Source: Ulva prolifera (taxonomy: Eukaryota; Chlorophyta; Ulvophyceae; Ulvales; Ulvaceae). Taken from it: 64,000 nucleotides of DNA. Position 1 is the stretch's first letter. Each line of letters starts with the position of its first letter. The notes under the pieces were generated by a model. It saw only the letters and a program-made list of their open reading frames with translations, ran no database searches and had not been told where the DNA came from. A program made the position numbers and the translations under genes. Location of the stretch: the NCBI GenBank assembly GCA_023078555.1, contig CM041196.1:9256985-9320984 (forward strand), read 5' to 3'. Positions 1 to 64,000 of this stretch are shown one piece after another.

Positions 1-2438
1 TGAGCGCCACAAGCTCAGTAGCAGAGCACAGCTGCAGCAGCATCTGTACAGCAGGCGCATGTACATCACTCTTATGTGTGTCCACGCCCACATGGAGGCG
101 CTTCAGCGCCGTCATCTGCTTGACAGCATGAACAAGCACGTCGCTGGACTCTGGGCCCATCATGGGCGCCCTGACAGCCAGCGAGGTGAGCCTCGTGAGC
201 CTAGACAGCTGATGCACTTGGGGGAGGGGCGCCCTGTCAGTCACAATCAGGTGATCGTCGTAGTGCATGGTGCCAAAATAGAAGCAGTTGGTCATGGACA
301 GCTCCTCGAGCTGCTCCACCGCGGCCACAGCGAAGATCAGGCGCGTCAGCGGCTGACTCCGGGCGAATTCGCATCCGTCATCGCTGCAATACTCACAGTC
401 GATGCTCAGCTTCCGCAGGGCAGGCAGGGACTGCAGTGCCACCCCAAACTCGGAAGGGCTCAGTCGGGCAGGCTCGAGTGCAGAGACGCACAGCCTCTGC
501 AGCGTGTGCAGCTGCGCCAGTGCGGTACACCACCGGTGGGACTCGTGTGCACTCCCGCCCCAGTAATGCTGGAAGCCATCGCCTTTCAGGCACAGCTGCA
601 GCTCAGTGATGCCACAGCCACGCCCGTGCGGCAGCTCGATTGCCGCCCGGGGGGCTGGCAACCACCCCTTGATGGCCGGTGAGTCGCGACTCACACAGAT
701 GCGCTTTGCTGCGGGCGCTTCCTGAAAGCCCGTTGCGCGCTGATGGTTGCTACGGACAGTCTGCGGCTGTGACTTGACAGAGTCATGAGAGGATTCAGCA
801 GGCTCAGCCGGCGAAGCGGCGCCGCATGGGTTTCCGTCCTGATCGGGACTGCGGGTTGCTGCCGGCGCCAACAGCGTGAGGAGCCTGGGCAGGATAGAGT
901 CGCAGTCTGGCCCACACGTGTTTACAGTGATATCTTCTGCAATCAGGTCAAGTGCAGCATCTTTGTCCTCCTCTCTTGCTTCCTCCCTGGCCTTGTGAGC
1001 TGCGCAATTCTCCATGCAAGCCCGCAACGGTGGTATGCTGACGGTGGTGCCATCGTTGCAGATGCAGCATGCTTGTAGGATAGCGGGGTGGAAGCTGGAA
1101 GGGAGCAGCTGCAGCATTCTATCAAAGCTCGCGCTGTCAGGCTGGCGGTGGCGCGGAGGGCTGGATGAGAAGGGGATGTCTTCGCTTGCCCGGTCGACCG
1201 CAGCAAAGACAGAGGCCAGGAGGTGCTGGGGCACAGCATGCGCGATCTGCAAAAGATATGCTATGATGTTTGACATGAGTCAGGCTGATCACCACTGCTG
1301 GAGTCATGCCGGGCATACAAATAGTCAGGGTGCATGCCCATGTATTGCGGCTTTGCACACACACGCGTACTCGGTCCCCAGTCCCTAGACTATATAGGTC
1401 TCATGATGATGCTGTGGTCAGGATGACAGTGATCAGAAACTGTTTGCCTAGACATGGGTAGACACTCCGACGGCTTCACAGAGCAGAAGGCCGCACCCAG
1501 GCTGCCCTTGCACGCTCCAGCTCTGAAGGTGGCCTCCAAGGGAAAATCTGAGGGCCCAGCATCGCTAACAACAGTGACTGGGACACGGCAGCTGCTGTTT
1601 GAGAGTCCTGGAGATAGTCTGCGGCCTGCACGCCACGCCTCCTGCCCGCTCAGCCGTGGTCACAGACGTGTCCGTAAAATCAGTCATGCTCTCTTATTGG
1701 GCTTGTAGGTCGTACGAAGGGCGGCTCAAGGTACACTTTTCTGGAGCTGATGATTGCTCCCCTGCTTGCAGCTCAGCAAGGCGGGCAGAAGGCAGTGGAC
1801 TTTGCAAATAGCATACCACGCACAACGAAAGAGCACACAGAAAAGGATCGTAATGTGACATCTCAACATCAGAGCCATACCAGGACTGCAGGCGCGATCA
1901 ATCAAGCGGACTCTCACGATGCATCGCGATCGCTCAATGCCTCTCCCGAGCTTCTACCCAGCAACATGTATCACAGGACAAGGATGAAAAACTGCATTTT
2001 CATGGACCTGGCTGATAGCATCCGGCCGCAGAGGCTCGCGAGCGCGAGTAGGCATAACCAGCAGCAGACCGACCAGGCTGCCTTTGTGGGGCTGTGATGC
2101 AGCAATCGATGTTACATTGAGCTGTGATCACACAGCATCATGACTCGCACCTTCAGTGCATTTATCAGCATGTAGCCCTCCGGTGCCAAAGGTGATATGC
2201 CCGGGTCGACAGCGGTCTTGACTAGCTCAGCGCATGTCAGCCACGCCTCGACCTCTGACATCGACAATGGTAAGGGAAGATCATCTCCCGTGCCGTTATT
2301 GAGTGTCGCGAGGTCTTCCAAGAGCTTGCATCGCTGAGCACAGCGGTCTGGGATGTTAAGGGCCTGTGTCGCAGGGACGAAAGACACGCCATCGGCAGAG
2401 CGTCTCAGACAGGCTGAGCTTGTAGCAGAGTCGCGCAT
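1..2438 (-). CDS. Skp1/BTB-POZ-like + LRR protein, locus 1 (3' end beyond window)
   Basis: Three exons, all joined in phase 0. Exon 1 (2438-2151) starts at an ATG and carries LRRSADGVSF...DRCAQRCKLLEDL...LPLPLSM, which follows the order of the first half of Skp1/POZ proteins (SDG, then a helix, then PLP). The donor is GTGCGAGT. Exon 2 (about 1632-1497) begins AADYLQDSQ after an AG and ends before GTGCGG; it matches the AANYL helix of Skp1. Exon 3 (from 1246, acceptor TTTTGCAG) begins IAHAVPQHLLASVF, passes through a LPSSFHPAILQACC motif, a Cys/charged linker with PAAKRIC (possible NLS), and then leucine-rich repeats (LHTLQRLCV, LPALRKLSI, LTRLTSLAV) that remain open to base 1. No stop or shift was found, so the copy looks intact within the window. 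Same subfamily as the broken locus at 58.7-61.9 kb. The POZ assignment rests on motif order; LRR is clear. Confidence 0.78.
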
Positions 2439-4205
2439 GGTAGAGGGGCTGCAAAGAACAGCTGAACGCTTCGCCTTGAGCTAGCGCAGCTAGCACATGC
2501 AGCTTACGGGCGCCAACGTATGACCGATACACCGAATTGACGCCAGATGTACGGACTTGCTTTGTGTACGCATCTCGCGGGCGTCCACGACAACAAAGCC
2601 AGAATCGCAAACAGCTAACGCGAGAATTCATTCAATGACTGCTTCAGTTAATTGAGCAGAAACGTTTCTTGCAGGCAGTACTCCCGGTATATCGAGACCA
2701 GCCATTGCGAACGCGTGGAGACTTTCGTGGCAGATGTACGCACTCATGTTGACTGGGTCTGACGGTCACATGTATGCAGCAGTCCCCTGGCGTCTCGACC
2801 CCGGCCCCAGTCTGGCGGCAAAGATACGCTTCCAAAGGCAGACCGTACGGTCCAAAGGCAGACCGTCCCATATGAATGGGGACTGGCATGCCTGGACTCC
2901 TCGCCACAGAGCACCCCAGCTGGGTGGTGGTCAATATTGACCATATGTCTACCCGCTCAAGACTGCCACGGCCCCTTGTTGCAGCACCCTGAGTCCACAC
3001 AAACCTGCCACTCGCCTCACTTGCCATGCAGTGCATGAGATGCCATGCACACATGCATGCGCTCCACCATTTGCGTCCCCCACCATGAGCGTGTGCACAC
3101 TTTGGCCGGTCTCCAGATTAACCCCTAGCTACCCTCTGCTTGATGTGGAGGCAGCCGGCCCGCAGTGCCCGCCCCCCACCAGCTGCCAGTGTCTGCAGAG
3201 CAGCGCATGCATGGAAGCCATGACAGAACCGCCAAGCGGCGCGGCGCAGCGTGCGCCGAGGGACGCACTGGCAGCGGCGGTGCTGCACCTGCGCCTGCAG
3301 TTTCTGCACACAAACTAGCGGTCGGCAGCTGGACAAGCCGTGAGACCCGGGGGAGGCTGGACAAGCCGTGAAACCCGGGGGAGACTCGGGCTTGTGGCAA
3401 TGCGGTGGTGTAGCCGCTACGTAGCCGCTACACCGCCGGATCGCTGCAAGAAGCGCGATGTGCAAGGAGCCAATGGCATAGCGGCCATGTCGCCGGATTG
3501 TCGTGTATACGTAGTGGAGTGGCATGTATCAGAGTGTGTGATGTCCAGCAGATCGTTGTGATGTCAAGTCGACGTACTGCATGCATCTCATGCATGGGTG
3601 CATCGCAACCTTCCCCAATTTGTTTGTTTCGCAGCGAATTTTGCGTGCCCGGGTGGGACCACCCTTTAGCGGGAGTGGATGACACCCTATGCTCACAGAA
3701 CATTCCTGCACACGCTGTGTCCACACACACAGCAACAGCAGCCCAGTGGTGTTCACGTTGGGTCGATCCACATTATACGGCCGTGAAGGTGGCGACTGAT
3801 CACAATCGTGTTCATGGACGGATTGTTAGCAAGGCAAGCATATGCATCGGAGAATGTGCACTGCCGGCGTTGGCCCTCAGCGATCCGATTTCACATATGC
3901 AACAAGGCGAAGTCTAGCTTCTTGGATCAAGGCGACAGCAGGACTGCGGCATTCAACAAGTCCCGTCACCATGTACAGGCTTCCTCCACCCGCGCTCCAC
4001 TGCCTCGGCGCACCAATACTCATCACATGCGTAATAAAATATTAACTCGTGATTACTTTGTAGCTGAACCGCTGGAAGACTGGCGCAACATCGGCTACGC
4101 TCATCGGCTGGACGACCCGATCGTCACGCATGGTTCGACCGGTTCGACTTTCATTCCTGACATGCACCTTGTGACCAAAGGCCTTGAATACAAAGATATG
4201 CACAC

Positions 4206-4493
4206 CTTCACTGCCTCAGTCAGAGTGTTGTCGTCCTGCTTGAGTGATGGTTCGCCTGTGTCGCCAACAGTGGTGACCTGCTGAGCGCATGCAAGCCACG
4301 CCTTGAGCTCTGGCATCGACAGTGGAAGTGGCAGATCAGCATCCGAGCTGTCACTGATTCCTGTGAGGTCTTTGATGAGCTCGCATCGCTGAGCACACCA
4401 ATCTGGGATGGCCAAGGCTTCCGATGCGGACACAATCGACGCCCCGTCCACAGATCGCCGCAGCCACAGCGAAGCTTGGTCAGAGGTGTCCAT
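4206..4493 (-). pseudogene. Orphan POZ exon 1 of the POZ-LRR family (locus 2)
   Basis: An ATG at 4493 opens a 96-codon exon with LRRSVDGASIVSASEALAIP, then WCAQRCELIKDL, LPLPLSMPELKAWLACAQQV and TEAVK before a GTGTGC donor at 4205. It is closely similar to exon 1 of the loci at 1-2,438 and 58.7-61.9 kb. I could not find a matching AADFL exon 2 or an LRR exon downstream (2,440-4,200), so this looks like a stranded exon left by a partial duplication or deletion. It could still be used if a distant exon exists. Confidence 0.6.
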
Positions 4494-5181
4494 CTAAGGA
4501 AACTTGAAGAGCAGAAGCGCAGTTGTAGACGCTTCCTTCTGCGGATAAAGCTTGTAACAGCAGCGCAGATCAAGCTGAATACTACCAGCTACAGCGAGAA
4601 CACAACGAAAAACACGCAGACTGTAAGCACGTGTTCGTTGTATATGAATATCCAGAGTCCAGAGTCCAGAGTCAGCATGTCTGAGAGCTCCCATCCTCTC
4701 GAACATGGTATCCGGACAGGCAAGTCTTGTACGCAGTATTCCCGATATGTCGAGATCAGTCACTTCAGACGTGCCAGACTGTGTTCAACACAGCATACAA
4801 TCCAGCTAGGCCTGAGTGTACTTACTAAGGGCAGTGACCGGGCATGCTACCAGTTCTCAGATTTCCAAACTCATTCACGCATTGATGGCAGCTTCGCCGG
4901 GCACGAGCTCGCATGCACCACAGCCCTAGGCCTAGCTACTAGTACTACTAGTAGCTGGGTGTACGAATGAATAGCCAGCTGCAGACTGCATCATCAATCA
5001 TGACGTGCCAGTCTGAATGCCATACTATCACATCCCATGCATGCACACAGTGAGGCCTCCCGGGGTCACACGATTTCATCCTCCCTGTTTGCTGGCGCTG
5101 GTCATGCTGGCCCAGGCGATGTACGAGTATGCATATGTGAGCATGCCTGCTGTCGAACATGCCAGCATGCCTAGGAGATCT

Positions 5182-5239
5182 CTGTGCACATGCGCACTGT
5201 GCACATGCACACTGTGCACATGCGCACTGTGCACATGCG
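5182..5239. repeat. 15-bp tandem repeat (TGTGCACATGCGCAC)
   Basis: About four copies of a 15-bp unit alternating GCGCAC and GCACAC around TGTGCACA. The unit is itself partly palindromic. No coding role is seen. Confidence 0.8.
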
Positions 5240-5489
5240 AACACACATGCGGTCGAACATCTATGGCAGCTCTGCAGCATCCAGCAAGCACTGCCGAGGC
5301 GCTGCTTGGGGATGCTAACATTGCTGCATCAGCTACGTAGCGTGTATACAGACCTGTTGAGCTGTCCCAACAACGCTGTGCGGTATTGACCATTCACAAT
5401 TCACTGTTCGTTGGGGTGGTCTCAGCCACACATGCATATGTGCGCAGCTGGGGCCAGGTGATGACTCACTCGGAGCCGACCAGCTCGGA

Positions 5490-5665
5490 TATTTCAGGGA
5501 ATCATCCCAAAAGCAGCGCATGTGTGTTCGTCTGTATCTGGCCAAATAAGCGTGCAGGAACGTGGCCTCGTAGATCTATAGCGGTGGCTGTTCTGTCGTG
5601 GGCAGTGGTGATCTAGACAGTTTTCGCAACATGCGTATGCGCCGGGTTGCAATCAACACTCTGCG
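5490..5665 (+). repeat. Dispersed repeat, copy 1 (paired with 10,040-10,250 in opposite orientation)
   Basis: The segment containing GCATGTGTGTTCGT, CTGTTCTGTCGTGGGCAG and CACTCTGCGGGCCCC recurs in reverse complement at about 10,040-10,250 in the same order with substitutions. In both places one frame reads an ACVFV...ILSWA-like peptide, so it may descend from a lost exon. It lies beside an LRR fragment here and upstream of an intact POZ-LRR gene in the other case. Confidence 0.6.
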
Positions 5666-6013
5666 GGCCCCGGCAGACCCTGCCCCAAGCGTCCGGACCA
5701 CAAGTGGATGAATTTCACTGACAAGCTGCGCGCGAGAGGCAAGCACCAAAAGTCGGCTGCCGAAACAGTGCTCAAAACTCTTGGCTGGGAGTTGTACATG
5801 TCGACTCGTGTGTACGGCCAGGCGAGATCTCCAATGTGGCAGTACGTTCGTCTTCTGAATGTAGTGCAGCTGCATGTGTGTGCCAAGCATACGTTTCGTT
5901 TGGGTGCACATTGCAAAGTGCAGTTGGTGGTGTAGACAGCTGGTACCATGCACAGAGCCTCAGCAGCCGCAGACATAGACGGGTATGCTCGCCGTGGCCG
6001 TGATGATGAGCCT

Positions 6014-6249
6014 CGATGCCAGCGCGACACCGCCCCCAGCGCAGGAACGACCTCGCGCATGGCGGCCACTGTGTCAAACATACGCCACAGGCTCAGCGCC
6101 TCGAGGCTCATCAGCTGCCGCAGCAGGGCGCTGGCATCCCCCCCGTGCTTAGCGGCGACTGAGATCCTGCCAATCTCGAGTTCCCGCAGCCCGTCCGCGC
6201 CCGCCGCAGCGGCTGCTGTCACAGTCTCCAGCAGCGCAGCGACATCGGA
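6014..6249 (-). pseudogene. LRR C-terminal fragment (locus 3)
   Basis: A minus-strand frame reads SDVAALLETV, AAAAAGADGLRELEIG, ALLRQLMSLEALSLW and VVPALGAVSRW. This matches the last two or three leucine-rich repeats of the family (compare LEVLDIRY and GPRELDI in the locus at 58.7-60.6 kb). There is no exon 1, exon 2 or upstream LRR region next to it, and coding similarity stops at both ends, so it is a truncated remnant. Confidence 0.6.
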
Positions 6250-6603
6250 GTGGCGCGTTTGCCGCCGATGTGCGGCCACGTCAGCTGCGAGAAGAGAGGA
6301 ACACGGAGGTCTCCGAGAGTCTGAGTCACGCATATCCATGAATCCTCGCAGCCTGGTGGAGGCCGGCATGTTTGGCGCAGTGCATGGATGACATGTGCTG
6401 CGGTGCAGGCACGCGCCAAGTAAGTCACAGAGGTGTTTCACATGCCGCTAGGTGCCTTCAGGCAGCAAAGAAAGGCATATTCAGCTAATCTTGCAAGCCA
6501 TCATGATGGCAAGTATACTCCCCACGTCCGGCCACGGCTGCGTTCATGTACAACTCACATCTGCATGTAGTTCTCAGACCAACACAGCACCAGCCGCGCC
6601 GTG

Positions 6604-9600
6604 CTAGTCGATGTGCACCCGGTGCAGGCCGGTCAGCAGAGGCGCGACACTCGCCTCATCCCCACACCGCTTGTGCCGATAGTCCCACCCCTTATACACC
6701 CTCAAGCAGCGCAGGTGCAGCAGCGCCTCCAGCGTTGGGACCACCCCCCGCAGGCCCGCCAGGCTGTCAAACAGATGCCGGACATTCAGGACCTCCAGCC
6801 TCGGCAGCCGCTGCAGCAAGGCGGCAAACTCCGCGGCATGCTTTGCCGAGACGAGGTTACCGCTGACATCGAGCTCCCGCAGCCGGTGCCCGCCCACTGC
6901 GGCACCCCTGGCCGCCGCCCGGAGCACGGCGCAGAGGCCTACATGCGTCGCGCCGTTCTGTTCGAGCACGAGGCGCCTCAAGCGCGAGACGCACGGAGCT
7001 TCCATTGCCAGCCGCTCCAGGCCCCGGTCCCCAAGCCCGTTGTACCCCAGGTGCAGTGCCTCCAGGGCCGGGACGTCTGCAAGCAGAGCGATGACGCCAG
7101 ACATGTGGCTCTCTGTGCCTCCATCAAACGAGTCGGTCAGATTCAAGGCGGTCAGCCGGTCAAGCAGGCGCGCGTTCTGTGTGCGGAGCACGCAGTGAAA
7201 CTTTGAGATAGGCAGGAATCCGCCTCTGTCAATGTACAGGCCTGGCAGCCCGAGGGCCTGCAGCGCTGGTAAGGGCAGAGTCGCCTTGCCGATCTGCAGC
7301 ACAAGGGCGGCGCACGCTTCTGGGCACTCACGTGTGAACATGCGGGCACTGTCGCATGTCCGCATGGCCACATGCAGCTCGCGGAGCTCTGTCATCCGGC
7401 TCACGGTGTGCACCAGCTCCTCCTGCCTGTCCGGCCCCGCGACGAGGCCCCCAATCGTCAGCGACGTGAGCTGCGGCAGCTTTGCCAGGTGGGTGGCTTG
7501 TGCACTGCGCTCAGGTTCGGCCGTGCCGAAAAAGATGCAATCGACGAGGTGCAGCCCGGAGAGCCGAGTCAGCGTCGCCACCGCCTCGAGCAGGATGTCG
7601 GCGGCAGCGAGAGACGCAGTGTTGAAGTCCCGCCCGGTGCACTTGATGGTGAGGTGTCGCAGGGCCGGCAGCGATTGCAGCGCCGCCCCACACTCCCGGG
7701 GGCTCAGGTGAGAAGGGTCACCTGTGGACACGCTGAGTGCACGCAGGGAGCGCAGCTGAGCCAGCGCGTGGCACCACCGCGGCGGCTCCGGGTGGGCGCC
7801 GCCCTTCACTTCGATGTCCAGCTGACTGATGAGGGCGCCCTGCCTGAGTGAGTCCACAAGACGCGGTAGCTCGGTGGCTAGAGGGGTGGCGGGTGGTTCG
7901 GCAGGTGACCTGGCCGCGCCAGCCGCTTGCATGGAACGGTGCTCCAACTCATGGGTGGCATCCCAGCAGTCAGGGTGCCAGGCGCGCTCGGCGGTGCCCC
8001 CGGCCAGCGGCGCCGCCGCCGCCAGCAGCTGGAACGTCAGGGAGGCACACCCCGCTGCGCAGGGGCTACGGCGCGGCAGAGTCGCGCCGTCCGCAGGCTG
8101 CTGTTTGGTTGCCGGTTTGCCGGGTGATGCCGCGCACGTTGCCGCGCATGCTGGCATGCATGGCATGCATGGCACAGTGAGGCAGGCCGCGCCATGGCCC
8201 GCGCTGCTGCAGCACGCCTGGACTATGGCCGGGTGGAAGCTGCGGGGAAGGAGCTGGAGGAGGTGGGCGAGCTGCTGGCGATCGGGGCGGTGGCGCGACG
8301 GCGGTGTCTCTGTGGAGGCGGAGGCGGAGGCGGGGTGCGGCTGCCTCCACAGCGTGTGGCGGCGCATGCACGAGAAGATGCTCTGCAGATAGTCCGGGTT
8401 CGCGGCGGCTGCGGCGCTCGCAATCTGCACCCCAGAACTGGAGTCGATGATCAGGTGAGGAAGGTAGCTGTGATGTTAGGCAATTAGGCGGTAGCTTCAG
8501 CGATTCTGCAGTCAAACAGGTGTCCGGGCGATTGATGTTATCAATTCAGGCCTAGGGACCGTCAGGTGCTGTACGTTGCGGGTGAATGGACTCGGCGATC
8601 GGGAAAAACATGTGGGGCACAGTCGTATGCGCACCCTGGCAGCCCTGGCACACTGCTGTGCGGATGGAAGAGGTGCCAGGCCGTTGACTGCAGCCGCGGT
8701 GGCCACGTTTCCTTCGTCACCAAGAATGGCTAGAAGAAGACGGCTTGAGATGATTTTGGTCAGTTTACAGTCCTGCAAGGCGTCCGCAGCCTGCAACACG
8801 CTCAGGCCTGTCAGGGCATGGTGTGCCCATCATGATTGTGTGCGGTGTGTACAGCAACATGTTGATGTGGGATCACAGCAACATGTTGATGTGGGATCTC
8901 TGGATGTGGGCAGTGCCGTGATCTGCAGGTCCATGACCCATCCCTGATTCCTGAGCTTCGGAGTCAGTGGGAAGCGAGGCAGCATGGCAGAGAAGGATCA
9001 GTAGCGCTGCTCAAGCTTGGCAGTGACCACAGCGGCCAGATTTTGTCAGGGATCCGGACACATCATGTGTTGCCAAATAGGATCAGGGACTTGGCAACCT
9101 GTGCTCAAGCTTCCCACATCACCTGAAATGCCACACAGCCAGAGGACACCCACCCAACGGGTGACTGCATATTCTCAAGATCTAAAGCTCGTCGTGAACT
9201 TAGAGGTGAAAGCTTTGCTTTACACCGGCACGAACGAACAGTCTGCCGTGGCTTCATGGACTGGCTCGTTAGCCGAGCTTGTCGATGTGCAAGCGACAGT
9301 ACGGCATGAATGCCTGCACTGGAATCAATGCGTGAATGAGTCGCAGTCGTCAGGCGTACCTTCAGCGCGCTCAGGAGAGTGTCGGTGTCCTGATCGACGG
9401 TCAGGCGACGGCACTTTGCTTCACGTGTTCCTGCACGTTCCTCCTGCCGAGCGAACTCCAGCCAGGCGTGCACTTCAACCATCGACAGCTGTAGAGGCAG
9501 CTCTTCACCCCATGCGGTCTCCTCGTCGTGGCAGTTTCGAAGGCCTTTTATCAGTTGGCATCGCTCGGCGCAGCTGTGAGGCACCTCCAGGCACCTCCAG

Positions 9601-9692
9601 GCACTCAGAGGCTCAGCGTCGCTCCTGCCGACAAAGGACGTGCTACAGTGGTCCAGTCGTAGCCATATCGACTCTGAATCGACGGTTTTCAT
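6604..9692 (-). CDS. Skp1/BTB-POZ-like + LRR protein, locus 4 (intact)
   Basis: Exon 1 (9692-9360, ATG MKTVDSES) has WLRLDHCSTSF, CAERCQLIKGLRNC, ELPLQLSMVEVHAWLEFA and ends LLSALK before GTACGC. Exon 2 (8790-8635) begins AADALQDCKLTKII after TTGCAG and ends CARAAR before GTGCGC. Exon 3 (8424-6604, acceptor GTGCAG) encodes about 607 aa: NPDYLQSIFSCM, the conserved LLPRSFHPAIVQACC motif, a Cys-containing stretch, EPPRWCHALAQLRSLRAL and about ten LRRs (LPALRHLTI, LPQLTSLTI, VPALEALHLGYNGL, LRELDVSGN, LPRLEVLNV). Junctions are phase 0 and in frame; total about 770 aa. No signal peptide or membrane segment is evident, so cytosolic or nuclear location is likely. Its nearest relative in the window is the plus-strand gene at 21.3-24.4 kb. 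No P-loop/NB-ARC motif, so it is not an NLR. Confidence 0.82.
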
Positions 9693-10039
9693 TGTCTCGA
9701 TGTCCGGGAGTTCAGAGTCGCTGCAAGTGCTCCCCGGAGACAGCATACGCAGTGTTTGCGGCAACAAAGCAGCGGCTCTGCAAGCACATGCGTTTATTTC
9801 ACAAACAATCTTCAACCCATTTGTGCAGCGGGACACCGTGGCACTTACAGCGGTGAGAAGCCGGGAGGACGCGTACGTGTGAGGTGTTGTACTGTCTGCA
9901 GGAGCGAAGGTGTGTTCAGACGCAAATCTGCCCCACGACATGTCGAGACATCTATTCTGACGGCATACATCAGTGCAATCGAGGGGGCTGCGGCCAGCGC
10001 ACCCACAACAGGCAATCCTGAAATCACTGCAGGAAACAC

Positions 10040-10250
10040 ACATTGACCATCGCTCAGGTGCATGCACCCGGTGCTCCTGGGGCCCGCAGAGTGTTCATCG
10101 CAGCCAGGCTCACGTTTGAACCTCAATCGGCACAGAGCACATCTGCCCACGACAGAATAGCCACCTCTACGAAGCTGCCTTCATGCACGCTCGTGTGGCC
10201 AGATCAAACACGAACACACATGCGCTGGTTTGGGGATGATGACTGGGTTT
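10040..10250 (-). repeat. Dispersed repeat, copy 2
   Basis: Reverse-complement counterpart of 5,490-5,665, including the shared CATGTGTGTTCGT, CTATTCTGTCGTGGGCAG and ACACTCTGCGGGCCCC blocks. The two copies differ by substitutions and small indels. Confidence 0.6.
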
Positions 10251-10962
10251 GCAAGGCAGGCGCCGAGCACACAACCTGCGGCGGCGCAAGCTGCCTCGAG
10301 CACTGCCTCCAGGCGGCTCTTCCTCGATGACACGCAGTTCGTTCGTACACCGACGCTCTGCCGTTCGGTGGCCTGCTCGATGCGCGCAGCTACCCCGCTG
10401 ACGGCATGCCACACGGCCTTGCGCAACGCAGATGCTACGGGACTGCTGGCCCCGTCCGACGACCTGCCGCTGCTCACTGCCCAGCTGGCCTGCGGGGTGG
10501 GGCGCCCGTGTGGCTGCAGATCTGCCCACCCTGAGCCGCTTCCTTCCCCGATGTCTCCGCTGGCATCATTGAGTAGCTGCGAGCGCGAGGTGCGCATGTT
10601 GCCGGGATGTCCGACAGGGTGCATGGCCCTTACGTAATGGCCCTTACGTATACGTGCCGCAGTGTTGATGGAGGACAGGCTGTGCTGCGCGGTGATGGCG
10701 AGTCGCGAGTCGCGTGTCGCTCCTGCGCGGCTACGGTGTGAGCCAGGTGAAGGGGAGGGGAGGGGGCCTGGGTGCGGGGCCTCCTGGACGGTCTGTGCTC
10801 GGCAAGGTCGAAGCTGTTGTGTGGGTTGGAGTAGGTGCCCCGGCTGCGCTCGCGCTGTGGGGCTCTGGGAGAGTGCCGCAGTTTGAGGTGGGTGCATGCA
10901 CGTGTAGGGGGGGGATATGTGTGCACAAAAGTGGGTCAGAAAGAGGAACTGAAGGACGGCAG

Positions 10963-10980
10963 CCCCCCCCCCCCCCCCCC
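10963..10980. repeat. Poly-C tract, 18 bases
   Basis: Uninterrupted run of 18 C on the plus strand, followed by GAATTC. Its length may be unreliable in any assembly. Confidence 0.9.
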
Positions 10981-11476
10981 GAATTCGCCTATCCCGGCAG
11001 CACAGCAGTACAGCAGCTGTGGCGCTTGATGTCTCCGCCGCCGGCCGCCGCCGCCGCCACTGCTGCACCTGCACCTGAAAGTGGGTCAGAATGCCTGAAA
11101 GCGGATCAGAATACCAATACCACACCAGTATTACTGTGACCTAGAGTGTAGCTGCTGGACGTCGGCTGGACCAGAAATTCAAGAAGCTACACCCCAGCAA
11201 AGCAGCGCCAGCACGTCAAGCAGCAACACCCACACAAAGTAGACACAGCATGGACGACACAAAGCACCGTATAATTAGGTTGAAACAGTGGTATCTCGCA
11301 GCATTAGGTACAAAGACAGTAGCAACCGCTGCACGACGGAGCGCTTGCACATGCATGTCGCGGAGCGCTTGCACATGCATGTCGTCTTCCGCTGCAGCAA
11401 CGCCTGATGTCACAGACGGTCTGCATCACAGTTTTGAGAGAAGGGCGTCACACCACCTGAATTCATCGGACAAGAA

Positions 11477-14400
11477 TTACTCATGAACGAGATCCAAGTG
11501 TGTCAAGCCGGTCATCATCCGAGCCAGACCATCAGCACGGCTACCATCGCCATCATGTCGGGAGTAGACATCGAGGATGCGCAGCTGTGGCATCGTCTCC
11601 AGGGCGTCGACAATCGGCTGCATGACCTCCAGCCCAAGCCCCACATTTGACATCAGCAGAGCCTCCAGAGCGCTGAGTTGGCGGAGGCTGTCTGCAAACC
11701 GCATCGCGTGCGCCGCGTCCATGTCTTTGTCATGGATGTTTGCAATATCCAGGGCGCGGAGGGTGTGGCGCCCGGGCGCGCCCTCCTTGGCAAGTGCATG
11801 CAGCACAGTGCACACAGAAGCGGGGGACCCATCAGCCCGTGACAACTCCAGATACGATAGCAGAGGCAGACTTGGCAGAGCCTCTGCGAGACTGTTCAGC
11901 CCATCATCTCCCAGCCTGGAACGACCCAGGGCCAGCTGCCGGAGCGCAGGCATGTCGGCTATGAATGGCCCGATGGCATCGACCGGCTCCGCGATGTGAC
12001 TTAAGCACAGGGTTGTGAGGCGCGACAGTAGCGCAGGGTTGTCTCTGCGAATGGAGGCGTGCATTTGGGCGGCAGGCATCCAGCCGCGGTAGAACCAGTG
12101 CCCAAGATGTATGTCGAGGTGATGTAGGGCGGGAAAGCCGGGGCCCACAAACAACTCCGCCAGCCTCGCCTGATGGTCAAGGCCTTCGTCAAGGATCGTT
12201 TCTGCCAACTCGAGGAGGTCTGGCGTAATTATGAGCTCGTCTAGGGAGGCCAGCTGCTTCACTGCGCCCGTAAACACCTGATACCACGGGCAATCGCAGC
12301 GCCCACCGCTGCCGAGGTGCAGCTTGAGGTTGGTCAGCCCCGACAACCGAGACAGGCGTGCGACAACGCCAAGGCCCGCACGACGCTGCGCCAGCTCCGA
12401 GGCCGATGATGAAAAGCGTGCGTCCGTTGACGGGACGTCATCAGAGGCGCTGGGGAAGGTCACGCAGTCGTGGAGGTCTAAACACGTCAGCTGTGACAGT
12501 TGTGACAGGCCGTCAAGCAGCTGCAAGGCTGGCCCAGGCCCGCGGGAAGGTTGCGCCTTCGCACTGCGAGCTCGGTATTCTCTTCCTCTTAAGCTTAAGA
12601 GGGGTCCTGTGAAATCAGGGTCTAGGCCAAGCTTCGTGACGCGCCTGGTTTTGCCAGCGTACACGAGCTCAAGCTGTCCGAGGGTGGGAAGATCACGCAG
12701 GGCGGCGGTGAACTCCGGCATGCAGAAGGCCTGAGGACTGCGGAAGTTGTGGACCACCATGTGCAGGCAGTTCAGCGCGGTGAGCTGGACTAGCGCACGC
12801 GGCCACTGCGACGGTGCCGCTGGCGACTCCACGCGTACGTCCAGCCTGAGGTGTTCGAGGGCATCACACGACTGCAGACGCTGCTGCGCAGGCGGCGGCG
12901 TGCCGCTGGCCACGACACGCAACTGCGGCAGTGGGGAGGCTGGCTGCGCATCATCAACGGCCGTCCCGGACTCCGGTGCGGCGCTCCGGGATAATGTGCC
13001 CCCAGACGCCGCAGCGCTCGGCACGCATGCGTCGCCGGCAGGGCCAGCCGTGCCGCCCGGAGGCGGCCCAGGGGGGTCTGGACCGCCTCCGGCCGTGAAG
13101 AGTGGCGCAATAGCAGCGAGCGCGAGGGCTGTCGGCGAGGTGCAGGAACACTGCTCGGCGCCCATCGCCCCCGCGCGGCCCGCGCCGCGTGCTGTGCATG
13201 CTGCGCATCGAAAGTGCGCGTGGCTCTTCACATTGATGACGCAGTACTCACGGGTGGAGCCATGCGAGGGCACGCAGCAGGCCTGAGCGACTTGGGCGTG
13301 GGAGGTGCGGGGAAGCAGCCGCAGCAGGGGCTCGATGCATACGTGGGGCTGACCTTCAGGGTCGGGGCTGTGGCGTGTATGAATCGTGTAGAGCAACGCC
13401 CGCACGATGTGCTGCGGTAGTGCCTCGTCAATCTGCACGCCGGCCACCTGTGACGTGGCCACTTCAGCACAGAGAGCCACACGTGACAGTAGTGCAGCTT
13501 AGGCGCCGCGGCCGCGTGAACACACAGCGCCTCAGCGGGCCGCAAGCGTTGCCATGCGACGGTTAGAGCGGATGAATGCGGACACATAAGCAGCATTTGA
13601 TGCACGGGGGCGCTCGTCCATCTCAGGTGACGGCTGAAGAGCCCATAGAAATAGCCTCCGTGCATATTCAGGACATGTATCAGGCGCAAGTTCAAGCACC
13701 AGTGGCCAGTGCAATGCCAGTGGTGAATGTCCACTGTTCAGGCCCGGGCGGGTGTCTGACCGTGCAACGTACACCCGGAGTGCCATTCACACATGCATTG
13801 TATATATCCTCAGCCGCCCATGCCATGCACATAGTCGCGCACACACCAGAGGCTTGAGCGCGAGCTCCAGCATTGCACGAGTACGTTGCTGGATCCGTGT
13901 CAAGAATGGCGCGCTGGAATCGCTCAGTGCGCATGACTGCACACCTCGACCACGACACGCTGGTGCGTCTCTCGCGGAAAGAACAGAAACAACACACGCA
14001 TGCCTCGCATGCAGCCTCACAGTGCACAGCATCGCAGAACTTGCACGTTGGAGTATGGAATGCTTGATGAGGTATTGAGCAGCTGCAGGGCAATCTGCTT
14101 CAGAAGATCAAGCACACACCTCGAGTGCGAGAGCGGACTGTGCCTCCGTGAGCGGCGTGTCTGTTATGCTTCCACCAAGCAGAGCCTCCCCGAGGGCCTT
14201 CTGCACCTCAGCCACTGTGGCCTCGTCGTCGAGGAAGTCGGCGGCCTGCAGCACACGTCAAGTACTATAGTGTGCTCTGGGCCAGCTGACTGTTCAACAA
14301 ATTGCTTGCTACAGCTGCAGTCAAAGCTGCAGCTGGGGCGGGTGCAATGACCACCGCATGGCACACCCTCCAGCACGGCCGACTCGGCCTCATTTCTCAC

Positions 14401-15037
14401 AGTTGTGGGGAGTGAGACAGAAACAAGCTGATCAACGCACAATGCGCTGCTGAGGCTGCTACGGTGCCTCATGCTGTGCCTTGGAGCACCTGTGAGTGGT
14501 CACACCGGGGTGTCCAAGATCTCCTCTAGATGAGTGCACCGAGATGGCACAAGACTATCTTCCAAAACAGCTATATAGTCGAAGAGCATTAGCGGTCATT
14601 TGCCCGTGGAATGCAGTGCGATAGCGATGCAGGGGTTCATTTCTTCGCCTCGCTCTGTGCCACTCTGAGACCACGCAGAAACCAGGAGCCAGAGCAAAGT
14701 GGAGCCACGAAGCAGATCAGCGTACCTTGAGTGCTCGGACGAGCGTCTCAGAGTCTTCGGCTGTTCCGGGGAATGTGTTCGTGCTCGCAGCGACGGGGCT
14801 GGAGCACGCCAGCCATGCCTCGACATCGGACATGGACACACCATGAGGCAACGGCACTGACACTGTAGCATCGGCTTCACCGTTCTCATCTGCTTGGTGG
14901 CAGAGATCAGTGATTAGCCGCGATCGCTGGGCTGCTGCAGCGGGCACGACAGCGGTGTTGTGCCCCCAAACGAAGGTCGCCTCCGCTGGCGAGCCCGCGA
15001 TGCACAGATCCACGGAGCCAGAAAGAGAAGCCATCAT
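11477..15037 (-). CDS. Skp1/BTB-POZ-like + LRR protein, locus 5 (intact, divergent POZ)
   Basis: Exon 1 (15037-14728) begins MMASLSGSVDLCIAG and contains ATFVWGHNTAVVPAAAAQRS, VSVPLPHGVSMSDVEAWLAC and ETLVRALK before GTACGC; it is the most divergent POZ half in the window. Exon 2 (14245-14119) reads AADFLDDEATVAEVQKALG...LALE and ends before GTGTGT. Exon 3 (13432-11477, acceptor GTGCAG) encodes about 651 aa: IDEALPQHIVRALLYTI, LLRLLPRTSHAQVAQACC, a Cys-rich patch (RCAACTARG, EQCSCTSPT), a Pro/Gly-rich linker, then LRRs such as LTALNCLHM, LPTLGQLEL, LSQLTCLDLHDC, MPALRQLALGRSRLGDDGL, LRALDIANIHD and MPQLRILDVY. All introns are phase 0. About 795 aa in total. It defines, with the pseudogene at 16.5-18.7 kb, a subfamily with longer LRR spacing. 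Confidence 0.82.
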
Positions 15038-15299
15038 CTCCTAACGCAAATGAGAGTGGAGAAGCCTGAAGTCGAAGATGTGCAAACGAGACCTCGGTGC
15101 ACGTTCATGGCTGAGGTATGCCGACAGATCGCTCGTACTCATCTCACAGATACAACTAGTGTCATCTGAATCATCGTGAAGGAATTGGCGAGTATGTGAC
15201 CCCACAGCCGGCTGCCAGTGGCCAAGTGGTAGCAGGCTACCTCAGGCGTATGCAAGTACAAGTCCAATGGCTGCGTTTTAAGGGCAGCAGATATGTTGA

Positions 15300-15346
15300 A
15301 TTCAGCCTACGCAGGATAACTACTAGTTATCCTGCGTAGGCTGAAT
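15300..15346. repeat. Perfect 23-bp inverted repeat (hairpin)
   Basis: Arms of 23 bp (starting ATTCAGCCTACGCAGGATAA) separated by a single C; there is no mismatch. It lies 260 bp upstream of the locus 5 start codon, in otherwise unremarkable intergenic DNA. A transcript would form a very stable stem. It could be a foldback relic, a small-RNA source or an upstream control element. Confidence 0.85.
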
Positions 15347-15349
15347 CCA

Positions 15350-16490
15350 AAATAGTATCCAAAGCTACAGATCACCATGTACATGCATGTGGCGCGCTGC
15401 AAAGTAGCTAGAGCACATCTACTTCTAGCAGAGACCTCGCCTGGACGAATCTGGCATTGGCTGCTCGCTCAGACATGTTTGGGAGTCTCAGGCTCTCCAG
15501 GCTAGAGGCGGACTTCATCACGCACACTGGGTGGCGCATCCGCGGCCCTCTGAGCAGAGCTACAGCACCGCCTGGGGTAGCCAGCGCCGCCTCCCCCCAC
15601 ACGATGTCGATGTAGTCCCTCAGACCCGGACACAGCCCACCCACTTCCCGCAAACCTCACCCTCGTCTCCCAGGCGTGGGACGCCATGCACTGCTGCCTG
15701 CAATCCTCGTTCCCGTCGGTGATCGGATTTATCGGGTACCCGATACTGACGTCAGTACTGCAGCCCTTCGCACACTACGCGTAGCTACGGTGGATATCCC
15801 GGCACACCAACCGTCCCAGCTACCTTTTGAGACGCGTGCCGGTCCGCCTTGCACCTTGCCGCCTCCAGCCTTGCGTGTACACATGTGACTTCACATCGAG
15901 TGCTTCCACTGCACACCGGCATGCACATTCAGTGAGCTGTGTTGAGCGGCTGGTGTGTGCGAGTCAGGGATTTCTCAAGTCCCACTGCCGGCCATGCTCC
16001 ACTTGCAATTCAAATCGACAGAGGTGAGGCAGAGCAGAACAGGTATCTCGTTGTACATGTCATGTGGAAAGAAATGCAGGCTTAAGAGATGCAGGCACAA
16101 GATCCAGAGACACATTCTCGTTCAGCACTGCCCGTAAGGCGAGCGCGATCCCTGACAGCAAGGACTCCGGATGATTTCAGACAGAGCACGGACTGCAACT
16201 GTGCCATCCATTGATGTACACTGTGGCACTGCAGCAGGAGTCTCGGAAGCAGCGCACGGTGCGGAGTGGTGGCTATCATAGCTCCAGCGCCGTCAGTTGT
16301 TGATCAACGACGCGGCCAAAGCACGCGCTCGAATCACCCGGGCAGTGGCCCAAACCAACAATCTGAGCTCAAAGACCGCAGAGACTGTACTCTCAGCACA
16401 GCGTCACGCCCCATGTCACGTAGCCGTGACCTACAGCTCTGCCTGGACACAAGATCGACCAGTTCTGGAAGTGAAATTGAAGCACCTCAT
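15350..16490. other. Intergenic region upstream of locus 5
   Basis: No convincing gene. A minus-strand frame at 15,408-15,560 reads SLESLRLPNMSERA, faintly LRR-like, possibly an eroded family remnant, but too short and diverged to call. Confidence 0.4.
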
Positions 16491-16493
16491 GAG

Positions 16494-18700
16494 TCAGTAG
16501 GACAGGCTGGTCAGGTGTGTTAGCCCTGTCATCATCTGCGCCAGGCCGCGAGATCGCTGATTGTCTGCAGGAAAGGTGTGTGCGGCGAGGCTGCGCAGCC
16601 GTGGCAGTGTCTCCAGAACGTCGACAACCGGACGCATGGCCTCCAGGCTCAGGCCACAGACGTTTGACGTGTGCAGATCCTTTGGAGCGCTGAATTGGCG
16701 GAGGTAGGCGGCAACCTGCACCCCTTCAGCCACGCCTACATGACCGATATTTATGACAAGATGTGATATCCAGTTTGCGAAGGGTGTGCCGCCCGGATGC
16801 GCCCGGCATGGACAGCGCATGCAACACGGCACACAACGTGGCATGGAATATGTCGGGGGCCATCGAGATGTCGAGGGCCGTGAGGGCAGGCAGACGCGGC
16901 AACGCCGCTGCAAGACTGTTCATCCCATCATTTCCCAGTCCACTACGTGAGAGGTTCAGCGACCGGAGCTTGGGCATGTCGGCTATGAGCGGCCCGATGC
17001 CGGTCACCGGCTCTGCAATTTGATTCAGCCGAAGGGCGGTCATGCGTGCAAGCAGCGCCTTGTGCGCAGTCTGCATGCGGCCGTGGATCCTGTCAGCAGG
17101 CATTACGCGGCCCTCGCTAGAATCACAGTACACCTCCAGGTGGTGGAGTGCGGGCAGACCCGGGCCTGCGAACAAATCCACCAGCATCTCCTCATGGCCC
17201 GTTTCATGGTGCCCTTCTGGCGATGTCAAGTGCATATCCAGCTCGATGTGGAGCTCGTGCAGGGATGCCAGCTGCTGCACCGCTCCCGCAAACGTCTGAT
17301 ACCACGCGCATTCGCGGTGGCCACGCCCGAGGGACATTTGGAGGCGTGACAACAGCGACAACCGCGACAGGCGCGCAATGCCGTCAAGCCTTGCGGCGCT
17401 CGGAATGCCAGACTCGGTCGACGGTGAATCACCTTCGTCTGATGATGAGTATTCATCAAATCTAGGTTCATAGCGGCTGTGGGGGAACGTCACACAGCTG
17501 CGGATGTCCAGGTCTTGTAGCTGTGGTAGTTGGGAGAGGCCATCAAGCAGCTGTAGGGCCGGCCCCGGCTTAGAAGGAGGTGCGGTCGTCACAGGAGCAC
17601 GGACGGGGTGGCCTCTGAGCTTGAATTCCAGGCCGACATCTGTGACTCGCCTGGTGCGCATGGTGCTACATTCGTACCGGAGCTCAAGGTGTTGAAGAGC
17701 GGGAAGATCGCGCAGGGCGGCGGTGAACTCCGGCATGCAGAAGTCAGCTGGCCTGCGGAAGTGGTTGACAGACACATCTAGGCTACGCCGCGTTGTCAGC
17801 CGGGCGAGCACTTGTGGCCACTGCATACGCACAGCTCACGGCTCGGCACCTATCTCGATGATGAGACGCGTGAGATGATAGAAGGCCTGTGGCTGCTGCT
17901 GCGGAGTCGGGGGTGCGCTGCTGCACTCTGGATGCTGCCGCTGCGCCGGGGGGCCGAGCTGTGAACTAGGACTGCCGGGGGCCGGCGAAGACTCCGATGA
18001 GCCCCCCTGGGATGAGCCCCCCTGGGATGAGGCCCCCCGGGATGAGGCCCCCTGGAATGAGGCCCCCTGGGATGAGGCCCCCCGGGATGAGGCCCCCCGG
18101 GATGAGGCCCCCCGGGATGAGGTCCCCCGGGATGAGGCCCCCTGGGATGAGGCCCCCTGGGATGAGGCCCCCCGGGATGAGGCCCCCTGGGATGAGGCCC
18201 CCCGGGATGCCGCAGCGGCAGGTGCACAGGTGTGCAACGCAGGGGCAGCCAAGGCAGGGGGTGTGCCAGTGACCAGGTGGGGCCCTGGGGGGTCTGCACC
18301 GCCTGCAGCCTGAAGAACTGCACAACCGCATCCAGCACGAGGGCTGTCGGCGAGGTGCAGGAGCACTGCTCGACTCCCAAGGCCCCTGGGGGGCCTGCAA
18401 CCGGTGATCTGCATACTGCGCATCGGAGATGATCAGGCATCCGTGCGTCGATGTGGCAGCAGCCACGGTCGGCGCCAGCCTGGATGATGCAGCGGGCGCC
18501 GTTGGAGGAATCTGAGGGCATGCAGCAGGCATGCAGTACGGCCGCGTGGGAGGTTCGGGGAAGCAGCAGCAGCAGCGGCTCGACATGGGCCTGGCCTTGC
18601 CGGCCGTGCGAGAAGCGGCGCGTGTGAATTGCGGCGAGGATCGCCAGCAACATGGGCTGCGGCAGTGCGTCGTCGATGTGCACAGTGGCCACAGCTGGTC
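16494..18700 (-). pseudogene. LRR exon of POZ-LRR family, broken (locus 6)
   Basis: Corresponds to exon 3 of locus 5: IDDALPQPMLLAILAAI, LLLLLPRTSHAAVLHACC, EQCSCTSPTALVL, then an expanded Ser/Gly-rich linker, MQWPQVLARLTTRRSLDVSV, LPALQHLELRY, LDGLSQLPQLQDLDIRSC, MPKLRSLNLSRSGLGNDG and LPRLRSL. The frame changes near 18,320 (VVQFF to AAGGADPP), an in-frame TGA interrupts the sequence at about 17,838 just before AVRMQWPQ, and the frame changes again near 16,760. The bases where the exon 3 acceptor should be read GTGCAC rather than GTGCAG. No exon 1 or 2 of its own is adjacent; the next POZ exons (19.6-20.6 kb) belong to another copy. Probably a pseudogene, though sequencing indels cannot be excluded for the two shifts. 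Confidence 0.75.
17996..18206. repeat. 15-bp minisatellite inside the locus 6 linker
   Basis: About 14 copies of GATGAGGCCCCCTGG with C/T variation. Read on the minus strand it encodes repeats of five residues, GASSQ or GASSR. The 15-bp period keeps the frame, so expansion within the Pro/Gly linker of this exon would have been tolerated while the gene was functional. Confidence 0.9.
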
Positions 18701-18832
18701 GGTCGAGCGAGATGGGCATGCATGAAGTTTCGAAAAGGCAGGCAACAGGCATGCTTGACACAGAATGCAGCCTCGGCGACTGCACCAACTGGACCTGCAG
18801 CATCTGACGAGATGCTGCCACGCTGGTCACAG

Positions 18833-18890
18833 CGCATCACATGCTCACGGCCACGCTGGTCACAGCGCCCACGGCCACGCTCGTCACACT
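18833..18890. repeat. Short tandem repeat (ACGGCCACGCTGGTCACAGCGC type)
   Basis: Three imperfect copies of a 22-25-bp unit with CACGCTGGTCACAG / CACGCTCGTCACA at the junction between the truncated locus 7 and locus 6. It may mark the recombination point that removed the LRR part of locus 7. Confidence 0.55.
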
Positions 18891-18891
18891 A

Positions 18892-20620
18892 CTATCCTGC
18901 CGAAGTAGTAAGCTTCAGCTGCAACAGGATCGATGCGCACTCCGACGCGCAGGGGCTCCACATCGGCGGCGGTGCATCATGATGATCTCCGCCCGCGGCG
19001 GGCCGTTCGGTTGACATCTTCTGCTTGAAAGGATGGTGGTGATGGCCTGAGCACGTCTGGCTGCAGGCAGGCATTCCGGGGATGCTCAGGCTGTAGCCCG
19101 CGGTGGCGTGGTCTCTGATTGCGTCGTCCCCGCCGCTGCAGCACGCGCGCACGACGGCCGGGTGGAAACTGCGGGGGAGCGGCTGGACAAGCCGACACAG
19201 CTCCTGCGGGTGTGGGTTGGTGGGGCGGTCATGGCTGCGCTCCAGGGGGGCAGGTTGCCGGTGCATAGCGGCGAGAACAGCTGGCAGGCAGGGCGGGGGC
19301 ACATGTACAGCGTGTGTGATCTGCACACATCCATGGCCGCCGTGAATAGCCGAGCCTCGTTCGATTTCCACAGAGAGCTACCTTCGTGGAGTCGACAGGA
19401 CCATGCAGCATGCACAGACTATGGTGTCATCAGGTTGCATGTGGGAGTTTCCATGCGGCGTGTAAGTGGCTTTCGTGTGATGGTATTTCACATTGACATG
19501 CCGCATGCACACGCGACTTGGATTAACACATCAGTATCAGGTAACAGTTGAACGAACAGCAAGCGTACAGCTGGAAAGGCAGTCGCGGTTGGCTTAACAA
19601 CAGAGTGCTCCGAGATCATACACACCTGAGAAGCCTTAGCACACTCATCCACCGACGGAATCGCATGCCCTTTGAATCTGCCGACTCGAGCAAGCGTTTC
19701 CGTACTGTAGGCGACAGCATGCCTGCCCAAAACAGCCACAATGAGAGGGCGGCAGAGGGCAGCGCTGCTGTTGTCACTGACATGCAGGAAGTCTGCAGCC
19801 TGCAGGCATCGCATTGACCTGCTTCGTGGCAGAACGCTCGATTCGGCTGGAATGAAAGGCAGTGCATGCTACTGGCAGTCTGTGTCGCCAGCTCCGTGGT
19901 GGACGAGGGAAGGTAGGAAAAGCTGTAGTTGGCAAGTGGCTACCGGGCATGCTGCTGAAGTGCACCCTGGCAGCGATTACGGAGAATGCTGACCCGTTCG
20001 CAACGTAACAAGTTATAGCCATACGTCTATTTACAACAGAGAAATCAATCCCACACACTTGTCACGAAGCCATGGCCTCGAAGACGCAGCGGTGACAAGA
20101 GCTGGCCACAGGCAGTTTCACATGTTCCTCACGCTGGCATGGCTGAAAGTGATGTACAAATTCCAACCACTGGAAACGTTTAGGTTCTGACAGGTCAACG
20201 TGGACCGACGCATGTGGACCTGTTTCGAACATTCTGCACGTTCACTAGATGAAAGCCGACGTTTGGCGGGGCACCTGCCCGAGGACATGGACGGCTGAGC
20301 TAATCAGCTAGATGATAGGTAGGCGATGCGTACCTTGAGCGCTGCCAAGAGCGTCTCGGCATCCTGCCTGCCAGGCTCACCACGATTGTCTACACCAGCC
20401 GCAGCCCCCCTTTGCTGGGCACACAGCAACCAGGCCTGGGCGTGTCTACAAATGACAGTGGCACAGGTAACCTCGTTGCTGAGGAGTCATCTCGACTGAG
20501 GAGGTCTACGACTAATTCACTTCGCTGGGCACAGCAGTCTGGCACGTCTATATACAGCTGTCAGAAGCAAGCCTAGCACGGGAACCGGGCTCGGTGACCG
20601 CTCGACGCCGCGGCACTGCA
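18892..20620 (-). pseudogene. Truncated POZ-LRR family copy (locus 7)
   Basis: Exon 1 (about 20,560-20,334) shows IDVPDCCAQRSELVVDLLS, VPLSF and, in another frame, AWLLCAQQRGAAAGVDN...ETLLAALK before GTACGC; at least two frame changes are needed to follow it. Exon 2 (19,799-19,626) is open: AADFLHVSDNSSAALCRPLI...ECAKASQ before GTGTGT. Exon 3 (19,320-18,892) has ITHAVHVPPPCLPAVLAAM and VQPLPRSFHPAVVRACC but ends at a stop (LKLTTSAG) before any LRR; the next copy's exon 3 begins about 190 bp further on. So the LRR part has been lost and the copy is most likely non-functional, unless it is used as a short POZ-linker protein. Confidence 0.7.
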
Positions 20621-20639
20621 TTTGATACGCAACCACAAT

Positions 20640-21260
20640 GACTACCAAGCTGTCCAATTCACCTGCTTCCAAGCCCAGAAAGCAACAGCTCACTGCCTGG
20701 CGCTCGCTCACCGCATGCCAGCGAGAGGTGGCCGTTTTTGCCTCTGCTGATTCATTTGACCGTTGGCACTGCCGCGCAGCTGCAGCGAATTGCTGCCCTC
20801 AACTTGTACGTACATGGGTCTGTTCTTGCTATACGCTGAATCGCAGCGAGCCGCGATCCGCTTGCAATGCACAATACATCCGGGTCTGAAGGTTCGTTCT
20901 AGGCTAGGAACACTTTCGTGCACCTACTGATGATGAAGCAGCGCGTGCTGTCGATCTGGCATGATCCGCGGTGATGTGAAGTGATGTGAAGTGGTGTGAA
21001 GTGATCCTTCCAGGACAAATATCTCATCTGGCTCGTTATAGAGAGATACGCACGGAAAGCTTCCGCTTGGAATCACATTAACATGCGAAACGTACATGTA
21101 CTGGTGACAATCGCTGTATATTTACAGACTCTCAACTGTTGATAATCGAATGTTGGATACCTTGGCACATGCGCGTGCTGAGTCGCTGTTTGATTGTTGA
21201 ACTCTGTGACCAAGTCTCCTTGAAGCGACCATCAATTCTGAACTTCCGGACGTCGACACC
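20640..21260. other. Intergenic space between divergent loci 7 (-) and 8 (+)
   Basis: About 600 bp with no gene. It should contain the promoter of the intact gene at 21,261. A small direct repeat (GTGATGTGAAGTG type) lies at about 20,970-21,005. No TATA box or other named site stands out. Confidence 0.4.
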
Positions 21261-24200
21261 ATGAGCAAGCCCAGTTCAGACTCTTCAGAGTCGACGTGGC
21301 TACGTCTGGACCACTGCAACATGTCCTTCGTCGGCTCGGACGTCGCTGAATGCTTGGTGGTGCCTCGCTGCTGTGCCGAGCGTGGCCAACTGGTCAAAGA
21401 CCTGCGAAACTGCCACGACAAGGAAGCTGAATGGGCTGAAGAGCTGCCCTTACAGCTATCGATTGCCGAAGTCAAAGCCTGGCTGGCGTTCGCTCGACGG
21501 GAGAGTGCAGCAGGCACCGGGCAGGACACCGAGGCACTCCTGAATGCACTGAAAGTGCGCCTGCTGACTCATGCAAGATCTGCTCTAGGTCAGGTGTCCA
21601 TGCTTGGCACGTGAACCGGCTGGGCTCCACAGAGCCCATGCCATGGCATTTTGTTCGTTCGTGCCAGAGGTGAACTACATCATCTATGGACTGGATACGT
21701 GTCTAATCAAGCTTCAAGTTGGTGGCGTTCGCTCACTGGTGGCGTTCTCTTTGGCTTTGAAGTCAAGCGTACGATACCAGTTGTCGAGACACCTCACCTC
21801 CTTGGAAATGCTCAATCTGCAATCAGTGGGTGCCTCTTTGACATTAGTAGTCATTGGGGAACATGAACATTCTGCCAGCTACCATACTACTTCTCATACA
21901 GGTCCTACTGGCAATCGAGCTCAGCCAGCAGGGATAGGACAAGCACACAGCCCGACCTCCGGGCTGCACTGTATTTTTTTAGGCCACATTCAAGCAATCA
22001 ACAAATGGCGTGTCAGAATGTGAGCATGTGCTGAATGTGAGCATGTGTGAGCATGTGAGCATGTGCTGAATGTGAGCATGTGCTGTAACGAGCAGTCGAA
22101 CACGGATGTGATCACAAGACCGAACGTGGTGCAGGCTGCAGACTTCTTGCAGGACCACGCACTCACCACTGCAATCTCCCGCCTTCTGCTCCTGAACGTA
22201 CTCGGCGACCAAGGCGTGGCCACTGCTGAATCTGACATGGCCATGGCGGATCCTCCAACAGCAGAGCAGTGCGAGCAGGCTGCTCTGGTGCGCACACGCC
22301 GCTGCCGCTGCTGAGCAATGCATGAGGTGCCTGACCTGGCGATGCACAGCAGCACTGTGTGCTACGCACCATCTGCAGACGTCAAAACTGTGTGGTGACA
22401 GATGTCCACGGCCCCACAACTGCTCGTCCACGGAACCATTTGTCTCCCGGCCTGCTGAATCAATATTTATGTTCACAAGGCTCTCTGATCCCTGACCTGC
22501 TTGATGACACCGGCGTGGGGTGCAGACTGCGACCGCCGTGGCGACAGTGAACCCGGACTACCTGCACACTGTCCTCGCCGCACTACTGCATCGCCACCAC
22601 ACGCTGTGGAGGCAGCGGCACTCCAGCCCCTGCTTCGCCTCCCCTGAGTCACCCGCGCGTCACCGCCCTGATGGCCAGCAGCTCTCATGCCTGCTCCAGC
22701 TGCTTCCTCGCAGCTTCCACCCCGCCATCGTGCAAGCATTCCGCAGCCGTGCGGGCCACGGCGAAGCCTTCCTCAGCGTACGCGTGCAGTGCATGCCAGG
22801 CTGCACGTATGCTGCGCATGCGGCGCACTCCGGTGAGCGGGCAGCTCCACAGCAGCCTGGATCAGGTGCCCCCCTGCCTCGCCTCGGCCACTGCGGGCCA
22901 TGGTGTGCCGCCCTGACGGAACAGCTCCTGGCGGCGGCGGCGGCGCTGCTGGCCGGGGGCCGCGCTAAGCGCGTCCGGGACCCTGACTGCAGCTGCGATG
23001 CCACCCACGGGCCGATGCGGCGCGTCCAGCAAGCGGCTGGCCAGGCACGCGCCAGCGGCGACACTCTGCCTGCTGCCACCCCTCTTCCTACCACACTGCC
23101 GCGCCCTGAGGAGTCACTGAGGCACGGCGCTATCATCACACAGCTGGATATTGAGTTGAAGTGGCGCGCCCACCCACAGCCCCCCCGGTTGTGCGTCGCG
23201 CTGGCCCAGCTGCGTACGCTGCGCGAACTGACCGTCTCCGCCGGTGACCCTTCTCACCTGAGGCCCCAGGAGTTTGGGGCAGCGCTGCAATCTCTGCCTG
23301 CCCTCCAAAATCTCAGCATCCGGTGCACCACGAAGACGTTTGACGATGCGTCGCATGCTGCGGCCGACACTTTACTCCAGGCCGTGGCGACACTGACACA
23401 GCTTTCCGGGCTGGAACTGGCTGACTGCATCTTCTTCGGTACTGGGGGGCCCTCACATGTCACGCGCCTGGCGAGCCTGCCGCAGCTCACATCGCTGGCC
23501 GGCGGGGGCATCATCGAGGGGCCGGACTACAAGGACGAGCTGGTTCAAACCGTGAGCCGGATGACGGCGCTCCGCGAGCTGCACGTGAGCATGCGCGCAA
23601 CAGACACATCAGAGCAGTACCCAAAGTGCCAAGGCGCGTGTGCGGGCATCGTGCTGCAGGTTTGCAGGGCGACTCTGCAGCTCACAGCGCTGCAAGCGCT
23701 CGGGCTGCCCGGCTTGTACCTTCAAGGAGGAGGATTCCTCCATCTCGGAAAGTTTCACAGCGCGTTGTGTGAGCAGAATGCGCCTCTGCTCAGCCGGCTG
23801 ACCGCCCTAAACCTGACGGACGCGTTTGATGGAAGCATGGAGAGCCACGTATCCGCCGCCCTGGCTCTGCTTGCAGATGCACCAGTCCTCGAGTCACTGC
23901 GTCTGGGGTACAATGGGCTCCGGGACGGTGGCCTGAAGCGGCTGGCATGCAGCCCATGCTTGTCGCGCTTGAGGCGGCTTGTGCTTGAACAGAACGGCGC
24001 GACAGGCGCAGGACTTTGCTCCGTTATCCAGGCGGCGGCCAGGGGTGCTGCAGAGGGTGGGCACGGGCTGCGGGAGCTCGACATTAGCGGGAACCTCATC
24101 CGTGAGCAGGACGCCGCGCGGTTGGCCGCCAACCTGCCGGGGCTGTGCAGCCTAGAGGTGTTGAACATTCGGCATTTATTTGACAGCGAGGCCGGTCTGC

Positions 24201-24355
24201 GGGCAGTGGTCCCGGCGCTGGAGGCTCTTCGGCAGCTGCGCCGTCTGAGGGTGTGCAAGGGCTGGGACTACAATGCTGGCAACTATGAGCGATGTGGGGA
24301 CGCGGCTGTTGTCGCCCCCCTCCTGACCGGCTTGTATGGGGTGCACATGGAGTAG
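21261..24355 (+). CDS. Skp1/BTB-POZ-like + LRR protein, locus 8 (intact)
   Basis: Exon 1 (21261-21554) runs from ATG MSKPSSDSSESTWLRLDHC through CCAERGQLVKDLRNC, ELPLQLSIAEVKAWLAFA to ALLNALK, donor GTGCGC. Exon 2 (22135-22287, acceptor GTGCAG) reads AADFLQDHALTTAISRLLLL...CEQAAL, donor GTGCGC. Exon 3 (22526-24355, acceptor GTGCAG) encodes 609 aa: TATAVATVNPDYLHTVLAAL, LLQLLPRSFHPAIVQAF, Cys patch, PPRLCVALAQLRTLREL, then LRRs (LPALQNLSI, LTQLSGLELADC, LPQLTSL, LTALQALGLPGL, APVLESLRLGYNGLRDGGL, LRELDISGN, LCSLEVLNI, LRQLRRLRV). Introns are phase 0; total about 758 aa. It is the only family member on the plus strand and pairs as an inverted paralogue with locus 4. The start has ACACC before ATG, a reasonable context. 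LRR identity is certain, POZ assignment inferred. Confidence 0.83.
22020..22086. repeat. Short tandem repeat in intron 1 of locus 8
   Basis: GAGCATGTG / CTGAATGTGAGCATGTG units repeated about five times shortly before the exon 2 acceptor. Confidence 0.7.
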
Positions 24356-24359
24356 CGCG

Positions 24360-25585
24360 GCGTTGTTGGTGGTACACGGTCATTTGAACTCATAGACAGC
24401 TGCCTGTGCTAAGGTAGGCGTGCATACATATCCGCACCACGGTTCATGGAATCGCCGGAAGCTTCAGGTTTTAGTATTTTCTGGTTGAAGAGTGGAATCG
24501 TTATGTGAACCACTGCTGTGAAGTGCACACTGTAGATGCTGGACTGTTGAAGCTGGACCTGCATAAAGTAGCTGCATATAGAGACTACGGGAGTAGCTGT
24601 ACTCGGTGCCGGAGGCAGTGAGGTGGCACAATGGAAGACTGGTTGACAACAACAGACTGTGTGCACTGCCGCAATGTGGACAGTGTGTTACACATGACAG
24701 AATTCTTCGTTAACAGACCTCTCCACACGCAATGAAGCGGGCGGGCGCACCGCATCGCATCTTACCCAGACGCGTTCCCGCCAGTCTCGCTGGTCGGTGG
24801 ATGACCAAGTCTACACGAGCTATTCATGTGTTGCGGGGCGTGTGCTCAGAACACATGTACACATGATCATCGCCTGCCTCCCACACAATTCCGAGTCCCC
24901 GTCCTATGTGCAATGCATTGCCGCCTGTCAGAGTATCATGCAAACGTGTTCCTGAATTTCACACATTCAGGACGACACAACTATGATGTTCATGTTGGTT
25001 ATCCGCGTAAGAGATGCACGTTTGTTTCGGATGTGCCGGTGTCCAGGGGCAGCCCGGCAACACCGCGCACCCCTGGCCACAACCACTCCGAAGCCGCGGC
25101 TGGTAACACTGCGGCACAGCACCGTCGCCTCCGCCCAGGCCACATGGTTCAGACTCCCATGAGCATGCACAAACGCGTTGATGCCTTGACCCCAAGGCAC
25201 CGATGCCGGCGCCTGTCCGTTCGTCACCTAAAGACCACCGCACACAGCATGGACCTCCCTACTGCATCTGCACCAGGCATGAGCATGCCAGCGATCGCAT
25301 GCCATCCTCTGCTATCTGCTCCGTCACTTCGACCTCTTGACAGCATGCCGTGCGTACCACAGCAGCACGGACATTGCAATCACCTGCATTCTACCGCCAC
25401 ACATATCTGCACATGCTCAAACGCGACGGCGACTAACATCGCAGCAGCGGCGGGTCGACCCGCCGCTGCATCACGGACACGTACGTGTATCTGCATGCAT
25501 CACATTGCCGCCCACCCTCAGGCAACGCAGCCAAAGCAGATCCACCAGAGCCGCGGCCGGCACCACCTCGCACAGTCCGTCCGTC
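24360..25585. other. Intergenic region after locus 8
   Basis: No gene is supported. A 316-codon plus-strand frame at 24,826-25,776 exists, but its composition (His, Thr, Cys, Arg-rich, no motif) and its antisense overlap with LRR remnants at 25,590-25,660 suggest chance. Confidence 0.45.
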
Positions 25586-25589
25586 AACC

Positions 25590-28500
25590 AAGTATCTCCA
25601 GGTTCAACACCTCGAGGTTGCCGAGCTGGCGCAGCAGAGTCGCCAGCCCCGAGCCAGAACAGCGCAGTGGCTGGTGTCAAGCCCGGGGCCCCCAGCAATC
25701 GCATCCGCACCGAAATACAGTCACGGGCGTTGCACGGTTGACCTCAACAGCCAGCTTGGTAAGCGCTGGCAGCTGAGGGATCACTGCCGCTAGCCGTTGC
25801 AGCCCCGCGTCTCCGAGACTTGTGCAGATCTAGACAAGTGACAGCCATCTGCCGTGCTTGCGAGCAGGGGTAGAACGGGCACCACGCCAATCTCGGCCCC
25901 TTGGTCGTCTGCTCCCGGTGGCGGTTGCCGAAATCAGTTCCGCTGAAGTCCAAGGCAATCAATTGCAAGCGCGCAGGGCTGCGGATGACACCGAGAGCGG
26001 AGCTTCATGGATCATCACGTTCATTTCCACTGTGGAGACCACACAGGCTGAAGCTCTGCAGTGTGGTCAGCTAGCGAATGACAGCGCTGCAAGGCCCCGC
26101 ACAGCTGCTTTCCGTTGGTTTCAGGGCACCCCTCCCGCTGCAGCTGTGCGTGGCCTTGCAGCTGACTCTGAGTCAGCTGCAAGGCCCTGAGTCAGCTGCA
26201 ACTGCGTCAGCTGCAAGGCCCCGCACAGATGCAGCGGGAGGGGTGCCCTGAAACCCGGCGCATCCGTAATTATAAACTGCGGATGCACTGACCTGAAGAC
26301 CTCCACATGCAGCTCTTGCAGCGCTGTCATTTGGCGAAGAGCGCCAGATCTCTAGAGCACTCAGGTGGTGCAAACGTTTGGGCCTTGGACAACCAAGTGG
26401 ACAGTCAGCGCCTTGAGCTGTGGCAGCCGTGACATCTGCACCACCTGCGGCCACAGGCTTCGAATCGGGGTCGCGAGCCGAGATCATGGCACCAAAGTAG
26501 CACCTGATTGCACCTGATCAGTTCCAGCGCAGGGATATACCTCAGGTCACACACAGATCTGATTCTAGAATCAAGCAGCGGCGCCGTATGCATGTCAACG
26601 TGCGGGGCGCTGCAACGACAGTCGCTGTCCTGACTATGTAGTGTGTACAGCTGCCACTGAGAGCCTGCAGGGCAGGCAGACGGTCAGCGCCACCACAATG
26701 GCATCAGGGCTCCGGTGCGTGGCACTGAAGCCGGCGTTGCTCAGCATGCGCAGCGCGTTGCTCAGCATGCGCAGCATGCGCAGCGTGGGCAGCTGCGCCA
26801 GCGCAGCACACCACCGCGGCGGCTCCACCTCCAGCAACTACTAGTTCATGATTAGTAATGAACGTACAGAACGTGCGTTGCCGCGTGAAGGAGAGCTGTT
26901 TCAGAGCGGCGGCAGTGCTCGGCAACTGCAGCCTGAGGTGCACCTTCTGCCAAAACGCCGAGTCAGCAGCGCCAAGTCAGCAGCCGCACATGCATGCAGG
27001 CTCGCACACGCCTCTGCCCGGCCGTTGACCAGGGCACCGGCGGGCGCACAGCCGGCGTGGTGCTGTGTGCTGGCATGCTCTGCGAGCAGGCTGGTGGAGG
27101 CATGAGGGTAGTACCAGGCGGTGTTGGAGCTACCCCCCCAGAGGCGCCGCCGCCGCGAGGAGCTGAGACGTGCCCGACACGCACTCCACCGCGCACAGGC
27201 TCCGCATCGCAGACGGTGCACCTCCGCCCGCGGCGAGCCCTTCGGTTGACAGCATCCAACTGCAGGCAGGCGTGCTAGGGACGCCGCGGCTCAGGCTATA
27301 GCCCGCGGTGGCGTGATCGCTGTTTGTATCTCTGCCGCTGCAGCACGAGCGCACGACGGCTGGGTGCAAGCTGCGCACGTAGCAGGATGAGCCGACATAG
27401 ATCCTCAGGATCTGGGTGGGGGGGGTTAGGGCTTGCCTGGAGGGGGGCACGCCGCCGGTGCATAGCGGCGAGGACAGCTGGCAGGCAGGGCGGGGGCAGA
27501 GAGAGAACGATCTGCACACATCCATGGCCGCCATGAATGAACGAGGCTTGTTCGTTTTGCACATAGAGCCTCCTCCGAGGGTTTGGCAGGACCATGCAGC
27601 TTGCATGAACTATGGGCTCATTAGGTTGCACGTCTGAGGTTCCATGCGGCGTCTTTCGTGTGACGATGTCTCACATGGGCTTGCCGCGTACACTTTGGAG
27701 ACACGCCTTGTATGGTATGACATAACAGGGTCACTTGATAGTTGAACGAGTAGCAAGCGTACAGCTGGAAGAGCAGCCCTGGTGGGCGTCACCTGAGAGT
27801 GCTCGTAGACCATGCGCACCTGAGAAGCCCTAGCCTGCTCCTCCACCGACAGATTCGCATGCCCTGCGACTGCCCCGTTTCGAGCTGGGGTCTCCGTGCT
27901 GTGACAGACAGCATGCCTGCCCTGAATCGCCACATGGAGAGGGCGGCAGAGGGCAGCTGTCGTTGTCATGCAGGAAGTCTGCAGCCTGCTGGCATCCTGT
28001 TGACCTGCTTCGTGGCAGAAGGCCAGCTTCGGCTGGGATGAAAGGCAGTCCATGCTACTGGCAGGCAGTGTTGCCGGCTCTGTGTTGAAATGGGGAACGT
28101 AGGCCAAGCTAGTTGGCAAGTGTCTAGCGTGCATGCACCTGAAGTGCCTCCTCGCTAGGACTCCTGCAAAAGCTAAGACGTTCACACCATCACAACTGAT
28201 AGCAGAACATGCGTTCATAACAGAGGAGATCTACCCCACACTTGTCACGAGGCCATGGCCCATGAGACACAGAGTTGACCAGGTCTGGCCACAGACAGGC
28301 CCCCATCTTCCTCACGCTGAAATGGCTGAATATGCTGCACATGTAGGAGGTCCACATGAAATTCCCAAATCCTGAATCCAGGCTTTGACAGGTGAATGTG
28401 GGCGGACATTTGCGGAACTGCTTTGCATATTCTGCACTCTCTGCAGATGAAAGCCAACGCCTGGCGGGGTACCTGCCCGAGGACATCGACGGCTGATCTA

Positions 28501-28840
28501 ATCAAACAGATGATAGGAGTCGATGCATACCTTATGCCCTCCCAAGAGCATCCCGACATCCTGTCTGCAATGCTCGGCGCCTCTGTCGACACCAGCTGCA
28601 GCCTCCCGTGCACATGGCTGGGCAAACAATAACCAGGCCTGGACGTCTGACTAAGAGAGATGTACAAGTAATTGGTGAGCGTTTGTGTTGACTGAGCATA
28701 TCTACAGCCAACTCACTTCGCTCGGAGTAGCGGTCCGGCTCGATAGACAGGTACCGCATGCATGCGAGTGTTGCAGCGCCGTCAAGCACAAACATATCTG
28801 TCGCGAAAATAGCCGGGAGCAGCGGATTCGCAATCCCGGA
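25590..28840 (-). pseudogene. Decayed POZ-LRR family copy (locus 9)
   Basis: All three exons can be traced on the minus strand but are broken. Exon 1 (about 28,840-28,531) gives LSIEPDRYSERSELAVDML and, in a second frame, DVQAWLLFAQPCAREAAAGV. Exon 2 (about 27,986-27,820) starts AADFLHDND then needs a frame change to reach ALCRPLHVAIQGRHAV and RASQ. Exon 3 (27,511 leftward) has IVLSLPPPCLPAVLAAMHR, then a frame change to RSLHPAVVRSCC. LRR scraps continue as EPPRWCAALAQLPTLRML (26,790), MTALQELHVEVF (26,330) and LRQLGNLEVLNLEILG (25,610). It is a duplicate of locus 7, sharing intron blocks, and is clearly a pseudogene with several breaks and at least one large deletion. Confidence 0.75.
26117..26255. 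repeat. Inverted repeat of about 55-bp arms
   Basis: GGTTTCAGGGCACCCCTCCC at the left end reappears as its reverse complement (GGGAGGGGTGCCCTGAAACC) at the right end, and the arms continue inward through GCAGCTG and GGCCTTGCAGCTGAC with a few mismatches. The hairpin sits inside the decayed locus 9 and may have arisen by a palindromic duplication during its decay. Confidence 0.75.
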
Positions 28841-28899
28841 GTAGCTATGCTGATTGCTGGTCCATGATGGCCCCGGTGATTCTTCGCACAAGAGCATGC

Positions 28900-29850
28900 A
28901 CGTCCTGGGCAGCACCTAAGATCGCACTCAGAAAACAGCCGCTGTACACGTCCTGGCTCATGTTACAAGGGCGGGCCTGACAAGGGCGGATAGGTCGGAG
29001 CAGAAACAGTCGCCTTTTGATGCGATTTCAACCGAAATGACCATGTCCAATATGATATTGACGCATGATATGCTTTATCCGGTTCGTTGTGGTCTACGGA
29101 CGCAGTTGCACTGTGCCTGTCTTCGAGGATGACTCGGTCGGCCAGCGCTGTTACGATGCTCACGAACAGCGCGATCAAAGCGTGTATATCCTTTCACGGG
29201 AATATATCGGGTTACATTCAGGCTTAACTTGGGCTCTGGAGACTCGCGGCCTTTCTGTAGGTCAATCAGCCTACGGACACACTTGGGCAGAGCTTAGGAC
29301 GGCTGCGTGTCACCGCTAGAGGCTAATCCGTCAGTGATACAAAATTAAACCTACTATGAACATGTTTACCAATTTGCACAAAGTTTTATGACGTGTTGTC
29401 TCTAGCGGAGCTCAGCATACTACTGGAGCATCTGGTCTATGAACAGGCCCCACACGCACAGATCGCGCCACGATCTGATTCTACAGCGCAAATTATTTGT
29501 ATGTGAAAATCGGCAATATACGGCTGCAACGGTGTTCCGGGACGAGCAGGGCAAACCATCGCTGCTACATAGCCCCATTTGGAAGCTCGGGCACATCATG
29601 CTTCACCAATCTGCAATGGAGATTTTGGAAACTGTATGAACCACAGGCGCGAGCGTCTACGGCTACGGACAGTTGCAGACTTCTTACGACACTGCTTGCG
29701 GCAAGTGATGCCTGTGCTCTTCGTACTAAATGAGAGTGCCACTGCGGGCGCTTTGGAGATCAGTCCCCCTGGCCATGTGGTTATGGAAACACCGGCTGGA
29801 CACGAGGACGGCTGTGCAGATGATGCAAGTGCTTGTCGGAGTGCTGAGAT
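28900..29850. other. Region between locus 9 and the satellite
   Basis: No confident gene. At 29,660-29,720 a plus-strand frame reads VADFLRHCLRQV after GTTGCAG, weakly like a POZ exon 2. The last 60 bp before 29,851 are a diverged piece of the 172-bp satellite. Confidence 0.35.
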
Positions 29851-30883
29851 AGCCCTCCTGTGGATGTCAGTGATGTGATCACATGCAGCCGCTGGTATTC
29901 TGGCCAGCAGAGATGCTTCACACGATTTACCAGCCTCTTTGCAAAGGGGTTGTCACGCTAACTGGCCACGAGTACAGCTGGGCTGGTGATGCCAGTGCTC
30001 GTGCCTGACGGTGTGCTGAGATAGCCCTCCTGTGGATGTCAGTGATGTGATCACATGCAGCCACTGGTATTATGGCCAGCAGAGATACATCAAACTATTC
30101 ACCAGTGTCTTTGCAAAGGGGTTGTCACGCTAACTGGCCACGAATACAGCTGGGCTGGTGATGCCAGTGCTCGTGCCTGACGGTGTGCTTATGTAGCCCT
30201 CCTGTGGATGTCAGTGATGTGATCACATGCAGCCACTGGTATTATGGCCAGCAGAGATACATCAAACTATTCACCAGTGTCTTTGCAAAGGGGTTGTCAC
30301 GCTAACTGGCCACGAATACAGCTGGGCTGGTGATGCCAGTGCTCGTGCCTGACGGTGTGCTGAGATAGCCCTCCTGTGGATGGCAGTGATGTGATCACAT
30401 GCAGCAACTGGCACTCTGGCCAGCAGAGATACATCAAACTATTCACCAGTGTCTTTGCAAAGGGGTTGTCACGCTAACTGGCCACGAATACAGCTGGGCT
30501 GGTGATGCCAGTGCTCGTGCCTGACAGTGTGCTGAGATAGCCCTCCTGTGGATGGCAGTGATGTGATCACATGCAGCAACTGGCACTCTGGCCAGCAGAG
30601 ATACATCAAACTATTCACCAGTGTCTTTGCAAAGGGGCTGTCACGCTAACTGGCCACGAATACAGCTGGGCTGGTGATGCCAGTGCTCGTGCCTGACGGT
30701 GTGCTTATGTAGCCCTCCTGTGGATGTCAGTGATGTGATCACATGCAGCCACTGGTATTATGGCCAGCAGAGATACATCAAACTATTCACCAGTGTCTTT
30801 GCAAAGGGGTTGTCACGCTAACTGGCCACGAATACAGCTGGGCTGGTGATGCCAGTGCTCGTGCCTGACGGTGTGCTGAGATA
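29851..30883. repeat. 172-bp satellite, left part (6 monomers)
   Basis: Six head-to-tail monomers starting AGCCCTCCTGTGGAT at 29851, 30023, 30195, 30367, 30539 and 30711, each exactly 172 bp. The unit contains the 12-bp palindrome ATGTGATCACAT. Variants (GGTATTATGG / GGCACTCTGG; GCTGAGATAG / GCTTATGTAG) are not randomly ordered, suggesting spread by unequal exchange. The array is interrupted at 30,884 by the CACTA element and resumes at 53,906. Confidence 0.97.
30881..30883. other. Target-site duplication, left (ATA)
   Basis: ATA directly before the first C of the transposon. It equals the ATA after the right end and the ATA inside GAGATAGCC of uninterrupted satellite monomers. Confidence 0.93.
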
Positions 30884-30901
30884 CACTAGGAGAATGGTGA
30901 C
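30884..30901 (+). repeat. Terminal inverted repeat, left
   Basis: CACTAGGAGAATGGTGAC. The GAATGGT core is shared with the internal palindromes of the element. Confidence 0.95.
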
Positions 30902-31210
30902 GTGGTGGTGAGGAACGTGCGAGGACGGCTCGCGGAAGAGGGGCGGATGCGTGGCGGAGCCCCCGGAACGGCGAGAGGACTGTTAGCGGAGCGTTCGGAA
31001 GGCAGTCCGGAGCGTGGGAGGAAGTTCCGCGAGCGTTCCGACCGGGTGTTCCGCCGGAACGTTTCCGGAGTGGTGCCGGAACGCGCGAAGGTTCCGCAAT
31101 GCATCCAGAGGACTGTTTGAGGAAGAATGCTTAAAAATTCGGAATGATTCCGGATCCGGGGACGTTCCGGCAGAGCCTTGCGGAAGCCGTCCGGAAGCCC
31201 GGACGAACAT
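30902..31210. promoter_or_regulatory. Left subterminal repeat region (CGGAA/TTCCG)
   Basis: More than a dozen CGGAA, GGAACG, TTCCG and CCGGAAC motifs in both orientations within about 300 bp, including GGAACGTTTCCGG. In CACTA elements such arrays bind an element-encoded protein (TnpA in En/Spm) and control transposition and transcription; the function here is inferred from position and density. Confidence 0.8.
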
Positions 31211-31408
31211 GCTGGTTCATGAGGGGTTATTACTTGGTTACTCTCTGTTCGACCGTGCCGGAGGCAGAGTACGTACGTGGTGAGGTCAGCGAGGCCTCCT
31301 TTACATGTGTGCCACGTGCATGTTGCCGTTGACACGGATGCGACTCGGTATCGGTGTTTGTTCTCTCTTATTCACTCTATTTTAACAGGTGCACCAGGTT
31401 TTCAACGT

Positions 31409-31534
31409 GAATCGCGAATGGTGCGATACGGACTTCCGGGATAGGCAGTTTCGCGTACGCATACCATCATGAACGCGTACGCAAAACTGCCTATCCCGCA
31501 AGACCGTATGTCATGTGCGCACCATTCGCGATTC
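31409..31534. repeat. Long imperfect hairpin (52/60-bp arms)
   Basis: GAATCGCGAATGGTGCG...GGGATAGGCAGTTTCGCGTACGC is followed after 14 bp by its near reverse complement. The right arm is 8 bp longer, so part bulges. It lies between the left subterminal repeats and the 3' end of the minus-strand gene, and may act as a terminator-like structure or be a nested foldback element. Confidence 0.8.
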
Positions 31535-31879
31535 TCGTTCAACCGCGAAACTATATTCATGATGTATACAAGCAGCATGTACACCGTTGTTCCGAAACAA
31601 GACAGCTTTGATGTGTTCACACGAGTTTGTAGGCAGGCGGTCATGCATAGGCAATCATAAACTATCATTGACATTGCTTACATTGAGATCTCGTCACCTT
31701 GTGACCTCTGCATGTCCATACGGAACGACATTACTACTAGAACAGGTCATGCCACGTCTTACATGTCATATACCCCACTCATACACTCGGTCACGACCGC
31801 CTGTGTTCAGGGACAGTGTCTTCTGAGCCCCCGTTGGTGTACAACTAATAGACAGACATCTTCAACCTGAGTCTTCACC

Positions 31880-34800
31880 TCACGACAGCATCTCAATCAA
31901 GGTCTGCATAAGCTCCCGGACCTCCTCCTGCACGCTCCGCCGCTGTATCATACCGCTGACAGTACACACATATTGAGATATACTTGTTCAGATAAACTGT
32001 GGCATACCTTGTCCTGTTTGATTGATTCATCGAGCTTCTTAAATTTGCCTGCGGACCCTTCCGGTTGCGGGCGGGGCCGGATGCCAGCTTCGCTAATTCG
32101 TCCTCGGACTTGGCTATTCTTTCTTCGAGAACCTTGAGGGCATGCCTGAGAGACTCTTCTTCGGCCTCTGCCTGGCGCTTCTCCAGAGCTGGATGAGTAT
32201 CTTTTTTCTTTGCCTTCTGCAGAACAACGATGCTGTCACACGATCTCTCGCACCTACGGAAACAACATGACCAGCATCACTCTTTTGTAAACTCACATGA
32301 CCAGCATATATACGATTTTGATGCATCAGCAAGCGCACTGCATCATCATGAACGCGCGTACATGAGCCTGGGCTTATGAAAGCACAGTTTATGTCAACCT
32401 TGTGGAGGTATGTACAGATCAAGGCGTACCGGTTCATCCTCCTGTATGTCCATCTCTGTGGGCCGCTTCGCCGAGTCTTGGGCACTGGCATCTCGTCGTC
32501 CGCAACTTCCGGGCCGGCTGCCACTATGTGGGTTAGGACCTCGAGTTCTACGTCATCGCTGTCAGGTACATCCTCCCGTGTTCGGTTGAGAACCGGAGGT
32601 GAAGGGGGGAGATCGGCGAGTGACCTGTCGCTGCCTCTCTTGCGGGCGCGTCTCCCGCCGTTGCTGGTCTCGGCCTGCGTAGCAAAGCATGTCGCGATTC
32701 TGTATCGACGCGACTTCCACGGCTGACATCGCTTTAAAATCCCTGCGTCATGTACAGCATGGCCGCGAAGACATACCCGGCCACCCTGTTGGCTCCTCCG
32801 GTGAGTGGGACGCAACGGAGATTCCTCTGTCTGTTCCCTGTTCATCTCACCCAGGATGAAATCCCTAAAGTAGTGGTTGTCAGCCACGTACACTCCGTCT
32901 TCCCGTGCCCACTGCGCGGCCGACTTCATCGTCACAGTGACTACGGCCACATTGCCTCACCAGGGTGAGCCACTGACGGGGGTGCGCCAAATGTGGGTGA
33001 GCGAGACTGTACCTTGGCGAAAAAGGCTCTGAAAGAGCATTGAGGGGGCAGTCAATGCAGTCTACGTGTTTTAGTGTCTGCGTATACCTTTGGGTGGTCC
33101 ACATCACTGGTATCTGTGATGTTCTACATTCCGTGACGTGGCTATGGCGCACCGCAGAGGTGAGCACTCAGTTGGCGGTGAGCAGTCCGAGGGTGTGCCT
33201 TCTAGACAGCATGACTTTTTCGCAACGGGCAGCTGCATGCTTGGCCATAGCTGCATTTCGGCGCATATGATGAGGTCTATACGTCCTAGATGTAGTGCTA
33301 CCTGCATTGCTGAGGAAGTGAAACAAGGTTTGGCTCACCGGAAGGGGTGAGTGTCATGGAAGGGTGCGCAGCGCGGGGTGCGCATGGTGCCTGGATGTCG
33401 CCAAATTTGCGCATGCGCGAGACAATCGGCCTCGGACAAGATCCTAGGCCTTCCTAATCAAATCTATTGTGTGGCATGAGCGGTAAATTACGGCTTGCAG
33501 CCCTCGCTGCTCGGGCGCACAATGTGTGAGGCGTGGTCAAGTATGGCAGCTGAAATAAATGCGTTTCGATCAAACTGATTTCGGAAATTTATTATGTGAA
33601 TGGTGGGTGCGGCATAAGTCATACACGCAGCACTGCGTGCTGCGCATCCTGCAGTCCATTTGCGCACGCATCGCCATCACACTTACTTTCGTGCCAATCC
33701 AGTGCACGTCCTCTGTCATCATCAGCAGCGTCAGTGAGCGAATGTGGCGGCCACCTGTCTGGATTTTCTTTAGCGCTGTGCACAGCACTATTTGCGCAAT
33801 GTAGACCATATGTCCCTTGTTGCCACGTCGCGGCGTGAAAGATGCGGGCAGGTACTAGCTGCCAGCTACGTCCGGGATATATGTCCCCGATCAAGTGTCA
33901 ATGCCAAGATTCAGAGTTGATGTCGGCAGTGTGGACAAGTAAATATACCGTCGCAGCATCGGGTTACCTTGCTCTTTGCTTCGTCACCTGCAGCCGTTGC
34001 ATGGCGCGATCTCCCTTCGTGCGAGCATGAAATATGTGATTCATCAGTCTAGGACTTCGATTATGCCAGCTCGTCTTCCTCAGCAGCTGGTGCACGTTGC
34101 AGTGTTAGCTGCAACTCTGCGGCACTACGCGAGCAGATATTCTGCAACAAGCTTTCGCAGTTTACATCGCAAGTATGACACTTTCTATTTCATTCGTATG
34201 GACCTGTAAGGTTTTCTGTTGTGCATTCTACGCGAACTGCGTTGTTGACCGACCTGTTCCAAGAGCAGGCCGCGAGTCCGGCGAAGATCACGACTTCTTC
34301 GCTTTTGCACGGGCGTTTATCATACCTGATCGGCTGGCAAAATCATCTTGCCCTCGTGATTCGGACGTTTGCGAATGCATTGCCATGGCATACCAGCTGA
34401 TTGACATAGCGTTGACGTGCTTGTGGGACGCCTTGGGTGGCTCTGACAGGTGGCTGTGTATACGTGATCGCAATGCTGACAAATGACGATACTTATCTGT
34501 AGCTGGTACGTCCGCATTGTGACCGGCTATGCAACAATTCTGGTGCACAGGTTTATCAGGTGAAACAACGTAAACAGAAACTTGCGTTGCAAAAGCTACA
34601 AACCAGTTTTGGCCAAGCGTTCTCCGGTGTCTGTGTCATTGGGTGTGTTGCCAGCCCGTGTTGCTATTGGGTTGCGACCCGGGCCTAAGTGTGTGGCATG
34701 CGGAAAATCAAAGCAGTGTGCATGAATGCAGATCAGCAATTGACAGCATCTCGTGACTCACCATGAAAACAGCTTTGACAGAGTCAGTCTAGCGTGGAAG

Positions 34801-37800
34801 GTGTGTCTGTCAATGTGGGGCTCACAGTCATAGCTTGCAGTCATCCATACATTTATGCCACATTGGTATGTGTGTGGAATTGTGACCGATTGGCTCGTGT
34901 CCTCACATTTATGTCAACATGATTGCAGGCAACCGAAAGATTTTACCGCCCGGCATAGCCAGCAAGCGAGGCACCTCCGCCTGGAACTTTATAGCTCCTG
35001 CCAGATCAGTCTCGCAAAGAGTAGAGGAGCCAATCTGCGTACATGACGGTATCTGGCAGGTGTTGTCCCATCCGCCTGGCCAGGGCCAGCATGACACCGG
35101 TGTAGCCAGACTGAGTTCCTTAGATGCGACCTTTTTTTTCTGTGGGCTCTCCGGCATGGGTACAGTGATACACAGATCGTGAACACCTCTGGTGTATGCA
35201 GGCAACTCGGATTGACAGAGCAGGATCCTCACAGAACCCGGAGAGTAATGACCGTAGAGAGGAGCGACATCCGACATCCATGCTCATGGGACGTATTACC
35301 TGTCCAAGCACCACTGTCTTGTACAGCTGCTGCATGTGTGCATGTTGTATAGTGTAGAGCCTGAGGCCCGTTCAGCAATGCTGTGATTGGGCACGCTGGC
35401 CCGTTGGGTGAGGTGAAGGTCACTGTAACGAGAATGTATGTCTACAAGTATGTTTCACTGAAATATACTACATACTGCACATGAAATGGCAATTGATCAG
35501 CCTAGTGTCCTGTTTTGCGCACCAATCAATGGCGCACCAGCGTTCAGATCGCGCACCCACAGTGGTGCACCTGGAAGGTGAGCCACTAGGTGTGGCGGTG
35601 GCAATACTGTGGGGGTGCGCATTGCAGGGGTGAGCGACTGGCATAACAGACCTTGCGGTGCAAATTCAGAGCTGCAACTTTCACTGAAGACAGAGGAACG
35701 TCGTACGAACTGTTTTTAGTCGGGCGACGACGCGTGTGCCCTGTGACACGGCAATATACCACAACGTGGGGTACCCACGTCCTCCGCAGCGCAACACCGA
35801 AAGACGAAAACGAGGCTGCATGATCGCACATACGCAGCCTGGAGTAATACTAGTTGCAGAAACACGGGCACAACTCGCTATGCGTTACCATGCATCGGTC
35901 GCGACTACTGGCAGTGGATGCAACAGGACCCGGCAACCAGCGCTGCCTGGACATGAGGACTCATAATAGCAAGAATACACGCAGATGATCACATTGTATT
36001 CTCCTGTGCTCCGCTGACGATGCGCCCGGAGTTCACAAAGGCTATCGTCTCCGAATCCATGACGTTCACCCAACAGGGACCCTGCTACAAGTGCGACTAC
36101 GATCACAAGAAAGATTGGTCATAGACCCTCCCAATGGAAATTTATTTACGAATTGCCGTCGCAGCTCGCGACGGACGCAGGACCAACGTCCCACCGTGCA
36201 TGTCCGCGCTGAGACAGGAAGCCAATAGCACGCACATTCAGCGACTTGCCGGATGCTATCGGAGCCAAGCCTGTCAATAATGCAACACAAACTCATATAG
36301 TCGTCCAAGAAGCCGTTTGTTGACGCAACGCGCTGTAAACAACATGGAACAAAGGCTCGCGGTAAGGAGCACTATCAAACACCAGAGATAACTGTCAGCC
36401 AGAACACGCGCGCATGGAACGGCTCGTCGCATCTGAGCATCGGTGAGGAATTTTTACATAACTCGGGCTACTCAGAGCGGAGCTCCGTGGCCACCGTGGG
36501 ACAAACTACAGATGTTTCGTCGTGATGCCTCACATGCATACGCACCCAGAACGTTGCCGAAACATGCCCGTTCTGCACCACAGCGACATCTATGAATTCA
36601 GCAGGAACTACACTACCTGCGAGGCCGATCCGCGCTCCATTTGGGGCTCGTTTCTTCAAATTCACATGTCCTCAGCCCTTTGCTCACCCTGGTTGCTCAC
36701 CCCTTGGTGAGCCAACTTGCTGTAGCTCCTGTGGTGCCATCGCCGTAAGCAGTCCTGGTTCCGATTCTGGACAGCTGCATGTATAGGTGATGTGTCAGTG
36801 GCGTGCGCTTGTCACGTGCACTAGGATGCTGTTGCCTAATGTGTTCGTTGTGCAGTAGCAAAACGTCCGCATCAGATGGGTCAGGCGCGGTGCACGAGAA
36901 TGGTTGGTGGGCCACCAGCCATTCGGGCATGCGTGCACGTCACTATTTTCACGCGCCTCGGAATGGTTGGTGGCCCACCAACCATTCGGGCAGGCATGCA
37001 CGTCAGTATTCACGCGCCTCGGAATGGTTGGTGGCCCACCAACCATTCGGGCATGCATGCACGTCAGTATTCACGCGCCTCGGAATGGTTGGTGGCTCAC
37101 CAACCATTCGGGCATGCCTGCATCTCACTATCCACGGGCCCCGAATGGTTGGTGGCCCACCAGCCATTCGGGCATGCATGCATGTCACTATTAACGCGCC
37201 TCGGAATGGTTGGTGGGCCACCAACCATTCGGGCATTCAGGCATCTCACTATCCACGGGCCCCGAATGGTCGGTGGGCCACCAGCCATTCGGGCATGCAT
37301 GCACGTCACTATTAACGCGCCTCGGAATGGTTGGTGGCCCACCAACCATTCGGGCATTCAGGCATCTCACTATCCACGGGCCCCGAATGGTCGGTGGGCC
37401 ACCAGCCATTCGGGCATGCATGCATGTCACTATTAACGCGCCTCGGAATGGTTGGTGGCCCACCAACCATTCGGGCATTCAGGCATCTCACTATCCACGG
37501 GCCCCGAATGGTCGGTGGGCCACCAGCCATTCGGGCATGCATGCCTGTCACTATTAACGCGCCTCGGAATGGTTGGTGGGCCACCAACCATTCCGAGCAG
37601 TCCTGCATGTACGTCACGATCCGGGAGCAAGAAGCACGCGCCTGTTCTTCCTCCACGTCCTTCACTGCCGCGGTCACTCTCGGGTCCTTGCGGTCTCGCT
37701 CGCTCTGCCGCATCTTCTTGTTGTGATCAAATGCTCGTCGAGGGAAACCCCTGCAGGAACAGGATGATCACGACTGTGCGTGTGTGCTTACACGAACACA

Positions 37801-38794
37801 GGATGGTCACCGATTACGGCCGAACATGTGCATCCTGACACAGTCGTGATGCACAGTCGTGATGTCGCATGCTCAAGAGGACACGCACTTGTACTTCACG
37901 TCCCTCAACATGGCTTTCTGGCCCCGAAATGCTGCTGCTATGTTCCTCGCAGCCGTGTACGCCGTCCCCTCTTTGCCCGCCTGCAGAAGTCAATCAAGTC
38001 TGGTCGTCATCGATGTACTGTGGTGGCCATTGCCTCCCGCGGAGCACAGTCCGTGGCGACCACTTCCAGCAAGAAAACAACAACTCGGTCATTCACACTA
38101 CACGCTCAGCCATACAACACAACACGAAACCATCCCAATCCACCGTAATCTTCACACTACCGTATGGCAACCGCCCCAGCAAGTCAGGCCGGCGATAGAG
38201 TCAAGTTGTTAGCAGGCATAGCACAAGCGTACCCCCGCTGCTGCCGCTGCGATCGCACCAACGTGCTATACTTCCTTCATACATCCGCAGCTTTGGGTCG
38301 CCGGTGTCCTTCAGCAGCGCCTGCATCAGCGGAGACGCCTTGTCCTCGTCCCTCATCTGGCCCACGATCGCCGACAGCTTGTCAGTCCACATCAGAACTC
38401 CCGACTGTAGTACCTCCCACACGTGATCGCTGTCGCACGTCGCAGCGGTAGCAGTGGAGCCCGCTGTGCGTGCCGACGCCCCTGGAGCGGAGCCTCGATT
38501 CTTCCGCAGGTTGATGGGCTGGACCAACACCGGGGGCTCGATGCCGCCAGCGATCTTCCCCTTCTGGAAGTAGAATGAAATACATCTCTTCAGGGACTCC
38601 ACGCTGTCGAGGTCCAAGGTGGCGTCCTCGTCGTTGGCCGACGACAGTGTCATGCCGTCCGACCCCCCTCCCCTTCGCCAGATACTCCTCGCTAGCACGT
38701 CCAGCATCCCATTCGCAGAGTCGTCATCCGCAGTGTCTTTGTCGACGACGATCGCGGCCTCTCGCTTGAACTGAAATTGAAGGCTGTCCGACAT
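31880..38794 (-). CDS. Unknown CACTA-encoded protein A, multi-exon, C-terminal coiled coil
   Basis: I do not recognise this protein. Exon 1 starts at ATG 38,794 (MSDSLQFQFKREAAIVVDKD, then an acidic stretch and LLKDTGDPKLRMYEG). Further exons supported by sense and splice signals: 37,980-37,889 (AGKEGTAYTAARNIAAAF); 37,750 to about 37,615 (GFPRRAFDHNKKMRQSERDR, then VKDVEEEQAR); 36,670-36,546 (LKKRAPNGARIGLAGSVVP); about 36,308-36,150 (DDYMSLCCIIDRLGSDSIRQ); 36,081 to about 36,000 (GPCWVNVMDSETIAFVNSGR); 35,110-35,043 (SGYTGVMLALARRMGQHLPD); about 32,940-32,430 (acidic DVPDSDDVELEVLTH); 32,253-32,008 (KRQAEAEEESLRHALKVLEE coiled coil); 31,955-31,880 (QEEVRELMQTLIEMLS, stop). Four of these junctions were checked and are in frame. 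The palindrome array at 36.9-37.6 kb falls in an intron. It could be the TnpA-like DNA-binding partner of the transposase. The exon list is incomplete and two genes rather than one remain possible. Confidence 0.6.
33000..34900. other. Long intronic or intergenic stretch of gene A
   Basis: No exon could be recognised here. The stretch, and 35,500-35,640, contain recurring GGTGAGC and GGTGCGC / GCGCACC words in both orientations (for example 33,001, 33,350, 35,517-35,625, 36,690-36,712), which may be further binding sites. Confidence 0.35.
36898..37593. repeat. Array of 12 palindromes, 60-61-bp spacing (cluster 1)
   Basis: Twelve copies of a 27-bp palindrome, GAATGGTTGGTGGCCCACCA followed by ACCATTC, start at 36898, 36961, 37022, 37083, 37143, 37204, 37264, 37325, 37385, 37446, 37506 and 37567. 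In the later part two versions alternate: TCGGAATGGTTGG next to ACGCGCC, and CCCGAATGGTCGG next to CCACGGGC, giving a 121-bp higher-order unit. Spacers carry GGGCATGCATGCACGTCACTA. Every copy can form a cruciform. The array lies in an apparent intron of gene A. Confidence 0.95.
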
Positions 38795-39130
38795 CGCGAC
38801 GCGTACACAACAGAGAGGACCGGAACCAAACAGACACTTAGCAGCCAATACGTTTACAGTAACTTCAACTTCTTTGGAACTTGGCGAAGCCTATCCGTCG
38901 ATGCTGGTATCCAACCTTTTGAAAACACAGTGCCGTGTTGGTGCCCGGCCATTGGCCACAGGGACACTCCCTCGATCGTTACATCCTCACGCATGATTAT
39001 CCCCCGCCACTCAACTCGTCCCCGAGTACGCTTGCACTGCGCCTGAACCTCGTTCATACCACGCCGCTCGCTTGCCGCGACGTCTTTCCATTCATCCAGG
39101 CAGAGTTTATCGACGTTTAATGTGCAGATA
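38795..39130. promoter_or_regulatory. Divergent promoter region between gene A and the transposase
   Basis: 336 bp separate the ATG of gene A (minus) from the ATG of the transposase (plus). Both genes must be driven from here unless 5' leaders are spliced. No TATA box is obvious. Shared control would couple the two products. Confidence 0.6.
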
Positions 39131-41326
39131 ATGGCTCCGCGTAGGCCTCGCACCGCCAAGCGTACTGTAGACGACGACCTTGCAACCGTTGGCATTCTGC
39201 GCCTTGATCCTCCTCTTCGTGAAGGGGACCGAAAGTTACTATACAAGTGCACTAAATGTAGTAAACCGTTTGACAGGCTTCTAACCGCCCAGAACCACCC
39301 CCGCGCCTGCCCCGCGGGGCGCGCTCAGACTCGTGACGATGGCACTGGCGATGACACAGGCAGCCAGCAAGTGGCGGGCAACCAGCCTCCGGGCGATGTC
39401 GACCTCGGTCGAGTCGACGAGGTCCTCATCGAGGTGTGCCTGTCCCTGAACACCTCGTCTGATCTCCGAGTGCTGACTATCTGGTGATCGTGATTGGTGT
39501 CATGTGGCCAGGTCCCTGAGGGCTCCGACGTATCCGAAGAAGACTACGGAGACGACGATGCGGACAGCCTTTACGACGACGCCAGCAGTGTCCTCTCCAG
39601 CCTGTCAGGAGATGACTGGGACACAGACTCTACCGAGGTTTGTCCTTTCGGTGTCTCCCGACGCAGCAAGATTATCCGACTTGCTCTTATGCTGGGCACC
39701 CACCCCCTGCTCCCTCTCGGCGTCAATGGCTAGTGACTATGTGCAGAGCGATGCCCTCGACGGCCGCGAGGGTCCACAGGTCGCAGCCGAGGCTGCAGCC
39801 GTGAAGGGGACTGCCGCATGGTGGCGTCAGAGACGGATGGATCCGGTCTCCGACACCTGCCGTCTCACAGTGTTGACTGTATCAATGTGGATCGCCAGCC
39901 TGAAAAGCATGTTCCGGATGAGTGATGTTGTGGTGGACATGTGGTGTCGTTTTGTGCATTATCTACTCTTACCAGATGGGAATATGTTCCCCCCATCCTT
40001 CCACCTGGTCAAGGCTGTCCTGGCTGTACCAGATGTCTCTTCGGTGACCCGGCACGTGTGCCCACAGTGCTGGACTCTCTTCCCAGGTATAAAGCCGTGT
40101 GATCATACCCACCACTTGGACGACGTCTGCAACACCCCAGGGTGCACCCAGAAGCGTTTCGAGGTGGACCTGGCAGGCAAGGGTGCACCTTGCCGGAGTG
40201 TCTTCTACTTTGGGGAGGCCGCATCGCTGAAAGACCTGATTCTGCAACCCGGCGTCCTTGCCGCGGTTCGTGCTCATCGAGTGCACGCCCTACAGGATCC
40301 CGCCGGTTTCTGGAAGTCCCCTGCCGGACGTGCCCTGAATGCCGCATGCGGGGGGATTTTCGACAAGGCTGACCCGGACGAGATTGCACTGCTTTTCAGC
40401 TTGGGTGCGCTCGCCTTGAGTTCGACCTATCCTGCGTCATCATCACTCAGTAGCCAGGCCATTGATATCGTCTGGGTCCAGTGGGGCCTGCAGTAGCCTC
40501 TCCCGGACACTGAGCCCGCTTGCAGGGGGTGACGGCGCCCAACTGTACGTGAACAAGCAACACGGGACCACAATCTGGGGCATCCGCCTGCTGGACCTCC
40601 CCCCTCATCTGTCTCATTGCAATGATGCTGGATCCCCCTGGGGGTTGGTCGAGGGCCCAACTGAACCCACGAACATGGACAGCATCCTTGCACAGGTACT
40701 CGAGTTCTTCAAGAAGCATGACCCAGGTACGTGTCAGTCTGGCGAGTGTGTACCCAACGCACACTCATGTCCGGCCAGTGCTTGATGTGGCTGTGTTTGA
40801 CTATGAACCCCCTACGATGCAGCCAGGAAGGGGGAGGACGGGATCGAAGCTTTCAAAGTCGAGATGCCCGACGGAACAGTTCTGCGCATCTGGCCTGTGC
40901 TCTGCTGTGTGGAGGGCGACATTCCATGGATGCAGAAGTTGACCAACAGCATCGGGCACGGCGGCAAGAGGGCGTGCTACCGTTGCGCCCAGAACGGCGT
41001 CTGGGTGTTCGCAGCCAACACAGTACGGTATGTTGGCTCCAGTTGCCGTGCCGTCGCCATGCTGCCTCTGACCACCACTGCTTACCCCTGGCATCCCGGC
41101 CAAGCCCGCCTCCGCCACCCCCTCCGACATGGCTTGGGGGCTCCCTACTGTCCTTATCAGACATCCGCCGTGCAGCTGGCTTGGGTTCCACGGCCCGGTC
41201 ATCCAGCCTCAGCCGGTTCACGCTGCGGGGCCTGATCAAGGAAAGCCCCTCACAGCGGCGCAAGAGGCCGACATTGCCGCGGGGGCGGTGCCAAGGATGG
41301 TGCCCGGCAGTGTGGAACCAGACCCC

Positions 41327-41365
<39 letters not shown>

Positions 41366-43520
41366 CCACGAAGTGGTCCGAGGTTACCACCATCGACCCG
41401 GCGACTCTGGCAAAGGACTGCCGGCTGAAGTACTCTGCTTCAGAGATGTGCGCTCGCGGCCACACAGCAGACCAGTTGACTGATCAGGTGCGGGTACCCT
41501 TGTATTTGAATCTTTCCTCTGTCATGCGGCCCATGTGCCTGCATGCATGGTCGATGTTCTGCCGATACGCCCACCAGGAGGCTTGCATGCAGACCACCAG
41601 CCCCACGTTGGACCGCTACACTGCCAAAGACACCCTGCTGGAACGGCAGAAACTTGCGAAGAAGGAGCACATCCGCCTGGGGGTTAAAGGGTCATCCCTG
41701 TTCAGCACCCTCTCATACTTCAAGTGCGCACCCCTACCACAGGACAGCTGCAGTACCGTCATCTGCACCCATGCATACACCGTGAAGGAGGTTGTTTCTG
41801 CATTCCATGCCACTTCTTCCGCTACGGTGTCGCGCACGTGTTCCTCCTTGGCCTCCTCATGGACTTCTGGAATCAGTGGCTGCCGAGTTCGAAGAGGCGT
41901 AAGAAAGCCCGCCCTGCAGGCCCCAGGCGGTTGTATCAGCTGCCTAAAGAGGTGGTGGCCCAGATTGCTGCCCGCGCGCCCCACATCATGCACACTTATC
42001 TGTTCAAGAAAGTGTACACCGACATCACCAAGTGCGGTTCCGCGGCCCCCCACAATACGGCAGCGGTTTTAGGTTACTGCTGGCAGCTGTCCCATGCACA
42101 CGTGTCGTGAACCTTACAGCTTGTGGAGGCCAGCAGGTGGCTCGCTTCAAGTTTGCACTGCTGCAGGCACCGGTCTCGGTGGCTCATGGAGGACTGGCTT
42201 GCGTTCACAGAGACGTTCTCCTTGTACTTGCTGCACGACCTCCATTGGGAGCCCGACCAGGAGGATGTTCGGCTGGTGTTCGAGGAGATGTGGACGCACC
42301 TCCGGGCAGGCACCCTGTATTTCCTGCGGTACGAGGAGCTCCAGCATACCGCACCCCGGATCAAAGCAGCTCAAGACGCGTTGATGAAGTACGGCGCGAT
42401 GGCAGAAGATCTCTTTGGGGGGGAGGTGATCTGCACCTTCAAGCTTCATATTGCAGCCTGGCACCTACCGGACCAGGTGAGATGCTGTGGGCCTGCGTTC
42501 TTCTGTCTAGAGTTCTGGATCGAACGCATGGTGCAGCTACTGAAACGGCTGATCAAGTATCGTTCCACCAAATCACCAGAGAAAATGTATGTCAACGATG
42601 AGCTGCTGCGGCGCACATGCATGAGGCTGCTTCACAGCAGCGAGACGGCAGAGGCGGCCATGCGCACGTTGCAAGAGGCCGTGGCCTCAGAGAAACGCCG
42701 TCGGTCAAAACGGCGCAAGGTCCGGGCCGCTGTGCACATGGGCGACACCGACTCTGATGACGGTGATGACGACAGGGTGTTTGGGGCGGGTAAGGACCTC
42801 GACGCCGAAGAGAAGAAAGAAGTGATGCCGCTGGGGTACACTGGGGTCGGTGAGTTGTCCGGGCTGCCTTACCTGCTCTACCACCAGGACGCCCTGCAGG
42901 AGGCAGGGTGGCCGACCCAGCGGGTCCTGGGTGCGGGCTACGGCAGGAGAGAGGCCATCATGCGGGCGCTTGGGCTGCCGGTTGCTGGGGAGGTTGTTGC
43001 TGAGCGGCAGCTCTGTGAGGTGCACCTGCGAAAATTCCTGCGAGGGCGGGCTTTGGTAGGGGATGTCCTGACCTGTGCGCAGCACACTGGTCAGGGTAAG
43101 AAAGACAATCGATGGTGCCTGCTGAAGTACCATGTAGTAGAAGAGGGTACGAATAGGGGCCAGGATCGGTACTATGTCGGCGACTTGCAATACATAGTCC
43201 GTGCCAGGCTCAGCACGGCAGACGGGTCGCATATCTGTAGAACCTGCACTGTAGAGGCCAGCGTACTGTACCTCGGTGTGACAGACGTGTACGAGTGTAG
43301 TACACCCTATACACCCGGATGCAGGGAGGCGGATGAGGAGCTGAACCGCGCTCCCGAGTTTTACAGGGTTGATGGCGTGCATCACCGTTCCTCGGCTTAC
43401 ACTGGCCGGTATGTTGTGAACATTGATGCTATGGCCGGGCAGCTGGTTCCGGTGAAACGGACGGCAGGCGGTGTTCAGTACTGGCAGACAGCGAATAAGG
43501 CCTCCGGGCGTACTGTGTAA
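39131..43520 (+). CDS. CACTA TNP2-type DDE transposase
   Basis: Multi-exon gene. Exon 1 (39131-39433, MAPRRPRTAKRTVDDDLATV) has a C2HC zinc-finger-like CTKCSKPFDR...HPRAC. Exon 2 (39512-39637) is acidic (VPEGSDVSEEDYGDDDADSL). Exon 3 (39747-40404) holds WCRFVHYLLLPDGNMFPPS and the VCPQCW...CDHTHH...CNTPGC zinc motif. Exon 4 (40526-40726) has GDGAQLYVNKQHGTTIWGIR, whose DG is the expected first acidic residue. Exon 5 (40823 to about 41027) has VEGDIPWMQKL and SIGHGGKRACYRC, the second. Later exons carry SEVTTIDPATLAKD, LGVKGSSLFSTLSYF, GVAHVFLLGLLMDFW and KLHIAAWHLPDQ...LEFWIERM, a DUF4218-like region with the likely third acidic residue. A charged KRRRSKRRK signal follows, then stop at 43,520. 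Junctions 1-2, 2-3, 3-4 and 4-5 are in frame. It should cut and join the CACTA ends in the nucleus. Exons between 41,030 and 42,120 are less certain. Confidence 0.88.
41330..41362. repeat. 33-base poly-C tract in a transposase intron
   Basis: Uninterrupted C run on the coding strand, ending about 10 bp before the exon that opens WSEVTTIDPATL. It probably serves as an extreme polypyrimidine tract before the acceptor. True length may be misassembled. Confidence 0.9.
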
Positions 43521-43582
43521 GTAGGTCATCCCCCATATGGCGGCCACCATGCGGAATGCATGTGCCCAGTCAGCGCCACCGT

Positions 43583-43750
43583 GGAATGGTTGGTGCCCCA
43601 CCAACCATTCCGCAGGCGAGCAATGCATGTGCCCAGTCAGCGCCACCGTGGAATGGTTGGTGGCCCACCAACCACTCCGCATGCGAGCAATGCATGTGCC
43701 CAGTCAGCGCCACCGTGGAATGGTTGGTGGCCCACCAACCATTCCGCATG
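43583..43750. repeat. Three palindromes (cluster 2)
   Basis: GGAATGGTTGGTG...CACCAACCATTCC at 43583, 43650 and 43717, period 67 bp, with spacer CGAGCAATGCATGTGCCCAGTCAGCGCCACC. Same core palindrome as cluster 1 but a different spacer. It fills the gap between the transposase stop and the peptidase gene, so it could act as a terminator, insulator or promoter-proximal binding array. Confidence 0.93.
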
Positions 43751-43985
43751 CGAGCAATGCATGTGGCCAGCACTACTCAAGTGTCTACAGGATGCCCGCG
43801 TGCACAGCGTCGATGCTGTGACGTCCTGTGGAGTTGGCCAAGGCCAGCCTGGCTTCTCAAGGATACGCGCTTCTCACACGCGCTGTATCCATGTACCTCC
43901 TTTACAGTACACCACGCGTCTCGCTCCAGCTTGTGTAGTATTAGCTCCCATTGTCGTTCGAGCCCGTGGCCCGCGATTCATTCCG

Positions 43986-46859
43986 ATGTCTTCAACGTTG
44001 AACATTGCCACGATCACCGTGCAAACGCTGAAATCGTACCTCACTGAATTAGATAGTAGAGCTCAATATGAGCCTACTTTTTATAGGTTCGTGGAGGTAG
44101 CGTCACAGGGAAACTGGGTTCCTGGCAACCGCATCCCGTCGCTGGTCATGGACAGGCCACACGGCTTTCCGGTGGACATGATGGAATCCGGCTGGGTATT
44201 GACAGCTTACGATGTCGCGATGATAGATACCATCCTTGCCGGCGATAAAAAGGCGGAGTCCAGGATGATGGCAGGCTTCTCGTCCATGGGAAGGGTACTA
44301 ACCCGCGAAGTAGCGGGCGCAAGTACTCCATACCGAGCTGCTACGCACCATTTAAAGCTGCTATGGGTCGCGATGCGAGAAGCCGCGTTTCAGCGGGCCG
44401 TCCAGTCAGAAGCACCGTGCGGGCTGCATGCCATCATGGTGTACAGGTCCGTCGCCACGACCCAAGGCCCCGACGAGACCATGGCAGGGCTTCTGCTTCG
44501 CCTCCGGATGACCATCGGTGGCCGGCCGATTACAGCATGGTGGGATAGGCTCCAGGCCAGCGCCCCACCAGCCACTCCGATGTGGCCCAGACCGGCGGTC
44601 CTCGAGGCCCGCTTAACGGCGCCAGTAATGCCGCCGCAGCTCGCACTCCAGGGTGCACAGCCGTCGGCCCCGCATGGCGGTGCCATGCCATCTGGGTCAC
44701 CGCAGGCCCCCGAGACTGGCCCTCCCGAGAGGGCAGAATCCTGCGGCCAGAGCGCTGTGGGGACCACGGTGGCGTCGCGCCTGGCACCAGCCCCCGACAG
44801 CCCCCGGGACGATGACGCAGCGGAACGTGCAGTGGCGGCAACACCGCCAGCGGCTCTGCCGGATCGACAGGAGTGCGCGGTCCCCAAGGCAAAGGGGGCT
44901 GCTGCTTCTGGGCGTGCAATGATGCACCCTGCCCAGCCCAGGAGGTTCAGCCGCGGCGCAGTACTGGCTGCAGCCGCCCAGGACCCTCCTGGGCCCACAC
45001 CGGCCTCGCCGCGCCAGTTAGCCGGTGCAGCTGGGCCGATGGAGGTGGACACCCCAGACGGTGGGGATGGCGCAGCTCGCCCATCCGCTTCGGGCCAGTT
45101 AGCCGGTGCCGCTGGGCCGATGGAGGTGGACACCCCAGACGGTGGGGATGGCGCAGCTCACCCACCCGCCGTGGGGAAGGGGTTCTTGTCCCCAGAGAGC
45201 TTGCTGCCACCGGAGGGCAGGGGAGGGAGACAGCCAATGAACCGGGCTCCGGAGAGGTCGGATGCCCGGCCGCTGAAGCGGCTGGCCGCGGAAATGTCGC
45301 ACGAGGCCCCCACGGGGAACCTCCTCCGCGGCATGAAAGTCGACGTGGTGGATGTGGAGGGTCCGTCAGGTGGCGCTAGAGTGCCCAGTGTTGAAGTGCA
45401 CCTGGCAGATTTCGGTGCCACAAAAGTTACGGTCGATGTGGCTGTCGCCCATTTCCGGGAGTTCTGGGTGACAGAGTGGTTCAGCTCTCTCCCGGTGCAG
45501 TATGCGGTAGTGAAGGCGGCTGTCCTAGCCGGGCCGGGGGTCATTGCGGTCCCGTCAGACCACATCGCAGGACTGGTCACCCGTGACCCTAGCAGCGACC
45601 CCGAGGCCCGTAGAATGCTGATGCACCTCGCCAAGTGGCTGAAGAGGGCGGACGCACTGAACTCAAGGTGTCTCCTCATCCCGGTGCCAACGGGGAAGCA
45701 CTGGGCACTTGCAGTGGTGTACTCTCCAAGTGCGATTCCAAATACCATCGTATGCACTTGTAACTGTGCATGTGAACACCCCCCCCCCCCCCCAAAACCC
45801 CCCGATTTCCCCACCTTCCCCCGTTTGTGCCGTATGACACAGTGCCCCTGTGGACACTCTAACCACCCCTACATGCAGGGCTTCTGCTGCTTGGGAAGTG
45901 CCCCGTCATGAGCTGGTTTGATTCACTTGCCGACGCGTCGGCAAGTGCACCAACTGCCCTCATAGACGTGATGAGCCTGGCGCTGTGTCAGGGCCTTACC
46001 GGGGTACCCCCCCTAACTGAGCTGCCTGAGGGGTTATCGACACCTGGTCGACAGAAGTTCCAGCCGAAGCGCGGAGCCAAACAAGGTGCCCTGCCAGCGT
46101 TGAAGCCGAAGCACCGCCTCAAATTACGCGTGGTATGTCTCATCTGTGTGTCACATCACTGTCGCCGTCAGTTGCACCGCATCACAGTGTGGCGGACTAG
46201 TCCTGCCAGCCACAAGTGGGGCCTCTGAACACAGGCGCGGTGTGCAGGTGAAAGGTGTTCCTGAACAGCGGAATACCTTTGACTGCGGGGTCCACACCTG
46301 CCTGATGGCAGAGGCTGTGGGTGACGCCATTAAACAGAGCGACCAGGGTCGCCAGAACATGGTGGTATTGTCCACCAGCGACGGGTCCGCTGTGGATCGG
46401 GGGGCTGTCAGCCGGCTGAAGCTGTTGAAGGCGGAGCATGTAGTGATATACCGTGTCCTCATGGCACGTACACTGTTACAGGAATGGGAGAATAAGGGGC
46501 GTGCAGGGGATTTCGTTGGTCGCCTAGGCTCAGAGGAGGCCCGACGCATCTTAATTGATGCCAGGTGGGATGTGAACCTGAAGGAGCCTATCTGCGCGGA
46601 CCTCACGGAAGAGGAACTACGGTACCGCTCCAGCCACCAATTGCCTCCTTCAGTGCAATGCATGTACGTGGCGCGTGTCCATGTCCAGGCACCATCGATA
46701 GTTGGCATGTCTTCTGACGCGGGAGCATCTGTCTGCAGGCACTGGTTCAGGACGACATTGTGGACTGATATTGTCCCCAGTGTTCAGAAGCCGGCGGAAG
46801 CCCTGAACGCCGAGTATAGATCCCTATTTCAAATGTCATTGCCAAGCCTTAGGCGATAA
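43986..46859 (+). CDS. Ulp1/SENP-like (C48) cysteine peptidase of the CACTA element
   Basis: Exon 1 (43986-45729) starts MSSTLNIATITVQTLKSYL. A long Ala/Pro-rich linker follows with an exact-type duplication QLAGAAGPMEVDTPDGGDGA at about 45,018 and 45,096. The peptidase domain begins near VAVAHFREFWVTEWFSSLP and includes VPTGKHWALAVVY (catalytic His). Exon 2 (45879-46132) supplies MSWFDSL (catalytic Asp). Exon 3 (46248-46859) supplies VPEQRNTFDCGVHTCLMAEA (Gln and catalytic Cys). The full His-Asp-Gln-Cys set of Ulp1 peptidases is present, and both junctions are in frame (A+GG gives Arg; phase 0). About 870 aa. Many CACTA and related plant/algal elements carry such a peptidase; it may cleave SUMO-like tags or process element proteins. 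A possible extra in-frame intron near 46,662-46,738 does not alter the catalytic part. Confidence 0.88.
45779..45794. repeat. 16-base poly-C tract in peptidase intron 1
   Basis: C run on the coding strand inside the 149-bp intron between the His and Asp exons. Confidence 0.85.
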
Positions 46860-46975
46860 ATACAGAATATGCGCATGTTGAGTACAGCAGCTGCGCTGCT
46901 CAGTAGATGACTGATGCTGTCCAGGCGGATGTTATTTTAGCAGAAACTACTGACAAAGTTGAGTCATTTGTTGAT

Positions 46976-46980
46976 TGTAA
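46976..46980 (+). terminator. TGTAA poly(A) signal after the peptidase gene
   Basis: TGTAA, the usual chlorophyte polyadenylation signal, 117 bp after the stop codon at 46,859. Confidence 0.5.
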
Positions 46981-47375
46981 TACTAACAGCAGACATGTGT
47001 TGCATGCGAACTGAAGCCATTGAGGATGGATAGTTATGTTTACACGAGATAACGATTGGGATACTGAGTCGAAATCCGTAGGTAAACTGTGGCGTCTTGC
47101 CTTATGTACCTATTGTGTTCAGAACAGTGTCAACGGTGCCACCCTGGCAGCAGCCCACAGCGCTGCAGTAATCGAGATAACGAGGTACAGTGCAGCTGCA
47201 GCGAAATGGCATCACGAACATAAGTATCAGCTCGAGACAATACGCACCAGTAATTGCATAGGTATACACGGACTGCAGGTTACAGATCCGTGTTGTGGCA
47301 CATCGCACCCCCACGCTAACACACACACCCCACTGCAATGAACCCCTTCAAATTCCCTACAAATCTACAGGCAGC

Positions 47376-50300
47376 CTACTCCCCGCCGGGTATGTCACCG
47401 TCATCCGCCTCCAGTATACCCAGCGCCTCTCGTAGTTCACTCATGGGGTCTTGGGGAGACTGCAAACACGGCGCCAGTTAGGCCACATCACGAGGTCACA
47501 CTTCGGAATCGTAGATACGGTGGACCGGACAGGGACGACGTAGGTGGACAGGGGACTCATACAACCAGCGACACACCTCCTGACTCGTCAAGAGGACCTC
47601 GTTCATGGTGGTGGCGTCTGGAATCAGCCCATGGCCAGAAAGGACCACCATGAGCATGATCCTCTGGTCATCCCCGGGTGACTGTAGACGCGGGTTGCAG
47701 CGCGTCATTGTCCCCCACATGGCAGCGGCACACTGCAGCTTCGTCTCCCTGTCGCAGGTGGATGGACCGGACGAAGGCGGATCGTCATTTATGGTTATGA
47801 CGGTTTTGCGGCCACGGTCCTGCTTGTTAACGGATACTACAAGAGTCCCAGGACCGGCTGGCACCAGCGAGGTCGCTGGGTCCCACATAGGGCGGTCTGG
47901 TCCCGACGTGGGGTCGACGGGGTCATACTGAGGCCCGACCGTCGGGGGCTGTGAGGCGGTGGACCTCACAACGCTCGAGGTGCCCCCCCCTCCGCCCCCC
48001 CCCCCCCCCCCGGCAAGACCCCAGAGGATGGATCCGAAGAGGGGGGGGCAACGCCTGACACGTGTACGCGGGCCAGAGTACCCAGAAGGGTACCTCCGTC
48101 GGGCCATGATGCGTTCAGGGCCGTTGGTGGCCCTGACGCGCAGCCCCAATCATCCCCGGGCCCCGAGCTGCTGCCAGATCCTGGCCTATCTGCGGACACC
48201 ACACCCCCCCCACCCGCGGCCTTTGGCAGGCCCCCCCCTGGCAGCAGGTGCCTGCTGAGCCGGCTGCGACAGCGCAGCTGCGGCGTTGTCAGTGCCGGCG
48301 GCTGCAGCGGCAGGGCCACCGCCACCACTCCCCCCACCCGGGGCCTTTGGCAGGCCCCCCCCGGCAGCAGCTACCTGCTGAGCCGGCTGCGACAGCGCAG
48401 CTGCGGCGTCGTCAGTGCCGGCGGCTGCAGCGGCGGGGCCACTGCCACCACCCCCCCCCACCCGCGGCCTTTGGCAGGCCCCCCCCGGCTGCAGGTGCCT
48501 GCTGAGCCGGCTGCGACAGCGCAGCTGCGGCGTTGTCAGTGCCGGCGGCTGCAGCGGCAGGGCCACCGCCACCACTCCCCCCACCCGGGCCCTTTGGCAG
48601 GCCCCCCCCCGGCAGCAGCTGCCTGCTGCGCCGGCTGCGACAGCGCAGCTGCGGCGTTGTCAGTGCCGGCGGCTGCAGCGGCGGGGCCACTGCCACCACT
48701 CCCCCCACCCGGGCCCTTTGGCAGGCCCCCCCCGGCAGCAGCTGCCTGCTGCGCCGGCTGCGACAGCGCAGCTGCGGCGTTGTCAGTGCCGGCGGCTGCA
48801 GCGGCGGGGCCACTGCCACCACCCCCCCCACCCGCGGCCTTTGGCAGGCCCCCCCCCGGCAGCAGCTGCCTGCTGAGCCGGCTGCGACAGCGCAGCTGCG
48901 GCGTTGTCCGTGCCGGCGGCTGCAGCGGCAGGGCCACTGCCACCACCCCCCCCACCCGCGGCCTTTGGCAGGCCCCCCCCGGTAGCAGCTGCCTGCTGAG
49001 CCGGCTGCGACAGCGCAGCTGCGGCGTTGTCAGTGCCGGCGGCTGCAGCGGCGGGGCCACTGCCACCACCCCCCCCCCCCCGGGGCCTTTGGCAGGCCCC
49101 CCCAGGCAGCAGCTGCCTGCTGAGCCGGCTGCGACAGCGCAGCTGCGGCGTTGTCAGTGCCGGCAGCTGCAGCGGCGGGGCCACTCCCACCACCCCCCCC
49201 ACCCAGGGGCTTCGGCAAGCCGGCGAGGTCCCCATCACCCGGGTCCACGTCGCTACCAGATCCCTTTCCACCGCCGGTGGTGCAGGTGGAACTATTCCCA
49301 CCCCCCTCCGCAGTGGACACCAGCGGTGCACCCAGGGCATCGGGGGGTAGCTGCTGGCGTACACAATGTGGGAGGTGCCCAAGCTCGCCGCTGTACACAC
49401 AGCGAGTGTGTTTGAAACCATCCCCCTAGCTGTGTCTCGCGCAGGCAGTTGAACGCTGTTATGACACTGCAGGGCATCCAGGAAAACACTCAAGAGCGGC
49501 ATGACACACCTGGCGCATTCTGGAACCTGCATCCCCATGACGATAGCCCTTGTAGCCAGGATTTGCGCCGCGTCGTACCCCCAGTCCTCAATGTCCTGGA
49601 ACGACGCTGGGACAAGGGCAAGCAACTTACTCTTCTTCTTTGCGCCCCCTTGATCTGCGGCACCTTCAATCTCAGGGACACTGGTGGTGCACAGGAACCG
49701 CCATGCCCTCAATGCCCAATGCCAGATGGTATCGCCCGGGCAGACGTCAATGAGGAGGGAGGTGAAATGGTGCACCGGGCTCCCGACGCCGGTGGGTGAC
49801 AGCCCTGCAAGCGGGGTACCGTTTAGAGGCCCACCGGGGGAAAGGCATCGCGTACACTACCAAACCAGGGAGCCGAACCAGCAACACCTCGGAACAGGCA
49901 GAGGCAGTCTAGGGACGCACAGGAAGTGTTCACAGCGGTGACCAGTATGGCCGCCATGAGAGGATCCAAAAAGCAGGGCCCGGCATCGCGATAGGGTTCA
50001 AGTTCCCACCCCGGGACCCGCAGCTTGACATCGGGGTCTGCGTGCGCCCTCCCAAACACCATAGCCTGGTAGGCGGCGAAGCAAAGCTGCAGCCCCGACC
50101 CGCAGGACTCCCGCTTCCCACGTACTGGCATGTACGCGACGCAGGCACTAAGCATGGCTTGGTGGAACGTCGTGACATCTGCGAAGCATTCAGCAAAAAG
50201 CATCGATTGATCAGACTCCTGCATGCTAGTTGAGTATACAACTCCTAGATTGAGTGACTACATGTGCAGGTAACACATGTACACGCCGTAGTCGTGGCTA

Positions 50301-51119
50301 CAGGGAGATTCGTATTTGAAGGAGCCACACCAGCCTCGGATTCAGCAGAGGGTGTGCCGCTGCGTACTCCACAACAAAAGGGGCCAGATTATAGACGGCC
50401 GCAACAAACTCCCCGATGATGTCAATGTCCTGCAGACGGTCTGTTTGCTAAATCGCTCCACCCCTGACCTGATTCCCCGATCGGGCGAAAAGGACACACG
50501 CAAGGCCGGAATGAGGAAAACAGCGATAGGCTACTGGTCAACGTCACATGCGCCAGGCAAGTTTGTAGAGGGTGCCCAGCGAGGAGGAACGCACATATAC
50601 GTCTATGAGATGAGGGTAGAATATGTGGATGTCGGTCAGCAGACCCCCACCGGCGGCCAAGTTTGTCACCGCTTTGGACACCTCACCATTGTGCCCTGAC
50701 AGGACGGGTCGGCAAGCTGTCTCCTGATAGACCCGCACTGCAAGTTCATCGCTTGGAGACCTCCCGCTTTCAGAGCAGAGAAGTGCCGCCCTCGTCTTCT
50801 CGTACAAGAACAACGAGCACAGGGGGTTACAACCCACCGGCACGTTGCAGGTGGGCTCGGGCACCTTGAGTTTGGCTTTGCCCTTTTTACCGCCCGTCCC
50901 CTCCTCGGCCTTTGAACGCTTGGTGCTGGGCACGTCCATGCACTGAGCGTCTGGGGGGAGGCCACTGAAGAAAAAACACCAGGCCCACAACATGGCCCGA
51001 GGAGTGGCGACGTAGTACTCTACAAAACACATCCCGCTCACACAACGTGATACACCACGTGCAACTGTCGGAAACACGGCGACAGGGAGGCACTGTCGAC
51101 AGTACACAAGTGTCAGAGA

Positions 51120-51160
<41 letters not shown>

Positions 51161-51797
51161 CATACTGCCGTGTTCCTTCGGGGGGGCATCGGGCTGTTTC
51201 CGCTTCTTGGAGCTCTTCAACTGCGGGAGCCCGCGCGCCGCCCTGTCGCTCTGTTGTACAGTCTCGGAGCCAGCAGCCCCAGCGTGACCCGATTCGGTAG
51301 TTGCCCGAGCGGGCGCTGGTGGGGCATGCTGGCGAACATTCCCAGTTACAGGCACCTACATGATCCGGGGGGACTCGGGATGGCGAATTCACCAACAAGG
51401 GCGGGTGTGACAAGGGCGGGGGTGTGGCGGATGGGCATGGGCGCCGACAGTGTATTTCCCGTGTGTAATGTCGGGGCCACACAGAACGGACCTCCTGGGT
51501 CAGGGGTGGGCACACCTTTTTCTGGCCGTACAACTTCGCCAGCACACAAGGGGCGTCACATCCAGGTGGAGGTGCTGAGATTCCCTCCCATGCTGGGACC
51601 AACAACTCCTCCTGCTCCCGCATCCACGCCCCGAGTTGCAGACAAGCGAGCACTACAGAATACTTCACGTATGCTACGCCCTGTTCTACTGTTTGCGAGA
51701 CACGGCCCACCTCCTGTAGCCCGGCATTCAACCAAGCGTCGCAAGCGCTGTCGGAGCCGGGCTGTCCTTTACGGCCGACGCGCCCCAAGTCCGTAAA
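47376..51797 (-). CDS. Unknown CACTA-encoded protein C, multi-exon, repeat-rich
   Basis: No family recognised. Supported exons, 5' to 3': up to 51,516 (ACDAWLNAGLQEVGRVSQTV, LLVPAWEGI, KLYGQKK); 51,328-51,166 (HAPPAPARATTESG, basic LKSSKKRKQ); 51,064 to about 50,545 (ARGVSRCVSGMCFVEYYVAT, LWAWCFFFSGLP, KKGKAKLKVPEP); 50,429 to about 50,340 (DIDIIGEFVAAVYNLAPFVV); 50,218-49,861 (DQSMLFAECFADVTTFHQAM, AAYQAMVFGRAHADP); 49,804 to about 49,435 (HHFTSLLIDVCPGDTIWHWA, LLALVPASFQDIEDWGYDAA); a Gly/Ala/Pro repeat region (about 49,400-48,190); a C-terminal part to about 47,502 (TKLQCAAAMWGTMTRCNPRL); 47,459-47,376 (SPQDPMSELREALGILEADD, stop TAG). Junctions 51,516/51,328, 51,166/51,064, 49,861/49,804 and 47,502/47,459 are in frame. 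The first exon start is not resolved. Converges on the peptidase gene. Confidence 0.62.
47995..48011. repeat. 17-base poly-C tract (Gly-coding on the minus strand)
   Basis: C run that reads as a poly-Gly segment in protein C, just 3' of the repeat array. Confidence 0.8.
48190..49210. repeat. Eight tandem units of 123-124 bp within gene C
   Basis: The landmark CGGCTGCGACAGCGCAGCTG starts at 48261, 48384, 48508, 48632, 48755, 48879, 49002 and 49126. Spacings are 123 or 124 bp and differ only in the length of short C runs. On the minus strand a unit encodes an Ala-rich block, GTDNAAAALSQPAQQ, followed by a Gly-rich block with LPK. Because 124 is not a multiple of 3, neighbouring units change frame as assembled. 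Either homopolymer lengths are wrong, or part of the array is intronic, or this domain is broken. Confidence 0.93.
51122..51158. repeat. 37-base poly-G tract in a gene C intron
   Basis: Poly-C on the coding (minus) strand, starting a few bases after the GTATGA donor at 51,165. Longest homopolymer in the window. Confidence 0.9.
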
Positions 51798-51819
51798 ATG
51801 GCCGGACCGAGATATCAGC

Positions 51820-52053
51820 GTGCCAATCACGGGAGACAGCGCCGGCCGCAGACAGGCGGGTGGTGTAGACGCAGCAACGCTTGTGTCAGGCTGGGCATCG
51901 CCAGGGCAACAGGCTACAGCTTCCTCACCACCCACGACAGACATCTTCTACAACACTTTTCGAAATTATCTGAAAAACTTTCGGGACGCAGCACACAATC
52001 AGCTAGCCGCAGTAGACGCCAGGACGATACCAGCGATAGATACACAACTCTGA
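51820..52053 (+). other. Possible small coding exon opposite the gene C start
   Basis: A plus-strand frame ends PPTTDIFYNTFRNYLKNFRD, AAHNQLAAVDARTIPAIDTQ and a stop. The wording is more protein-like than usual for a shadow frame and follows an AG at 51,818-51,819, but no partner exon was found. It overlaps the presumed promoter or first exon of gene C on the other strand. Confidence 0.25.
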
Positions 52054-52239
52054 GTCTATATCAATGCCGTGATGAGACTGCGGTCACGCGACAACAACCT
52101 TGCCTCGTCTGAAGCGACTCACAGCGCTCTGGGAAGCTTGGAAGGTACCACGCTCACTCCAGAGTTCAGCAAAGTCCGTACTCGGTGCTCGTGGGCATCC
52201 TGTCGACACTTGAGCAGCCGGGCTCATGCATTGTGCGCA

Positions 52240-52460
52240 TACAGAATGGTTGGTGAGGCACCGACCATTCCACGAAGGTGCTGACTGGGCACACGGGCGC
52301 TGCCCCAGAGCGGACTGGAAGGGGCACATGCATTGCTCGCATACAGAATGGTTGGTGAGGCACCGACCATTCCACGAAGGTGCTGACTGGGCACACAGGC
52401 GCTGCCATGGAAGGGGCACATGCATTGTGCGCATACAGAATGGTTGGTGAGTGTTCGAAT
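52240..52460. repeat. Palindromes, variant type (cluster 3a)
   Basis: GAATGGTTGGTGAGGCACCGACCATTCC at about 52,244 and 52,345 and a half copy at 52,438, with spacers ACGAAGGTGCTGACTGGGCACAC and GGCACATGCATTG. The same palindrome family as clusters 1 and 2 but with one changed base in the right arm (CGACC). Confidence 0.9.
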
Positions 52461-52729
52461 GCAAGCGCGAGTGGAAGCGTCATACCGTAAGTTAAGTTGG
52501 GCGAAATGTTAAGTATGTGTGCGGAGTACTTAGCACATGACGCCTGAGATCTGGGATCACACCTGCATGGTCAGTATCTGAGTCAGATACTTGAACCATG
52601 ACCTTGTTCGACCTATACAGAGAGCTGGAATGTGTCTTCTCATTCGCGGGCTGGTGACTGCCACGTGTCACCCCGTGCGTGCATTCGCATGTGCACCTGC
52701 CTTGTGCGCTACGAGGCACTTTCACAACA
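52452..52729. repeat. 278-bp direct duplication, copy 1
   Basis: As read here, identical to 52,922-53,199. It begins TGTTCGAATGCAAGCGCGAG and ends ACTTTCACAACA. Confidence 0.93.
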
Positions 52730-52921
52730 CCTCCCCCCTTCACGGGAGCGAGCGTGTGCAAGCTCATGAGGCACATGTGGAAGTTCTCTCGGAGCGCGTC
52801 GAGTGTTTGGAATGTCCTGTGGGAAGTTGTGCACACGAGAGGTCATGTTGGAGCGATCACAGGCGTCATGTGGTGCTTACGTTATGATGGGCCCATGTGA
52901 TCTTGGTTACTCATCGATACC

Positions 52922-53199
52922 TGTTCGAATGCAAGCGCGAGTGGAAGCGTCATACCGTAAGTTAAGTTGGGCGAAATGTTAAGTATGTGTGCGGAGTACT
53001 TAGCACATGACGCCTGAGATCTGGGATCACACCTGCATGGTCAGTATCTGAGTCAGATACTTGAACCATGACCTTGTTCGACCTATACAGAGAGCTGGAA
53101 TGTGTCTTCTCATTCGCGGGCTGGTGACTGCCACGTGTCACCCCGTGCGTGCATTCGCATGTGCACCTGCCTTGTGCGCTACGAGGCACTTTCACAACA
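52922..53199. repeat. 278-bp direct duplication, copy 2
   Basis: Second copy, 470 bp downstream. In copy 1 the palindrome block precedes the duplicated segment; here it follows it. Confidence 0.93.
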
Positions 53200-53380
53200 G
53201 TGAGGCACCGACCATTCCACGAAGGTGCTGACTGGGCACACGGGCGCTGCCCCAGAGCGGACTGGAAGGGGCACATGCATTGCTCGCATACAGAATGGTT
53301 GGTGAGGCACCGACCATTCCACGAAGGTGCTGACTGGGCACACAGGCGCTGCCATGGAAGGTGCCACACCGACCATTAGC
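53200..53380. repeat. Palindromes, variant type (cluster 3b)
   Basis: Repeats the 52,253-52,411 segment (half palindrome, spacer, complete palindrome at about 53,294, spacer). Confidence 0.9.
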
Positions 53381-53669
53381 AGGCCAGATCCAAATTACGA
53401 ATGAGGTCCATATCTTACCCAGACAATCCAGCGTTGCACCAGCCTATAAGGCGAATCCTCGACGCATCAGTGCGTCGCATTTAAATCCTGCTGTGCTCAC
53501 TCCTTTCCAACATAATGTGTCAACACATTTCCAAGCTCGGTCTGCCGGACCTGCATGTGCGCTGTAGCTTTCGCAACAGCTTGCAATGGCTTTCCAGTGT
53601 TCTTCATCTGCGGAGACTGCTTGGCCTGGTCTCGCGCTATGGAAGAGCACACGTTCCGGTCAGCGCTGC

Positions 53670-53887
53670 TGCCCAGGATGCCATAGGACATTCCACGGCT
53701 ACCAAGGAAGCCATAGGACATTCCGCGGCCACCAAGGAAGCCATCGGACATTCCGCGGCCACCGAGGAAGCCATAGGACATTCCGCCACCATCGTTCCTT
53801 GTGAAGCATACGCACGCGGGCGGATGGTCAAGAGCCTCGTAGGAACGTTCCTCTGTCAGCGGAACGCCTTCGGTTCCGCCCCGGAAT
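53670..53887. promoter_or_regulatory. Right subterminal repeat region
   Basis: Four units of about 33 bp built on GGACATTCCGCGGCCACCAAGG lie at 53,686-53,800, followed by AGGAACGTTCC, GCGGAACGCC and GGTTCCGCCCCGGAATG. These match the CGGAA/TTCCG words at the left end and are likely transposase-complex binding sites. Confidence 0.8.
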
Positions 53888-53905
53888 GTCACCATTCTCC
53901 TAGTG
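53888..53905 (-). repeat. Terminal inverted repeat, right
   Basis: GTCACCATTCTCCTAGTG, exact reverse complement of the left end. Confidence 0.95.
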
Positions 53906-53908
53906 ATA
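53906..53908. other. Target-site duplication, right (ATA)
   Basis: ATA directly after the transposon and before GCCCTCCTGTGG of the satellite. Confidence 0.93.
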
Positions 53909-55590
53909 GCCCTCCTGTGGATGGCAGTGATGTGATCACATGCAGCAACTGGCACTCTGGCCAGCAGAGATACATCAAACTATTCACCAGTGTCTTTGCA
54001 AAGGGGTTGTCACGCTAACTGGCCACGAATACAGCTGGGCTGGTGATGCTAGTGCTCGTGCCTGACGGTGTGCTAAGATAGCCCTCCTGTGGATGTCAGT
54101 GATGTGATCACATGCAGCCACTGGCACTCTGGCCAGCAGAGATACATCAAACTATTCACCAGTGTCTTTGCAAAGGGGTTGTCACGCTAACTGGCCACGA
54201 ATACAGCTGGGTTGGTGATGCCAGTGCTCGTGCCTGACAGTGTGCTGAGATAGCCCTCCTGTGGATGTCAGTGATGTAATCACATGCAGCCACTGGTATT
54301 CTGGCCAGCAGAGATACATCAAACTATTCACCAGTATCTTTGCAAAGGAGTTGTCACGAGTTTTGACCACGAGTACAGCTGGGCTGGTGATGCCAGTGCT
54401 CGTGCCTGTCGGTGTGCTAAGATAGCCCTCCTGTGGATATCAGTGATGTGATCACATGCAGCCACTGGTATTCTGGCCAGCAAAGATACATCAAACTATT
54501 CACCAGTGTCTTTGCAAAGGGGTTGTCACGCTAACTGGCCACGAATACAGCTGGGCTGGTGATGCCAGTGCTCGTGCCTGACGGTGTGCTTATGTAGCCC
54601 TCCTGTGGATGTCAGTGATGTGATCACATGCAGCCACTGGTATTATGGCCAGCAGAGATACATCAAACTATTCACCAGTGTCTTTGCAAAGGGGTTGTCA
54701 CGCTAACTGGCCACGAATACAGCTGGGCTGGTGATGCCAGTGCTCGTGCCTGACAGTGTGCTAAGATAGCCCTCCTGTGGATGTCAGTGATGTGATCACA
54801 TGCAGCCACTGGTATTCTGGCCTGCAAAGATACATCAAACTATTCACCAGTATCTTTGCAAAGGAGTTGTCACGAGTTTTGACCACGAGTACAGCTGGGC
54901 TGGTGATGCCAGTGCTCGTGCCTGTCGGTGTGCTGAGATAGCCCTCCTGTGGATGTCAGTGATGTGATCACATGCAGCCACTGGCACTCTGGCCAGCAGA
55001 GATACATCAAACTATTCACCAGTGTCTTTGCAAAGGGCTTGTCACGCTAACTGGCCACGAATACAGCTGGGCTGGTGATGCCAGTGCTCGTGCCTGACGG
55101 TGTGCTAAGATAGCCCTCCTGTGGATGTCAGTGATGTGATCACATGCAGCCACTGGTATTCTGGCCTGCAAAGATACATCAAACTATTCACCAGTGTCTT
55201 TGCAAAGGGGTTGTCACGCTAACTGGCCACGAATACAGCTGGGCTGGTGATGCCAGTGCTCGTGCCTGTCGGTGTGCTGAGATAGCCCTCCTGTGGATGT
55301 CAGTGATGTGATCACATGCAGCCACTGGCACTCTGGCCAGCAGAGATACATCAAACTATTCACCAGTGTCTTTGCAAAGGGCTTGTCACGCTAACTGGCC
55401 ACGAATACAGCTGGGCTGGTGATGCCAGTGCTCGTGCCTGACGGTGTGCTGAGATAGCCCTCCTGTGGATGGCAGTGATGTGATCACATGCAGCCACTGG
55501 CACTCTGGCCAGCAGAGATACATCAAACTATTCACCAGTGTCTTGACAAAGGGGTTGTCACAAGTTTTGACCACGAGTACAGCTGGGCTG
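53908..55590. repeat. 172-bp satellite, right part (9 monomers plus a partial)
   Basis: Monomer starts at 53908, 54080, 54252, 54424, 54596, 54768, 54940, 55112, 55284 and 55456; the last breaks off at GCTGGGCTGGTCCACC (about 55,590). Exact 172-bp spacing throughout. Units starting 54252 and 54768 share the GAGTTGTCACGAGTTTTGACC variant, 516 bp (three monomers) apart. Confidence 0.97.
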
Positions 55591-55616
55591 GTCCACCTAG
55601 TAACCAGCCTCGTTGC

Positions 55617-55795
55617 AGCGCTGCTGCCCCCAATGTTAGCATGTTCGGTGTCACGCCCTCTGCACTGCGAGGTAAGACAGAGGGCATGCCAGCAAAGACA
55701 CTGTCACCACAGCACTGCTGCCCCCGACGTGTGCACGTTCGGTGCCACGCCCTCTGCACTGCGTGTGAAGGCAGAGGGTATGCCAACACAGAATC
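55617..55795. repeat. 94-bp tandem duplication after the satellite
   Basis: AGC[G/A]CTGCTGCCCCC...GTTCGGTG[T/C]CACGCCCTCTGCACTGCG...CAGAGGG[C/T]ATGCC occurs at 55,617 and 55,711. Each unit contains an inverted GCCCTCTG / CAGAGGGC pair, so each can fold. Confidence 0.8.
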
Positions 55796-55799
55796 GCGC

Positions 55800-58680
55800 A
55801 GCACTGTGAGAATCGCTGAGCGCAGTGTTGTTGCGTCTGGCGTGTACGGAGTCTCCTCGAGGAGTCTCCTCAGATCTGTGCCCTCAACACTGTATGCGGG
55901 CACCCCTGCCCATTTGCATCAGTGCTTGGTCATGATGGGACTGATTAAATCTCCTCAAGCCTAAAAAGCTCAATCTTTAATGCACAAGGCACTGGTTGAC
56001 TCCAATCCTGATCGCATGCAAGATCGGCTCACTGCTCTATGTCATGCCTTTGGTAGGGCCAATATGGATGTTAAGCTAATGTGCAGTGCATAGTTGTGAC
56101 GAAGACTTTGTGGCCACATCCTAGGCCTCAATGTGTTCCTGTGAATCTGCGTTGCAACATCATGACACCGGATTGTTAAGCATTTATGGGCAGTGTCGCT
56201 CTGATGGGGCTGCCGGATGATACCTATGTGGTTCAATGCCTGCTGCGAGGCCCGTCTGTCATGTGTCTCACTGTTGTCACGTTGGCTGCACTGGTGGCCA
56301 CATACGCATGCATACTCCGCTCTGTCCCAGCCACTCATCGCTGCAGCATGCACACAACTTTGTACTGCGCAGAAGAAACTCTTATCAGCGCTGACGTGTA
56401 CCAACACTGAAATCATGGTCATCGCATGTGCGCAGTGATGGCACGTATTCTTATGCCTGCGGTACGTTCTGGAGGGCCGGTTCCCGAAGTTTCATGCGCA
56501 GCGACCATGTCTATACGGCTTCGGTACTCATGTCACTTGTTTACACATCGTTGATAAGCAAGTACAATGTGGCTCACTGTAGGTGTAGGGCTCGTTGTCC
56601 GTGCGAACTTACACGTTTGTTAGCAGCAGCAACACGACCGCTTGGCTGCTGCGCATGCCTAGGCAGCCAATCTTCCGCCAGAAAACAACAGAGAAAGGTA
56701 TGATTCCTACGTGTAACAGATTGACACAGATTCGTGCAATGTTGTGGCGCAAAAGCGTACATGGCCTTTCGATGTTAAAGAACTGCCCGAGTTCCACACG
56801 GTCTCTCAGCATCCTAAGTTGTGATTACTAGCAACTCATATCAAACTGCGCATCGGTTGTGATCCATGTGTTTAGTTGCTGCCAATCGTGGGATGAAGTT
56901 TCACGCTGATAGTTTCGTCGGAAGTCAAACATCATCGCCGTCAATCATAGCCCCGTAGCCGACGGAGTAACCACGTAATGAATGGCACATGCTATGTTTC
57001 TGCTGATCTTGTATCTCCCAGCATGCCTCTATCGTTGTCAGCATGCAACAATGTAGCTCGTCGGCTGCATGTCTCCATCGAAAATGGACACGCACACTCA
57101 CCACGCATGCTCTCAGTAAGTTTCATATTGTATACAGTGTTTCGTGTAGACTAGCTGTGGTGAAGTGTCAAGGTGTTTTGCGAGTATTGAAATGCCAATG
57201 CTTCACAGGTCACCGATTCCATCGACACTAGAAACTTCACGAAAACTGGCCAAAGCACGAAACGTACTATTCGGCTCGTCTGGTACGGGCCGTCGTCTTT
57301 ATGCGTTTCCGCTGTCGTTTGATCCTGTTGCACTGACCGTATGTCGACATGTTCGCCGATCACACACGGTTTGCCTGACCAGGCGACGTTCTTCCGTGGT
57401 GAAATCATTGGTGGACGATTTCTGCCTAATAGCAGTCTATGGGTGCTATACCGTGTACTGATTCCTAGCAGCGCCTGCAACGTACGCTAATTTCACACGT
57501 GCAGACCCTTTCCGAGGCGTTAAACATCTGACAGATGCACACTGACTTTGTTGCCTAAATGCAGGCTAACCTTTCAGGCACCACAAGCGGAGCAGGATAC
57601 TCGTCTGCATCGAAACCGAACCGAGTCCATGAGCAGCCGTCGTCCCATGAGCAGGGCACTGATCAAGCTGTTTCTGTATCTTTTGCTTTGTGCCGGACAG
57701 AACAGGCCTGTTGCCCCTGGATGCTGCAGCGTGCCGCGGGGAACGAGGCTGTGCGTTAGGTGCACTGGCTCGCAGCAGTGAACTGTGCGTTGGTGTCCGG
57801 TGGACACCAATGGTCACAGTTGAGCATCACCCCGTGTCATCATTATGTGGCTGCACAATATCGCATATTCGACACACCGCCGGTCAATGCCGTTGACGTA
57901 CGTGTCGTGCAGTCACATGGCATCGGCCGGCGGTGTGATCACACATTTTTTTTTTCGGCGGATGCTCCCCGCCCTTGCGGGTAGAGCGGATCCGCCATTA
58001 CAAAGCCATCCGTTAGCACAGAGCTATAAAGGCAAGTCTCCCTTAATACAATGGCAAAGAAGGGCCTCCCTTAGTGCCGCCCTTGTGTAGAGTCATGCCG
58101 CCCTTAATTGGGCTTCAAAAAGTGCCACCCCAAATAAGGGCGAAATCTAAGGGCGACAGTAAGGGCGACATGTCACTTTCCAAGGGCAAAATAAGGGCGG
58201 GGGTAGGTACAGACGGCACTGGGGGTGCCTCGCTGGGAATCAAACAAGATGCACACAGCGCAATTATTTTCAGACCTCACGCATGATACAAGTGTCGTGA
58301 CGTCTTCAGGAGTGTCAGGATGCAGGAACTGGCAATGAGAAAAGACCAGGCTACCATCATGCTGACCAAGATCGACAGCAAATCATGATCAGCAGAAGTA
58401 TTGCAGTCCTGTGGGCAACTGCACTGACCAAGCAGGCGTTAGGACATCGGCCATCATCTCCATGGCAGATCTGCATTGCATGCGTGTTGCACATGACACA
58501 GCTAGCAGCAACGCTCCACACTCTGCCTGTACTCTTTAGACAACAAAGGGAGGACACCCAGGAGAAAAGCATGACGACTACGACAGTACACTGGTCTGTG
58601 CCTGCCCCGATTTCTGCCCCGCTTCCCACGTCATCACGTCATCAAACACCACGTGCTAGTCTATATGCACTCTATGCAGA
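55800..58680. other. Gene-poor interval
   Basis: No supportable gene. The composition is more AT-rich than the flanks. Frames up to about 125 codons occur on both strands without motifs. A T9 run lies near 57,946 and the AAGGGCG cluster near 58,000-58,200. Confidence 0.45.
57965..58205. repeat. AAGGGCG / CGCCCTTA motif cluster
   Basis: Roughly a dozen copies of AAGGGCG, AAGGGCA or their complement (GCCCTTA, CTCCCTTA) in both orientations within 240 bp, for example GCCGCCCTTAATTGGG and TAAGGGCGACAGTAAGGGCGAC. It may be the subterminal array of a small non-autonomous transposon or a factor-binding cluster. Confidence 0.6.
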
Positions 58681-58689
58681 CCGGCCAGG

Positions 58690-61600
58690 AGTGGCGCCAT
58701 GATGGCCGGCCCGCGGGCTCCAACGCTGACTCCGAAAGTGTCCGTACACCTTCAGGCGGCGCAGTCGTGGCAGCGCCTCCAGCGCCGGGACTTGTAGGCC
58801 CGCCAGGCTGTCAAATTTGACACATACCGGATGTCGAGCACCTCCAGGCTGCGCAGCCGCTGCAGGACCGCGGCAAAGCGCGCAGTGTGCTGTGTAGGGA
58901 TGATGGGAATTTTATCTATGTCTAGCTCCCGCGGCCCCTCCGCGCCTGCGGCAGCGGCTGCGACCGCAGCCTCCAGCACCGCAGTGGCGCCGGTGTGGGT
59001 CACTCTGTTGGCACCGATGTCCAACTTTGTCAGCTGTGACATAAAGGGGGCCATGCGCACCAGGTCATCATCTTCAAGATCACAACAATACAGGTTCAGA
59101 GATCGCAGCGCAGGAAGGCTGGCGAGAATGGCAAGTAGAGCAGTGACTGTCTCTTCACCACGTATGTCGCCACAACTGAAGTCCAGGGCAGCCAGGCGTA
59201 CCAGGAGCGAGGGGTTCTCGAGGCGAACGCGACCAAGCATTTTCTCGATCATGCGCGTCTTAGAACCGGACCAGGGAAGCTCTAGGTGCGTCAGCGCCAC
59301 AAGCTCTGTGGCAGCGCACAACTGTAGTACCATCTGTTCAGTGGCCTCATCATCACCATTGCAAGTGTCACGTGCGTCCATGTCGACATGGAGGCGCTCA
59401 AGCTTTCTCATCTGCTTGACAGCGTGCACAAACAAATCGCTGCATTCTGGGCCCACCATGGGCGCACTCATGAGTGCCTGATCACAGCCAGGGAGGTGTG
59501 ACGCGTCAGCCCGGACAGCTGAGACACCTCTGGCAAAGGCATGGGCCTATTAATATTGCAGTCGCCATCATCATGTGAGTACATTGTGCCGAGATAGAAG
59601 CACCTGACCAGTGACAGCGCCGTAAGTTGTCTCAGTGCACCCACGGCGCTCATTGCATGTGCCAGCGAGGACGGCGGAGTGTCCAGGTCCCCACTATCTT
59701 GGTGGAGCAAAAAGCACTCATCGCAGCAGATGCTCAGCTTCTGCAGGGCAGGCATCGAAAGCAGCGCAGCCCCCAGTTCCGGGCCGCTCAGCTCAGAAGG
59801 ACAGAACGCATCGACGCTCAGCTCCCGCAGCGTGTGCAGCTGCGCCAGCGCGGAGCACCACCGTGGGGACTCGTGCACGCAAACCTAGCCAAGGAAAGTC
59901 GGGCTGCCGCCACCTTGAAGAGACAGCCCGAGCCGGGTGATGCCGGGGCCGTGCCACTGGGGCACCTCCGATGTGGCCCTGGGGGCAAACGACGTGGCAC
60001 GGAGTCCAAATGGCGGTGAGCGCCTGCACTCACAAACGCGCTTTGCGGCAGACTCCTCCCGGAAGCCCCAAGTAGGCTGTCGATCACGGTGTTCGGAGCA
60101 GATCTCTGAGCTGTCAGGGTTGTGAGAGTTTTCATCACTTGCTGGCGGCTGGGCCGCGCCGCCTGTGCCACTGTCATCCCCGTGGCTGCAGCCTGAGGGC
60201 ACTGCCGTAGCCAACAGTGTGAGGAGCTGGAATAGCAGAGAGGCGCAGTCTGTCCCGCACATGATTCCGTCGATGCGGTTCACGATTGCGTACAGTGAAT
60301 GATTTTCATCCACCTCCACGTCGGCTGCTTCCTCTCGCGCTCTGTGCGCTGCGCAAGTCTCCATGCATGTCCGCAACGGAGGTATGCTGACACAGCTGCC
60401 ATCGTCGTTGCAACTGCAGCATGCCCTCACGAGGGTGGTATGGAAGGTGGGAGGGAGCAGCAGCAGCATCCTCTGGAAGGTACATTGGTCAGGTAGCCGG
60501 CGGAATGCAGGGTCATGCTCCCGGGAAAGAAGTGCCTGTCGGCGCGTGCCCTTTCAATGCCCCCAAAAATTGTGGGCAGGCAGTGCTGGGGCACGGCGTG
60601 TGCAATCTGCACATGACGACATCAGGTAGGTGTCAACTTTTAAAAGCTGGCCGAGAGACAGGGGCAGGGATCTGTGCATACAGGGTCCTCATGCGTCATG
60701 GGCACAAGGTTCCTGTTGCCTTGCACAGACAAAGCGCCATGTCGGTGTTCGAGCGGCATGATGACGCCGTCTTAAGAAGCACAATTCAGCAATGATCAGA
60801 TCCTGTTGTCTAGATCGAAGGGACATGGGCCTGCCCAGAAGCCATTACTGGGCAGCAGGCCGCACCCAGGACGCCCTCACACGCTCCGCATCTGATGGCA
60901 GGTCCCAGCTACATCTCGGTGGTGGTCCTAGCAGTGCCAGCAGGAGAGCCTGGGAGAGGGCTGCCGCTGTCGCCGAGTCCCGCAGGAAGTCTGCAGCCTG
61001 CATGCCACCCCACCTGCCTGGTTCAGCGCAAGATGATCTGACTCTAGTGATGTCCAGCCAAGCAGTGCTGATGCATCATGATGTGCTGGTGTTCTTAGAT
61101 GTGCAAGTGCAGTTCACATGAAATTTGTCACCAGATAGCGAATGTGCTGATAGACCGTGTGTCAGCAAGGCATACCTCTGAGATGAGGATTGCGCATCGC
61201 CTCCCTTACCGCATACCACCTGATCGTGGTTTAAAGTGACGCCTTCACAATCGCAGCCCTGCTTCAACAACGATCAGCTCCAGATCTGCGAGCGCGGTCG
61301 ATCAAGTTGCAATTGACCAGTCACGAATCACGAAGCATCATCACCGCGAAACAGTCTCTGCCGTGCGCTACAATGCCAATGACATCCACAGCAGCTACAT
61401 TTGGCATGTACATCATTGCGAACTGGAACACATCTATCTCTGAGCGTAACACGATCGCAGGCATGCGTTGGTCATCCAGATGCTCTGTGTCGATCCACAC
61501 CTGACATGCACCATCACGATGTTGCACTCCTCCGTGCTCACCACAGACAGAAAGTTACGCACCTTCAATGCAGTACTTAGCGTTGCGTCGTCCTGTTTCA

Positions 61601-61850
61601 GCGGTGTGTTGTGGTGGTTGTCGACACGGGCAACTTCCTGGGCGCATACAAGCCATGCCTTGACGTCTAGCATCGAGAGTGGCAGCGGCAGATCATCATC
61701 TGAGCCGTCTTTCACACTTGCAAGGTCTTCAATCAGCTCGCACCGCTGGGCGCACCGCTCTGGGATGTCAAGGGCCTCTGTCGCGGACACGAACGACGCC
61801 CCATCGGCAGATCTTCGCAGCCAAACCCATGTGTGATCACTACTCTCCAT
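58690..61850 (-). pseudogene. POZ-LRR family copy, LRR exon broken (locus 10)
   Basis: Exon 1 (61850-61563) is intact: MESSDHTWVWLRRSADGASF, PERCAQRCELIEDL, LPLPLSMLDVKAWLVCAQEV and LSTALK before GTGCGT. Exon 2 (60997-60866) is intact: AADFLRDSATAAALSQALLL...RVRASW before GTGCGG. Exon 3 (60606 leftward) begins IAHAVPQHCLPTIF, changes frame near 60,530, continues LLLLPPTFHTTLVRACC and AAKRVCECRRS, meets an in-frame TAG at about 59,886 (FLG then VCVHESPRWC), continues LHTLRELSV and LPEVSQLSGL, changes frame near 59,472 (a short insertion relative to locus 1), continues LERLHVDMD, LPALRSLNLYCCDLEDDDL and LRSLEVLDIRY, and changes frame again near 58,820. Four lesions in exon 3 make it a recent pseudogene, unless some are sequencing errors. 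Closest relative: locus 1. Confidence 0.78.
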
Positions 61851-62530
61851 CCTGAAGCATATAGGGACGGTAAAGCAGCCGTTGACGTGTCCTTCAGCTA
61901 CAGCAGCTTTGATTCGCAACGATGATGAGATTGACACAGGGACACCATGTGGTAGATAGCTCATAGGCTGTGCCTACACAAAGAATGGGTGTGGGGTGTG
62001 GGGGCCGTCTGTGTATGGCTGTGGCCAGGGCGGGTGGTGACGTGTGCGGTCGCATGGGTGTATCGGTCTGTGTTGCGTGTTCCTGGTTGCGCACTTCCCC
62101 TGCTTGTTGCCCATGGTGCTACCTGCCTCACTGGCATTGCCCTTACACAAACAACAATGCCACGCTGTGGGTACATCAGTAGTGCAGTACATAGGACAAG
62201 CTGCCATGCTGCACGCCGATGTAGAGATTACAGTGTAGACAGGCCCTTGAACATGGACTTCGCGGAGGGCAACAAATATGTACACACACACTTGCTTGAA
62301 CTCAGCACATGGTTGAGAGCCTGGCAAAATATGTAGTGCACAGGTGGCCGTCACCTGATCACAGGTGGTGTGCATTTCACTGAGGCCCCTAGCAGCAGCA
62401 ACATCGATGGACCTGCCACTTCCACTCCACTGGAGCACGCGCATGCAGGCAACTGTGATGATCATGCAAGCTACCATGCAGCATGCGCACTGCAATTTCC
62501 AATCTCCTATCACTGGACACACTGAAGTGG

Positions 62531-62632
62531 GCTTCTCAAATCACTCCCTCCATGAATGCCTCCGCAATTCGTAGCAGACGCTTCTCAAATCACTCCCTCC
62601 ATGAATGCCTCCGCAATTTGTAGCAGACGCTT
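62531..62632. repeat. 49-bp tandem duplication
   Basis: GCTTCTCAAATCACTCCCTC... occurs at 62,531 and 62,580, differing by one base (GCAATTCG / GCAATTTG). Confidence 0.9.
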
Positions 62633-62867
62633 ATGCAGGAGTCTGCGGCTGGATGTGGCTGCAGGGCTTTGATGGCAGGGCCGCGTGACTGGGAGTTCAA
62701 GCATCTGTGCTGGGTGGCATGAGCAAATGTTCCCGGGATGCCCCAATGGTTACGGCCACGGCCTGCCTCACCGCAGCTGGGCCTGCGCCCCCTGCCGCAA
62801 GGGTGCTGGCAGGGTACCGGGCCAGGAGCAGTCGTCTTGCCGAAGAATTTGCGTGGCCGCTGGGCGT

Positions 62868-62891
62868 GGGGGGGGGGGGGGGGGGGGGGGG
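62868..62891. repeat. 24-base poly-G tract
   Basis: Uninterrupted G run; length may be unreliable. Confidence 0.9.
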
Positions 62892-63076
62892 TCCCTATGT
62901 AGGTCCCCATATATTGGCGACGACTGCGGCGGGCGGTCCAGCGTTGTCTGGAGAACATGCATCGGCGCAGGCCTCGCAAGCGATGGAGCCGGGCTGCTGG
63001 GACTCTGAAGGCATCCTGCACACACCACACTGACATGCACATCGTGAGAGCACGCTTGACGACTCCCGCTCGCCAA

Positions 63077-63322
63077 TCACTGTTCCGACATACAGACCTC
63101 TCTGGAGCAGGGCTTGGCCATGTTCAGCAGTGGGACTCCCGCGGACGTTGCAATCGACACCAGACAGCTGGTACAGCCCCACACAGAGGACGGCACATAC
63201 GTGAGGGCACCCACCACCATCACAATGATCACACACACAGTGGCAGTCACCTCTCTCACGCACAGGCTGGCCAGCACGGCCAACACAGCAAGCAACATAG
63301 CCCCATGCATCGATTCCAGCAC
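63077..63322 (-). CDS. Possible membrane-protein exon
   Basis: An 81-codon minus-strand frame has two hydrophobic segments, AMLLAVLAVLASLCV and TVCVIIVMVVGALTYV, followed by a Cys-containing tail. This would be a two-helix hairpin. No family is recognised. A plus-strand frame (63,114-63,422) covers the same bases, so the coding strand is not certain. Confidence 0.25.
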   Translation of the reverse strand: MLESMHGAMLLAVLAVLASLCVREVTATVCVIIVMVVGALTYVPSSVWGCTSCLVSIATSAGVPLLNMAKPCSREVCMSEQ

Positions 63323-63659
63323 ATGCGCAGGAGTGGACTTCGCCTACGCCGGCACTTGCCGCAGTGGCAGCGACACATTTGTCATGCGTCAAGGACCTGC
63401 CGTAGTAGTGTTGAACGCCTGAACTGCCGGCAGTCGAGCTGCGGCGGGTATTGCAGTCAGTGCAGCCTTGACCACCTTCAGAGTGATCCCAATGCATGTA
63501 GACTTGCACCTGTTATCATTCGGACAGCCCCGTGCTGGCTAAGGCCGTAAAGACCATGGCCCAGCGAATTGCAACGTACGGCGGACGGCCAGGTTCAAGT
63601 TGCAACGGCCGTCGGAGGATGGGCGAGGTGTCTGGGGCAGATGCTTACCTTCAGGCATG

Positions 63660-63930
63660 TATGCCGCACGCATATGGTGTTCCGGAACTGTAAGTCAGGC
63701 CATCCACATCCTGTTGCCCGACAGTCACTCGAGCCTCCAGCTGGGGGAAGGGGTCTCATCAGAAGAGTCATCAGTGGAACCATCATCTTCGCAGGCGGCT
63801 GCCGTTGAGCCGGGGAGGCTGACCACATCTGCACAGCACGTTGCCTGTGCCGAAACTCGGGCCATGGCGGACCTTGCGCAATCAGCTGGAACACTAGCGA
63901 CAACAAAGGCCAGTTGCACAATCAGGGTGC
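63660..63930 (-). other. Possible exon with strong donor
   Basis: A minus-strand frame contains CRATGCGWPDLQFRN and ends CLK directly before GTAAGC at about 63,652. Another frame over the same bases has an acidic EDDGSTDDSSDETPS. One of them may be an exon of the same gene as 63,077-63,322; neither is recognised. Confidence 0.2.
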
Positions 63931-64000
63931 GGTGACACACGCGGTAGCACCCATGACACAAGCTCACCCCGCCGGTTCCGCGGCATCAGAGATTGAACTG

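Follow-up and report, generated by a model that had tools for sequence, protein, structure and literature searches.

Structure of the Element and Its Insertion Site

The window analysed here is the whole 64,000-nucleotide stretch of Ulva prolifera DNA. It contains a CACTA-type element with a probable transposase gene, a Ulp1 protease gene, minus-strand genes and several repeat arrays. The boundaries of the element are as follows.

30884..53905, no strand: whole CACTA-type element, 23,022 bp, with 18-bp perfect terminal inverted repeats (TIRs), an ATA target-site duplication and a rebuilt empty site
30884..30901, plus strand: left TIR, 18-bp perfect match to the right end
53888..53905, minus strand: right TIR, 18-bp perfect match to the left end
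30881..30883, no strand: left copy of the target-site duplication ATA
53906..53908, no strand: right copy of ATA
30884..31283, no strand: left subterminal region, 6 GGAACG/CGTTCC
53506..53905, no strand: right subterminal region, 5 GGAACG/CGTTCC, with a 30-bp tandem repeat at 53675-53786
31401..31542, no strand: fold-back (MITE-like hairpin), 142 bp, z -14.07, arms containing GAATGGTGCG

The outermost 18 bases at either end are CACTAGGAGAATGGTGAC and form perfect inverted repeats. We scanned the 64 kb with this 18-mer, allowing up to 3 mismatches, and obtained two matches, both perfect and both at the element ends (0.04 expected in shuffled sequence). The bases next to the element are GAG-ATA at its left end and ATA-GCC at its right end, and a 172-bp tandem repeat (satellite), situated between leucine-rich-repeat-like genes, flanks it on both sides (29829-30883 and 53905-55592). 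When the flanks were joined and one ATA was dropped, the rebuilt empty site was a 172-bp monomer identical at 172/172 positions to the third unit leftward; the 13 further satellite units in the comparison are 90-99% identical to it. The original prediction had relied on perfect 18-bp terminal repeats, a matching ATA duplication and a reconstructible unoccupied monomer, and all three were borne out, with termini exact to the base, ATA on each flank and 100% identity to a nearby unit.

The termini start with CACTA and carry short TIRs, and the 3-bp duplication is named as a CACTA feature in the available text of PMC4158355. The short motif GGAACG recurs in both subterminal regions: the 400 bp at the left and right ends contain 6 and 5 copies, versus 0.45/kb in the element remainder and 0.27/kb in the flanks; among 1975 random flank window pairs, only 7 had any 6-mer at least five times in both members. 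Its ends, the target-site duplication and the GGAACG repeats of the subterminal regions identify it as a CACTA (En/Spm) element.

Within the flanks, DNA resembling the element amounted to a single 25-bp match (92%, E 0.005). The CpG observed/expected ratio was 0.82 in the element, 0.31-0.35 in the satellite, and 0.81 and 0.75 in the other flank; no inference is drawn from these ratios, because the element resembles the flank and the satellite, being a single repeated monomer, counts once.

Plus-Strand Genes

The transposase-like gene has these parts.

39131..43520, plus strand: TNP2-like transposase gene (probable), 8 exons in the open model, DUF4218 sub-threshold
39131-39433, 39512-39637, 39747-40404, 40526-40726, plus strand: exons 1-4, open model
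40823-41027, 41322-41723, 41927-42031, 42167-43520, plus strand: exons 5-8, open model
41330..41367, plus strand: 38-nt C run, exonic in the open model and intronic with another acceptor

The open model encodes 1117 aa and all its introns are GT-AG; alternative splicing is possible around 41023-41374 and 41724-41815. The original prediction had called this gene a TNP2 transposase. Two observations make a TNP2-like transposase probable: the order of its motifs, judged by eye, and a DUF4218 match below the Pfam cut-off (E 0.0023-0.01); on the other side, none of the transposase pieces and models searched matched Pfam Transposase_21. The TAD and DUF4216 domains were not detected in the element. 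A PDB search with the last exon gave no match. A single-sequence structure model of one transposase exon was uninformative (mean pLDDT 39.6).

The acidic motifs, including D-x-x-H, were placed at their putative positions. D-G is found at the expected first-motif position, and the D-x-x-H-like stretch reads G-V-A-H, so it lacks the D. The open model removes this stretch by splicing, and retaining it together with the G-V-K-G stretch requires a GC-AG or very short intron. The D-x-x-H motif was absent under both ways of splicing. An acidic DDD/E triad is given as a CACTA transposase trait in the available part of PMC4158355.

The second plus-strand gene lies downstream.

43986..46859, plus strand: Ulp1/Peptidase_C48 gene, 3 exons, catalytic H, D, Q, C present

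The model starts at 44148, and 43986 is an in-frame ATG further upstream. The joined domain matched Pfam Peptidase_C48 (E = 3.9e-09, 37.1 bits versus a gathering cut-off of 20.7); a second Pfam search of the protein scored 32.4 bits, and this family was the sole match. In the spliced model the catalytic residues follow one another as H, D, Q, C (KHWAL, WFDSL, PEQRN, FDCGV), and a Ulp1 peptidase with all four residues, as originally proposed, is confirmed. The best PDB match was SENP1 (E 0.018), whose weak alignment covers the H and Q..C motifs; the D (WFDSL) was placed by eye. PDB matching for the rest, beyond this protein and the last transposase exon, reached E 1.1, which is chance. A single-sequence structure model of the Ulp1 N-terminus was also uninformative (mean pLDDT 38.4).

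Minus-Strand Genes

The other candidate genes, G1, G3 and G4, are read from the minus strand.

31880..32940, minus strand: G1, weak coiled-coil-like candidate gene, or 3' exons of G3; codon score 14.1
37638..38794, minus strand: G3, spliced gene starting MSDSLQF; codon score 25.4, 0/40 resamples
47376..51944, minus strand: G4, spliced gene, 11 exons in models; 5' part codon score 29.2, 0/40
48202..49221, no strand: 124-bp array inside G4, Gly/Ala-rich in the minus-strand reading
51122..51158, minus strand: run of 37 C (on the sense strand), within an intron predicted for G4

Only the transposase and Ulp1 genes served to train the codon model, and scores were compared with 40 Markov resamples. 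The observed scores of G4, G3 and G1 were reached by none of the 40 resamples in each of three tests; that of G1 (14.1) is no better than the 15.1 of the transposase gene's antisense strand. Codon bias thus supports two or three minus-strand genes. The original prediction of two large spliced genes without assignment holds as to splicing and coding character, and its count becomes two or three, all on the minus strand. Pfam searches of G3, G1 and G4, the candidates for the TnpA/TNP1-like protein that binds DNA alongside the transposase in CACTA elements, found no family above its cut-off.

G3 is divergent from the transposase gene, with 336 bp separating the ATGs. Its 3' end is provisional, and one model extends to 37312, inside the repeat array called A below. 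In G4, the 123/124 spacing of the 124-bp array breaks the reading frame.

Searches of viral_contigs (with TIR, transposase exon, G4 exon and satellite 29-mer) and of genome_contigs (with transposase exon) found no relative; eukaryotic DNA is unlikely in either collection. Rfam gave no match at gathering scores.

GAATGGT Arrays

Seven bases within the TIR, GAATGGT, recur inside the element, mostly in palindrome arrays.

36898..37593, no strand: array A, ~61-bp units with the GAATGGT palindrome, 19 GAATGGT/ACCATTC
43548..43770, plus strand: array B, GAATGGT palindromes in units of 67 bp, in the gap that separates the transposase stop from the Ulp1 start
52151..53364, minus strand: array C, lying upstream of G4, with GAATGGT palindromes and a 278-bp repeat
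31401..31542, no strand: fold-back (MITE-like hairpin), 142 bp, z -14.07, arms containing GAATGGTGCG

Of 38 copies in the window, 37 lie inside the element and 1 in the 41 kb of flank, and GAATGGT is the top-ranked 7-mer by element/flank ratio; the motif was chosen after the arrays had been seen, and the array copies are non-independent, forming 8 clusters. Arrays B and C have in common a 245-bp stretch (71%), each oriented like its downstream gene, which ends 181 bp before ATG 43986 (Ulp1) and 241 bp before ATG 51944 (G4). A Ulp1 start at 44148 would put array B 162 bp farther away. Array C also contains the 278-bp internal duplication, at 100% identity. Array A has no predicted start downstream; it is intronic in a joint G3+G1 model and partly exonic in the extended G3 model. 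What is new here is the presence of arrays of GAATGGT, a motif they have in common with the TIR; two of the arrays share a stretch upstream of predicted starts.

A nested insertion at 32959-36693 was considered on the basis of a 12-bp perfect inverted repeat and rejected, because chance alone would yield about 0.5 such repeat pairs in 4.1 kb (estimate) and no duplication was seen.

Interpretation and Alternatives

The element is best read as a large cut-and-paste transposon of the CACTA (En/Spm) type that inserted with complete ends, probably recently, and we regard a CACTA insertion carrying Ulp1 as highly likely. TNP2-type transposases cleave CACTA ends and leave a 3-bp duplication on insertion, and the product of the plus-strand transposase-like gene would act in this way. 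The subterminal GGAACG repeats, and GAATGGT in the TIRs and the internal palindrome arrays, may most simply be sites at which a TnpA-like protein encoded by the element binds, and G3/G1 or G4 are candidates for this protein. With arrays upstream of Ulp1 and G4, it would both mark the ends of the element and regulate the genes inside it. For the Ulp1 protein, a SUMO-type protease that acts on host or element proteins is the probable role.

That the arrays bind an element protein is a prediction to which we give an even chance. The arrays might instead be ordinary tandem repeats expanded by slippage, with no binding role and a chance 7-mer match to the TIR. This explanation, which we find somewhat doubtful, agrees with the satellite arrays of large CACTA elements in the available text of PMC8978399, with the arrays of different sequence in this element (the 124-bp array and the 30-bp repeat) and with an array-TIR overlap of just 7 bases. 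However, one palindrome is common to three separate arrays, GAATGGT is almost missing from the 41 kb of flank (1/38), arrays B and C are oriented with the downstream gene, and 0/37 copies are exonic by one exon list, though a G3 model reaching 37312 would enter array A.

The complete-ended insertion may be non-autonomous. Its autonomy is uncertain, as the transposase model is open but the D-x-x-H-like stretch is spliced out and lacks the D. A dead relic with complete ends and a non-working transposase, mobile only via another copy's enzymes, is a real possibility that falls a little short of even. The D-x-x-H motif is missing in either splicing, and the 123/124-bp array in G4 cannot hold one frame. 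Against a relic stand the open 1117-aa model with GT-AG introns, long exons of consistent codon bias, the retained Ulp1 catalytic positions and the clean ends; part of the array problem could also stem from misassembly of long G/C runs. That two partial copies were joined during assembly is very improbable, given the perfect TIRs, the matching ATA and the rebuilt monomer, which does not differ from a nearby unit. The suggestion of recent activity has support only from the clean ends, the undecayed split monomer and the 278-bp duplication at 100%; the missing D-x-x-H speaks against autonomy. The largely in-frame junctions first described are seen in the transposase and Ulp1 models, which are open with GT-AG introns; this observation covers neither the D-x-x-H region nor the G4 array.

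CACTA insertions exact to the base, with genes and empty site visible, are of use as reference copies. Should the motif common to ends and arrays be a protein-binding site, this compact element could be used to test how large transposons bring their genes, their ends and their escape from silencing into line, and would bear on the recurrence of Ulp1 proteases in plant DNA transposons. An element-borne anti-silencing system, in which the Ulp1 protein or G4/G3 would recognise GAATGGT arrays at promoters and ends and Ulp1 would de-SUMOylate silencing factors, is a speculative and unlikely extension. If true, it would be an independently arisen CACTA counterpart of the Arabidopsis Mutator-like VANC/KIU system.

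Comparison with Known Systems

The following comparisons refer to the available parts of the cited sources. The element does exceed the usual transposase pair, as first noted, but its large size and its combination of CACTA with Ulp1 are already known from plants, Ulp1 in CACTA and 16-20 kb elements having been published (PMC8978399, PMC2528002, PMC2613891). Tgmt* of soybean is a 20.5-kb CACTA element with 13-bp imperfect TIRs, versus 18-bp perfect ones here; a single large gene supplies both functions, and Ulp1 is unmentioned in the available text (PMC2613891). The Jozin CACTA elements of Chenopodium resemble the Ulva element in a TNP2 with DUF4218 (here a probable TNP2-like gene with a sub-threshold match), in Peptidase_C48 in some of them and in the internal satellite array of a 16.5-kb C. 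quinoa element; they differ in that Transposase_21, TAD and DUF4216 were detected in Jozin and undetected here (PMC8978399). The CACTA-ULP families (Cactavine) of grapevine unite TNP2 and Ulp1 in one element, as the Ulva element probably does, but belong to a land plant, and the available text mentions neither terminal-motif arrays nor the word 'subterminal' (PMC2528002).

The VANDAL/KIU Mutator-like elements of Arabidopsis have a family-specific short motif in noncoding tandem arrays, and the KIU version has a Ulp1 domain (PMC5735166, PMC10398659, PMC13317346), whose function in Arabidopsis elements is termed unknown in the available part of a review (PMC13317346). The Ulva element has element-specific tandem motif arrays that may be of this type. 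However, VANDAL/KIU belongs to another superfamily, and its motif binding and methylation loss have been demonstrated, whereas the Ulva element is known from sequence alone (PMC5735166, PMC10398659, PMC13317346).

Insertion Site and Flanking Regions

The limits of the CACTA-type element were exact to the base (30,884–53,905). Its terminal 18 bases form perfect inverted repeats, with ATA flanking each side, and a search of the window for the terminal 18-mer (up to three mismatches allowed) gave two matches, both perfect, against 0.04 expected. A 172-bp tandem repeat flanks the element on left and right. Joining the flanks with a single ATA rebuilt a monomer identical at 172 of 172 positions to the unit three leftward (identity to the 13 other compared units, 0.90–0.99). 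Through the perfect repeats, the ATA pair and this rebuilt monomer, the base-exact ends and empty satellite site of the original prediction were confirmed; the insertion is genuine, and so is its empty site, seen as a single copy at a single place within the window.

The 172-bp satellite (29,829–30,883 and 53,905–55,592) was markedly short of CpG, with observed/expected ratios of 0.35 and 0.31, compared with 0.82 in the element and 0.81 and 0.75 in the other flank. Satellite and element sit between leucine-rich-repeat-like genes on both sides:

6604–8475, minus strand, leucine-rich-repeat-like ORF
11,477–13,498, minus strand, leucine-rich-repeat-like ORF
22,508–24,355, plus strand, leucine-rich-repeat-like ORF
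58,752–59,546, minus strand, leucine-rich-repeat-like ORF

Four of the five flank ORFs searched matched LRR families, all under the Pfam curated cut-offs (best E = 1.4 × 10−8). The left and right flank DNA (1–29,800 and 55,600–64,000) was 64–74% alike, in pieces. A 15-bp minisatellite of 14 copies (17,996–18,209) lies within a minus-strand open frame (17,850–18,836) adjoining an ORF that is LRR-like by eye.

Repeated Motifs

Counted on both strands, GGAACG had 6 copies in the leftmost 400 bp of the element, 5 in the rightmost 400 bp, 10 in the remaining 22.2 kb and 11 in 41 kb of flank. Among random pairs of flank windows, 7 of 1975 had some 6-mer at least five times in both. This distribution is a subterminal arrangement of the CACTA type.

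GAATGGT, bases 9–15 of the terminal repeat, ranked first of the 7-mers for element/flank ratio; of its 38 copies on the two strands of the window (6.5 expected window-wide from dinucleotides), 37 lay in the element, figures to be read knowing that it was picked after the arrays were seen and that copies within arrays are not independent. The copies form eight clusters: one at each end of the element, one in a 142-bp fold-back (31.4 kb), a single copy, array A (36,898–37,593), array B (43,548–43,770) and two in array C (52,151–53,364). The fold-back (31,401–31,542), close to the left end, is near-perfect and holds GAATGGT in its arms (z = −14). Within the arrays the motif forms a palindrome (hairpin z-scores of the three units folded, −3.1, −4.1 and −1.9).

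Arrays B and C have a common 245-bp stretch, 71% alike and oriented in each as the gene that follows, Ulp1 for B and the unassigned G4 (47,376–51,944, minus strand) for C. The shared stretch ends 181 bp upstream of the ATG at 43,986 and 241 bp upstream of that at 51,944, and the array limits lie 216 and 207 bp from these ATGs. Array A corresponds to no predicted start. None of the 37 copies fell in exons when unassigned gene G3 (37,638–38,794, minus strand) was taken from its joint model with G1 (31,880–32,940, minus strand) and the 124-bp array in G4 was left out; an alternative G3 model, whose terminal exon (37,312–37,750) enters array A, would contain some.

Transposase-like and Ulp1 Genes

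Motifs taken as TNP2-like were read by eye, in order, on plus-strand exons between 39,131 and 43,520. The main transposase model gives an uninterrupted reading frame of 1117 residues, and each of its seven introns is of the GT-AG type. Its final exon matched DUF4218 weakly (E = 0.0023 to 0.01), and further weak matches were to Zn_ribbon_8 (E = 0.018) and HEWD (E = 0.02), all under cut-off; Transposase_21 gave no Pfam match in four transposase ORFs or three gene models. The sixth intron (41,724–41,926) splices out an F-R-Y-G-V-A-H stretch, presumably the place of the D-x-x-H motif, with G where the D would stand. Among the listed introns that would keep this stretch in frame, those with GT donors are 35–38 bp long or else delete the conserved G-V-K-G, and the remainder have GC donors. 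Thus, either the D-x-x-H motif has been lost, or the transposase model or the assembly is wrong at that place. A sense-strand run of 38 C (41,330–41,367) lies nearby, exonic or intronic according to the acceptor chosen.

The end of the Ulp1 gene is at 46,859. The main model places its start at 44,148; an in-frame upstream ATG at 43,986 is the alternative. Peptidase_C48 matched its protein at E = 1.1 × 10−7, and at 3.9 × 10−9 with an alternative first junction. H, D, Q and C are present in that order; the predicted peptidase with four catalytic residues was upheld. The SENP1 alignment spans the H motif and the Q..C motif, both with weak agreement (whole-protein E = 0.018 at best).

Unassigned Genes

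We trained a codon model solely on the transposase and Ulp1 genes (1762 codons) and used it to score other regions. It gave 29.2 for the 5' part of G4, 25.4 for G3 and 14.1 for G1; the best of 40 Markov resamples reached 3.8, 4.7 and 4.5, respectively (0 of 40 at the observed value in each case). Antisense controls ranged from −1.6 to 1.8, except for the transposase-gene antisense at 15.1, because of which G1 by itself is weak. Taken as one candidate gene with a 3.9 kb intron, G3 and G1 together scored 44.3; two separate genes are the alternative reading. The region 33.0–36.9 kb scored about 0 on either strand. G3 runs divergently from the transposase gene, at a distance of 336 bp. The 124-bp array in G4 has a spacing of 123/124, so a single reading frame is impossible, and G4 models cross it only via introns set within repeats. 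A sense-strand run of 37 C (51,122–51,158) falls in a predicted G4 intron. Pfam gave no above-cut-off family for G3, G1 or two searched pieces of G4.

Comparison with Known Systems

Published reports describe a 20.5 kb CACTA element, Tgmt* of soybean (PMC2613891), a 16.5 kb one with an internal satellite, Jozin of C. quinoa (PMC8978399), and Ulp1-bearing CACTA elements (PMC8978399, PMC2528002). Judging by titles and abstracts in the open-licence literature, we found no green-algal CACTA element with Ulp1. From composition and gene style, the host may be a green alga.

Most simply, this would be a CACTA element with a putative binding protein of its own that recognises GAATGGT. An anti-silencing role of its Ulp1 and arrays has a low probability, and merits testing because the two are combined here. 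For VANC of the Arabidopsis VANDAL elements, published work describes short motifs that stand in tandem arrays within non-coding parts (PMC5735166, PMC10398659), and the KIU version carries Ulp1 (review, PMC13317346).
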